From NCBI RefSeq assembly GCF_964340395.1, contig NC_135552.1, positions 19,959,181 through 20,023,180 on the forward strand: a stretch of 64,000 bases of DNA, written 5' to 3'. The translations under genes were made by a program, and so were the position numbers. This document shows, one piece after another, positions 1-64,000 of this stretch. The stretch comes from Glandiceps talaboti. Lineage: Eukaryota; Hemichordata; Enteropneusta; Spengelidae. The notes beneath the pieces are model-generated. The model saw only the letters and a program-made list of their open reading frames with translations. It made no database searches and had not been told where the DNA came from. Within the stretch, counting starts at the first letter, position 1; the number at the start of each line of letters is the position of its first letter.

Positions 1-96
1 GGAACATCTGAGTCTGCGAACTTCGTTCGCTTATCGTATCGGAAGAAAGCCCGAACGTCTAGCAGCAAGACTACTTCGCGGCGTACAACAACTTAA
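1..96 (+). CDS. possible C-terminal tail of an upstream gene (partial)
   Basis: From base 1 an open frame runs 31 codons to TAA at 94-96. The residues are rich in Arg, Lys, Ser and Thr (ends SRRTTT) and the stretch is more CpG-rich than the flank. An AATAAA lies near 311, so this could be the last coding bases and 3' UTR of a gene entering from the left. No domain is recognised and the stretch is short, so it may be chance. Confidence 0.25.
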   Translation, partial: GTSESANFVRLSYRKKARTSSSKTTSRRTTT

Positions 97-1752
97 CTAT
101 GTTGGTATCTGCAATTTTGGCACTCTTGATCATGAGGTCACAGTTCTATCATTATTACTACATACGTTTGTAATAATGTTTATTTTATGTCACTAACCGA
201 TTTCAATATTCATTATTTCGACAAGAGCTGGTTATTTAAATAGATTAAAGGTTAACTTCACCTTGTAACTTTAAACCAATTATAGAGAAGATACCATGGC
301 ATTGACTAAGAATAAAAATGTGTGATGGAAACTGATTTTAAGTTAAGTAAGAGTTTCAGTCAGAAATGGCCAGCCAGGCTGAAAGTACATTGAGCCTTGG
401 ACTCAAACTATAGTTTTGGATGGTACAAATGAGCTGATGAGCCCCGGGGCCGAACCTTTGTGTGATTTGCGCCACCCCCTTTAAATTTGTTCAAACATTA
501 GCGAATGCCGAAGTAAATCATTAATATAAAAAAATACTGAAGGTAGCACGTGTTGTTTTTTTATCTGAGAGGTTGGTGAGAAACTGTTTGTGCGAAGAAT
601 GAGAAAGTTTAAGAGGAAAGATACTGACAACCTCTTCAAGAGGTATGTAAAGTTATCGTTTCCTCAGGAGTTTTCGAAATATTTCCCCAAATAGAAATTT
701 GGATAAATTGTTTATTTACATACCTACCCTATCCCATCCCATCCCATCCCATCTCATCAATCCTATCTTACCTTATCCTATCCTACCCCATCCTATACTA
801 TCCTATCCTATCCCATCACGTTCCATCCCATCCCATCACATCACATCCCGTCCCATCACATCACATCCTGTCACGTCTCATGCCCATCCCATATCATCCC
901 ATCCCATCCTATCCTATCCCATTGCATCCTATCCCATCCCATTGCATCCTATCCTATCCTATCCCATCCTATTTTATCTATCTATATAGTTTTATGGTAC
1001 ATTGCAATACATGTACTTCTTAGGGAATTGCGTATAGTTTGATTACACAACTTCATTTCAATTATTGTTTCATGCTGACAATTCAGTAAACTCAAAGACG
1101 ATCGATTTGTGGTTTCATTTAACCTGTCGATGTGTACATGTTTGTTATCGATAATACCATAGTCGTACCAAGGTTAAACCCTCAAATTCAAATACTTTAT
1201 TCTGATAATACAATCTTCACAAAAAAATACTAACGAAAGTATCGGCCTTTCATTTCGCAATTGTTTTCTAAATATAACTTTTAACCACCGTGACCGGAGG
1301 GGCAACATTTGCCTGGTCGGACAGACAGAATAATTACATTGTACCAGTTAGATTAATTAATTTACAACCACTGACCCATTTTTACATCAGCAAATAACTA
1401 CAGAAGTATTATCACGTGAAGTTTATCACTAAATTGGCCGTCTATCTGGAACTGAGCTTTGATCTAAGTTGAGTACACTGATATCAATAATTCCTATTCA
1501 AATTGCCATCGTTGGACACCATACGAGTGGGATCAATTTCTACTGTCCTCGGGAAGACTACAAAAGACTGTTCGGTAATTGTTCATCGATACTCCAACGG
1601 GCAATGTAGATTTTACATCAGGAAGTCGTAACTAGATTTTAACTTTTTATTCTTGGAGTGATACATTTATCAGGCATCTTTTTTGTTCGGAGACGAAGCA
1701 GTTTTTAAGTTTTGTTTTTTGAAAGGGCTTCTACCTTCCACTCCGCGGTAGA
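97..1752. other. intergenic / 5' flank of unit A
   Basis: No coding exon is recognised. The stretch holds an AATAAA near 311, the pentanucleotide array at 722-985, and AT-rich unique sequence up to the exon 1 start codon. No convincing TATA box is seen in the last 200 bases before 1753. Confidence 0.5.
722..985. repeat. pentanucleotide microsatellite (CCCAT/CCTAT family)
   Basis: About 260 bases of imperfect tandem 5-mers, mostly CATCC and TATCC. An apparent open frame through it is only a by-product of the repeat. Confidence 0.9.
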
Positions 1753-1795
1753 ATGGAAGGGAAGCTGTACATAGCTGTCATTCTGATTATCTCAG
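1753..1795 (+). CDS. exon 1: signal peptide start
   Basis: ATG at 1753, then MEGKLYIAVILIIS, a basic residue followed by a hydrophobic core. Ends in phase 1 before GTAAGT. Continues in exon 2 with GAVLFPVQS, giving a typical cleavable signal peptide. Paralogous to exon 1b at 16724. Confidence 0.85.
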
Positions 1796-4700
1796 GTAAG
1801 TTACACCATTTCATTGGTTGTTGTGCAAGTTTTACTGCCAAACCTTGTATTAGTTCACCTACTTAAGTTTGTCTTTAGTTCGTATCTAAATCAAGAAACA
1901 ACTAGGAGCTGCAGTATTTTCACTGCGCAATTCCTGATTAAACTTCATGGGATATATAAACCTTGACTTTGTTTGATAGGCATAATACCCTTTGTTTCGC
2001 AGAGACAATGAAATGTCATTGTGTTTTGCAGAGACAATGAAATGTCGTTGTCACGGTTTTGCAGAGACAATGAAATGCCGTCTTTTGCAGAGACAATGAA
2101 ACCTCTTTGACAACAATTATACCAGATTATGCCGTTTATAGAAAGGATAAGAAATGTATTCTCCATTTTCTTTTTATTGAAATTTAAGAGATATGATGAA
2201 GCACACGAGTCTGAATAGTTAATCAGCAATTGTTTAATGATAAACCCAATTAGCGAGGACTTTGTAGTTATATTGGTGATAAAATTGCGAAACACGATTT
2301 CATGTAAATATTTGATTTGTTGTTTAGTTTAATCTGACTTAATGCTACTTGTCGTCAAATAGGTTGCCATTGGAATTTATTTTGTCCACATTTTGACCGT
2401 ACAAATTGAGTTTCACGTTTATGAAAGGCTTAATATTGTTTTACTCTTTGTGAATTTTTTCTTGATTTGCAAAATAACGTTAAAACTCTATTTAGTGGTC
2501 TGAGGTTAAAATTATCCATCAGAATGTCTGAGTTAAAACTGGATCCTTAACCCGGTTAAATTGAGTAAAGTTTTATGATTTATAATTTTTTTAAGGAGTG
2601 TAAATATTGTTATTGACCGCTTCGTAGTGGTGTTTTCATCCAATCACTGTCACGTGACCAAATTGCAGACGTGACAAGTGATTATTCTATTTGCAATGCT
2701 GTCAGTTTGCATGGATTTCAGGAAAGTTACCCACGATTCAAATTTGACTCAAATCCATGACATGTAATGTAGCAATGCGTATAAAGGTGATGTTTTTGAC
2801 GCAAGATTATAGTGTCATTTTCTCCTTGAAATTCCGATTATGCATCTAATCTGATGTAAACACAGCATAAGAATACATTATTGATATTTCACAGGAGCAG
2901 TATTATTTCCCGTTCAGTCTGAGAACACGTCATTGTCGACATGTGGGGATCTGTTTTCCTGTGGCGATGGAGAGTGTGTTTTGTGGAACCAGGTGTGTGA
3001 TAAAGAAACACAATGTTCAAATGGCAAAGATGAGATGTTTTGTGGTAAGTCTGATCGTTTAATTAATAAAACAGGAGCATTTACAACAACTCAATAAAAA
3101 ATTTCAATATCACACATTTTCATAAAACCCAACAGATGAGATATTTGACATAGTAATTCTTTTTCTTTCACTAAAACACGACCATTTACAACTCGATAAA
3201 AATTCCAAAAGACATACATTAGGAAAGATGAGGCGTTTTGTGGTAACTTTTGTCATTTACTAACGCAAGTACTTGTAACAACTTGATAAAACAGTTGATA
3301 AAACACATAACGAATTTCACGGAGGAAAACGGGGATATTTTGTAGTAATTTTGTTTTCTATTACTAAAATACAAGCATTTATAACTCAATAAAAATTATC
3401 CAGAAACACAACGAATTTGGTCAAACACGAATGAAATACATTCTATTCTGTATAAATTGTGTGTTTTACTAAAACACGAGAATTTAGAAACAAAGCTGTC
3501 GAATCAAGTCACGTGTGGAAATTTTGTAAATATACTAGGCAACACAACCCAAGGCAACTCCTGAATATTCAATGTACATGTGTAACATACTCATGAATAT
3601 GCAGTGTTCAATCATTCCATATTTATGACGCCATATAGCCATCATGAGACAACGCACGACCGCTAATAAGGGCTGCCACTGAACAATGGGTGGCCAATAA
3701 TTTTCAGGTCGTATTTCTAGGCAATCGCGCGAAATGTAAGTGACGTAAATTCATAAAATTACCCTGTACATTACGATTATGAAGAAGAGCTGCATGATTA
3801 TATTATTGTAACTGACAGTTATGTGTATATGTATATGTGATTTTACCATCAGTGTTAGACTGACACAAATACCACGGGACGTTGAATTTTATTTTATTTT
3901 GCTCTTCCTTTATATATCATATATTCATGTGTGTGTCTCAAAAGGTTTGTTAATTGATTCCTAAACATGGTTAATATCTAAAAACAATACAAAACTTATA
4001 CTAAATTAGTTGGTTGGAAGCACAATTGAAAGAATCGCATAGACTTGAATGTACTGGTATTTTACCTGTCATAGCATTCGTAGTTCACTAGAAAAAGTGT
4101 TTTACACCGAAAAAGGCCCTAATAGGAAAACCATCTAGATCCTTTTGTCCTAGACGATATGGATACTTGAAATATTTAGTGTTCGCATGTCGACACGTAT
4201 TTTTAATCGATAAAACAGGATAGTGTAATGGACTTCTGTATGAACTTTGCCTGAAACTTTGATCGTCAACAGAATACTTGATCATGAGTCAAAATCTCAA
4301 AATCATCATATGCATTTTTTGTCATTCGGATTGTTACAATATTCTCCCGCCACCTTTATCCTCACATGTAGCCACTGCGGACTATTGTCCCAGAAGAAGA
4401 ATATTTCTTTTGGATAATTCTTTCTGTCATCAATACATGTTCACAAATCTTTATCATTTAAAGTTTCTTTGTCAAGTAGAAATAATCAGTCAACGTGAAG
4501 CGCATTATCAAAGTATTTCGAAAACTAGGTTCTCTCTTAAAAATTTGAAGCGTAACATTTATGTCACTTGTTTTTTTTGTCATAGTACTCACACCAAATA
4601 CATTTGTGATGTAGCTATAAATTGATTTGTTTGTTTGTTTGTTTGTTTGTTTGTTTGTTTGTTTGTTTGTTTGCTTGCTTGTTAGTTAGTCAGTCGATCA

Positions 4701-7700
4701 GTCAGTCTGTCTGTTTGTTAGTTAGTTAATTAGTTAGATTCATAGCAATGAATAGAGAAAAAGAAGGGGAAAAGAACATTGTATTCAACTAATTGACAAG
4801 TATGTATGGAGCTTTTGCATATACATACTAGTAATACTTCACTGTACATTTTCATATGCATTCAGCCCTCATTTGTACCTAAAACCACTATAGTTAAAGG
4901 CAGTAGTACACGTGGCTATGTGCATGTCCATACAATGATGATTGCAAGCATATAAACCGATGATATTTTTCAACTAATTCAAATTGGACAAATAAAAATT
5001 GTTTACTTTTTAATTTTAATATCCCAGCTGCCAGTAATTGTGATTCAGGTCAACGAGAGTGTGATGACGGGTCTTGTGTCTTTAACTGGCAGTTCTGTGA
5101 CTTCAGGGAAGACTGTCCTGACGGAAGTGACGAATCCCTTTGTGGTGAGTACTTCGGGATCTCGTAAGCGTGAATTCCACTAGCCTAGTTGTACATGCAG
5201 AGGCACATTCGAATATATGTTTTCAACTTTAATACTTCTGCAACTAAATATGACATTTTGAACGATCAAAGATCATCAAATATATAACGTAATAAGCTTA
5301 TTTCATTACGTCCGTCGGATACGTAACGAGTTTCATTTTGTAAAAATGTAAACCTTCAGCCTTGAATAGGCTGAAACATGCTGATGTACGGCGACAAAAC
5401 AAGCGCCAGATAGACTTTATGCAAATCACGTTCAGGTAGGGCTGGACTTTATACGCTGCTTCATGTGACAACTTATTAGAAGCAGAATATACAGAATGCA
5501 TAGGGACATATCTCATGACACTACAACTATGGACAAACTCCTATTGTGAAATGGATAGATTTTAGTTTTAAGTTTAAGTTAATGGATTAAGATATTAAAA
5601 TAGCCTTGACTACTGTGATAGCTCAGACCACTAACTATCGTTTTAATGGTCTGAGGTGATAGATATCACTATGAGTTCACTTGAAACATGACTGTATAGC
5701 AATTAACCAAAAGAAAATATAACCTGGCCTCTAGTATATGTGAATTATATACAAAAACAGTCTTGAAAACAATGTTTCTTTCTATCGTTTGTTTGTTTTG
5801 TTTGTTAGTTTGTTTGTTTGTTTGTTTGTTAGTTTGCTTGTTCGTATATTTTGTTTTGCCTTTAATTCGACCCTATGCCAAAATCCATAGCTCTAGAAAA
5901 TGCATATTCATTTGTCAACATTATCTACGCGTCTGTTCTCGCGTAAAATCGATAAGAAAATTTTTGCCAATTCTGACCTATTTAGCTATACGTTTGCAGC
6001 ATAGATTCGTACAGACGCTACCGTAGAACAGCAAACAAACGACAAACAAGGGAACTTCTTTCACCTTTAGGAAAAGCGATTTAACAAGAAAGGGTCATGT
6101 TTTGTTTGTGTAAAAACAGAATGCCAAGACCTTTACATCTCTCAATAATCTATGTTGGCAGGTACAAGTTGTGACTTTGAAGAGACCTGTCCGTGGGTTA
6201 ACGATGACACAGATAATTTTGACTGGTCACTGAAAGATGGCGAACCAGAGGAAGAAACAATGCCAGACTATGATCAAACACTTGGTACAAGTGATGGTAT
6301 GTAAATTGAGTGATGATTAATAAACTACGAGAATCAGACATGGAAATGTCGATATACCAAATGTAGTACTCGCTGTACAGTACCCGTATGTACTTCCCCT
6401 TATACCATCTTTTGCAACCCATATCAACATAACAGCCATTACAATCACCACCACCAGCATCACAACAGCCACTATCAAAACCTAAATTCAATACTATCCA
6501 CCTTTCAAACCACGAATATCATCTGTCTCATCACAATAAACGTTTGTTTGATTCATCCTCTGAGTGATAATCTATTCATATTTCCTACCATCCACAGCCA
6601 AATAAAGATTGATATGTACGAATGTTACTCTTTTTATCAGGTAGATACATCTATGTCATAAGTAGTGGCAGATCACGGACGGCTAGGTACTTAAGTCCCA
6701 CGTATTCTGTGAGTGGTCGGAACGGTTGTCAATTGGTCTTTTACTTTCACTACGAAAGTTCACGAATTGGTACACTCAACGTCTTATTTGAAATGGGTGG
6801 CGAAGAAACGACGCTATGGTCCCTGGGTATTACAGACAGAGACGGACGATGGGAAGAAACCATTCTTGATATAAGAGATTGCTCGCAAAATTTCACTGTG
6901 AGTTACTAGTAAATTATGTATTGTTATCAATAATCAACAGATGTGATACAGAATACTTGAATAAGGCATTCAATATAACTACAATTACAAATATTTTTTT
7001 TTCTGTTTTCTCTCAATTTCATTCTTGATTTTTTTTTTTTGCTTCATCATGGGTTTTTGAGAAAGTGCTATACATGCATTGCCCACTTTATAACTACGGT
7101 ATATGGTGTTGCTTAAAAAACAACTTCTTGAGAAATGAGCTAGGAGATAACACAAACACATTTCACCATCATATTTAAACAGAAGGGGTATTGTCACCCC
7201 AATCAGTATATATAAAGCAGCTTACATATTTTTATTTTATAAGAATGAAACTTAGCTACCTTGCCGGAGTCAGTCAATTAGACGAGTTCATACCATTTAG
7301 CTCGTTCTGGCTGATCAAGACGTTTTATTTGGATATTAAAAAGTAACAGTGTTGCTTCTGTTGATAAGAACAACTTAGCGTAATTCTGCAAATGTATAGA
7401 TAAATAATGCATTGGCTTGTATCCGGTATTATATCTACAGTGTATATTATTATCATAATTGTAACTTTAGATTTCAACACACATTAATAATTAATAAAAT
7501 CTGATTTTCCGTAAGTAAGACAACAAACAAGGAATACTTCTTCATCTCTTCGTTGTTGTTACAGTGATGGTGCCCTTGTAAATAGATTTTTCTTATTTTT
7601 CATCGTTGTTATTATCATGCATAAAAATATATATGAATTTGAATATCGAAGATATAACGTTTGCAATTTTAGAGTTATTAATATTGGGAAATATTCCATT

Positions 7701-9203
7701 CATCCAATAGATAATATTTGAAGCCAAAATGGACACTATAACCATTGGTGGAGATTCCGGCCACATAGCCGTTGACGATATCAGCTTTATTAATTGTGAA
7801 TATGACGAATTGCCGACAGAGCAATGTCCAGAGAGATCTTGTAGTAGTGGCCATTGTTACGATTACACACAGGCGTGTGACATGGCTATAGACTGTTGTA
7901 TAGATCACAGTGATGAAACAGATATATGTGGTAAGACTTTCAACATTTACACCATGCATAAACCATAAATATGGAATATATATTCTGGTCGTTCTACATC
8001 ACGACAACGCGCGTCTATGTCACGACAACGCGTGTTTACGTCACTGGTTCTGCTGTGTACGAAATATGACTCAAAACGTTTAAAATTGCCATTATTGTCC
8101 CCAATCTTTCTTTGATATTACTGGCGCTGGTATAATTATATGTATTATTCCCCAATATTTTTCTTCACTCAGCCGGAAAATACTAGGGTGTGGTCACTGC
8201 TCGTCTAGCGACTCGTAGCGACAAAGACCCCTAGCTCAGCAATAAATTATAACACCATTGCTCAGCAATAAATTATAACACCATGGTGTTATAATTTATT
8301 GCTGAGCTAGGGATTTCGATACAAACACCCTGTGACAAATGTCATTTATTCGAACACATAAGAATTCCCAGAGGAATTACTAAAGGTTACAAAGCACAGA
8401 GGAAAATAAGTAAAATAAAATAAATTTAACGTATACAGTAAATATTTAAAAAACTCCGATGTCACATCATATGGTGTTACAATTTCTTGCTGGGCCAGGG
8501 AGTTCGATACAATCACCCTGTGACCGATGACACAACATTATGTTACAATTTATTGCTGAGCTAGAAAAATTGATATAAAGAAACTCTGTGACCAACTACT
8601 CAGCAAAAAAGGCTTTACAACAAGTGTAATTTGTTTGTTCGTTTATTTTTGTGTTGTTTTTAATTTTTGTTGTCTTTTCCTTGTAAACCAGTACTGGATA
8701 AATATATTTTTCATTCTTTTCGCACACAAGGAATAGGTGTGGGACGATGAATAGAATACCCCTGCCAATACTGTAATTTAGTACCAATGTCTCGACTCGA
8801 AGATCAGCGAATAATTCATAACCTGAGAGGGTGATATAAATACATTATATAGAATTACAATTCGGATTTTGATTCCGCTTTGTGTTAATAATAGATGGTT
8901 TAAATTTCGTTTATATCAGACGACTATACTACATGTGACTTCGAGGAAGACTTCTGCACCTGGGAACAAGTAGACGGTGACGATTTTGATTGGGATCGAC
9001 GGGACGGTGGAGGGCTCCTCAGAACACCTGGTTATGATCACACTACAGGGACTTCAGAAGGTACGATATGACACGTGGCATAGTCTGAAGCAGTGATGTC
9101 GGAGACATAGAGCTAGAGATCTATGAAATCACATAAATTTAGTGTTTGATGACGAAAATAAGATAATGGTTAAAATACATACATACATACATACATACAT
9201 ACA

Positions 9204-9234
<31 letters not shown>

Positions 9235-9271
9235 GTACATACATACATACATACATACATACATACATACA

Positions 9272-9307
<36 letters not shown>

Positions 9308-9318
9308 TACGTACGTAC

Positions 9319-9349
<31 letters not shown>

Positions 9350-10521
9350 TTTGTTTGTATAATAAAAGAAATGGTTTTATTTATGAATATAATCGATACA
9401 CTATTTTGTGAACAGCATATACATGAAGACCAAAAGTAAGATATGACAGTTTCACTTCACTCAGTCAACGTTACGTCTACTTATTGCATACAGGACATTA
9501 CATCTATACTGACGTGTCGGGTCTACTACCAGGTGATAGTGTTGGTTGGTTGGTTAGTCATACCATTGATGACTCATTGGCCACGGGGGGCCAACCATGC
9601 TGGGTAAGATTGGTCAATTCTGCTATGACATTTTTTGCATTGTACCCACTATGATGTTAATTACTTTCATATCTAAAATATTTTCATCATTTTACGTGTG
9701 AGGTAAGTTGACGATCGCCTATCCCAACATGCGAGTTGAGGACTCTAACCACATATAGTCATAGGACCGCAAGCAAAATGGAGAAGAGCTCTAATGTAAC
9801 ATTGGGGATTGGGGACCACTAATAGTACGATTTACTACTATGATGATACAATGGTTTATACTGTATTCCTCTTTTCAGACTTAGTCAAGTGTCCTTTATA
9901 TGCGCGACAAAGATTTTTTTTTAATTTTGACGAATATAATATTTAAACCACTTTCCTTCAAATATTGTTTACCCCAGTTGGGTGAATGGAGACCTGATGT
10001 TCGAAGTGGTTAAAGTGGTCGGCTTGGAATCTGCAAGTTGTCGGTTCTAGCCTCGCCGTTTCTGTATCTGTATTACAACAATATATACGCACTTTTCATT
10101 TGCCCCACTACATACAGATGCAATATTTTTTCCACATGGAAGATGAAGACATTGGAACCCTAAACATTTACTATTGGACGGAGACCTACGGCGAGAAGAC
10201 TTTGATGAGAACTATCAAGGCCGACTATGGAGATGTGTGGGTTAAAGACGAAATTCAATTCCAAGTCGGCAAACCCTTCCAGGTAATGACATTGCTGTTA
10301 TTTGTATTTTCATTTTGAAAAACTAACCTTACAAAAATAGTTGTTAGTTTGTTAATAGCACTTTACAAAACATGAACATGAAGACATTTTTGAGTCTTCA
10401 TACAAGTGGTCTTGGCTTGGAAGGTATAAATATATATGTTACTTATTCCGTGACCAGGGGAGAACTCGTAAATGTGCTGACTATTATTATGACAGTGAAG
10501 AAATTACAACCAGTACTGATT

Positions 10522-10607
<86 letters not shown>

Positions 10608-11002
10608 TCACCAGTATTGTTTTTAAAAATCAGTTAAACAACATTCATCGATGGTTTGAAATGTGTCAATTCTAAATTGTGATATGAGTATAGTACTAGT
10701 GTAGTAAATCTATTGACTCCATCGATTTGTTAAAACGTCTTCGCACTAGTTCATTCAAGACCGTTCAATACTCAAGGACTAGTTTTTAAAGTGCTCCTGG
10801 AGACAATGATGATGATGGGTTGAATAAAATCTCATATTTTATATTATGCATGTATAATATTTAACCAATCAGGTTCTTCGTTATATCTCGTAGGTTGTCA
10901 TAGAAGGAGTCGAAGGAGTTAACCTTGGTGCTGATTTGTCAGTTGATGACGTGTCTTTTAGTCCTGGATGCGTTTTGATTAACGATCCTCTCCCTCCGAC
11001 AG
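1753..11002 (+). CDS. unit A: secreted or surface MAM/LDLa protein, exons 1-10 (MALRD1-like)
   Basis: Ten exons join in frame: 1753-1795, 2895-3044, 5028-5144, 6162-6296, 6641-6897, 7711-7930, 8920-9060, 9494-9603, 10118-10282, 10894-11002 (1447 nt, about 482 residues). Order: signal peptide, LDLa1, LDLa2, MAM1, LDLa3, MAM2, then a Pro/Thr linker. MAM domains are adhesion and interaction modules of extracellular proteins; LDLa domains are small Ca2+-binding disulfide modules. The start is the ATG of a signal-peptide exon. No stop codon or membrane anchor is found after exon 10. Either a terminal exon in 11003-16700 was missed, or exon 10 (phase 1) splices to exon 11 at 20610 (also phase 1), which would give a smooth Pro/Thr-rich linker. 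The exons are not CpG-depleted, unlike exons 11-66. The molecular role and ligand are unknown. Confidence 0.75.
2895..3044 (+). CDS. exon 2: end of signal peptide and LDLa1
   Basis: Acceptor ..CACAG, donor GTAAGT; phase 1 to 1. Six cysteines in LDLa spacing. The terminal motif is CSNGKDEMFC, so the usual CxDGSDE calcium loop is altered and Ca2+ binding may be weaker. Confidence 0.85.
3045..3490 (+). repeat. tandem copies of the exon 2 3' edge and donor
   Basis: The junction containing GATGAGATGTTTTGTG|GTAAGT recurs in decaying form, with donor-like GTAA at about 3153, 3243 and 3345 (original donor 3045) and possibly near 3448. Period about 90-108 bp. Each copy is followed by the same intron start with ACTAAAACACGA..CATTTA. 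Confidence 0.7.
3491..5027. other. rest of intron 2
   Basis: AT-rich sequence without a recognisable exon. It includes a TTTG/TTAG tetranucleotide array at 4627-4740. Open frames around 4088-4625 on either strand resemble no known domain. Confidence 0.5.
4627..4740. repeat. (TTTG)n/(TTAG)n microsatellite
   Basis: About 12 TTTG units grade into TTAG and CAGT units within intron 2. A smaller TTTG tract lies at about 5785-5850. Confidence 0.9.
5028..5144 (+). CDS. exon 3: LDLa2
   Basis: Acceptor CCCAG, donor GTGAGT, phase 1 to 1, 117 nt. One complete LDLa with six Cys and the canonical calcium-site ending CPDGSDESLC. Single-exon LDLa flanked by phase-1 introns, the classic shuffling module. 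Confidence 0.88.
6162..6296 (+). CDS. exon 4: MAM1 N-terminal part
   Basis: Begins with the MAM signature CDFEETCPW, then DNFDW and YDQTLGTSDG. 135 nt, phase 1 to 1, donor GTATGT. Confidence 0.88.
6641..6897 (+). CDS. exon 5: MAM1 middle part
   Basis: Starts GRYIYV, includes the third MAM cysteine (NGCQLVFYFHY) and GTLNVLF..LW. Phase 1 to 0, donor GTGAGT. Its 257 nt equals exons 22+23 (126+131) and exons 52+53, suggesting the same module with one intron missing. Confidence 0.85.
7711..7930 (+). CDS. exon 6: MAM1 C-terminal part and LDLa3
   Basis: Phase 0 to 1. Closes MAM1 with GHIAVDDISFINC, then a six-Cys LDLa ending CCIDHSDETDIC. In the homologous later modules (exons 24/25 and 54/55) these two pieces are separate exons. 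Confidence 0.85.
7970..8040. repeat. short CpG-rich direct repeat
   Basis: Two tandem copies of a roughly 23-26 bp unit containing CACGACAACGCG, followed by a partial TTTACGTCAC unit, just after exon 6. Confidence 0.55.
8229..8312. repeat. perfect inverted repeat / cruciform
   Basis: A 30-bp arm at 8229-8258 is exactly reverse-complementary to 8283-8312. The spacer carries another copy, so 8260-8307 alone is a perfect 48-bp palindrome centred on CCATGG. The arm contains GCTCAGCAATAAATTATAACACC. Confidence 0.9.
8281..8602. repeat. degenerate direct repeats sharing the palindrome arm
   Basis: The unit beginning GTGTTATAATTTATTGCTGAGCTAG and running to ACCCTGTGAC at 8284-8335 recurs at about 8470-8523 and 8540-8590 with substitutions. 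This suggests a small mobile or terminal-repeat element. Confidence 0.6.
8920..9060 (+). CDS. exon 7: MAM2 N-terminal part
   Basis: TTCDFEEDFCTWEQVDGDDFDW then [10 protein letters not shown], a textbook MAM start. 141 nt, phase 1 to 1, donor GTACGA. Confidence 0.9.
9176..9355. repeat. compound microsatellite (CATA)n(GCGT)n(GT)n
   Basis: ACAT repeats 9176-9271, GCGT repeats to about 9308, then GTAC and GT runs to about 9346, ending in TTTG. Open frames through it are repeat artefacts. Confidence 0.92.
9494..9603 (+). CDS. exon 8: MAM2 second part
   Basis: GHYIYTDVSG..GWLVSHT..QPCW. 110 nt, phase 1 to 0, donor GTAAGA. Exons 7+8 together (251 nt) match the single fused exon 26 (254 nt). Confidence 0.82.
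9985..10080 (+). mobile_element. tRNA-derived SINE head, truncated
   Basis: Contains a box-A-like AGTGGTTAAAGTGG and a box-B-like GGTTCTAGCC about 30 nt apart, as in a tRNA-derived SINE promoter. The head resembles copies at 30331 and 49031. It stops just before the exon 9 acceptor. Confidence 0.5.
10118..10282 (+). CDS. exon 9: MAM2 third part
   Basis: MQYFFHMEDEDIGTLNIYYW..GDVWV..FQ. 165 nt, phase 0 to 0, donor GTAATG. Same length and phases as exon 27 (MAM7), which also begins with Met-x-Phe/Tyr..HM. Confidence 0.87.
10519..10607. repeat. (CTA)n trinucleotide repeat
   Basis: About 29 units of CTA/TAC in intron 9. The poly-Tyr frame it creates is not a gene. Confidence 0.95.
10894..11002 (+). 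CDS. exon 10: MAM2 C-terminal part and linker
   Basis: VVIEGVEG..ADLSVDDVSFSPGC then INDPLPPT. Phase 0 to 1, donor GTAAGT. Homologous exon 28 continues through a Pro/Thr linker into an LDLa, whereas this exon stops in the linker. Confidence 0.85.
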
Positions 11003-11851
11003 GTAAGTCACGTGATCTATTAAGGTCTCTCGGATATATTCGGCAAATCTTCGGGCCATGATGATCTGCCAAGACGACAATCAATTCGACGTGGGTGAAA
11101 TAACCCGTCCTAATTTTGACCATGTGTAATATGAACTAGCAGCTACTGCTTCGAAAAGTATAGTCAAAGACTTAATATTTTGTCAACAATACAATTTTAT
11201 AGTAGAAAAGATAGATGCATCACAGTCAGTTGTCACGGTACTAGCAGGTGTCTCAACTGATTGAGTGACGTCATATCCAGCCGGTAGATTTGCCAATTCA
11301 GTATACCGTAGACTAATTCGAGTGTCCAATAACTGATGTAATATTTAAATGAATACTACATACTGTCTATAAAAAGTGTAACATTCCATGCAGATTCTGT
11401 ATAACGTCAATTTTGAATCCACCACTGTCTTGTGCTGTTGTGGTAAAAAGATAGTTGTAGGAAGTTTGTTTTGAATTAGTATAGTTTGAGGTTAGTAACT
11501 GTATTGTTATGTACACATTCGCCAAAAGACTTCGATTCCCTACTATATCTATTGACTATGTTACATTTAATCAGCTCAATGAGTAGTCTTTCTTATTCTT
11601 TGAACGTGGTGAAGTTGGTGAGTCGGTAGAACGCTCTTATCGTAGTGATTAAACTTGGAGTTGGTGAGTTGGTAGAACACTCTGACAAAACGCTATTCCG
11701 TTTTTACAATGTAGTTTGTGCTGACTTTGGAACGGTAAATTGGAAACGAATGCGACGTTCCGATCCGTCTACAGTGGACCTTGATCACGCAATGGTTTAA
11801 TTATTAAGCGTTGATGTCTCTCTCTGGACTGGCGGAATAATACTAGTATGT

Positions 11852-12262
11852 CTAGGTAGTTGAGTATCCCTGGTCCCTGTTCATGATGGGTCTTCTCTGT
11901 CTGATGTAGATGGCTTCCTTTACTTTGCGTTTTAACCAGTCCTGTTCTCTGGCTAGAACCTTGGTGTTATCCAGGACACATTGTGGCCGGTCTTGTTGCA
12001 GTGGTCACCAACACCGGTGATCTTATCCGTTTTTGTGTGTTCTTTGAATCGGACGCCGAGTGGGCGTTTGGACACTTCCATATATGTATGGCTACTGTAC
12101 GTGCCACAGAGGTTTTTCTTTTCCTTTCGGTGTTTTGTCCTTTGGGTACATTAATAGTGTGCGCAAAGTGTTGCTAGGCTGGTGGTTCAAATTTACGCCG
12201 TGTGAGAGTGGAGTACTCTGAATAGTTGTTCAGAGAGTCCTTGAGATATGGTAATCCCAGTA
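11852..12262 (-). mobile_element. Penelope-like retroelement 3' fragment (GIY-YIG endonuclease), decayed
   Basis: On the minus strand, three short frames linked by frameshifts read like the C-terminus of a Penelope-like element: QGLSEQLFRVLHSH, then MYPKDKTPKGKEK, then KRPLGVRFKEHTK with DHCNKTGHN, then LAREQDWLKRKVKEAI and MNRDQGY, with a stop at 11852-11854. The Arg and Glu region of the GIY-YIG nuclease is recognisable, but frameshifts and stops mean it is non-functional. No reverse transcriptase part was seen. Confidence 0.8.
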
Positions 12263-12522
12263 GTATAAGCGGGCTGGGTGGGGAGCGTTGGAGTACATTG
12301 TATTAGACTTGCTTATATTACAGTTTGTGTTGAAATATCTGTGAGTTCGTAAAGTAACGTCGAGTATTGTCAATATTGATGACTGTACACAACATGTTAC
12401 TAACTACATCTACCAGTCGATACCGGATTAATAGTTATATAGTTGCTGTGTTGATCGAATTACAGTATTTCACAATATTCCACTGTAATGGTACATGTAG
12501 TAGATTCGTAGATGAGGCCTAA

Positions 12523-12858
12523 GGTTACCCGACCCCACCTAGCTTTTCACTGCAGACCCTAAACTTTTTTGTACGTATTCGAGAAAAATATAATAAAATC
12601 TTAAAAATTGTGAAGTCTCACGAGAAATAGTGGATGCGGAAACTGAAAACACAAAATAAAACCGTTACTTCCAATCTGTAATGGCTGTACATCTGATAGG
12701 AAGAAATAAACACAGAGATCATTTGGAAAACAATGGAAAACATGAACTAGACACTTGCACAGAAAAAAAAATATAATAAAATTTTTAAAAAAATCTACCT
12801 ACCCCACCTATTCTAAAATTGAGCGTAATTGGAATCACGCAAGTTTTATATTAGGCCT
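12523..12858 (+). mobile_element. interspersed repeat family R1, copy 1
   Basis: About 330 bp, similar along its length to 29314-29660. Shared blocks include CCGACCCCACCTAG, AGAAATAGTGGATGCGGAAA, GGAAAACAATGGAAAACAT and CTACCTACCCCACCTATTCT. No coding potential; probably a SINE or non-autonomous DNA element. Confidence 0.8.
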
Positions 12859-14780
12859 AAATTAAAAGTTTTCAACCATAAAAATTACCTTTTAAACGTA
12901 CCAGGCTATACATCGCGAAATTCCCCGAAACATTGTCAAATTTGAATATTCATAAGGATGTGATGACGTAATTACGTTGCTCGAAAAGGTTGTGTCTTAA
13001 GCAATTGTGCGTCAAGTCTAAATGTCTGTTTGAAATTTTAACGGTTACTAGTAATCAAGTCGAAGTGTCTGTTTGGAGTTGTATAGTTAACTATCAATTA
13101 TGCTTTTGTTCATTTAATTCCTTAATAGTGGGTTTTTTTTCAAGAATACATTTTCAACTCAAATGATCTGCAAAGCCTTATAACCAGTCAAAGGTATTAA
13201 GTGATAAACTTTGTTTTTTAAAAAGTTTATTGTGGATTAGATATGAATATCCACTGAATACTTGTTACCAAGACAGCCATACTAGCCAGTGAGACTGTGG
13301 CCTCGACCTTTGGTACAGGCTAGGACGAGTCGACCATCAATCGATCTTCTGTTCAGACACATCCAAACCTAGTTATCAGACAGATAGTACAATCTAGTCT
13401 TGTTTATTTGGTTAGAATACAGGTGGGGGCATGTCTTTATCACTCTGCATCATCTGTATCAACTACTTTGACATAACATACACCCTGGCGTGAACTCTAG
13501 GGTCGACGTCTGTGGATACAGCAAGGCCCTCACACGTGTCACTCCAGGGTTTTATACATGTATACGTAATCGTCGGTAGGGATTTTTAAAACTAGAATCG
13601 CAGCCTACTCTAATTATAAGCATTGGCATATAGACCGACTGAGCTAGAATCGTGAGCGAATTTATTTCCATGGAAACGCGTTTGTTTTTTCCATCCAATT
13701 GTACCAATGGTTGTTTTTTCTCTAGAATACGTGTACTTCGAAGTCATAAATTGCTGCAGTTGATGACATGACAATTCTACGAAATGAAAGACGATACCTG
13801 CAGTCCTAACTCAAAACACCTAGCACTCAAAGCCAATCCTGTGGGTTTTGTCTATTGCAATCATTTCCTCTAACATTTCCAATTACGTGAACTGTGCCTA
13901 GATTTGAGAATAATCATCATACAATTCAATACAAAAATATTGCAAGCCACTGATTTCTCTGAAACCAAATCAATATACCGCCACCACTCATCACAATATT
14001 CAAGGCAGTACGTGTTACTTGACCAGTACACATCTCTTTTCACATTTGATTTGTCTTCATTTAGTACTTCTAATTGTCTATATCTAGGTTGTAACCATGG
14101 CTACTAGGGGGTGGTGTTTACCTCTAGTGCAATTGGTGACACTGCCGCGATGAGCTTCCATAGATAATCCTTGGCCCCGATGTCCTCTTATCTATACAGA
14201 TAGGTGTCATCATACTTTATATCTCTCAAAAACTTACAGAATTCTTTCTGATGAGTGATTATTAACTATATACGTTCTTGCTAAAAATTCGGAAAAATTG
14301 ATAGATTTCGCGTGAAATCGAAAAATGATATATGAAACTTCTAAGTACAACGTTGTACGGTGAGATGTAAGTGTAGTTGTGTCTTATTTATAGTGTGTAT
14401 ATACAGATATTACTCTTGTCAACTTATCGAAGACTTAAAACACTGGATCATTTGCAACAGATATGTACCCCGTTTTCTTCGTTTATAACGACTATCTTAG
14501 CGTCATTCTAATAAAATTATTCAAAAACGGAGTATTTTCTCCCCTATTAAAGTAACATGATGTACTATTTACATGTAATAGTCTAGATGCTGTAAGCTCA
14601 TAAGTGACGTTAGTAACGCAATGCATGTTGGAACAGGAAAGTTGATAATAGTCTACATTAGTACATATCTGATCTGATCATGTTATCATTTTCTCACATA
14701 AACTTCTGGAATGCCCTCGGCAACGTCAGATATTTAAAGAAAACAACATATATTGTTATACTATAAATCTCGTAAAAAAT

Positions 14781-15056
14781 ATGAATTCGAATCGAACGAA
14801 AGTTTTCATTATTCTTGTAGCTATATACCTTATAGGGTACTGCATCCATCGTATAAATATCCCTATAGACTTGCGTCTCTATTTATACACATACATTTTC
14901 GGCCATATTTTGATAAAGGCGCTGTTTTATCGGACATATATTCATCCCATCCATCGATGGCCAAATGAGATATGTATGAATCAAATGTATTTCCTATTTA
15001 GTTTATTGAATATATACAATATTTCAATTCAACCATTGACTCAGACAGAGCTGTAG
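14781..15056 (+). other. 91-codon open frame with hydrophobic stretches, unassigned
   Basis: Frame with FIILVAIYLIGY, then FGHILIK and HPIHRW, faintly recalling transmembrane helices 6-7 of a rhodopsin-type receptor. The similarity is weak in AT-rich DNA and no upstream helices were found. It may be chance or a receptor relic. Confidence 0.12.
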
Positions 15057-16537
15057 AAAAAAGGTTGGTCCAGAACAAAAGACCGATCCTATAATCAATA
15101 TGGATTCACTGATATGATAACATTAATGCTTCGACGTGGAACTGAATTCCTGGCCTTGAATAGTCAGTCGAATATGTTGATATGTCACGTTGTGAGTGAC
15201 GATTGGTTGCCTGGTTGGTCAAAATCTGATATAATTATATTATCTATATGACATGTGTCAATCAATCAAGTAGAGATTATGTGTTCCTTTGTCTGATTGT
15301 TCATTTATTTGTTTTCTAGATAAATATGTGATTCCAATCCATTGCATTTAATTTTCTCTTCCAATCCCATCCTTTTACTGACTGAAGTTTGCAAAATTGA
15401 GTCTCATTTTCTGGGTACTTATTTATGTTCATAAATGAGCCTGTCAGTATTGGCAATTCATTGATTGATGGCTAATTGACACGACGCATGCGTAATTTAT
15501 TGATTTATACAACCATAACATCGCTTTGAGTAATTGGACGTACACCTGGTTATGTACTAGCCATTTCGAAGACGTTCATTTTACTCATCAATCAATGTCA
15601 AAAACACTGTCCACCATAAATTAGCTATACTAATCTTGAGTTAGAAAATAAACAATTACAACAGAGAGTTACCTCCCAAGATCTATCCTTATATCTATGT
15701 TTTGATCAGAAATCATAATCATAGATATACATCCATTCTGATATTAATCATAATTTTGATGAGAGTCGTTGTTTCAGCTGATAGTTTATTTTCTTATTCA
15801 ACTAGTTTACATAAATTTACGCGATGCCATTGAGTGCGAAATCAATCTCTTCGATTTCCAAAGATGATGTTTCTTTTTAATTAGTTGATAAATTAGTAAC
15901 ATTCAAATTGCAATGGCTATCATTATTTTTTAAAATGACAACATGAATAAAATACGCAGGTCTAGCACTGGTTACACGTTGTTGTGAATTTTGATGGCTC
16001 TGGTTCACAATTAATCATTGTCATCTACTAGACTAGTAAGTATACACATACTTATCAAATAAAACACAGATAGAGGAGATAACAAAAAATTCATACATAC
16101 GTGTATTATGACAATTCATATGACAGCATGCACTGTATATATAATATTCAGTTTGAAACTCTGTAATGTGTAATTATCTCTTGAAACACATGTTCAAGTT
16201 TATTGCGAACTCTGACCCCTATACCCGTCACCTGTATTTTCAAAATTAAAGTTAGAAAAATATGTATCAATTCTATGAGTCATTTTAAAATTGGAAAAAA
16301 ATCTAAATAATGACATGAATTTGAAGCAACTCGACACGATTTTATTGACGTATATGATATCGATCTCTATCTAGGCCAGGACATCATCACCTTATCCTGT
16401 CGACGCATCGGGACAACATCGGTTCACCGTGTAGTCTCGTCACCTTATCATATGCTTCGTTATTATTATTCATACCTTTAAGAGGTTAAAAGGACGTGTG
16501 CCGTCAAAGCGATACACGGTATAGATTTACAGCGTTG

Positions 16538-16545
16538 TATAAAAT
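16538..16545 (+). promoter_or_regulatory. candidate TATA box for exon 1b
   Basis: TATAAAAT about 180 bases before the exon 1b ATG. A start site near 16570 would leave a short 5' UTR. Single-motif evidence only. Confidence 0.35.
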
Positions 16546-16723
16546 GGTCTGTTAAATGCTACTGTGACTTTGAACTTCAAATATTGAATAATAATATTTG
16601 TAGCAATCGTAAATTAGGACGTTTAAGTGAACATCGGATAACATACCAGGTCAAAAAACATTAACAAAGCCTTGGATATTGGACTCATTCCATGCCAAAA
16701 AACATTGACAGGTGCACCTCGAT

Positions 16724-16766
16724 ATGGAGGGTAAACTTGCCATCTATTTCTGGCTGATGATAATTG
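16724..16766 (+). CDS. exon 1b: second signal-peptide start exon
   Basis: ATG then [14 protein letters not shown], 43 nt, phase 1, donor GTGAGT. Same first five residues, length and phase as exon 1; codons 2-5 differ from exon 1 only at synonymous third positions. Spliced to exon 11 it gives a hydrophobic leader followed by VSPTPGRN. Confidence 0.7.
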
Positions 16767-19700
16767 GTGAGTTTTCAGAAGTTATATCTATTTAAATCTG
16801 TTACTTTTCACTGTTACTAGTTCTTCACATGATCATTCATGTGACGTGTTGTTACCCAAGTCATGAGTGCATCCACACTCATACCATGCAGGATTCAAAG
16901 TGTAGGAAAAGAAGGGCAACTTTATTAGGAAACAAGTAATTCTACGTATAATATGACCTGCCTCTTCCTTTATATTTATCTGAACCTTTATTTAATGTTT
17001 ACTTATTACAATTCATTGTTACCTATAAGTAAGACATGGATGGTTTCCCATGGAAACGCGATGCTCCGACTTGTTTGTTCCTCTTTGTGATAATATGATA
17101 GTCGGCCATCTTGGAACTGTGCAGGTAGAAGATGAGCAATTATTTACAGAAACATCACCTATATAAAAAAGCATCGCACTGAACTTTTTTTGAGAAAATG
17201 GAACATTTGGACGCTATATTCTCACAAAAAAGTGAAAACGAAGTAATGCAGCTTTTAATCTAGGGTTCACCTAACATACATCAATGATAGCCATTGTTTC
17301 TGTGTATAGCTGGAGAGCTATCGCAGCTGTCAGCTCAAAGTCTATGGAACAATAATTCATACATACATATATATTAGGTATTGGATCTAGAAAGTACAGT
17401 ATGTTTATCAGATCGCTCCGTGTGTTGGCTTCCCAGGAATCAACAACATACTGCATGTATGGATCTGTCAGAGTCCCTAATTATAGTATCTGAGATAGCT
17501 GAAGCCAAAGTAATTTTGAGTCTGCAAAACTTTTATTCTTCTTAAACGTGGCATTGTTTGCTTGCTTGCAGAGTTTTATTGTAAGGAGTGCAGCACACCC
17601 AGTACATACCTTTCATGTACTAATTAAAGTTCCATTATGGCTGTCTCGTGTATAAGTCCCTTTGTAAACCAGGGTAGTTACTAAAAGATGCAGATCTAGT
17701 CTCAACTTAAATTGCCGTTTGCATTTACATTGATTTGTTTTATTCACCATTAATACAATTTAAAAAAACAAAACATTTCAAATAAGGAACATAGAGGACA
17801 TGCCAGACTGTGCGTATCATACACATTTTATGTTCCCCAAGAACCATTTGAATAGACAAGACACAGGCTTCAAACAGACCTCCCATTACAAATATAAATG
17901 AACAATACAATCCGACCCCAACTGATACACACACTCATAACGTCCCTGGAACCATTTCGTGTAGGGTCTTACGTTGAGCTAGCTGGGCATCGGTGATGGA
18001 CATGACATGACATTTTATTTTATTCGTCAGTTTCTTGGACGTCCATGAATTGAAAATTTCAAGTTCATTAGAAATGACATAGCAAATATACTCTACATTT
18101 TGTGTAACGAACAGAAGTTTCGGTTCCATCTTTCCTCCCACCTCACATGCCCCCACCCCGTCAACGTTGTTCCAAATTTGCGTGCGCCCTCAAACGACTA
18201 GGTACTTGACGTTGTAAGAACACCCACAATCCACCTCACCAGGCTGTCTGGCACCTTTTCATTGTGTACCACCGTTTGTAACTTTTTGTCGTCTGCTTGG
18301 TTTCCTGTCAACAACGTAAACAAGTAGTTTGTGTTGACGTCCCCGGGGTTGACGTACACAGCTTGCAGAGATGGAGGTTTGTAGAGTCTGCAGCATTTTC
18401 AAATATCAACCCAGCGTACGGACTGAGAACACTTTTATTTGGTGTAATTAAGTTTCACTAGACTCGATTCGAGTGAAATGTATGTTACAGACCATGTACA
18501 TGTGTAGAAGCATGGAAGTGTACTTCCATGGTGGAAGTATCAATTGCTGTGTGCATATGGAGGGGACGCAAATGTTGAGTGTCACATACAAGTACATTGT
18601 TCCTTGTGTGTGTAACTTGTCTGTGCGTGTGAACTGCCGGAGTGTTTGTTTTTGTCGCTGAACAGTGTAAACATAGGAAGCGGAAATACAAGCTCAACAC
18701 CTTCGGACGCATGTCAAGTTCTTTTCGATGTTTCAAGCACAACATCATGTAGTGCGGACACAAAACAAGTTATTATTGTGCAATTGTTTCTGGATTGATG
18801 TAGGATTTAGGAAGTGTGCAGAATATGCCGCTCACTGACAGAAAAATCGGGAATTCATTTGTTTATGTTCAAAGCCCAGATCACCAACTGTTTGGTGGTT
18901 TGAGTTCAAAGGTAGGCATGGAAATATGCGCTGCTAGATCTTCGACACGTCTTTTTGAGACACACGGAGACGTGTCTAGGCTCTCGATCTCGGAACACAT
19001 ATTGCCTGCAGAGCTACATAGTTCAAATAGGAACAAAGGGACAACAGTACTCCGTCTTTAACATGGAGGTAATCTTTCTACTTTAACCTCTATGACTGCA
19101 GCAAAGTTTGCATAGACGAGTGATGCATTCAATTTCCGGAGTCAGAATCGAGTTCTGTCTGCCATGTAGCCTAGCCCTACTTGTAGTTGTACAACAATGT
19201 AATATATTTTTATGCATATGTGCTTAAACCAGTCAGCTGAATGTAAAAATAAGTCTAAAAATAATGCTCGAATTGAATTTTTTGATGAAATATCCATATA
19301 AAATGAATTTCAGAAACCATTACTAGATAAAAATTAACAGATATTGAGCTATGTAATACGTTCAATAGTACTATTGCCAAAAACCTGGAGAAGTTTGTTC
19401 ACAAAATACTTAATGAAAACAAACTATAAAAAAGTTGCATTTAAAAATTGTATTCCTAGTTAGTTTACATATGATTGTTTACATGTTTTGTTGTTAATGT
19501 TAGATATATTTTAGTATATCCTTGACCATAGATTATGTTATGTAAAACGTAATTTTGATGAAATAACTAGACTATTTCTGGATGTCCCTGATATTTTGGT
19601 TTATTGGTTCTATATGTTGATTAATGGAAGTATGGTTATACTTCCATGGTTGATTCATGGAGGTTGATTTGAGCATGGAGGTATAAGGGGGAGACCTTCA

Positions 19701-22700
19701 TGAATGAATTGAGGTAATATATCTTTGTATAATGTAATGGTAATATATGCATTATTATGTCAAATAAGCTAATTATGGTAACTGTATACACCATAGAGGT
19801 AGAATCTACATGTACCTCCATGACTATAGAACACTGCCTTTAATCTGTATATTCGATGTCATTTGTTCTCCATTGCTTGAGGGACACTAATCACAGCATA
19901 TAGTTAGTTACATGTACAAAGTATAGCATCAGTACCATTGTACCACAGACAAGTAACTTACTTGTCTGTGATTGTAAATGTGCAATATTGTTGGTTGCAG
20001 TATCAGTACATCTTTGTGATAGATGCATTCAGATATTGTTTCATATACTATGATAACCACTAAACCACCAATAACCTAAGTTTGAAATTATGATACATAC
20101 ATGTATGTTACATTTAAAGGCAGTCTATGGGGTTTTTAGGCCAGGTTTGCTAGTCCTATGCAGTAATGACAGACTGAGTGTATAGTAAACAGTAGCCATT
20201 CATCGAATGAGACATATTTGCTTCTGCTTCTGCTTGATAGTGTACAAAACACTTGAGGTTATCACACAAAGGTCAGTGTGGTACTGAAGTGATGTGATGA
20301 GTTTTCTTGATACTACCATCACCTCTGAAAACTCTTTTTCCTATGTTGTTGTGTATGTGGTGACCAGCATATCAATGTACACTTTGTCAATGCTGTCTGT
20401 CAATATTCATCTTCTTTTTTTGAGGCCGTCCATGATGGTCATAGCCTTCATCTTATTTGCGTGACCACATACTGCTCAAATACTTGTTACCTTTGAAACT
20501 TTTATTGCTGTCAACCTTTCACAATGACCATAAATGTTTCAATAAAAGAGAATTTTTCTCAATGCATTTAATAATTATACAGGAATTGACATTATTGTTT
20601 TGTTTGCAGTTTCTCCAACACCAGGCAGGAATACAGAATTGGAATGTGATTTTGAAGCTGGTGATACATGTAATTGGTACCAAGATCCAGGTGGTATAGG
20701 CTTGGAACAACTATGGGATGTAGAGCAAGGAAAGACTGGATTGACATCAAGATCTGGCCCACCAACCGATCATACCACTCAAACATCAGATGGTAAATAT
20801 TATGGGAGTACTAGTATAGCAAATTAAAATGTGTTTTTCTGTAAATAATGATTATTCTGACATATTAGATGACAATGTCATTCAAACTTAGAATAAAGGT
20901 GAGACTCTATAATAATTATCAGGTCATTAAAGCATAAATCATTAAGCATCATTTTCAACTTAGTGAATTTCTAATATAATAAATACATATTAGTAAGGGT
21001 GATCTTTTAAATTCTATGTTACTCAAAAATTGTTGATATACTGTCACTTTTGGTATGATGTATGAATTGTGAGTGAGACCTCTATCAGTTGTTAGACAAT
21101 CACATGATTCAATAAAAAAGATGATACAAAATAAAAAGATGCAAAAAATATGGCTTCTATCGCTCTCCTTTTCAGGGTGGTATCGTATGCCACTGTTCAC
21201 TAAGACCTACAACTGATAAACTTGAACCTTTCCAGAGGGGTAGACCTCATGTTTACATATCAACTAAGTTTGCAACTGTTCACTTTCCTTCTCAGAGTGG
21301 TATGCAGCTGCTCACTAAGACCTTCAACTCACACATGAACACTTGAACTTTTTCAAGGCAATATGCTTCTGTTTATATAACTTTGCAACTGGGTTTGATA
21401 TATTTCACTCTCCTTTTTAGGGTGGTATGCTGCGGTTCACTTGACCACACAACTGGTAAATGCTAAGACAACCCTTATCAGTACTGAACAGTCTCAGACA
21501 TTGTGTCTGTCATTCTGGTATCACATGAGTGGTAGTCTGGTAGGAGTACTTGAAGTCATTAAAGACACAGGTGGAATATGTAAGTAGTTTATCACATGAG
21601 TGGTAGTCTGGTAAGAACACTTGAAGTCATTAAAGACACAGGTGGACTTTATGAGGTCAGTGGTAGTCTGATAGGAACACTTGAAGTCATTAAAGATACA
21701 TGTGACGCTTGTCAGTATTCCCACTCTGTACAGAAAGTGAAACTGCTTCTATCTATCTACTAGAACAACAACTGGGGCAATAAAGTGTTGCCAGTTGAAT
21801 GATTTTCATTTTAATTCCTGAATTGCTATGTTAGAAGTACATGTACTGGAAAAGTAAATCACTTTTCATTTACTATCCTTGTGTGTTCTAGTGACTAGTA
21901 GTATACTAATTCTCCATGTATTGTTATTTTAGTACCCGGTGGAGATACTCTGTGGACAAGAACTGGAGATCAGGGTCACAATTGGATTTATGCCCAGGTC
22001 TTAGTAGAACATTCTGGTATTCAATCTTACCAACTACTTATAGAAACTACAGCATTTGCCAATAACATTGGTTATATTGCCATTGATGATATTGTAGCGT
22101 ACTATGAAGAATGTCCACCACTAGGTGAGTATTGTCATCTTTGGTCTTTAAGTTGTCTCTTTCAACAGCTGCACCCTTTAATAAGTTGTCATACAGTACC
22201 CTGGTACATTATTTTTGTTAAGGCTTGGGAACCTCTGTAACAGAAAGGGGGATGTCTTGTAAAACTGGTTATCTTTCCCATACATTATATGACCCTGGTA
22301 ATCGTGGCTTCGGTTTATTAAGATAGACACAAACCCAAACTATTGTTCTTCAATGTGGTAGATTAGCAAGTAGGTGATAACTGTTTCTCTGTTGAGCGAT
22401 TCTAATCAAGCTCTGATCAAGATAGTGTAAACATTGGAAGTCCCAAAACAGTACACTGCAAGTTAATGGAACCAGCTTTCTTAGAACCACCCTGCTGAGA
22501 CTATAATTAAACCAACATCCATTGAATAGCTTATCAATCTTGTATCAACATGTTGCGACAATTGTTTTAGTTTGTCAACTTTGTGTATGTCTTAGCAGTC
22601 TGAGGTCTTCGTAAACCGAAGCCTTGATTACCAGAGGAATACCATAGTTTTGTTTGGGAACTCTTAGTGCTAGAGTGACTAGGGACTTCAGTTAGACTTT

Positions 22701-25700
22701 ACCTTCTTACCACCCTTTATCAAAACACTGTCATAGTATAGTCATGGAGGGATAGATAGGTGTAGTCCTATTAAAATCCTAACTCTGATTGTCAGTGACT
22801 TAAAAGTTACATCTTTCATCAATATAATGCTGTTATGTAGAGATAGATGAGTACAGTCCAGTAAAATGTCAGCCTGAATGATAGAATATTATGGGGTAAA
22901 CATTTGTATAGTGCCATATATCTACAAATTTAGTGCTCATAGGGTCTTCACAGAATAAGAGGTGAACAAAATTTATAAAAGTACAGAAACACTAAAAGAA
23001 ATTTAGACTTGAAAATTGAATTGAAAGTTAAAATGAAAATGCCAGATGCTGAGATACTTTCTATAAAAGGACAATTCTGTAACATAGATGTAGCAACATA
23101 AATGTGTATAAATTGCAATGATTGTTGACAGTTGTTTGAAACCAATTTCACACAACTGTACATTGTATGTCATCTCTAAGTGGTCAAAGATGTCATACAA
23201 AAGCATTACCAACAGCTTTTGACTAAAACATCTAGTATTGTTCACTCACTGGGTGATTTTTAACTTTGCTGAGTTCTTAACTAAAACATCTAACATTGTT
23301 TACTCACTTCATGATTGTTAACATTACAGAGGAATGTGGGTTTGAGGAAACAGATTGGTGTGGTTTTGAGAATGACCCAATCCTTAACTTAGAATGGGAT
23401 AGAATTCAAGCTGTGGCTCATGCAGGTGGACCAGGTCAGGATCAGACATTACAAACTGACCAAGGTTAGTACAGCAGGTTATCAATTCATATCACCTGCA
23501 TAGTGACTGAAGAATTTCAGAGATTGGATGATAGCCATACAATCATTTGTCACAGAGTTGCTGTAGCCATGATGTTAGTGTTATCTAACATCAATAGAAC
23601 ATGTCTATTGAAGGAATACAAATACAAAATTGAAAGTGCTAACTTAAACTTCTCAATTTAATGAAAAGTGACAACTACCTTACTATGTCAATAAATTATG
23701 CTCACAAGTAGAATTGCTGTAATTACATGTATGTGTGTGTGCATGCATGCATGCATGCATGCATATGTGTGTGTGTGTTTGTTTGTGTGTAAAATTGTGC
23801 TGTGTCATGGGTTGTTTGTACCCTGGATGTAATCAGTGTGACAATATCAGTACAACTGTGATGCCATCATGATAATGAATGATAAGAAACATATACTGTA
23901 TTCAGAACACAATGACTCATTGTTACATGATAACTAGCATTAGCAATTGATACGTACCAAAACTCTGCTGGAATTTTAATTATTTCACACTTTGTAGTAC
24001 ACCACTCCCTCTAGGCAAAACAAAATACATTTTCTGACATAAATCGATCCTGTTGAGTTAGATGTAGATAAATAGTACAAACAAACAAACATCTGTTTGT
24101 CAACAAATTACTGAAGCTGAACTTGTAACATTGACACTATCACTCAAACATGGTCTCCATTCAAGAAAACAAATAAAAGTAGTTATACATACTCAGAAAG
24201 TACCGTTACTCACAAAATTTGAAAGCATATACAACTACACGTAAGACATACATTTGTAACTTACTTAGTGTCTTTGAAATATAGTACTCTGATTTCATAC
24301 AAATAGTTATTAATAAAGGTTATACTAGTCTGATAATTGTGATAATCTTTATAGAAGTCCAAATACAATTTTGGAAATTGGTTATTGTTGCCATTTTGCA
24401 ATATGCCCAAGTGTTCTAGTACCAAGGGAAAACCTACTGTGTTCAGTTCTGCAGAGTCAAACTAAATACAGACCCAGTTAATGAAATAAAACCCAGACTG
24501 CAGTGGTAAGAAGCAAATGAGCTAACAACCAACATTGATTTAGGCTATACCCATAACTCTCACCCAGGATAACACTAACGATTTTGTATTCAAATGTAAA
24601 CCTATATTACATGTATGATTTAAAATAGCAACATCTGAACCATAGCTCAGATACTTCTCATTCCATTGTGTGATGTAAATATAATTACCATATTCAGAGG
24701 TTCTAGTACATTATTCATATTGGTTGATGTTGACTATAGTCTCATTATGATTATTATCAAAACTCTTTGAAAAACTTTGGTTCACGATAACGTAACCACA
24801 AGGGCAAAATCTTTCATTACCTACTGCTATAATTACAGACGAACATAGCTGACAAAACATAGAGGCAACTCTGTATTCTCTGTATGGTGGAGCTCTTTAG
24901 TATCTTTTGTGACACTTTCACAATCAAGTTATTCAATTTATTTATTATATTTCTTCAGGTCATTACATGTATATTGATGCCTTAGGTCAACCTCAAGGTG
25001 AGGTTGCCAGACTATTGAGTCCCATGTACAAAGGTTCACAAGAAAAGTGTGTCAAGTTTTGGTACCATATATCAGGTAGGTGATCCTATTTGAAATAGTC
25101 TAATATTTAACTTGGAGTGTCACAAGAACTACTGTTTTGATACCATGCAATAAGTGGGTAATGCTATTTGAAACGAGGTTGGTTTTTAACCAGGAAAGAG
25201 GAATAGTTATTAAAATTCATGTCATTTATGAACAAATCTGCTCTTAGAGAACTTTCTTACCATTTATATTTGAACACTGTGGTTTTACGACAAAATACAA
25301 TATGGCCCATTGAATGAAGCGCTACTCGGAAAGTTGGACCGGAAGTTGTGGAGGTCGACTTTTTCACAATAGCACTGTGTAGGAGCTTGATAAGGTGGAT
25401 GATGTTATTTGAAATGTAGTCTGAAATTGAACTGAGAGAGTAACAAAAACCAACAAGTGTTGGTGTTAGTTAGACATGCCTCTATGATAAGGTCATATAT
25501 AAGGTCACACATGTTAGCAATTGTAAACGCCCTCACAGAAACATCCTGTATGTTCGATACTACTCATCTCCGGTATACAATATGTCAACCAAGTCCCCAA
25601 CCAAATAAATGTAGTAATGACAACATCAGTCTATCTTGAGTCACCCTTGTTCATCCAGGCCCAAGTGATAACACATCACAATATTAGAGTATTTTAAACA

Positions 25701-28700
25701 ATTCATCAATGCTATATTTAACATTTGATCTCTTCACTTTGTAGCCATAATGGTTTGCAAAATACCGCTGTATGTTTAACAGTTAGCTGTAAACTATTCC
25801 CATGTACATTTGTATAATATTATGAATATCAGTTGGCCAAGAACAAAACAAGACTAAATTGTTCACAATTGTATGAATGATCTTGAAGAATGATACTAGT
25901 ATTGTTTGTTTGGAGTCTACCTAGTACATTGTTTACTTGTTGCAATACATGCTCTGTGGAGATGTTGCAATGGTTTGTACTTGTTGCAGTATAGGATGTG
26001 CTATGTGGAGATGTTGCAATGTTTAGTACTTGTTGCAGTATAGGATGTGCTATGTGGAGATGTTGCAATGTTTTATACTTGTTGCTGTATAGGATGTGCT
26101 ATGTGGAGATGTTGCAATGTTTTGTACTTGGTGCAGTACATGCTCTGTGGAGATGTTGCAATGTTTTGTACTTGTTGCAGTATAGGATGTGCTATGTGGA
26201 GATGTTGCAATGTTTTGTACTTGTTGCAGTATAGGATGTGCTATGTGGAGATGTTGCAATGTTTTGTACTTGTTGAAGTATAGGATGTGCTATGTGGAGA
26301 TGTTGCAATGTTTTGTACTTGTTGCAGTATAGGATGTGCTATGTGGAGATGTTGCAATGTTTTGTACTTGTTGCAGTATAGGATGTGCTATGTGGAGATG
26401 CAATGTTTTGTACTTGTTGCAGTATAGGATGTGCTATGTGGAGATGTTGCAATGTTTTGTACTTGTTGCAATACATGCTATGTGGAGATGTTGCAATGTT
26501 TTGTACTTGTTGCAGTATAGGATGTGCTATGTGGAGATGTTGCAATGTTTTGTACTTGTTGAAGTATAGGATGTGCTATGTGGAGATGTTGCAATGTTTT
26601 GTACTTGGTGCAGTACATGCTCTGTGGAGATGTTGCAATGTTTTGTACTTGTTGCAGTATAGGATGTGCTATGTGGAGATGTTGCAATGTTTTGTACTTG
26701 TTGCAGTATAGGATGTGCTATGTGGAGATGTTGCAATGTTTTGTACTTGTTGAAGTATAGGATGTGCTATGTGGAGATGTTGCAATGTTTTGTACTTGTT
26801 GCAGTATAGGATGTGCTATGTGGAGATGTTGCAATGTTTTGTACTTGTTGAAGTATAGGATGTGCTATGTGGAGATGTTGCAATGTTTTGTACTTGTTGA
26901 AGTATAGGATGTGCTATGTGGAGATGTTGCAATGTTTTGTACTTGTTGCAGTATAGGATGTGCTATGTGGAGATGTTGCAATGTTTTGTACTTGTTGCAG
27001 TATAGGATGTGCTATGTGGAGATGTTGCAATGTTTTGTACTTGTTGCAGTAAAATACATGTGCTCTGGGAAGATGCAATGTTTTGTACTTGTTGCAGTAT
27101 TAGACGTGCTTAGGGAGGTGTTGCAATGTTTTTCAAGTCTGTGATTGGTACTTTGAGTTCTATACATCATGTGATCAACAGAGCTCACAATGTCTAGTTA
27201 GCCATAGAACAAAATGTACATTTTAAATCTAGTATTTGTTGTATATTGATTCACAACCAGATTTAATCATAGCATATTTAGTTCGCTTGAGAATTTCAAA
27301 TATTTGGCAATGTGCTCTGCAAATTGTTTTAACCAATTTCACACAACTGCAAATGCAAGAGCATAACTGAATGTTTGCTACTAGAAGAACCACTATCCAT
27401 AGTTCACTCCCTGCCACTAGATGGCGTAGTCGTAGCAGATTTGGACTGTACATGTATATGGCAATATATTTACACAACTTAATTGATTGTACCAACCTTG
27501 TACTATGCTCTCCTTAAAACTTAAAATCTCTCAGTGGTATTTCAAAATGCTACCCTTCTAATGAAGTCATGCAATTAATAATTGCAATACCATGACAAAG
27601 GGTCTACATGTATATGCTGATCTGACCATTGCAAACGTGAATTAAAAAAAAAAAATTGTCCAGTTCAAGAAATTTTTTGTCACTTGGAACATGACAAACA
27701 TAAATATGGCTACCGTCATATGGATTTACAGGAAATCATTGAATGTGAACCTTGCTAAAAATGGTTTCATCATAATATTTAGTACTTACTTTTTGAAAAC
27801 TCAAAATAAAAGCCATAATGTTAAATATATTGTGTTTTTATTGAAATTTTCTGTAGGTGGTGATGGAGCAATATTGAATGTGTACAACTTGGCGAGTGGT
27901 CAACAAACACCTGGAGATCTTGTCTATCAGACATCTCATAGTCAAAGCCGATTCTGGAATATTGGTGCAGCTGACTTTAATGCTGCCACAGATTTTCAGA
28001 TAGTGTATGAAGGCGTGATAGGTCAACAAGGTGTCTATGATATCTCCATTGATGATGTCAAAGTAGAAGATCATCCTTGTACTGGACTCAGAGGTGAGAA
28101 TAATTATAACTGAATAAATGCAGGAAGATGGATTTATTTTAAAGTGTATTTATGTCATTCAACAATGCACTTTGTCCCCAAACCTAAACTACCTTGGACA
28201 AGAGTTCCTGTATTAAACACTTCTCAACGGTAATTACTGCAGTGCATAATAAAAAAACAAACAGAAACATAAACTCTTACATGTATGTTATGGCACTGTC
28301 CTCTATGAATATGTAGTACTACATGCAACAAAAACATAAATCACTACATTTATCTTACCCACTCCTCCCACCAGAGGGCGCTAGAGCTGTAGCACATTAT
28401 TTTTACCAAGAATTCAAACATTATTGTATACTTCTAATGCTTCTAAAATGTCATAACAGCTAACTTAATGTGATTCCACTTGCAAAATCTTGAATATAGT
28501 GAAAACTTTGCCAAATAACCCAATGAATTGAAACCTCTTTTTCCATTTCTTGCACATCTTCCAGCTACATGTGACTTTGAGTTTGACATGTGCACCTGGA
28601 CAAATGTTAAAGACGATGAATTTGATTGGTTGAGGTTTAGTGGAAGTTCAGCTCTGTTATTTGGAATTAGTGGTCCTACATTTGATCACACTACTGGAAC

Positions 28701-31700
28701 ACCTGATGGTAAGACAATCCAGAGTCATTCATATCAAATCTGACTTATGTAGTAAATATTTGATTTCGTCGCTAACACAAATACTTGCCCGCAAGGAAGA
28801 CAATATTAAATGTGGCCATGTGTTCTTTGGGAAACAACAGTGCTCATTTCATCACTAGTAGCAATTTTTTTCCAATATGTAAAAAGTTCAATTCGCTTGG
28901 CTATTAATTTAAAAATTCGCTAATTATGAAAAGGACTTTTTAAATTTACTTCATATATTTCTGTTCCCTTTTAAATTTGTTTTCTTCCTCTCTCTCTGTC
29001 CATAGGTTGGTACATCTTGTTTGAGAGTGAGTTCCGAAGTCGTGATGAAAAAGCTCGTGTTGTGTCAGATGTTTTTAGTGAGATCAAACCAAGATGTTTT
29101 GAATTTTATTATCACATGTATGGCCCCAATGTTGCTCCTGGAGATTTAGCGGTAAGGGAGATTTAGAGAGTTCAAATGAAACTGAGAAAAAAAAAGAACT
29201 GATATATTTATTAGTTTTCACATTATGTTCTTTAATTCCAATAAAAGTACATTGTAGTCATGTATTTGATAAACTCATATAAGGCCGAGAAAAAAAAAAT
29301 TGTTTTGTTCTAGTTATCCGACCCCACCTAGTTTTTCATGCTAAACTTTTTTTACATATTCGAGAAAAAAATAATAAAATTGTGAAGTCTTGCAAGAAAT
29401 AGTGGATGCGGAAACTGACATCAACTGAAAAAGACAATATAAAATTGTTCTTCCAATCTGTAATGGCCGTACATCTAATAGGGAGAAACCAATAACACAG
29501 AGACCATATGGAAAACAATGGAAAACATAACTACCTGAACTAGACACTCACATATGAAAAGAAAAATATGATAAAAATTAAAATAAAAAATCTACCTACC
29601 CCACCTATTCTGAAAATGAGCGTAATCAGAACCACACATTTTTTTTGTTATGCCTAATATAAATATAAAATCACCCAAAAAAGTTTCTCATGACAAGAGG
29701 CATGAGCGATCAACAATTCCAGGACCTACACAGGATCAACCGAGGGTTTACCAAGGTTAACACAGCCTAGCCATGGCCTACCCAGGGCTTACTCTGTCTA
29801 CTTAGTGTTTAGCCAGTGACTAGCCAGGGTCTACCCAGGGGGACCTACTATGGTCTTCTCATACCCTACATAATGTTTAGCCAGGGTCTGGCTAGGCCTA
29901 CTAGTGTTATTAGTACAAACAGGAAACCAACAAGTGTTGTTGTTGATTTATCATAGGTATATGTAGAACATGCAGATTCCTTATATGAGACCCGAGTGTG
30001 GTTCCAAACAGGAGACAAAGGTGATAGATGGCATGAAGCACATGTTGATATTGACTTCAACGCCCCTTACAGAGTAAGTACATATTGAAGTTTTATGAAG
30101 TGTGTATAACTCTTTGTCAATTGTCTTTTTGCATTTTGTGAAGTGTGTGTACATCTTTGTGGTGTCTGTTTGCATTTTTGACTTTGATCAGATAGTGTCA
30201 TATGTGATTCTTAGTCCGTTGTGTGGTGTTGTAGGGCAGAGAATTCAAACAGGAGATGAGATTGATTAAAACAGTACCAAAGATATTGATCTGTAGTCAC
30301 TATAGACCACATTATAATACTGAAATCATCATGGTTGAGTGGTTAGAATTGTTGGCTTTGAAACTGCATGTTGAACCTTTGAGCATTTCTACTGCTGTTT
30401 CTGCAGGGATAGCTAAAAGCAAGACTGAACCACTATTGCACTTGATTCAGTCACCCCAGCTGTATAATTGGGGACCTGGTAGGACAGAGGTTGCTATCTG
30501 TATGCTTTACTCCTGTTTGTGTATAGAGTTTGCAATGGGTTGTATGCTATGCTCAACAGGGAAGTTAAGGAATTTATATACAAAGTATTTTGCTGATATA
30601 TGTCAGTGTTCCAGGGGTAATAATTGACACAGTGCTATAATCATAACATTCATTGTGAGAGCTGTTGCTTTAAAAATGTATAAATGTTTCCTATTAATAC
30701 TATTACTTTATTCATACTACACTTGGATGTTATCTTGAAATATCAAAGTCCTTTAAAATGTATTTTGTTACAGATTGTGATAGAGGGTAAGATTGATACT
30801 TCCTTTGGTGGTGATATTGCTGTAGATGACACACGTATGTATGATACACCATGCAGTGAATTACCAACACCTGAACCATTCGTATGTGAAGACGGCCAAG
30901 GATCCGTGGATGACTCAGTGAGATGTGATTGGAAAGATGACTGTGCCGATGGATCTGATGAAAGACAATGTGGTATGTTGAAGAATAATACTACCTCAGT
31001 AGTATACATATCGGTGTGTTATTTTTTAAGTACCTGACCTACATCATTACCATATAGATACAGGTACAGGTACAGGTACAGGTACAGGTACAGGTACAGG
31101 TACAGGTACAGTGCAGGTACAGGTACAGGTACAGTGCAGGTACAGGTACAGGCACAGGTTCAGTGCAGGTACAGGTACATGTACATGTACAGGTACAGGT
31201 ACAGGTACAGTGCAGGTACAGGTACAGGTACAGGTACAGTGCAGGTACAGGTACAGGTACAGTGCAGGTACAGGTACAGGCACAGGTTCAGTGCAGGTAC
31301 AGGTACATGTACATGTACAGGTTCAGGTACAGTGCAGGTACAGGTACAGGTACAGGTACAGGTACATGTACAGGTACAGGTACAGTGCAGGTACATCAGG
31401 TACAGATACAGGTACAGGTACAGTGCAGGTACAGGTACAGGTACAGGTACAGGTACCGGACCTGGTGCAGATGCAGGTACAGGTACATGTACATATATAG
31501 ATACATGTATAGATATAGATATAAATATAGATATAAATATAAATATAGATATAGATATAAATATAGATATTGATATAGATACAGGTACAGATACTAACAT
31601 TAACATTGTACCAATTAAAATCAGTCAATTCAAAAATGTAGAAACAAAATGTATGCAGTTAGCATATCAACCATGTACAGACCAATTGGTCCTTGTAGAT

Positions 31701-34700
31701 ATGTGTGATTGCACAGTATGATTGTTATGGAATTTTGCAGTTTTGGGTAAATATGATAACAGAATACTTAAGAGTATTTGCACAAGCAACCACTTGAAGT
31801 GTTTTCTGCTGCACTTTCAACTGTGAATGTACAGCCAAGGGAACATACACGGAAAAGACCACAAGTAATAAGTTACACTTGCATTCTCTTACCATGGAGC
31901 TCTGTCATATTACTCATATTTGCCAACACTTGTTATGAGTAACCTTGTCTGAAATGCTGTCTTATCTGTCCATAATTTACAATGAAAGATAAAAAATATA
32001 TGATACATGTATAGTTTTAGTAATATCTGATAAAATTATTTGTAAATTCATCCAAGTGCAGACAGGTTAGTATGTACTGATATTAATTGTCATTTTCTAA
32101 ATCAGGTGAATGTAACTTTGAGGAAGATCAGTGTCTTTACCGTGATGTAAGTCGTGGTGAATATCAATGGGACAGACTGCAAGGATCAACAGCAACACCA
32201 GAAACTGGACCCTCAATAGATTGTGATGTGGGAACCAAAGATGGTAAAGTGAATTCACTATCAAAGATCTCTTCCATTCTATACTTGTATATATCTATAA
32301 GTTACACTGAGTAAAGTGATTTTACTTTTTGCCACACTTATCTATTACCATACATATCATGTCTGAAATAACACTGTTTCATTTCATTATAAACATAGTA
32401 TGTGGCCCATCTAACATTGTCAATTGTAAACAGTGTTGTCAGCTGACTAAAAGCCATGTAATAACTGTGATGATAGAGCCCTAACTGTTGTAGTGCTCTG
32501 TTAGGTCTACAAGATGTGTTATGCAAACTTCTATCATACTAACTATGCACTGGCATGTATACTGACTGACTGTGATTAGAGTGACCATGTACTAGGTTCA
32601 TAATTAAGGCAAACTAAACAGTGCACAGCGTATATTTACAACTGGTGCCTGATATGTATGCTATAAATGATTATGACAGTGGAATCTTTTAACTTGGGTG
32701 TTACAGGTTGTATATCGTCATAAAAGTACACTGGGGGTCAGACACTCACTGTGATTTTGCAATAAAACTGTGATTTTCATTGATGAGAATACTACCAATC
32801 ACTTGGAGACATAAATTTTTCAGTTCAATAGTCGAAGACAGGTTTCACAGTATTGTAGTTAACATTGAAGACTTTCCAGACTTCAAAACCTGTCTGTTCA
32901 TTTTTACAGGTCATTACATGGCAGTAGAGGCTTCTGATGGTAACATTCTCAGTTATGCTGTGTTAGATGGACCCAAAGTAAAAGAGTGCAGTACTACATG
33001 TGAAGTACAGTTTTGTTATCATATGTATGGAGATGGTAAGAACCCCTCACAGTTGAAAACCGCTTGATTAATCTATGGATGTTTTAGATAGTTATGGTTG
33101 CCTACATTTTGTAACACATTTTTTGAAAGCAGAGATAAAAGTTACCTTTTCGGAATCTGGTTTGTGGCAACAACCTAGTTAATCTGAGTCATTCAGACAT
33201 CAGCGTATAACATTATGCAACCTGGTATTAAATTAAACTCCCAGTGGAGTAACCTGACAGTAGACTGTGGTTGTAAATATAGGTGTAAGTTTTGAAAATT
33301 ACACAACACATAAGTCAAGTTGAACGTAATAAACAGACTCAATCTCTTTGTTGTACTTTGCAGTTTTTGTAGTAATGCAACATTGATCAAAGTTTTATAA
33401 ATTTTCAAGAACAGGAAATTTTTATCAGATTTTAATCAGATTGGGTCATTGTACCATAATATTGTTTGTATCTTTGTTTTTAAAATCTGGTATTAGAATG
33501 ATTTTGTTTTTCATGCAGAAACTGGTAGATTAGAAGTGTACTACATTGAAAACAACCTTGAAACACGTATCTTGGCTCTGAATGGTGACCAAGGTGATAT
33601 ATGGAGAGATGGTATAGTGATAGTTGGCCGTGTTGCTACTGATTGGCAGGTAAGATAGTGATAGTTGGCTGTGTTGCTACAGATTGGCAGGTAAGATAGT
33701 GATAGTTGGCTGTGTTGCTACAGATTGGCAGGTAAGATAGTGATAGTTGGCTGTGTTGCTACATATTTGTAGATAAGGTATTGATAAATGGCTGTGTGTA
33801 TGTGTGTGTGCATGCATATTTGTGTGCATGCATGTGTGTGTGTGTACGTGCATGTACGTATGTATAATTTATGTAACTATGTATGTATGTGTGTGTGTGT
33901 GTATGTATGTATGTACTATAATGTATGTATGTATGTATGTATGTATGTATGTATGTATGTATGTATGTATATTTGTATGTATCTACATACGTGCATACAT
34001 GTGTGACTTCCAATTCCATGGCCACATGCACTAATATTCCTTAGATTGGGAAAGCATCTGTGAAAAGGCATGTACATTTTTTGCTTTTCTGTGAGAATTT
34101 TTGTACTGTATACATATATTGACATTTTATTTTTTATTTTCCTTCAGCTTGCATTCCGAGGAAAGCGTTTACTGGGTGAAAAGGGAGACATAGCCATTGA
34201 TGACATTCATCTGATTAATTGTGATTTCCCTGGTAAGATTTAGAAGAATATAAAATATCAAACTAACAGTTCAGTAGAAATTTAGACTAGCTAAGTTGAT
34301 TGAATGCAAGGCATGCTATATATGGTGATAATGCCATTAATGGTGATGAAAGATATAGTAAGGATATCTAAAAAAGCATTGTATTGAAAAACCAAATTTT
34401 GCTTTTCAGAAGTTGATTCATATCCCTTCAAGTTACCTTTATAGAAATTAAAAGATTTACCAACACACACACATAATATATTTATTTATTGATTTGTGTG
34501 CAAGGAGATGAAAATTAATTTGTGTTGGTGACTTTGTTTCATCAGAAATTGAAGCTGACTGTGGGGTTCGGTACCAGTGTGATAGAGGATCCTGTGTGGA
34601 AGAAGAACAGCTATGTGATTTCACTGATGACTGTGGTGATTTCTCAGATGAATTACATGAAACATGTAGTAAGTAACTCCTGTCCTATGAACTACATAAA

Positions 34701-37700
34701 ACATAATTTTTAACATGTAGTAAATCTGTTATAACATAAGCATACTATAACTAGTGCAGTCATATCTTGTATGTCAAAGCATTTCCAATGTGATAAACAG
34801 CATGTGTGACTTTTGTTATATCTTATGTTAATATGTTTGTTATCTTCTTTAATGATTAGGTAACAAAATCAGGAATTATTCAGGCATCTTTGTTAAAGTT
34901 CAAAATGTAATATTTTCCTGTAAATATTTCACTGTGTTTATTGTTATTGTATAGTCTTCATGTAACTGTACACGTTTGCTGAAAATATCCCTAATGTACT
35001 ACAGTGAGTTGAATGACTACAACTTTTTTGTTGAAAACAATACCATGATGATAATAATTTTTTCTCTTGTTCCATCAGATGACTACACACAGTGTAACTT
35101 TGAGTACGGATTTTGTGACTGGACCAATGATTATGATGACAGTTTTGACTGGGAGAGAGAAAAGGGTGAAACTGGATTATTTACATTGACTGGACCAAGT
35201 AGAGATCATACACGTAACAATGCAGCCGGGACCTACATTTATATTGATACAAGACCACCTCAAAGAAGTGGTGATAATGCCAGGTTGATCAGTCACAACT
35301 TTGAAGGAACAGATGGGTCTGGAAGCTGTGTGGTAGGCATATTGATTGATAGCTTATTGGATGATAGCATATAAATTCTATTTCTCACCTATAAAATCAC
35401 TAAATGGTCTCGCACCAAAATGTCTGCAGAACTTAAAATCAAAGTTACCAAGCCTACAAGATCTTTGCATTTATGTCATCATATAACACCCAGGTTCTCA
35501 GAACATGACTCAAATCATATGGAGATTGGTCTTTCAGCTACACCGCTGCAATTCTTTGGAACCAACTGCTAACCACTATCTGCTGTGCACCCAGTGTTAT
35601 TGAGAATTTCAAGTCAAGACTAAAGACATACCTTTTTGAGAGAATTTATCTAAATTTGTGATAGTGTATAATGTAAATTTAGTGTCTGTGAACTTGATGG
35701 ATATCAGGCACTTATATACATATATCTTTAACATATCATTATCTTCACGATTTTGAAATGGGATACAAGCATGCAAAGAATAGTAGTATGGTAGACATAT
35801 CATGATTGATGGTTGATGCTTTATATTCTTTAAAACATGCCTACATGTTCAAGTAAGACACTTTAGTTGAGGTAAATGAGACTGACTGTCCAGCAGAATA
35901 GATCAACTTTTTGTTGTGTTTTCTAGATGAGATTTTACTATCATATGTATGGTAGTAACATTGGATCCTTAAAAATCTACACACGTACAGCAGTTGGAGG
36001 ACCTCTCACAGAACTATGGTCTCATCACACTCAAGTCGGAGACTTCTTTGTCAAAGTCATGCTCGAAATTACAGAGACAGACAACTTCCAGGTTTGTTGA
36101 TCAGCATTTATCAGAGCGCAATGTTTTATGTATGTCAGGGACTGCTTTGTTATAAGGTCATGCTAGAAATAAAAGAGACAGATGAGCATTTCTCAGAGGT
36201 CTTTAGATTAGACAATTAACTTCCAGATTTGGTGATGAATTTCTTGACAGAATTCTGTAGGGTAAGTTTTATTTTTTGGACAGGTCACAATCTTCATTCC
36301 CATGAGCTTCTGAATCATTTTTGTATAATGTACAAAAATGAAAAACAGGTACACAGGGATTTTCCCATATCATGTAACAAACATATTTTTGGCAATGTAG
36401 CAGGCCTATTGGAAAAATATATGTCCTCTAACTGGGCTGTGGGGCACATAGCCAGACATGGCTGTACACCTGGTCCCAGTACTAGAATATAGCCACACCC
36501 CTAGTACTAGGAGTGCAGTTTTCCCTGTGTATACCAATGTACAGGTGAGCCAATGGAATGGTTCATTGTAGTGGTCATGGTAACCTAGTCCCTTTACACT
36601 AATTAAGCCCTATCAAGAAAGAAAAAATATAGCACCTTGCCTGTAATTCAGGAGTACTTCCATTCTCTGCAGTTATATGGGCATTTACAGGTCATATTTC
36701 TCAGGGGAGATGTTGTAACCTGAGGATGATGGATAATTTTAATTTTAATCCAGCTAAACACTAAACATGTAATTAGCCCTATTTACATCAGATCACAGAG
36801 TATATACTGTCTACTAAGAGAATTGTCTTAGATTTCAATTCTATCATTAACATTTTGTATGTGGTAGGTTATCATTGAAGGCATAGTTGGATTTAGTATT
36901 GGAGGTGACATTGCTGTTGATGACGTCACATTTACGCCAGAATGTATACCATTTGATGGAAGTCTACCAGAGGTGACTCCATCACCAACACCACCTTCTC
37001 CATGTCCTGGTCAGTTTGTATGTGAGGATGGTGTAACTTGTTTACCGCTAGTACAAGTATGTGACTTCAAAGAACAATGTCCTAGTGGATCTGATGAACT
37101 AGTATGTGGTAAGTATATGCAGACATTTCTCAATGTGATAAGATTGGTATGATATATTTTGTTCAATCAGATTTTTGGCTTTTCAATGAATATGACTCAG
37201 TAGAGGAAACTGTACACACTTTTTGAAAATCTTGAGTAGGTGATGTAGATTTCAACAGAGGACTGTATGTAAGTGACAAGATTATCCAGTCATTTGAGTA
37301 CTATAGTACTTAGTAGCTGCTACCATCTCTTTATACACCCCCCCCCCCCACCCCCATGCTTGAAGGAACACACAATCAGCCACAACCGTTCCACACAAAC
37401 AGACATACATACAAAATCAATACCAAATATACCCCTCAAAGATTACAGGATAAAGCTGCTGTTCTTTTCTTATTTGCAAAAAAGTAGGAATAAATTGTGT
37501 TTTATGGGAGAGAAACTTACACTTACTGTGATTATTTTGCATACACTAGATATAAAGACCATTTTCATGTGAATTTCATATTTACTTGTAGGTACATGTG
37601 ATTTTGAGATTGATACATGTGGCTGGGAAGACACTAGTGCTGGAATGTATACATGGGAGAGATTTCAAGCTGGCACTTCTACATCACTACAGGCTCCTGA

Positions 37701-40700
37701 CAAAGATGCTGCAGGCAGAGATGATGGTCAGTATCAAATGTATACAGTTTGACTATCCAGATTGCTCCTGAAAAGATGACAATCATTTGACATTTGAAAC
37801 AACATATGGTTTTGTTATTCCTGGCTGTGATTACTAAAAATTATACTCCATTTGGAGAAAGAAGACGCTGTGTTTCAGTAAAGCATAATTTACTCCACAA
37901 TTCATACATTCATGTTCCAATAGGTCATTACATGTTGGTGGAAGGAAGTGGATCCCGGTTTTACCTCGGAGCTTTCTTAGAAACAATGGTACATGATAAC
38001 ATTGGACAGTGTTGTGTGATGCAACTGTACTACCATATGTCTGGTAATTATAGTGGTAGTTTATTTGTCTACCTACAAGACCCTGATGATAACCTTGCAT
38101 TGTATATCCTGTACCAACGGTTGGATGACCAGGGTATAGAGTGGCATAGAGCTGATATCTATACAGGAAGTCATGGAAGGCGATGGAGGGTAAGTATATC
38201 ATAAACTTCTTGAAAAAGTTCACTCAAGTGCAAAAGATTCAAGCCACCTTTTTACTTATTTACTCCTGATTATCATAAAATAATATTTATAGAGAAAAAA
38301 GCCAACCCACATTTATTTATAGTATTTAAATGTGAATAATTAAGCAGAGTTGAAAGAAAATGAACCAGGTTCAAACTTCCTTTTAGATTTTGAATATTCA
38401 CGATAATATCCTCATTCCCTAAGTCATGGCTACTGTTAAAATTTAGGATAGATTTTAGTTAGACTAAGTTTAGTTGTGTTAATACTAATACTAGTCAAGG
38501 GACAGGGAGCATACGAAGAGGTAACTATTGTATTACTACTAAATCTGATATGAATAACACACCCTATTATTAAATATGTACAGATATATCAGAAACACAA
38601 TACATTAAAGACACATGGCTGTGCATGAGCACTGCAGGGCTCCATTTAAATTCTAAGATTGCTAGTCAAATTTAGCAAAGTGAACTGTTTCAGCTATATT
38701 TTTCTATTGATGTCCATTGGTTTAACAGAGTACCACCACATACATTTGTAAGTGTATTAGACACAATGTTTAGTAGTCTTTGTGACCTGCACTGCTGCTA
38801 GTGCTAGTCTAATTTAGCAAAGTGAACTTTTTCAACTATAATTTTCTATCAATATCCATTGGTCTAACTGACTACCACCTCATGAATTTGGAAGTGTAGA
38901 CACAATGTTTAGTAGTCTATGTAACCTGGACAAAGTACTGCTATATTTCAAGTCCTGTATGAGAACATCTTATCCTGTATAATGTATGGTGCTGTACAAC
39001 TCTCTAGTGCAAACAAGTGACTCTGAGAAGATTCTGTAAAAAGTTGTTTTCCTCTTTTATAGTTTGATATTGAGTCGTATCCACTGCTTGGTACTATTGG
39101 TGGTAATACAAATGATGTAGCAGTTGATGAAATTAAGTTTATTGATTGTCATCCCGATGATGTCAAAGATACTGTAGCAGGTACTTAGTATTTCTTCTTT
39201 TCTGTATTAAAAGCATCAGAACATTATCATTTGTCTATATGTGGTGTTACACGTGATTCACTCCTGCCTTCTCACAACTCAACCACATATTTATTTGCTT
39301 GTATCATGACAATGTTGACAAAATATCATTAAGGTAATATTAGTTGATACTTGTTTAATAATATGAAAATGAGTCAGTGAAGTAATGAATGTCATGGAGA
39401 ATATATTGTTCATGGTTCCAAGAATCAATAGGACAGTACAATTTATCGTTCCAGAGTAACTGTATTGTACTGTAGTGTCCAAATGAAATTTAATATGTCA
39501 TGTTATGTCTGAGGAATTCAGAAGATTTACTGTGTTTAATAGGTATATAGTATCCCATCACTTTGTAATACGACTGGATGGGTGAAATAGCTATATACAG
39601 ACACACTTGTGCTGTGTATTATGTTAAAGTATGCCTTGACATATTGCAGAAAATTGTTTCACTCAAAATGAAGGTTGCCATAAAAACTAGAGACCAAATT
39701 GTACCCTACAGGCAAAGAATGGGAAAATTACAACAATCTTATATATTTCAATTCCTACAAATAACTTTCCTACTGTTTGTTGAGTACTGATGACATAGAA
39801 AAGTGATTTCATCAATTGTTATAAATCTTTTTCAGATATAAGTTGTACCATTGATACAGATCCAGCCTGGTGTGGCTGGATTCAAGTTCTTGATGAGAAT
39901 GATGACATAGATTTTTGGCATCGCTCCGGACCTACAAATAACGAGGCAACTACTGGTCCAGACAATGATCACACCATGGGGCCATCCGGATCTGGTGACT
40001 ATTTATCATTATACCTTTTTACTAGGTTTCTGATCAAATAACCCCTGAAGGCAGATCAACTGTAACACTAATTATTTAGTATTTCCCTTGCTATGCAGAG
40101 ATAAAACAGCTTTTCTGTTTTCCTTAAAATGGCATTCTAAATCAGACAATGATTAAAACTGTGTAACTTGTTGAATTTTAATATGAAAAGTTAGTTATTG
40201 TGTTAAAAAATGTATATGTTTTTGTATTTTAATGCTTGCTTGATAGTACTAAAATTTGGTGAGTGAAAGGGGCTTCCCATAACTTCTTAATTTGAAGCCT
40301 GACTTCCAAATACAAACACATATTTTGTTGATGTTATGTAAGGCATGTATCGCATCAGTTGTCTTAGTGTAACATGTCTACAAACTCAATGCTATGTATA
40401 CTGCTTGTTATGTAATAACACTAATATCTCCATCTTTTTAATGATCATCATCTAGGTCACTATGGATACATTGATTCAGCTTATAACAGTCCAGGCCAAA
40501 TAGCTCGATTAACCATCTACCCTCAACCATCAACCAGTGAATCATGTTTTAGATTCTATTGGCATATGTTTGGTCCTACAATGGGTACACTCAGTGTTTA
40601 TCAACAACAGCTTGGTTGGCCAGAAACAAAGATTTTCACAAGAATGGGTACCTGGGGAAATGAATGGCACTATGCACAGAAAACCATTAGTTTTGATCTC

Positions 40701-43700
40701 CAGTATCAGGTACATGTGTACTATATACAATATAACCATTGTATTGATATATCTATATGTATATGTATATTGATTACAAAAAATATAGCATAATGGTATG
40801 TGGGACCTACGTCTCTTCTGAGATTTGAAGTTTAAATAAATTGCTGTTAGTTATTTGACCTTTTAGATATTATTTTGTCATGATGTTACATGATGCAATC
40901 CCTGACAGAATGGTAATCTATTCACTATATAAATAACAGGAAATATTTCACTGCATTTAGCACATTTTTTCTTAGTAGTTTCTGTAAAAACATTTATAAC
41001 TGTGTGAGACTTTGTGTATTTGTACCAGCTCCATATTGAAGGTATCATAGGGGATGGTGCAGGCAGTGATATGGCTTTTGATGATATTTCCTTTACTGAT
41101 GGACCCTGTCCTACACTAGGTATGTTTACAAATTGTGTGTACATTGTGATCATTTTTCCCAGAATATGCAGAACTATGCCAGAACCCCAATAATGCATGA
41201 GTGCAAATGTGTCGTACTGGATGTGTTTACACATATGCTTGCAGTATTCTCTGCAGCTGTACTTTCAGGAGCATAGCAAGTGAAAAGTGCAGGTGAAAAC
41301 ACCACAAGTACAAGTGCAAATACATGTACCCCTGAGTACCCACACTGGAACTCATGCAGCATGAGGTTCTGTTATTATTACATATGTATATCTGAAACAC
41401 GAATTTTCATAAAAATTATACTGTGTGATTGTGTGCTTCATGCACAATGAATAATTGCACCCTCATTTGCATAACATTTTCTTGCAGGTATGCAATACTC
41501 TTTTCAGTATTGCACTCCAGTGCAAATACCACAAGTAATCTCTGGTACATTATTATGTAATGATTAATGTTATTATACAGTGTAATTATGTTTAAGTGAA
41601 TCCAAGATTTGGTATTTTACATCCATGGTGCCATCACTGTATTAACCACATACCTCTTTATTCCACAATAATGCATTTTACAAACCACACAAAGAAAGAC
41701 AATTTTGAGTAGTTGTCACGGTAATGAATAAACAAATGTTTATGCTATCTTCCCAGCTGGTTGTGATTTTGAAACTGATCTGTGTGATTGGACGAATGAA
41801 GGTGATTTCAATTGGTTAAGAGGACGCGATGGCACAGCATCAAGTCGTACAGGTCCAGAGACTGATCACACCACAGGCACATCAGAAGGTACTGTCAACA
41901 TTTGTTAACTTTGAATGAATCATAATTATGAAGATAAAATGAGACAAGTATTCATATATCCTTTAAAGTATGTGATTGTTATCATTTGATACTAATATAG
42001 CAGTAGTTCAGGTACCATATGATGACAGTTTACAGATATCACATACTTAAATGGGTACAGTACTGCTAAGTAAACTTTAAATATCATGAAACTTTTTGAA
42101 AATTGTTTTTAACTAATGTCACACAAATGCAAATACAAAAGCGTTTACAAATTTAAGTTTTCAACTAGAACTTGTAGCCTTGTTTACTCACTGATTACTA
42201 TGTGGCATAGTAGCAGGTTATTGGACTTTTCAAAATATTATAATTTATCCCCTGTCATTTTGATTCTATGTCTCTTACTTATTCCAATGAGAAGTTCAAG
42301 TTTCAGATATTGTTCTCCTAGTTACCAGAAATTGATTTTTTTGTATGATATTTCAATGGATGATAGAACATCTACAAATCCTACATGTCTCATCCCATAT
42401 ACCTTTACTGTTTTTTTTCTCAACTTTTAATGTCTTATATTCTCTTTGCAAATTTTCAAAGGATCACTGAGCTATTAAAATCTTTCTGTAAAATATGTCA
42501 AGTCTGTGTAGAACAACCACAAACTGTATAACTTCAAATGAACTAAGTGTAGTATAAGATGTCCTACGACTTGCTACATACCATTCTATGAACAGACTTT
42601 CATCAGGTCAGCACAAAGTGACAACAGAAAACTTCTGTTCTTGGTTGTATTTTAGGTTGGTTTGCATACATAGAGGCGTCTATACCACGCCCATTTAACG
42701 GGAAAGCCATGTTGGTGAGTCATGTGTACCCTGGAGGTGTGACTGAGTGTTTGGAATTCTGGTATCATATGCATGGTCAAGACATTGCAACTCTGAGAGT
42801 CTATGCAAAGGATGTTGGTACTAATGTAGAAAGTCCAGAAGTATGGATTAAATCAAGTAAGAGTGTCTACTGTTGTTTGTCTTATTTACACATGTACACA
42901 CTTTATTTCTTTCATTCTACAATGAAAGTACATTTTACACAAGAAAATGGATGTAAATTTGTATTGACTGTGTGTAGCTGAATAGGGTAATATCTGAGGA
43001 TATGGACAGTATGAAGCATACAATGATAATGGTTATCAGAGAGAGATATAAACTTTTATTCACTTTGTATAGCTGAACAGGGTAATATCTGGCAATATGG
43101 ACAGTATGAAGCATACAATGATAATGATTATCAGGGAGATATAAACTTTTATTGTCTTTATGTAGCTGAACAGGGTAATATCTGGCGATATGGACAGTAT
43201 CAAGCATATAGTGATAATGATTGTCAGGGAGATAAAAACTTTTATTGACTTTGTATAGCTGAACAGGGTAATATCTGGAGATATGGACAGTATGAAGCTT
43301 ACAGTGATAATGATTGTCAGGGAGATATAATATAAACTTTTATTGACTTTATGTAGCTGAACAGGGTAATATCTGGAGATATGGACAGTATGAAGCATAC
43401 AGTGATAATGATTGTCAGGGAGATAAAAACTTTTATTGACTTTGTATAGCTGAACAGGGTAATATCTGGAGATATGGACAGTATGAAGCTTACAGGGATA
43501 ATGATTGTCAGGGAGATATAATATAAACTTTTATTGACTTTGTATAGCTGAACAGGGTAATATCTGGAGATATGGACAGTATGAAGCATACAGTGATAAT
43601 GATTGTCAGGGAGATAAAAACTTTTATTGACTTTGTATAGCTGAACAGGGTAATATCTGGAGATATGGACAGTATGAAGCTTACAGTGATAATGATTGTC

Positions 43701-46700
43701 AGGGAGATATAATATAAACTTTTATTGACTTTATGTAGCTGAACAGGGTAATATCTGGAGATATGGACAGTATGAAGCATACAGTGATAATGATTGTCAG
43801 GGAGATAAAAACTTTTATTGACTTTGTATAGCTGAACAGGGTAATATCTGGAGATATGGACAGTATGAAGCTTACAGTGATAATGATTATCAAATCGTGA
43901 TTGAAGCCTCAAGAGGAGATGACTCCAAAGGAGATATTGCAATTGATGATTTGAAACCAATAGATGGAACATGTGGAAAGAAAGGTGCTGTGAAATATTC
44001 TCTTTCTTTTGTTAAAAGTATGTGTTTGCACACAATTTTAACCTATTATTCTTGATATATTATTCTTGCATGCTATAAATGATTGTGACAAGCAGGAAAA
44101 TGATTTTTAAGAGTGGTATCGCCTGTGTTTCCAAAGTCTGACTACCATGTGATACTTCTTTCAAAACTGACTGCTAAAAACCATTACAGTCAAAGTGTCT
44201 GCAAACTGTACCCAGTCCCAGAACATTCATCAGCTTCTTAATAAGACAAAGTAACAACACACGTCAAGCAGTTCCACCTCAGTAAAGAATCCAAATGAGT
44301 TTTTGAGCTATTCTGGTGGATGATCTGAACCATTCATCCAAACTGATCAAAAGCCCAATGTTTCTTATACAGTATGATTTAAAGTTGAACTACATGTCGT
44401 GTATGTTGTAACTTTGTAATTCATTTTCCTGCCAAGTGGTAAATCATAACGTGGATTTACATAATGTTTACACATTTTGAAGTTATTATCATAATGGTCT
44501 CCAAAAGGGGCCTACTTCTTTAATGCTTAATTCACATTGATGTATCATTTTTATTTGCTAGATAATTTGGAATTGATAATCAACAGTTTTTATTGTCTTG
44601 AATTCCTCCCTTTATCGTTTTTTTGTTCATCGCCTTCCAAGCGTGCCCTACATGTTTTCCCTCACTCTTCAAATTGTCATTTCCATCATTAGGCCTATGT
44701 AACTTCCAGTCTGGGTTATGTGGCTGGACCAATGTCCGTGAACATGATGACTTTGACTGGATGCGTGATAGAGGAGCAACAAGTTCACCTGATACAGGAC
44801 CTTATTTTGATCACACCACGAGGACTAATGAAGGTAGATAATCTCATTATTAAAGTGGCCATACATGTATAGATGACAAATGGGGAATTTATTTGGGATT
44901 TTTAGATTGATAAATAACAACTCTACTTTTATATTTCTACTTGAAAAAAAAACATTGACTTAGTATACATTGTTTCACGTTGTTTTGTGAATTAAAAATC
45001 CAAACTAAATACCCAAATCTCATCCATATAGCCACTTTACAAGCTTTAGTGTCTGACAATGTGAGAGTGTATGACATTGAGTGCCAGATATCACATGACT
45101 CACTATAACAGATTTCCCTCTGAACTGAACACAGAAACAGATTCCCCTCTGAACTGTACATTGGAACAGATTCCCCTCTGAACTATACATTGTGATAGAT
45201 TTCCCTCTGAACTGTACATTGTAATAGATTCCCCTCTGAACTGTACATTTTAACAGATTCCCCACTGAACTGTACATTGTAACAGATTTCCCTCTGAAGT
45301 TCTGAACTGTACATTGGCCTCTGAACTGTACATTGGAACAGATTCCTCCTGATCTGTACATTGTAACAGATTCCCCTCTGAACTATACATTATGATAGAT
45401 TTCCCTCTGAACTGTACATTGTAATAGATTCCCCTCTGAACTGTACATTTCAACAGATTTCCCTCTGAACTGTACATTTTAACAGATTCCCCACTGAACT
45501 GTACATTGTAACAGATTTCCCTCTGAACTGTACATTTTAACAGATTCCCCACTGAACTGTACATTGTAACAGATTTCCCTCTCAAGTTCTGAACTGTACA
45601 TTGGCCTCTGAACTGTACATTGTAATAGATTCCCCTCTGAACTGTACATTTGAACAGATTCCCCACTGAACTGTACATTGTAACAGATTTCCCTCTGAAG
45701 TTCTGACCTGTACATTGGCCTCTGAACTGTACATTGTAACAGATTCCCCTCTGAACTGCACATTGTAACAGATACCCCTCTGAACTGTACATTGTAACAG
45801 ATTCCCCTCTCAACTGTACATTGTAACAAATTCCCTCTGAACTGCAATAGATTTTCCTTTGAACTGTACATTGTAACAGATTTCTCCCCTATGTAAATGT
45901 ATAAAATAAAATCTACTGAGTAATGACTTGTTATATTTCTCTTTGACCAGGATACTACATGTACTCAGATTCTGCTCCACCTGTTGCTAATGGATGGAAA
46001 GCATGGCTTGTCAGTGAACATCATTATCCAACACCTGAATCTTGCTTAGTGGTTTGGTATCACATGCGTGGCAATAGTAAGTCATGTATAGTCATTGGTT
46101 CATTGATTGTTATGAGAAACTATGACATCATTAATGTACTTGGAAATAATCGAATGGAAAGAATCTATGAAATGGGCCATACATTATGATTAGAGGATAT
46201 TTCATTCATTTTCATTTTTGTGACAATAAACTTGATTGATAAGTACATGCATCTAAGAGCCAGTATATTACAACTTCAGAATACAGACTCATAATCAGAA
46301 AATTACCCCAACAGCTTTTTGAAATATAATTACATTGATTAGCTAAGCATTTATAGCTATTTTAATGTTAACTCATGCATAACATTTAGCCTAATTATAA
46401 TTTACAAGGCTAATTAAATATATAATTATATATATGATGGCCTTTACCATTCAGAGCATACTGTTTCAATATCGCATGACTGGTAACTTGAATTCAATAC
46501 AAAGACTTTTCAGGGACTATAGATGAACTTTGATGTCATCCATATTATTTCTGTTATTTTAGCCATGGGAGATCTGAATGTTTATATTATGGAAGCAGAA
46601 GATGTCACAACTAGGCAACTACTGTGGAGTGATGGTGGTAACTATGGCAATATCTGGCGTGAAGCTAGAATTCCTATATCTTATGAGGCTGGAGAGTTTC

Positions 46701-49700
46701 AGTTCATTCTAGAAGCCATCAGTGGTGGTAGCCGTGGCAGTGATCTTGCTATTGATGATACCGATTTTCATCCAGGATCATGTGATGGTATGTCAAATGA
46801 ATCCTCAGTCTTTGTTTCATTTCCTGTCTTCTTATCTCCTATAATTTTCTTTGATTTCCTATCTCATTATTACGTACCAGTATCTATTGTACCTACAATA
46901 ACAAACTTTTTTACACATTTTTTAGCCTTTTGCAATGTATTGAGTTACAAACACGGACTTGATCTGTTTCACATTGATTTTTCAAGTAGGAAGCCATTAA
47001 ATTATTTTATAAAGTAAAAATCCATATGGCAGCATGTCATACACCACTAGAACCTCTAAGCTGTTTGTTTTCATACATTAAATTCTTCAGATTGGATTTG
47101 ATGTCTATTGTTCGTCATACTTAATATTAATAATATAATTATTAACATGTCAACTTCAATGAAATTTGACTAGATGTACATGTAGACTTTAACACAGGCC
47201 TTATTTGTACTCAAACACTGAACACAATTTGAAATGCTTCTTGAGGCCAGGCATCCAGCGATAATTTGGATCTTTGTTCCATAATGTATTTTAGATTTAC
47301 CCACTAGTGAGCCACCAACTCCAGAACCAACGCCACCTCCAAGTCAGTGGGATTGTAACTTTGAGAATGGTTGGTGTTCATGGTTCAATGAAGAGAATGG
47401 TGGTCTCACTGGAGATGACCTTGACTGGACAAGACAACAGGGCAGTCAAGGTCGATCTAATACTGGTCCACCAGCTGATCATACACTAGGAACCAAAGAT
47501 GGTAAGTATTTGGAAGAAAGTTTGGAATATTGGTTTGTTTCATATGTGAGTTTAAAATCTCGTTGTATTTACATAGCCCCATAATCTTGTTTCTCTCTAC
47601 TTGTAGTTTTTTGTGTATACCAACAAATACCCCACTGCTAGAAGGAGAATTTATTTGTCATCATGTTTTTAAGAGGGGAAAACAAAATGAAATTTGTGTT
47701 TTTCTGTCCAGAACTCTTGATCAGTTTATTGTAGTAATAGTTAGCTCATATTATGTATAGTTTTTATTGTAACATCTGAGAACGAAGTTCACATGTTTTT
47801 GTGTTAGGAGCAATTACTAAGTACAATGTATATTGCTGTTTGAATTCAAACATAGATGATCATTTGAATATACCTTTATCTTCACTAAAGGTTGGTACGT
47901 GTATCTGGATTCCTTGACTATAACATTACCAATACCAATTTTTTCATCATATGCAAATCTGCAAAGTGCACCTGTACCAAGTCTGGCCGGAGGTAGATGT
48001 CTTACATTCTGGTATCACATGTATGGTCAACATGTAGACACTTTCTCTGTCAAATACCGTAGTGGCATTTTGAATACACTGAGTAAGTATTACTGTTACT
48101 GTAAATATATCATTTAAACTTTGTAATTTTGATGCCATTATAATGATATTTTGTAGTTTGCTAAGTGTCTCTACAAATCCATGTAATGGGGAGAAATTTA
48201 TAAAAAGTCATGATAATATAAAAGATATGAAGATCCTAGACAAAGAATTTCTGTACATACACAGACCAGGTATATAAGAGTACCTAAAAATGATCTGCGA
48301 CTTGGAAGTGCAACTCGCACAAAACCCAAAGTGACATCTGCGACTGGTCGTAAAAGGTATCTTTGACCGAATGTAAGCTGAAGGAAGTCGACTCATACAC
48401 ATCCACCAGAGATAGAATACTCATCCTCAACTGAGATGCATGCATTAGGATCCAAGCTCTGTATCTTCATCTCGTTTCAATTGTCTCTAGCAAGAGATGC
48501 TACTTCAGTCCATACCCTAGATATTAACTAAAACTTGTGATTATTTTAAACTCTAAGAATAGAGTCTATCAAGTATATTTATCATTCAATGAATTGAGGG
48601 GATTTTTAAACTTATTGAAATATAGCTGAGTGACCCTGTTTCGAAGAGAACAGAAGTTACACAAATTGCCATCAAGTTCAAGCTATGTGTTCCTATCTGG
48701 TTATGTGAAAGAACACAAAGTCATTGGTGATGGTATGACCAGGTTCACTTGGATGAAAATAACATAACATAACATAACATGATGAAATTTAATATTGATT
48801 TGTTGTTCAGGTGATGCTGTCTGGATCCGTGATGGAACCCAAGGTCATGAATGGAAGTATGGCCAAGTTCACCTTGATGAAAACAATGAAATCAGTTATG
48901 TCTTCCAAGCCAATGCTAGTCAATTATTTCAAGGTGACATTGCACTTGATGATATTAAAGTACTTGATGGAGATTGTCCACCTTTAGGTGAGTAAAGCAA
49001 CATTTGTTCATCTCTTTACAAGCAATGGAGGCATGATAGTTGAATGGTTAGAGTGGCTGGCTCAGGATCTGCTGCTCAATCCTAGTTACTGCCATGTGGT
49101 TTTGAATGGCGACAAGTTCTTGGGCCAGATTTGACCCATGTATGAATACTCTTGAATCAACCCAGCTGTATAATTGTGGAACTGGTAGGATAGATTTTGT
49201 TCTGTGAATGCTTTAATTTCTGTGCACTTACATGTAGAGGCTGCAATGGATTTTGTGTTCCCCAGGACGAAGTAGAAAGGGTCATTGTGCTATTATAGAT
49301 CTGTGCCACAGGGTAATCATTGTAAAATGCTTTGAATAAAATGCAAGAATGTGGTTCTCTGCTCCTACATATGGTCATACATTAGGACTCAAGAGATAAG
49401 GCTTGTGAGCTAATAATTGGCATAGCCCATAATTTGACTAAAGATTTCACTTCTAATGAATACAGACAGAATTTAAAGATTAATAGGATTCTATTGAGGT
49501 GATATAGAACTGTCATTTGAGATAATTTGACTCTTCTAGATTACTGTGACTTTGAGAGTGGAGATATTTGTGGCTATGTTCAGGATGCTACGGATGACTT
49601 TGACTGGATTCGTGGAAGTGGTAACTCTGAAGAACATACAGATGGAACAGGACCAGACTTTGATCACACATACGGCACTGAATGGGGTAAATTCAACTTA

Positions 49701-52700
49701 TTTAAAACCAGTACTTTGATGTATATGTGCTATCCCAATTGTGATAATGGGATATTGCCATGATGGTAAATGTTCTGTATTTTGAAGATCTACTGAAATA
49801 ATGTTTTTGTCTCCTATTCTGACATAAGAAAAAAGTAACTTTTATTTAATCTCTCATTTAAAACTTAAATGACGCTACTTCTTCCTTGCTTTAATCATTG
49901 ATGTTGCTTTTTGTATGAAATGAATCTTATCATTATGAGCTGTGTTAGCGCCCTCACATTGGCAACATCCCAGTGCTTTTGTTTTAATAAGGTACTTAAT
50001 GATTTCACACAATCTTCTTGATCTGAAAAGCAATCATACAGGTGGAGCATCATCCTGTCCAGACTGTCTTTACCAAGTTCTACTGTAAATTATTTGTTTA
50101 CTTGTGTCATCTTCTCATTTGTACATCTATCTTTATTTTAATGTAGACATTTCTGTAGGATTTGATGTAACCTTTATCTTACAGGACACTACATGTATGC
50201 TGATGCTAGTAGTCAAATTGCTGGAGATAAGGCACGTCTACTCAGTCCTATGTATGGACCTGCACTGGTTAAATGTCTTCATTTCTGGTATCATATGCAA
50301 GGTAAATGTTTTATGTGGATTGATTGAATGATATGTAGTGATTAAAATATTTATATGGAATGGGATGTAAATTTAAGGATCTTTGAAAATGAATGAAACA
50401 GTGAAAAGAAATGAATCAATAAATTAAAATGAATGTTTATCAGTAATTAAGTTCATATGTTTATCAATAATTATTAATTATGTTACAGGTGACATTGTTG
50501 GTTCCCTTAATGTGTATATCAAAGAAGGCGGTGTGCTAGGTAGTCCAGTATGGACACAAACAGGAAATACTGGGGAGTTCTGGCATTCAGGAACAGTGGA
50601 TTACTCAGCAGCCTTAGATCAATACCATGTGGTGTTTGAAGCAGATATTGGTGCTAGTGCAGTTGGTGACATTGCTATAGATGATGTACAGATTATTGAT
50701 CATGCTTGCCAATTAGATGGTAAGTAGTAATGATTCATGACCACAATTCAGTCTGATTACATCTCTTGTAGATGTCACCTGACAGTCAGGTGACTACATT
50801 GTTTGTGTCATCTGGCAGTAGCCATCTTATATGGAAGGTGTTTTATGTACAGCATTCCAATATTTTAGGTTGATGGATTGTGATTATATTGGTCTCATGA
50901 ATAATGTCAACTGAAACTAGGGAATTTGTTCAGTGGTTCTTTATAAAGTTGAACTCCTTATAATGATATGTGCTTTAAATTTTAAGATATTGATAAGGCT
51001 CAGAATGAATATTTTGTGACATGTAATATGTTTGTATCACTTCCTGATCAGGAACATGTAATTTTGAGCGTAGTATGTGTACTTGGACCAATTCACCCAG
51101 AGAAGATGAGTTTGATTGGGTACGATACAGTGGTAGTACATCTTTGTATGGTTTCCTTGATCTGAGTGGACCTTCATGGGATCATACTCTAGGCACAGAA
51201 CATGGTAAGCTTATAGAGGCAATAAAGATAACAACTATCAAGTTATTCTGACTTGCAGATTATGTTTGAAATTCGGAAAGATGATAACAGCAAAGAAGAT
51301 AGATTGGGAAAATACAGTAAAGTCATTACCATATGTGTTGCATAATGTGGAAAATTGATTAGTGCTGCAATAAAATGTGTTAAAGAAGAAAATAAAGTAG
51401 GACTTATTTTTTGATATGTCGATTATAGTCAAAGTTGATGTGACAAATATGGTGTGTCGTGTGATGGTGTACATGTGGTAAAGAGCACCATGGTAGTCAC
51501 AAAGTGATGTACAAGAACAATTTAGTATGAAATATATACAGTTTGTATGGAAACTACAACAGTACATCATTTAACCATAACTTACTAGAGAAATTTCACT
51601 CACTCTTTTGTCATGTTATTGCTACACAGGTTACTACATGTTACTGGATACTACCATAGGAGATGCTGAAGGCTATACTGCTATGCTGTACTCAGAGTCA
51701 TTCCAACCTGGTCAACGATGTTTTGGATTCTGGTATCATATGTATGGAAATAATGTTGGAACTTTGGAGGTCAGTATATTATGTCATCAGGAAAGTGATT
51801 TCCTATCGAATCTGTTTTACAGATGGGTAAAACAAAGACAATCAGAGCAGTTTTCTCTCTTCAATTTTATTATTCTTGTATCGTTCACCAGGTACATGTA
51901 CTGTTGTGTTTGTTCTCATTTACCTAATGTTTTACATGTGCACATACAACTGCACATGTCCACCTTCTGTACTTATGTTTGGCACACAACAGAAGCTGAC
52001 AATTTTCAATGAATATCTGCCAAATTAGAATGAGATCAAGTAATTTATTTCCATTAATTGTATAATGATGATATCAAAACTCTTATATGAAACATTTTCC
52101 TGATTCAGAAATATTTTCTTGTTATAGGCTTAAATAATGTTATGTATAACTGTAAGCCATGAATCAGTGAATACATGTAGTAGTGACAATATTTAGAAGG
52201 TGTTTCTTTTGTAGTTACTGTACTAATAGCCACATACATGTTTCACATCAGTGTCAATGAATGAATGGTATAATAGAATTATATTATGATATTATCTTTT
52301 GATTGTTCATCAAAATATGTACAATATGCACTGCATGCTTTAATCATTGTAATAGGAACATGATAGGATAGGAACATGATAATCTGTATTAATACATTAC
52401 TTATTCTGTATCAGGTTATCCTGCGTGAGGAGAAAGAAACGGGCAATGGTGAGAATCCAGACACTGTATTATGGCAACTAGAAGGAGACCAAGGAGATGT
52501 GTGGAGATTCCATGATGTAGCTATCTCCTCAGCTAGCTATTTCATTGTAAGTATCTGATCTTTGAAAATCTCCACTTGTATACAACATGGTCTATATGAA
52601 ATGAATTTTTGAATAAGGTGCAGTGAGTAATAGGAAATGTCTTTCAGGACCATCTTTTCATAAAGCTTTGCCATACAATTGTTTGTCTCCCCCAAATTTA

Positions 52701-55700
52701 TTTTGAGTTTTGTTTCCAAATAAAAGGTCACTTAACCATTCATTATCACTGGTTTACTGACAAATAGTCACTAGCAAAACTCAGTATCACAGCAGTTGAT
52801 ATTATGGGAGTTCTGCAGGTGGCTAGTTCTCATTTAACAAGTGAGAGAATGAGGGGTAAAATATAAGTAACATTTTATTTGGAAGCAAAAATGATGAAAA
52901 ATATTTATAAGTTGCAGAACTTGTCCCTTCTTTTAAACAACTGTATGACCAACAACAAACAATGTATTACAGCAAAGAACTTATATTTGAATTATAGACT
53001 AATATAAATTATTTCAATTGAAAGTGACACTGTACAATTCAAATTTTGTGAACTATCAACTTTCCCACTCTCATATTTAGATTATTGTGAAAGGTACTGT
53101 GGGTGAAGGAATTCTAGGACAGGGTGATATTGCACTTGATGATACATTCACCATAGAGGGCGCATGTCCATCTCCTACACCACCACCTCCATTTGTGTGT
53201 GGTGATGGCACTGAGATTGGATTTCAACAAGTGTGTAACTGGGAAGAAGACTGTGATGATGGATCTGATGAAGTCAATTGTGGTAAGAGTATTGAATGTA
53301 ATAGTTCATGTAAGACATTCATGGCTGTTTTACTTTAATAGATAAATAACAAATACATAATCTGTGATGAGGACAATTGTATAGACCTCATCTCTACACC
53401 ATTGTGTGGAAGTATAATCAGATGAAATGAATTGTTTGATATATTTGAATTGAGCTTGTTATATTAAACTGCGATATGTCCACTTTGTGAACCTGTAATG
53501 ATGACATTTGTGCGACTCATGTAAGCTATTGATGAATTTATATATGGCAGGTCAGTCTGTATTCTGTTAAATTCTGAGTCAGATAACTTGACAAATTATA
53601 CTGTTAAACTGTAACTGTTTGTTCTTGAGAACGTCAACAGCCTGCCATACTTATAATCTCTGTAATCTTTTCATCAGGTGAATGTACATTTGAAGATGAC
53701 CAGTGTGGATATGAAGATCTAAGTCGTGATTCAGTGTACACCTGGGTGAGAGATCGCAATGGTACAGAGACATCACAAACAGGACCACAGTATGACCATA
53801 CTAGAGGTGATGAGTATGGTGAGTTGAAATAAAACATTACTGTATATAGATCTAAGTCGTGATACAGTGTACACATGGATGAGAGATCGCAATGGTACAG
53901 AGACATCACAAACAGGGCCACAGTATGACCATACTAGGGGAGATGAGTTGCCCTAATAGTGTTCTCATAGGATTTTTAGACAGTAGGGCTCAGAGACAAG
54001 TGACTTTCTTTCAGTGTAGCAGGTTGTGAGAAGCTAGGTGTATCATTGTATGCTCTTTATTAATTTAGAAATAACAAAAAGTACATTATCAGAAATGCAC
54101 ATGGAATCTACAAGTTGACACGTTAGCTCAGCTTGTCAGATCAACTCTGACTAGAATTATGGGGACGTGTTGACTCGTACACATGTCACTTTTTCCTCAA
54201 TTTATTCTCTTTTTTTAAAAGATATCTCTTTAAATGTCATGATGTTATTTTCATTCATTCCATGACATATCCATATATGCTATGTGTTTTGTTCCTATAG
54301 GCTACTATATGGCAGTTGAAGCACAGGATGGTAATGCACTGAGCAGAGCTGCACTTCAAAGTCCTTTGTTGAAAGAAACTGGTGCTCATTGTGAGATAGA
54401 ATTCTGGTACCACATGTATGGAGAAAGTAAGAATGTTTTCTTGTACTAGGGTACTGAAACTATACACCCAGCCTTGTACAACTCAATGATGTCTTCTAAA
54501 ATAAATAAATATTATCAGATACAGGGTATTGACATATCTCAATCTGTACATAACTATTGTCTGTGACTTTGTGTTTGACACTGTGCAATCACATCTCTGC
54601 AGCAATATGTGAGTAAGGGTCTGTTTCCAATGTCTACGTCTTTCTTTCCAAATTTGAATTTTTCTATAACTTTGCAAGTTTACATGTGAAATAGCATATG
54701 AATTAATTCCTTAGATACCATTATTGGCTGTAGGCAACCACATCAGCGAGGTACATGTACTACAGTTTGTCTTCCTTCAGCACAGGGTCTTTGTTTTTTT
54801 GTCGTTGTGAGACAGCATTTGCCTGACAATGTTAAACATCAATTATAGACGATATAGAATTTATATAATATGTGCAGTACTTGGTTAATATGGATACCAT
54901 ACAGAATGAACCATCCACTTGTGGCCAATATAGAATTCCTTATTCTTAACTGTAGTATACATACTTATCCATGTTAATGTCTCTATTTGATCTACAGACA
55001 TTGGTTTCTTAAATGTTCACATCGCTAGAAGCGGTGTCTTGTCTCGATTCTGGCATCTCCAAGGAAACCAAGGAGATGAATGGAGGAGAGGAGTGGTTGG
55101 ACTTGGACGACTCAATTCTGATTTCTTGGTGAGAATATTTACAGCTATAGAATAACTTGACTCTATTTAATAGATACATGTATACTAGTAGTCAAAATAA
55201 CTTACCTTGCTAAAATCAAAATTGATAACTTTCCACCTTATTATTATCATTTTGCTGTAATGCCCTCAATTCAGTTACTATCTCTTTATGGTCATGTGAC
55301 ATCACATGTTTGTAGATTGGTAGTCGTGGTTACCCAGACTCACCACTGGGGGCTCCCTTTCTGAATGTCCATGAAGAAGTTTGGAAGTGAATTTCTCACT
55401 GTCATACATTGTAACCAAGGACAAATAACCGACAGTTTTCAAAAGTGGTATTGCATGACCTCTGTAAAATTGATAGTATTATACAGTTGATGAAAAGTCA
55501 TACTCCAATAAACAGAGTTAATGGCTGCAAAAAGTGAGTGCGTGATTACCTGTATTTGTACCTGATTGTATTGTTACAGATAAGGTTTGATGCATCAAGG
55601 AGCTTTGATAGGTATGGTGATGTTGCTATTGATGATGTACAGATGATCAATTGTCAAATGCCAGGTTAGTATTTCCCCTCCCTCAATATTTTGTCAAAAG

Positions 55701-56404
55701 CCAGGTTAGTATCCCCCTCATCCACCCTCCTATGCCCCTACCCCCAATATTACTTTTATGTGTATGGTGATATAGCTACTGATGATGTATGATAATTATT
55801 TATCAAAAACAAGGCAAATATCAGCATTTAATCACTTTATAAGAAACTCTCTAGCTAGCACACCACATATATTATATCAAGTATTACAAAGTGCACTATT
55901 TTAATTATTCTATATCCTATATCCTTTCCGACTCATATCATGTAGTGATCAGTTATTGCTCTTAAAGACCACCGGTCCAAATCACACATTTACAAATACA
56001 AGCAAAATATAAATAGTTATAGCATACAGAGAGATAAAGAAAGAAATAGATGAATGAATAAATAATGAAATATATTCTTGCATGATTTGTACACAAAAAT
56101 TGCCAGGCTGATTATTACAGAATTCTTATTACTTGACATGAGAGCATAAAATTCGTAGGTTCTCTATATGACCACTCTGGTAAGTATTTTTCCTTCAGAT
56201 TGTGGTACAAGGGGCAAACTGAAATCAAATTCATCTGTTGTCATACAAATTTTGTAAAATCAGTGCCCAGTGACCTGCCTTCCTCATCTGTATAAGTGAT
56301 GAATTCTGACACTGTAAGTTGACTTGTGCATGATAAGATGTTACAAATTTCTTTGATTATGGAGATGTTAACAATTTATAGTAATAACTGTATATGTAAA
56401 AGTA

Positions 56405-56462
<58 letters not shown>

Positions 56463-59400
56463 GAAGACAAAGTATAAACTAATATTTTGTTTTGATCATT
56501 GTAGAAATAAAGGAGCAATGTGATATAGATGAAATTCAATGTGACCGTGGAAGCTGTGTACAACAGTATCAGATTTGTGATGGAACAGATGATTGTGGTG
56601 ATGCATCAGATGAATCCCCTGAAGCTTGTGGTATGTAACCTGACATGTATCCTGAGGCTCTTAGTACACATGACTTTGCCCAGGTGTTTCACTCATGTAA
56701 CATTTTTTACACACACTCGGACAACTTCTAATGCAAAAGAAACAATAATACATAGGTGCTATGCACAGGTGGGATGTAGAAGTAATCAAGTTGAAATGTT
56801 GATTATCAGTTAGAAAATAAACAATTGAAGCCTTTAAAATCATCAAGTCCATAAGAAGCCTATGTTTACTGCATTGTGAAAGAATAGCAATGCTTATTAC
56901 TTTTCAATGTGATTGGGCAAAGGATCCTGCTGTGTGTAGTATCTTTGTTATTGTTAGTTTAGAGTTGAAGTTTGTTTATCTTTGTGTCAAAAACGTAATG
57001 TCCCTTGAATGAAACACCAAGCCTACGTCATTTCTACTGTAATAATTTGAAATACTGAATCTCTTAGATTACTAAAACTGATATAGACTTAATGTGTGCC
57101 TTGTTTCATCTATATAATGTAGCAGTAATGACAATTGCTACTTACACATTACTGTCATTGCTGTCAAAATTATTGGTGAATCTTTGTTCAATATTTCAAA
57201 TTTTTATATGCTAATATTATACTTTAACAGTGTGATTATTTTTATGCCTGTCTGATGTGTTGAATCATTGACTACACATACATGCATATTTCGTCAAAAC
57301 ATTACAACATGATATTTATTAAACTGTGAATAATGAATGATATACAGTTATCTATGACAGTGACATCTGGACTACATTTCATTTTGTAGATGGGTATTCT
57401 GGATGTTTCTTTGAGAACCTTTCTGTCAATGATGGATGGTGTGAACTACAACGTATCTATTATAATGCTAATCCACCTCAACCAGACTCACACTTGGCAA
57501 CATTTGATTGGTGGTTAGAGAATGGAGAACAAGGATTGATTGGTTCATTTACTGGGCCAGGACGTGATCATACAACGGGTACTGCCATTGGTCATTATGT
57601 GTATGCAGACAGTCGTATTCCACGCAGAGCTGGAGATGTGGCATTGTTTAGGAGTCAAAATTATGTACCTGTAACCAATACAGACTGCCATGTAAGTTTT
57701 ATGTTGGCCATCAATTCTTTCAGTGCAAACAAATCTATAATTTGACTATCTTTGTCAGTTTGTTGTATGAAGTATAATCCTGCATATGACAATGCAAGTG
57801 GGAAAATTTTCACAACCTGTTTCAAGTTCATCTGGCAGGGCTCCGTTTGATACAGAAACCATAAGAAAGTGCACATTCTACACTAAGGTAGCAAGATCAC
57901 GATTTGTTACTACATTTTGTCTGTCATGAAATAAACCATTTAAATGTACTGCAACTAGATGCAGATATGCAGGTGCTACTGTTTTGACGACATCTACATG
58001 TGATGTCTTCATGATAGCATGTTAGTTCATTTCATTTGGCCAAGAAACTGTATTCATTTGAATCTTGCTATCTTAAAGTGTAGCATGTGCAGTTTCTTAT
58101 TGGTTTCTGCATGGTTCCATCAAATGAATGGTACCTTGAAACAGTCCACTGTAAAATAACTAAATATCATACATGTCTTTGTAAAACAAATTTAACCTCT
58201 TCTGACACTATATCAGCACACAGTCTATTATTACTATGATGTTAAGTTTATTAGTCCTCAGTGAGTGTCCATGTTCAATCCAGGATGTACAAGTGTCAGT
58301 TTGAGTAAAAAAAGACAAGGTGTGACAAAACTCATATGTCATTAGTATTTTCTGGCTGAACAAAGAAAGTTGTTTATAGAGAATACTGTAATTAAATCTG
58401 CACAAGCTCCATTTCGAATGATTTGACCCGGACTTTGAACACTGCAGAACCTCGCATGTACGGTGTAGATGCCAAGGCATTTGTGATGACATTGAACAAT
58501 GAGAAAAAAAACCTTGAGGGATGGCCCTCACTGGACTTCCTGGGAGACTTAAAGAACTGTCCAGTAAAAATAAGGATTATTATTATTGATGTATTTTCTG
58601 TTTAAAAACTACAATGAGTTGCTTGTGGTATAATTTACTGTACATTTGCACTTTCCAAAGTTTATACATGTAATATTCAGACACTTGTTGACAAATACTT
58701 CATGACTTTTTCTGTCATTAGTTGAGATTCTATTATCATATGATGGGACAAGCTATGGGAACATTAAACATCTATGTACGTACTTATGAAGGTACTATAG
58801 ATGAAAATGACCTTGTATGGACTAGAAGTGGTAACCATGGTGATATGTGGATCAGAGAGGAAATTGTGATTGACCAGGCATCAGAAAATTGGCAGGTAAG
58901 TCAAGAGATGTAATAACTGTGTAATGTAGTATCGTGTCTTATAGCTCAAAGTATATGTAGCATAAATCATAAGTTTTGATGAGATGTTGCTATGTCAACA
59001 CTTGATTGCTAGTTCGATGAGATATCACTATCTCAGCAATAGAATTTGCTATATTTTTACATGGTGTTACTTAGCAATAGGTCCTGTATGGGTATGGTAT
59101 ATCAGATAGCTGAGAGTACATATACTGATATCATAAATTGTTGATTTTAATTTTTGGCATCAAAATCATCCAACAAACTAGACTTTAATAGTATAAATTG
59201 TAAATTCTTACAGGAAAAAAAGAATGCCTGCTTTCCAATGTTGTTTTGATGGGAAGTCTGTCAATTTTTCTTTATATTTGATATCTAGATCCTATTTGAG
59301 GCTATTGTTGGATCTGGTCTCAGAGGATACATTGCCCTTGATGACATCACATTTACACCTGACTGTGTGGTAACCACTGATCAACTACCAGTATATATAG

Positions 59401-60140
59401 CACCAACACCCACACCAACTCCATGTGATCCAGACTTCTACTGTGACAATGGTGTCTGTGTGGATATGTCCAAAGTTTGTGATTTCTATGATGACTGTGG
59501 AGACAACTCAGATGAAGCAGTCTGTGGTATGTATTCTTTACATGTCAACTTTTATAGAGAAATTCTCAGCTTCAAAACATTTATTTGTCATCAAAAACTG
59601 TGGCTCATTTTCAACTTCATCTAAAACTTCATCTTTTGAAATAGGTACATGTGACTTTGAAGATGGCCAGTGTGGTTGGTTTGATAACAGCAATGGTATC
59701 TACAGATGGGAACACTTCCAAGCTGGAAGCTCAGGCTCTATTTATGCCCCAATCACTGATGCAGCTGGTAGAGATGAAGGTAAGATAGCTCAGAGTCTGT
59801 TTATACTGCAGTCACTGATGCAGCTGGTAGAGATGAAGGTAGGATAGATCAGAGTCTATTTATGCTGCAGTCACCGATATGATGCAGTTGGTAGAGATGA
59901 AGGTAGGATAGTTTGAGTCGATATATAGCCGTCACTGATGAAACAATTATGTAGTAGGTGCCTTGCACAGTTGGGATATAGAAGCAGAAAAGTAATCACA
60001 TTCCTTTGATACTAGTTTGAAAGTATACAATAATGGAAGCCATGAAATATATGTGAAGTCATTTACGTAGACCTTACTACTGTACTGCAAAAGAGTAGAA
60101 ATGTTTATCTCTTTTCAATGTGATTAGGTAAAGGATTGTG

Positions 60141-60235
<95 letters not shown>

Positions 60236-63200
60236 ATTGTTAGTTTTGGGTCAGAATGTGTCTTTTTTATGTAAAAATATCATGTTAAGACTGTTTCTGC
60301 TGTATACATTTGTATATGTTGACTTAAGGTCGAGCAAGAAACAAAGCCATATAGATCTCTTCTCATTGTAGTAGTACTTGTACCAAATTTGATATCATAA
60401 TAAATGAAATAGCTCTTCGTACATGAAAATTGCTATATTTCTGGTTATATGTTAATCCTATATCTTTGCCATGTCTGTAGGTCACTACATGTTGGTAGAG
60501 AGTGGAAATTCTCTTTTCTATCTGGGTGCATTCTTGGAATCTCCAGTACTTGGAGCTATGGGTTCTGCCTGTGAGATGGATTTCTGGTATCATTTACATG
60601 GAGACGATACTGGATCCATATTTGTGTATCTACAAAATGCAACAACGTTTCAAGATCTTGCCTTGTTATTTACTGTGACTGGTGATCAAGGCAATCAATG
60701 GCACAAAGCTAGGATAATGCTAGGCGGACACAGTGCAGGTTACAGGGTTAGTATATAATATAATGCTAGGCGGACACAGTGCAGGTTTAATACAGGGTTG
60801 GTATATTGCATAATGCTAGGTGGTTACAGTCAGTCTTGTTCACTCCATGATAGATGGTGCTGCTTATGATCACCTCACAAAGTGTAGACAGTTTAGCAAG
60901 TTCAAAATACAGTTCACATGTCAGTGACAGCCACACATTTCCTCATACACATCAATTTTTCTAATAATTACGGTTTTTAAATTAAATTTGTGAAAATAAA
61001 TCTTGATAAATTTCAGATTGATATTGAGTCATACCCTGCACTTGGTACTATTACTGGTGATGCCAATGATGCTGCAATAGATGAGATTGAATTTATCAAC
61101 TGTCACCCAGGGGATATTCCACCTCATGCTTACGGTAGCGTACATGACTCTTCTTGTCTGTATTGAACCACTCCATTGTTTAGCATTGTAACCTGTTCTT
61201 CTGTTGTCAAAATGAAAACCTCAATACCTGTAAATCTTCACTGCTATTCATCAATTTTTACCCTCAGAAAACTACATGTACATGTACACTAATATTTACC
61301 CTTATATATGTGTGATAATAATCTTTACAGCATGGATATGGGTTTTGCAGACCAAAGTTGTATGGCAGAAAGGCCTGACTTTATTCAAGATGTCATGGTT
61401 TTATCATGTACCCTCTGTAGCATTACACTGGCACTGTGACAGAAACATGATTTGAATCACATTTAATCTCATAAATTGGTAATGATATATTATGTAAATG
61501 TGTAAACACATAGAGATACTGAGACAACAATCAAAGCCACATCACTGAGCAAACAGGTATATGATAAAGTCCATTAGATTTCAATGTCAATTTGTATTGT
61601 ATTCTGCTCTACTACAGAATTGACATGTGATTTTGAAGATGGTTGGTGTGGATGGATGCAGGCTCCAGCTTCAACAGATGAATTTGACTGGTATCTAGGT
61701 CCAGCTGGTGTTGCATCAGTAGAAACTGGTCCAGGTTATGATCACACAAACTTTGATGGTAGGTTCATCACAAAGTTTGTAGACTTCTGTGATGTATCAT
61801 TTTCATAATTTTGACAAACAATGTGATTCAGTTATGAAACTCGCATGTATTACTTTAATTGTATTTGTAATATTGAGTAATTCAAAAAGGCAGATTATTT
61901 CTGGAAATGTCTTACACTTTTGAATTTACTTTTAATTATAGGTTCATACATCTTCATCAATACATCTGAAGCCAATGAAGGACAGACAGCCAGACTAACC
62001 ACCTACCCACAAACTGATACCAGTGGTGAAGATTATTGTGTTAAGTTTTGGTATCACATGTATGGTCCACAAATCTACAGACTGAATATGTACACACAAC
62101 GTTTAGGATTTCCAGAACTGATGAGATGGACAAGATTCTATGACCAAGGAAATATGTGGAGAGAAGCACATAGAACATTTAACTTTGAGGGACAGTGGCA
62201 GGTAATAGGAAGAATTGCACTATTAAGTCAAATGAAGAAAAGACCAATCTTTCTGTAAATGGATTCTATTAAAGTACCTGTACTAACATTTACCAAGAGA
62301 TAGTGGCCAATACAATCTAGATTTTTGATATATTTTAGTTTTCTCCAAATAATTATTTGATAATACATCATGGGAATATTGCCTTTTGTGAAGCACATCA
62401 GCAAAACATTAACAACAGATAAACAACATTATACCCATTTTGGGCCTTCCTACTTCATGTGTGGTTGATCATTTCAATAACATATTTTAATGAGTACAAC
62501 ATCAAACTTTACATAAATCTACATAATATAGATTATAGCGAATATAGAGAAGAACGTCCTTTGTTGGTTAGGCACTTCAAATTGTTGTACAACTCATTTT
62601 CAAATGCATAACTAGCTTAACAAAAAGTATCTGAGTTTAACAATTTATCAAATCTCCTTCAGATTCACTTTGAAGCTGTTATGGGTCATCCTAATGGTGG
62701 AACTGTTGCCATTGACGATATTGAAGTCACTGAAGGAGAATGTGATAGAGAGCAAGGTAATCTTTAAATTCCCCCTCTTGCCCCACCCCACCCCTGTTAA
62801 CTATTGAATGTACTACATCTAAGACCATGATATATGCTGTATACAAATGTAGATAGTAAATGAATCATCATCAATGTATGATATACTTCCTAGATACTAG
62901 AGGCAGAATGCTAGGTGTATTTTTGAGTTTGAAATAGAGAATGATGGAAAATTCTGCTCTTCCTTGATTATGTACATTCCTTACACTTCAAACTTCAGAG
63001 GATAATGGATGAAGACAGCAGGTCTGATAGTAATAGTCATTATGAAAACTTTGTCAGGATACAGTACATGATACCTGAGTCTGTAATTCTGTAAACTAAA
63101 CTACCTGTAATTCTGTCAACTAAATTTAATATTACAATTCAAGCTATCTTTAACTGTCTGTACTCTGGTCTCTCAGTATCATGTCAACTTTGTTGATATT

Positions 63201-64000
63201 TTCTCATGGATTGTCTATCTATTATTTTGTTTTTTTGATAGTTGAGTGTGACTTTGAGATTGATTTCTGTTACTGGACACAAGAAGAGGACGATGATTTT
63301 GACTGGTGGCGTGGTAGTGATGGATCACCCTCTAGGGGTACAGGACCAGAATATGATCACACCACAGGCACAGCTGATGGTCAGTAAAAATGAATGAAGT
63401 TTATAGATCCCAGTGGACATACTGTCAGATTTGAAGTGGTGATGGGGGCTGAGTGTGCTTTTCAAAAAGAAATTGAGGGGTCAATCATTAACTATTTGAA
63501 TTGTGTAATGCATTCAGACAGATTCATTTACGGGCAGAAAAAGATGGAATTCATTTTTAGCATAAGTGACCATAACTTCCCTAATGTAACAGAGCTGGTA
63601 AACAGTAAATTGAAACAGGCTGTGAGTCAAGGACTAAATTAAATATATATGTCACTTTAAAAGACAGAACAAGAGCAATTATTGGTATTAAAACTCTAAA
63701 ACTTTGTGATACCACAGCAAACTATAAATGTAGTCTGTTCTTACAGTATGATTATAGATTTCAGTATAGCCACTTTGATGTCTTATTTTCCATTGGCAAC
63801 ATTTATCAAGTAATATAGGATGAATATGTGGAAGTCTTATTTCCAATTTTGTAGGAACATTTGCCTTCATTGAGACGTCATCCATCCTACCAATCCCGGG
63901 AAGAGAGGGTGAGAAAGCTATCATAGACAGTATGGTTATACCAGGTGGTAGTACTGACTGCTTTCAATTCTGGTATCACATGTATGGTGTAGATATTGGT
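16724..64000 (+). CDS. unit B: giant MAM/LDLa protein, exons 1b and 11-66, incomplete at the right edge (MALRD1-like)
   Basis: Signal-peptide exon 1b followed by 56 exons from 20610, all joining in frame (9255 coding nt, about 3085 residues so far). Domain order: MAM3, MAM4, MAM5, LDLa4, MAM6, LDLa5, MAM7, LDLa6, MAM8, MAM9, MAM10, MAM11, then the same order again: MAM12, MAM13, MAM14, LDLa7, MAM15, LDLa8, MAM16, LDLa9, MAM17, MAM18, MAM19 (cut by the window end). Exons 11-40 (1631 codons) and exons 41 onward are two copies of one superblock. No EGF domain, membrane segment or stop is present in the window, so whether the protein is anchored is unknown. Family knowledge: vertebrate MALRD1 is an extracellular multi-MAM/LDLa protein; function here is not inferable. 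Introns and exons are CpG-poor, which would fit germline gene-body methylation. Exon 10 could instead splice to exon 11, making exon 1b an alternative promoter. Confidence 0.85.
16767..20609. other. long first intron of unit B
   Basis: No MAM or LDLa exon. Holds a CpG-richer stretch at 18.1-19.2 kb, an open frame at 18816-19061 with an internal GTAGGC, and hairpins with GGAAGT arms (18511-18530, 19624-19648). CpG drops sharply after about 19.2 kb. Confidence 0.5.
18511..18530. repeat. short palindrome with GGAAGT/ACTTCC arms
   Basis: CATGGAAGT and ACTTCCATG separated by 2 nt. A related hairpin (ATGGAAGTAT..ATACTTCCAT) is at about 19624-19648, with further CATGGAGG and CCTCCATG motifs to 19826. 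GGAAGT is also an ETS-factor core. Confidence 0.6.
20610..20792 (+). CDS. exon 11: linker and MAM3 N-terminal part
   Basis: Pro/Thr linker VSPTPGRN, then [15 protein letters not shown] and [12 protein letters not shown]. Phase 1 to 1, donor GTAAAT. First exon of superblock 1; partner exon 41 also opens with a Pro-rich linker. Confidence 0.87.
21421..21579 (+). CDS. exon 12: MAM3 second part
   Basis: [27 protein letters not shown]. 159 nt, phase 1 to 1, donor GTAAGT. Partner exon 42. Confidence 0.85.
21588..21715 (+). repeat. two tandem copies of the exon 12 3' part
   Basis: The stretch ATCACATGAGTGGTAGTCTGG..GAAGTCATTAAAGACACAGGTGGA of exon 12 recurs at about 21591-21655 and 21656-21715. 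Neither copy keeps a clean GTAAGT donor. Confidence 0.85.
21933..22124 (+). CDS. exon 13: MAM3 C-terminal part
   Basis: [35 protein letters not shown]. 192 nt, phase 1 to 1, donor GTGAGT. Partner exon 43, which also ends CPPL. Confidence 0.88.
23330..23464 (+). CDS. exon 14: MAM4 N-terminal part
   Basis: [33 protein letters not shown]. 135 nt, phase 1 to 1, donor GTTAGT. Partner exon 44. Confidence 0.85.
24959..25075 (+). CDS. exon 15: MAM4 second part
   Basis: [22 protein letters not shown] and [10 protein letters not shown]. 117 nt, exactly as partner exon 45. Phase 1 to 1, donor GTAGGT. Confidence 0.9.
25932..27130. repeat. 49-bp minisatellite, about 24 copies
   Basis: Unit roughly GGATGTGCTATGTGGAGATG.. 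followed by TTGCAATGTTTTGTACTTGTTGCAGTATA, with a few shortened units. It lies in intron 15. Because 49 is not a multiple of 3, it makes overlapping open frames on both strands that are artefacts. Every unit contains the acceptor-like TTGTACTTGTTGCAG. Confidence 0.95.
27414..27428 (+). promoter_or_regulatory. CTCF-like motif (imperfect)
   Basis: CCACTAGATGGCGTA agrees with the CTCF core CCASYAGRKGGCRSY at 13 of 15 positions. About 950 bp before the perfect match at 28368. Confidence 0.4.
27857..28093 (+). CDS. exon 16: MAM4 C-terminal part
   Basis: [50 protein letters not shown]. 237 nt, phase 1 to 1, donor GTGAGA. Partner exon 46 (231 nt). Confidence 0.88.
28368..28382 (+). promoter_or_regulatory. 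CTCF consensus motif (perfect core)
   Basis: CCACCAGAGGGCGCT matches CCASYAGRKGGCRSY at all 15 positions, in an otherwise CpG-poor intron. Occupancy cannot be judged from sequence. Confidence 0.5.
28565..28708 (+). CDS. exon 17: MAM5 N-terminal part
   Basis: [22 protein letters not shown] and [10 protein letters not shown]. 144 nt, phase 1 to 1, donor GTAAGA. Partner exon 47. Confidence 0.9.
29006..29151 (+). CDS. exon 18: MAM5 second part
   Basis: [29 protein letters not shown]. 146 nt, phase 1 to 0, donor GTAAGG. Partner exon 48 has the same phases. Confidence 0.87.
29314..29660 (+). mobile_element. interspersed repeat family R1, copy 2
   Basis: Same orientation and similar along its length to 12523-12858, sitting in intron 18 of unit B. 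Small indels distinguish the copies. No terminal inverted repeats or coding frame were recognised. Confidence 0.8.
29690..29915. repeat. degenerate repeat of TAGCCAGGGTCTACC-like units
   Basis: Imperfect short units (TTTAGCCAG, AGCCAGGGTCTACCCAGGG, GGCCTACCCAGGGCTTAC) recur about eight times before exon 19. Confidence 0.55.
29957..30073 (+). CDS. exon 19: MAM5 third part
   Basis: [29 protein letters not shown]. 117 nt, phase 0 to 0, donor GTAAGT. Partner exon 49. Confidence 0.87.
30331..30640 (+). mobile_element. tRNA-derived SINE, copy in intron 19
   Basis: Head with GAGTGGTTAGAATTGTTGGC and a degenerate box B. The body (CAGCTGTATAATTGGGGACCTGGTAGGACAG) is shared with 49030-49350. Tail GGGGTAATAATTG resembles a LINE-type 3' tail. 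Confidence 0.65.
30774..30972 (+). CDS. exon 20: MAM5 C-terminal part and LDLa4
   Basis: [20 protein letters not shown], Pro linker, then an LDLa ending [10 protein letters not shown]. It has only four Cys: C1 and C3, normally disulfide-bonded to each other, are both missing. Phase 0 to 1. Partner exon 50 lacks the same pair. Confidence 0.87.
31058..31600. repeat. (GGTACA)n hexanucleotide array with ATATAG tail
   Basis: About 430 bp of GTACAG units interrupted by GTGCAG and CATGTA variants in a higher-order pattern, then about 100 bp of AGATATAAAT units. All frames stay open through it, giving long false open frames on both strands. Confidence 0.95.
32106..32243 (+). CDS. exon 21: MAM6 N-terminal part
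   Basis: [33 protein letters not shown]. 138 nt, phase 1 to 1, donor GTAAAG. DHT is replaced by DCD, adding a cysteine. Partner exon 51 ([10 protein letters not shown]). Confidence 0.87.
32910..33035 (+). CDS. exon 22: MAM6 second part
   Basis: [24 protein letters not shown]. 126 nt, identical in length and phase (1 to 1) to exon 52, which reads [11 protein letters not shown]. Donor GTAAGA. Confidence 0.9.
33519..33649 (+). CDS. exon 23: MAM6 third part
   Basis: [32 protein letters not shown]. 131 nt, phase 1 to 0, donor GTAAGA. Partner exon 53 is also 131 nt. Confidence 0.9.
33650..33778 (+). repeat. 41-bp tandem copies of the exon 23 3' edge with donor
   Basis: The 41-bp stretch from GTAAGATAGTGATAG to GATTGGCAG repeats about three times, giving extra TGGCAG|GTAAGA donors at 33690-33691 and 33731-33732. 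Use of a later donor would add 41 nt and an immediate in-frame TAG. Confidence 0.9.
33795..33972. repeat. (GT)n/(ATGT)n microsatellite
   Basis: Mixed GTGT, GCAT and ATGT repeats after the exon 23 duplicates. Confidence 0.9.
34148..34232 (+). CDS. exon 24: MAM6 C-terminal part
   Basis: [26 protein letters not shown]. 85 nt, phase 0 to 1, donor GTAAGA. Partner exon 54 is also 85 nt. Confidence 0.9.
34546..34668 (+). CDS. exon 25: LDLa5
   Basis: Single-exon LDLa with six Cys: [21 protein letters not shown] and [12 protein letters not shown]. Phase 1 to 1, donor GTAAGT. Partner exon 55 shares QCDRGSCV. Confidence 0.9.
35079..35332 (+). CDS. exon 26: MAM7 N-terminal half
   Basis: [45 protein letters not shown]. 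254 nt, phase 1 to 0, donor GTAGGC. The usual phase-1 intron between the first two MAM pieces is absent, also in partner exon 56. Confidence 0.9.
35375..35670 (+). mobile_element. LINE reverse-transcriptase C-terminal remnant
   Basis: A decayed frame containing [16 protein letters not shown] and [18 protein letters not shown], then a stop at 35661-35663. This pattern is typical of the tail downstream of the reverse transcriptase domain in non-LTR elements of the CR1/L2/RTE kind. It is a short, frame-broken fragment in intron 26. Confidence 0.75.
35927..36091 (+). CDS. exon 27: MAM7 third part
   Basis: [34 protein letters not shown]. 165 nt, phase 0 to 0, donor GTTTGT. Partner exon 57 (LRFYYHMMG); exon 9 has the same length. 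Confidence 0.9.
36136..36229 (+). repeat. decayed copy of the exon 27 3' edge
   Basis: GACTGCTTTGTTATAAGGTCATGCTAGAAATAAAAGAGACAGA parallels the exon sequence for [24 protein letters not shown] recurs at its end, with an inserted stretch. Stops show it is not used. Confidence 0.7.
36868..37108 (+). CDS. exon 28: MAM7 C-terminal part and LDLa6
   Basis: [26 protein letters not shown], Pro/Thr linker, then a six-Cys LDLa ([19 protein letters not shown]). Phase 0 to 1, donor GTAAGT. Partner exon 58. Confidence 0.9.
37592..37726 (+). CDS. exon 29: MAM8 N-terminal part
   Basis: [32 protein letters not shown]. 135 nt, phase 1 to 1, donor GTCAGT. Partner exon 59 is 135 nt with FQAGSS and AAGRDEG. 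Confidence 0.9.
37924..38189 (+). CDS. exon 30: MAM8 middle part
   Basis: [42 protein letters not shown]. 266 nt, phase 1 to 0, donor GTAAGT. Partner exon 60 is also 266 nt and shares FYLGAFLE and FVYLQ. Confidence 0.92.
39063..39180 (+). CDS. exon 31: MAM8 C-terminal part
   Basis: [33 protein letters not shown]. 118 nt, phase 0 to 1, donor GTACTT (weak). Partner exon 61 is 118 nt with [12 protein letters not shown]. Confidence 0.88.
39836..39994 (+). CDS. exon 32: MAM9 N-terminal part
   Basis: [43 protein letters not shown]. 159 nt, phase 1 to 1, donor GTGACT (weak). Partner exon 62. Confidence 0.82.
40456..40709 (+). CDS. exon 33: MAM9 middle part
   Basis: [55 protein letters not shown]. 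254 nt, phase 1 to 0, donor GTACAT. Partner exon 63 (QRLGFPE). Confidence 0.9.
41029..41119 (+). CDS. exon 34: MAM9 C-terminal part
   Basis: [30 protein letters not shown]. 91 nt, phase 0 to 1, donor GTATGT. Partner exon 64. Confidence 0.88.
41757..41888 (+). CDS. exon 35: MAM10 N-terminal part
   Basis: [36 protein letters not shown]. 132 nt, phase 1 to 1, donor GTACTG. Partner exon 65. Confidence 0.9.
42656..42856 (+). CDS. exon 36: MAM10 middle part
   Basis: [38 protein letters not shown]. 201 nt, phase 1 to 1, donor GTAAGA. Partner exon 66, cut by the window end. Confidence 0.9.
42978..43831 (+). repeat. tandem array of the exon 37 acceptor and 5' part (nine extra copies)
   Basis: Copies of CTGAACAGGGTAATATCTGG.. 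start at 42978, 43073, 43166, 43259, 43357, 43450, 43548, 43641 and 43739; the tenth (43832) is the functional exon. Spacings are 95, 93, 93, 98, 93, 98, 93, 98, 93, so the last copies form a 191-bp dimer repeat. Each copy has a TAG acceptor (TGTATAG or TATGTAG), an in-frame exon-like start, and then a TGA or TAA stop in TTTTATTGA or GATATAATATAA. No copy has a proper donor after its exon-like part. Confidence 0.95.
43832..43984 (+). CDS. exon 37: MAM10 C-terminal part
   Basis: [20 protein letters not shown], then [24 protein letters not shown]. 153 nt, phase 1 to 1, donor GTGCTG (weak). The acceptor is the last of ten tandem copies, chosen because only this copy reads on into QIVIEAS. Confidence 0.85.
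44693..44833 (+). CDS. exon 38: MAM11 N-terminal part
   Basis: [34 protein letters not shown]. 141 nt, phase 1 to 1, donor GTAGAT. Confidence 0.9.
45107..45885. repeat. 29-bp minisatellite, about 26 copies
   Basis: Unit close to CTGAACTGTACATTGTAACA plus GATTCCCCT. Some units are lengthened (CTGAAGTTCTGAACTGTACATTGGCCT), forming longer-period blocks. It lies in intron 38. The long minus-strand open frames here are artefacts. Confidence 0.95.
45951..46076 (+). CDS. exon 39: MAM11 second part
   Basis: [34 protein letters not shown]. 126 nt, phase 1 to 1, donor GTAAGT. Confidence 0.9.
46563..46787 (+). CDS. exon 40: MAM11 C-terminal half
   Basis: [59 protein letters not shown]. 225 nt, phase 1 to 1, donor GTATGT. 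Last exon of superblock 1. Confidence 0.9.
47295..47501 (+). CDS. exon 41: linker and MAM12 N-terminal part
   Basis: Pro/Thr-rich linker ([12 protein letters not shown]), then [39 protein letters not shown]. 207 nt, phase 1 to 1. First exon of superblock 2. Confidence 0.9.
47891..48082 (+). CDS. exon 42: MAM12 second part
   Basis: [32 protein letters not shown]. 192 nt, phase 1 to 1, donor GTAAGT. Acceptor AAAG has a poor pyrimidine tract. Confidence 0.85.
48691..48762 (+). repeat. decayed copy of exon 43 upstream of the exon
   Basis: TATCTGG..GAACACAAAGTCATTGGTGATGGTATGACCAGGTTCACTTGGATGAAAATAAC parallels the exon 43 start (GTCTGGATCC..AAGGTCATGAATGG..GTTCACCTTGATGAAAAC). It is followed by (AACAT)n and the true acceptor. 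Confidence 0.7.
48811..48987 (+). CDS. exon 43: MAM12 C-terminal part
   Basis: [48 protein letters not shown]. 177 nt, phase 1 to 1, donor GTGAGT. Confidence 0.9.
   Translation: MMLSGSVMEPKVMNGSMAKFTLMKTMKSVMSSKPMLVNYFKVTLHLMILKYLMEIVHL
49030..49350 (+). mobile_element. tRNA-derived SINE, copy in intron 43
   Basis: Box-A-like GAATGGTTAGAGTGGCTGGC, box-B-like GCTCAATCCTAG, body CAGCTGTATAATTGTGGAACTGGTAGGATAG shared with 30331-30640, tail GGGTAATCATTGTAAAATGC. Confidence 0.7.
49540..49686 (+). CDS. exon 44: MAM13 N-terminal part
   Basis: [39 protein letters not shown]. 147 nt, phase 1 to 1, donor GTAAAT. Confidence 0.9.
50185..50301 (+). CDS. exon 45: MAM13 second part
   Basis: [35 protein letters not shown]. 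117 nt as in exon 15, which also has ARLLSPMY; in exon 15 this is VARLLSPMY. Phase 1 to 1, donor GTAAAT. Confidence 0.92.
50489..50719 (+). CDS. exon 46: MAM13 C-terminal half
   Basis: [54 protein letters not shown]. 231 nt, phase 1 to 1, donor GTAAGT. Confidence 0.9.
51052..51204 (+). CDS. exon 47: MAM14 N-terminal part
   Basis: [39 protein letters not shown]. 153 nt, phase 1 to 1, donor GTAAGC. Confidence 0.9.
51630..51769 (+). CDS. exon 48: MAM14 second part
   Basis: [37 protein letters not shown]. 140 nt, phase 1 to 0, donor GTCAGT. Confidence 0.88.
52415..52546 (+). CDS. exon 49: MAM14 third part
   Basis: [37 protein letters not shown]. 132 nt, phase 0 to 0, donor GTAAGT. Confidence 0.88.
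53081..53282 (+). CDS. exon 50: MAM14 C-terminal part and LDLa7
   Basis: [25 protein letters not shown], Pro linker ([10 protein letters not shown]), then a four-Cys LDLa ending [11 protein letters not shown]1 and C3 are missing, as in LDLa4. Phase 0 to 1, donor GTAAGA. Confidence 0.9.
53678..53818 (+). CDS. exon 51: MAM15 N-terminal part
   Basis: [39 protein letters not shown]. 141 nt, phase 1 to 1, donor GTGAGT. Confidence 0.9.
53848..53949 (+). repeat. recent partial copy of exon 51 in the following intron
   Basis: GATCTAAGTCGTGATACAGTG.. through ACTAGGGGAGATGAG repeats about 100 bases of exon 51 with few changes, 30 bases after its donor. The copy has no usable donor (GAGTTGCCC). Confidence 0.92.
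54301..54426 (+). CDS. exon 52: MAM15 second part
   Basis: [34 protein letters not shown]. 126 nt, phase 1 to 1, donor GTAAGA. Confidence 0.92.
54998..55128 (+). CDS. exon 53: MAM15 third part
   Basis: [35 protein letters not shown]. 131 nt, phase 1 to 0, donor GTGAGA. Confidence 0.9.
55580..55664 (+). CDS. exon 54: MAM15 C-terminal part
   Basis: [28 protein letters not shown]. 85 nt, phase 0 to 1, donor GTTAGT. Confidence 0.9.
55685..55820 (+). repeat. decayed copies of exon 54 and its donor
   Basis: TTTGTCAAAAGCCAGGTTAGTAT at about 55690 repeats the exon end and donor. 55760-55820 (TGTATGGTGATATAGCTACTGATGATGTATGATAA..) is a decayed second copy of the exon body with a premature stop. Confidence 0.75.
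56406..56461. repeat. (AC)n dinucleotide repeat
   Basis: About 28 AC units, 44 bases before the exon 55 acceptor. Confidence 0.97.
56505..56630 (+). CDS. exon 55: LDLa8
   Basis: Single-exon LDLa with six Cys: [22 protein letters not shown] and [12 protein letters not shown]. Phase 1 to 1, donor GTATGT. Confidence 0.9.
57390..57691 (+). CDS. exon 56: MAM16 N-terminal half
   Basis: [19 protein letters not shown], an insertion rich in Asn/Pro, then [30 protein letters not shown]. 302 nt, phase 1 to 0, donor GTAAGT. 48 nt longer than partner exon 26. Confidence 0.9.
58722..58895 (+). CDS. exon 57: MAM16 third part
   Basis: [41 protein letters not shown]. 174 nt, phase 0 to 0, donor GTAAGT. Confidence 0.9.
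59289..59526 (+). CDS. exon 58: MAM16 C-terminal part and LDLa9
   Basis: [26 protein letters not shown], Pro/Thr linker, then a six-Cys LDLa ([26 protein letters not shown]). Phase 0 to 1, donor GTATGT. Confidence 0.92.
59645..59779 (+). CDS. exon 59: MAM17 N-terminal part
   Basis: [38 protein letters not shown]. 135 nt, phase 1 to 1, donor GTAAGA. Confidence 0.92.
59780..59945 (+). repeat. tandem copies of the exon 59 3' edge with donor, including a possible microexon
   Basis: Two further copies of TATTTATG..GATGCAGCTGGTAGAGATGAAG|GTAGGA follow the exon, plus a fragment. In the first copy CTGCAG forms an acceptor, so 59812-59838 (27 nt, phase 1 to 1, VTDAAGRDE) could be included as an in-frame microexon. 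The second copy has a 5-nt insertion that breaks the frame. Confidence 0.85.
60142..60233. repeat. (GT)n dinucleotide repeat
   Basis: About 46 uninterrupted GT units in intron 59, potentially Z-DNA forming and probably polymorphic. Confidence 0.97.
60481..60746 (+). CDS. exon 60: MAM17 middle part
   Basis: [57 protein letters not shown]. 266 nt, phase 1 to 0, donor GTTAGT. Confidence 0.92.
60747..60835 (+). repeat. tandem copies of the exon 60 3' edge
   Basis: ATAATGCTAGGCGGACACAGTGCAGGTT..ACAGGGTTGGTAT repeats the exon end and donor at about 60757-60800. A shorter, more diverged copy (ATAATGCTAGGTGGTTACAG) follows. Confidence 0.85.
61017..61134 (+). CDS. exon 61: MAM17 C-terminal part
   Basis: [33 protein letters not shown]. 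118 nt, phase 0 to 1, donor GTAGCG (weak). Confidence 0.9.
61618..61758 (+). CDS. exon 62: MAM18 N-terminal part
   Basis: [33 protein letters not shown]. 141 nt, phase 1 to 1, donor GTAGGT. Confidence 0.9.
61942..62201 (+). CDS. exon 63: MAM18 middle part
   Basis: [61 protein letters not shown]. 260 nt, phase 1 to 0, donor GTAATA. Confidence 0.92.
62663..62756 (+). CDS. exon 64: MAM18 C-terminal part
   Basis: [27 protein letters not shown]. 94 nt, phase 0 to 1, donor GTAATC. Confidence 0.9.
63242..63379 (+). CDS. exon 65: MAM19 N-terminal part
   Basis: [40 protein letters not shown]. 138 nt, phase 1 to 1, donor GTCAGT. Confidence 0.92.
63855..64000 (+). CDS. exon 66: MAM19 middle part, cut by the window end
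   Basis: [26 protein letters not shown], still open at base 64000. Partner exon 36 ([23 protein letters not shown]) predicts about 55 more bases, then an exon like 37. Confidence 0.9.

Follow-up and report, generated by a model that had tools for sequence, protein, structure and literature searches.

A nine-MAM, three-LDLa block repeated four times in a giant predicted gene of Glandiceps talaboti and present in neighbouring genes

Can one tandem duplication account for a gene in which thirty consecutive exons are followed by what appear to be the same exons in the same order? The question is raised by a 64,000-nt stretch from the hemichordate Glandiceps talaboti (C5:19959181-20023180 of a 590-Mb genome in 47 contigs; hereafter the window), which is filled by one long multi-exon gene on the plus strand, the first half of a giant gene. 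The original prediction, made from the letters of the window, held that exons 11-40 encode nine MAM and three LDLa domains, that exons 41-66 repeat them, and that a single large tandem duplication had followed the formation of the nine-MAM array. We find four such blocks in the assembly, in a common register, of very unequal ages and related to blocks in adjoining genes. The nine-MAM block is an old unit, present whole or in part in five genes of one cluster, that was copied several times and later homogenised.

The gene was rebuilt with a purpose-written exon-chain predictor, whose scores for splice sites and codons were trained on the window itself, together with reading of the sequence; its exons are predictions that combine homology with splice signals and frame, and a number of borders were placed manually. 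The window model comprises 65 exons, with every junction in phase, GT-AG at all internal borders and zero stops. Fifty-nine of these curated exons are identical to the first prediction and 61 recur identically in a second, MAM-profile-aided prediction. Six exons were set by hand (11, 12, 22, 39, 48 and 51), five of which the second prediction also gave; two B-type exons missed by the predictor were read by eye (21421-21579 and 45951-46076) and four borders were moved by hand. Two exons of the first prediction (11975-12145 and 38500-38520) were left out of the counts, and the in-window pieces of the second prediction that were left out lie mostly inside minisatellites. Exon 37 measures 186 nt in the curated model and 153 nt in the second prediction. 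Exon numbers agree with those of the original prediction once the signal-peptide-like exon is taken as exon 1 (Table 1).

All 19 MAM domains of the window matched PF00629 at E ≤0.001 (MAM1 with 96.9 bits against a cut-off of 26.4). The nine LDLa domains all matched PF00057, eight of them above its curated cut-off of 24.1 bits and LDLa3, at 14.3 bits, under it. Six LDLa domains have six cysteines, LDLa3 has seven, and LDLa4 (exon 20) and LDLa7 (exon 50) have four. Cysteines 1 and 3 of an LDLa domain form a bonded pair, and these are the two absent from both LDLa4 and LDLa7, which depart from the six-cysteine, three-bond pattern and still exceed the PF00057 cut-off. A search for relic MAM exons in the 9.6-kb intron 11002-20610 returned no match better than E 2.6, and strong MAM-exon matches outside the gene model in the window were exon-edge minisatellite copies only.

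Sixteen stretches adjoining the window were read for the continuation of the gene. An exon like exon 37, followed by a MAM like MAM11, had been forecast just past the window end, and both were present (64434-64586 and 65213-66673, window numbering): MAM19 is completed by a CD exon, a MAM of the MAM11 place comes next, and two more full blocks follow. The predicted gene has 169 exons and 9,048 aa, or 9,037 if exon 37 takes its shorter form, running from 1753 to a stop at 131154; across these predicted exons the frame is open, with a single stop and with phases and GT-AG borders that join. By exon classes the whole protein contains 46 MAM domains, and by profile 23 LDLa domains, with one further weak LDLa-like exon. 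Blocks start at exons 11, 41, 72 and 103 (residues 483, 2125, 3806 and 5490), and the commonest 5-mer spacings in the predicted protein are 1,680 and 3,365 aa. Blocks 2, 3 and 4 span 19.4, 15.8 and 19.1 kb; exon lengths are equal at 30/31 positions between blocks 2 and 3 and at 28/31 between blocks 3 and 4, with phases agreeing at 31/31 in both comparisons. In the C-terminal fifth, eight MAM alternate with eight to nine LDLa in a MALRD1-like arrangement; visual inspection places a transmembrane-like helix after them, followed by a tail of ~50 residues that closes the protein. Beyond 63.9 kb the second prediction was followed except for 23 pieces: thirteen within the gene were omitted as short or doubtful, nine lay past the stop, and the last exon was lengthened to reach the stop.

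Table 1 Predicted parts of the giant gene, in window numbering
Feature	Position	Strand	Remark
Exon 1: start codon and hydrophobic, signal-peptide-like N-terminus MEGKLYIAVILIIS, donor phase 1	1753..1795	+	by reading
Exons 2-10: LDLa1, LDLa2, MAM1 with LDLa3, MAM2, preceding the blocks	2895..11002	+	
Block 1, MAM3: exons 11-13, Pro-containing linker first	20610..22124	+	exon 11 start may be 20583
Block 1, MAM4: exons 14-16	23330..28093	+	
Block 1, MAM5 and four-Cys LDLa4: exons 17-20	28565..30972	+	
Block 1, MAM6 (exons 21-24) and LDLa5 (exon 25)	32106..34668	+	
Block 1, MAM7 with fused first exon 26, and LDLa6: exons 26-28	35079..37108	+	
Block 1, MAM8: exons 29-31	37592..39180	+	
Block 1, MAM9: exons 32-34	39836..41119	+	
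Block 1, MAM10: exons 35-37	41757..44017	+	exon 37 end may be 43984 (153 nt, like blocks 2-4)
Block 1, MAM11: exons 38-40, C and D parts in a single exon	44693..46787	+	
Block 2, MAM12: exons 41-43, Pro-rich linker first	47295..48987	+	
Block 2, MAM13: exons 44-46	49540..50719	+	
Block 2, MAM14 and four-Cys LDLa7: exons 47-50	51052..53282	+	
Block 2, MAM15 (exons 51-54) and LDLa8 (exon 55)	53678..56630	+	
Block 2, MAM16 with fused first exon 56, and LDLa9: exons 56-58	57390..59526	+	
Block 2, MAM17: exons 59-61	59645..61134	+	
Block 2, MAM18: exons 62-64	61618..62756	+	
Block 2, MAM19, cut at window end	63242..64000	+	continues to 64586
Beyond window: MAM20	65213-66673	+	
Beyond window: block 3	67374-83151	+	
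Beyond window: block 4	83719-102811	+	
Beyond window: C-terminal MAM39-46 with LDLa	103246-128525	+	
Beyond window: transmembrane-like exon	129369-129465	+	stop at 131154

Several exon edges of the gene carry minisatellites. One of these (42950-43892) consists of ten copies of a 93-bp unit comprising the acceptor and start of exon 37, the last unit being the real acceptor and start. Other tandem copies of exon borders lie at 21160-21704, 33614-33797, 53848-53951, 59728-59940 and 60714-60820 (exons 12, 23, 51, 59 and 60). They resemble the 'mirage' minisatellites of amphioxus in spanning the exon-intron border; the amphioxus repeats, in the portion of the source available to us, are described as often carrying splice signals (PMC3087553). 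The copy after exon 51 stands at the same 133-bp offset in blocks 2, 3 and 4 and so probably predates their duplication. Its versions in blocks 3 and 4 (72697-72780 and 90898-90981, window numbering), which are among the pieces left out of the gene model, are open, of phase 1-1 and bordered by AG and GT, and by these signals could be extra exons; the block 2 version is without a GT donor. Two introns contain a dispersed repeat (12524-12866 and 29313-29663, 78% identical) that is out of block register, and a TACAGG repeat (31059-31493) lies directly 3' of exon 20. The longest listed open frame (31134-31721), considered as a gene, overlaps the TACAGG repeat and was rejected as repeat.

Within the window, the common order of exons 11-40 and 41-66 holds. 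A shift of 30 gives matching exon classes at 26/26 positions and matching phases at 25/25, the best class score at other shifts (20-29 and 31-44) being 14/29; the classes were assigned with the gene model in view. Mapped intron positions, which are independent of the class assignment, have the same phase and lie ≤3 alignment columns apart in 7/7 complete pairs from 3/12 to 9/18, and disagree for MAM1/10 and MAM2/11. The rule that exon n corresponds to exon n+30 is right through exon 40 and breaks down after it: the block 2 counterpart of exon 40 is two exons, so that later exons are shifted by 31. The seven exon pairs listed as equal in length are all correct, with both members of each exact in the second prediction, and equal lengths occur in 7/25 register pairs versus 2/72 same-class pairs out of register. 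The quirks said to be common to both blocks, namely the fused exons 26/56, the Pro-rich linkers 11/41 and the four-Cys LDLa 20/50, are likewise present.

The predicted period of about 1630 residues and about 26.7 kb agrees with the distance from block 1 to block 2 (1,642 aa and 26,685 bp). An off-diagonal was expected in a self-comparison of the protein, and 50 of the 126 5-mers common to the two blocks are spaced 1,640-1,699 residues apart; when open frames were compared with one another, the best partners of many exons lay ~22-26 kb away. The DNA of blocks 1 and 2 yielded short exon matches only and no usable alignment, and the blocks were therefore compared as proteins. Mean MAM identity is 42.4% at an offset of nine (10 pairs) and 28.9-36.6% at offsets 1-8 and 10-17, and among 40,320 pairings of MAM3-10 with MAM12-19 the true register alone reaches the observed mean identity.

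Phylogenetic trees were expected to join each MAMk with MAMk+9. This was so for 8/8 pairs in a 19-row tree (bootstrap 57-100) and for only 4/7 pairs in an 18-row tree; a free tree under a simpler model placed 7/8 pairs nine apart as sisters. Pair 3/12 is an exception, with 34% identity and no mutual best match. In the AU test, the topology pairing domains nine apart was not rejected (p-AU 0.54), while registers of 8 (2e-10) and 10 (4e-10) were. Domain arrays, as is generally known, often grow one domain at a time, and two nine-MAM arrays might be supposed to have arisen by separate single-MAM duplications; we regard this as extremely improbable, as the test rejects both a topology of two separate arrays (7e-6) and one in which neighbouring MAMs are closest (9e-59), the case that the original prediction had set against itself, and as intron positions agree in all seven complete pairs. 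MAM2 was considered as a partner of MAM11 (not rejected, p-AU 0.24) and set aside, since its intron positions differ and a wider tree groups it with MAM40. A period of nine MAM and three LDLa, formed before the block was duplicated, is supported.

The blocks are far from equal in age. Blocks 1 and 2 are near saturation (dS 1.9, dN 0.55), whereas blocks 2 and 3 have a dS of 0.078 and a dN of 0.010, values which indicate that the copies were kept working. Among blocks 2-4, dS is 0-0.22 at places 3-8, numbered after the MAM domains of block 1, and at the intervening LDLa (seven of ten units compared). Between blocks 3 and 4, dS is 0.05-0.15 at MAM places 3-8 and then 1.6 at place 9, 0.35 (a mosaic) at place 10 and 1.8 at place 11; MAM36 and MAM38, which hold places 9 and 11 of block 4, differ from their counterparts by a dS of 1.4-2.1. 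The recent places 3-8 against the old MAM36 and MAM38 imply at least three block-level events of very unequal ages, and with four blocks present the claim of a single large tandem duplication does not stand. For block 4, conversion of places 3-8 could have taken the place of a shifted duplication.

Exons that are 97.6% identical (blocks 2 and 3) or 92.9% identical (blocks 3 and 4) might also be expected if blocks 2-4 were uncollapsed haplotypes or a mis-resolved repeat. We consider such an assembly artefact very unlikely: where the DNA of these blocks aligns its identity is no more than 84-86%, gaps and stretches that fail to align are numerous, the block lengths given above differ, and one N-terminus and one C-terminus are joined by a frame that continues across the blocks. 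Between blocks 2 and 3, moreover, flanking introns are less alike than fourfold sites (86.6% versus 94.2% identity), which argues against haplotype duplicates.

Place 10 of block 4 contains a patch of exon size that departs from the old age of its surroundings. In its first exon, MAM37 equals MAM28 at 16/16 fourfold sites, with 99% identity, and its second exon is 95% identical to block 3. Exons on either side of the patch are 73-83% identical with few fourfold sites equal (9/17, 9/22, 5/12 and 5/14 in block exons 22-24 and 27), and the introns flanking the first exon, at 72% and 61%, match no better than an unrelated-intron control run with the same aligner (72.9%). This is the pattern that exon-limited gene conversion would leave.

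Related blocks are also found outside the gene. A minus-strand gene at 19.925-19.949 Mb contains one complete block, places 3 to 11, with the same exon classes and the four-Cys LDLa, and with one intron absent (384 = 266 + 118). On the plus strand, a gene at 19.897-19.917 Mb contains places 5 to 11; no further block places were seen in the 18 kb preceding it. An inverted, near-identical pair at ~19.750-19.788 and 19.803-19.847 Mb contains places 6 to 11 and the last place-5 exon, and continues into more MAM and LDLa. This pair (C5:19749181-19789180 and 19799181-19849180) is a large inverted duplication, its opposite-strand genes having 92% protein identity over the compared places. The block occurs four times in the assembled giant gene, once complete on the opposite strand, and partial or embedded in three more genes.

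The whole genome was searched with two exons as queries, from places 8 and 7 (E ≤1e-8). The place-8 exon had 11 matches, eight of them in the five cluster genes (four in the window gene) and three weaker ones (38-40%) at 20.98-21.20 Mb; the place-7 exon had seven, four in the window gene and three in its neighbours, with no match at this threshold in the 19.897 Mb gene. Viral contigs scanned with one MAM gave one weak locus. Elsewhere in the assembly, contig C40 carries COX1 three times at an exact spacing of 15,435 bp, with 13 in-frame TGA that fit a mitochondrial code, and seems to be a mitochondrial genome assembled as a triple copy.

Comparison with these neighbours changes the interpretation of block 1. 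In a concatenated block tree, in which long branches meet, block 1 falls with the blocks at 19.897 and 19.925 Mb (support 100/99), and forcing the gene's own four blocks to be monophyletic costs 29.4 log units and is rejected (p-AU 0.0002). A quick 51-row MAM tree, in which one row is short and branches carry no support values other than SH-aLRT, groups the domains by place for all nine places (SH-aLRT 47-99). At 9/9 places, two of them resting on a single neighbour row, the 19.897 and 19.925 Mb neighbours lie closer to block 1 than to block 2. The split between blocks 1 and 2 thus predates the neighbours' blocks and is not private to the giant gene. At the MAM11 place, the intron between the C and D parts divides the blocks in agreement with the trees: it is absent from block 1 and both of these neighbours, while blocks 2-4 have it, as do the two genes at 19.75-19.85 Mb. 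The latter two genes group with block 2 at three of six places, outside all blocks at two and with the block 1 group at one, and because their placement varies, their assignment to the type of blocks 2-4 is unsure.

One thirty-exon tandem duplication inside the window gene agrees with the register in order, phase and quirks and with the topology of pairs nine apart, which the AU test retained. Set against it are the two further blocks downstream and the failure of the four blocks to form a clade once neighbours are added, to which all nine places agree. We judge it an unlikely explanation of the pattern; it is refuted as the whole story and survives only as the first split between block types, if that split was intragenic.

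Our preferred reading, to which we give a probability of roughly 0.85, is that the giant gene encodes a signal peptide, an LDLa-LDLa-MAM-LDLa-MAM stretch, four nine-MAM, three-LDLa super-repeats, a MALRD1-like run and a transmembrane helix, and that its blocks descend from two types. A nine-MAM block would have formed first and then split into two types: X, comprising block 1 and the genes at 19.897-19.917 and 19.925-19.949 Mb, and Y, comprising blocks 2-4. An ancient duplication of Y would have left its old end as MAM36-38, and recent unequal exchanges of nine-MAM length would then have produced block 2, block 3 and the leading part of block 4. A phase-1 intron bounds each block at either end, so that an exchange between corresponding introns leaves the frame intact. 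Finally, gene conversion, held to exons by the divergence of the introns, may have transferred sequence between the beginnings of MAM28 and MAM37, in one direction or the other.

How X and Y came to lie in one gene admits a second course, in which block 1 and blocks 2-4 derive from two neighbouring genes joined head to tail. It would fit the presence of X-type blocks in separate adjoining genes, one on the opposite strand, and a split between blocks 1 and 2 that is older than the split among X blocks. The array is also flanked by related pieces, MAM1 grouping with MAM39 and MAM2 with MAM40 in the 51-row tree, where MAM39 and MAM40 come after block 4. One ancestral X+Y gene that later shed X copies, however, explains the same tree, and we consider a fusion possible and rather doubtful.

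The domains, the signal-peptide-like start and the transmembrane-like helix are consistent with a long cell-surface rod for adhesion or ligand binding, in which the block may be the functional unit. We put at about even odds the view that the block behaves as a heritable 'super-domain' in a titin-like system of extracellular adhesion modules, being copied and kept uniform as a whole, with conversion acting on exons only. If so, copy number would be free to vary between individuals or species.

Among known proteins, MALRD1 likewise has many MAM domains interspersed with LDLa. In the portion of the source available, Diet1 (MALRD1) has nine MAM and nine LDLa (PMC8804323), to which the C-terminal fifth here is close with its eight MAM and eight to nine LDLa; unlike Diet1, the present gene has 46 MAM and 23-24 LDLa in all, and four super-repeats with few LDLa. 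No title or abstract on a nine-MAM super-repeat was found in the open-licence library searched. The juxtaposition of young copies (dS near 0.08), old copies with saturated dS and an exon-sized patch of identity within old sequence makes the interplay of unequal exchange and gene conversion directly testable in relatives.

In organisation, the closest likeness discussed here is to titin (connectin), whose super-repeats, as the accessible parts of two papers describe them, comprise 7 and 11 domains in the A-band and 6 and 10 Ig domains in the middle-Ig region, with same-place domains of different units most alike, most clearly in the central units (PMC10665226, PMC12241362). Titin as described there and the present gene have in common a tandem multi-domain unit, a greatest likeness between same-place domains, which here too are closer across units than neighbours are, and the recursive duplication of units (PMC10665226, PMC12241362). 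Titin is a muscle protein of Ig and Fn3 domains, whereas the protein here is a predicted membrane protein of MAM and LDLa domains, and we claim a likeness of organisation and not homology. The passages on titin make no mention of neighbour genes that carry a single unit. The gene adds a case to those in which giant proteins have grown by entire multi-exon blocks, and its unusual feature is that the super-repeat unit is also present as one complete block in an adjoining gene. Block growth was already known from titin; here the block also stands outside the giant gene, so that a single gene cluster can reveal in which order and direction copies were made.
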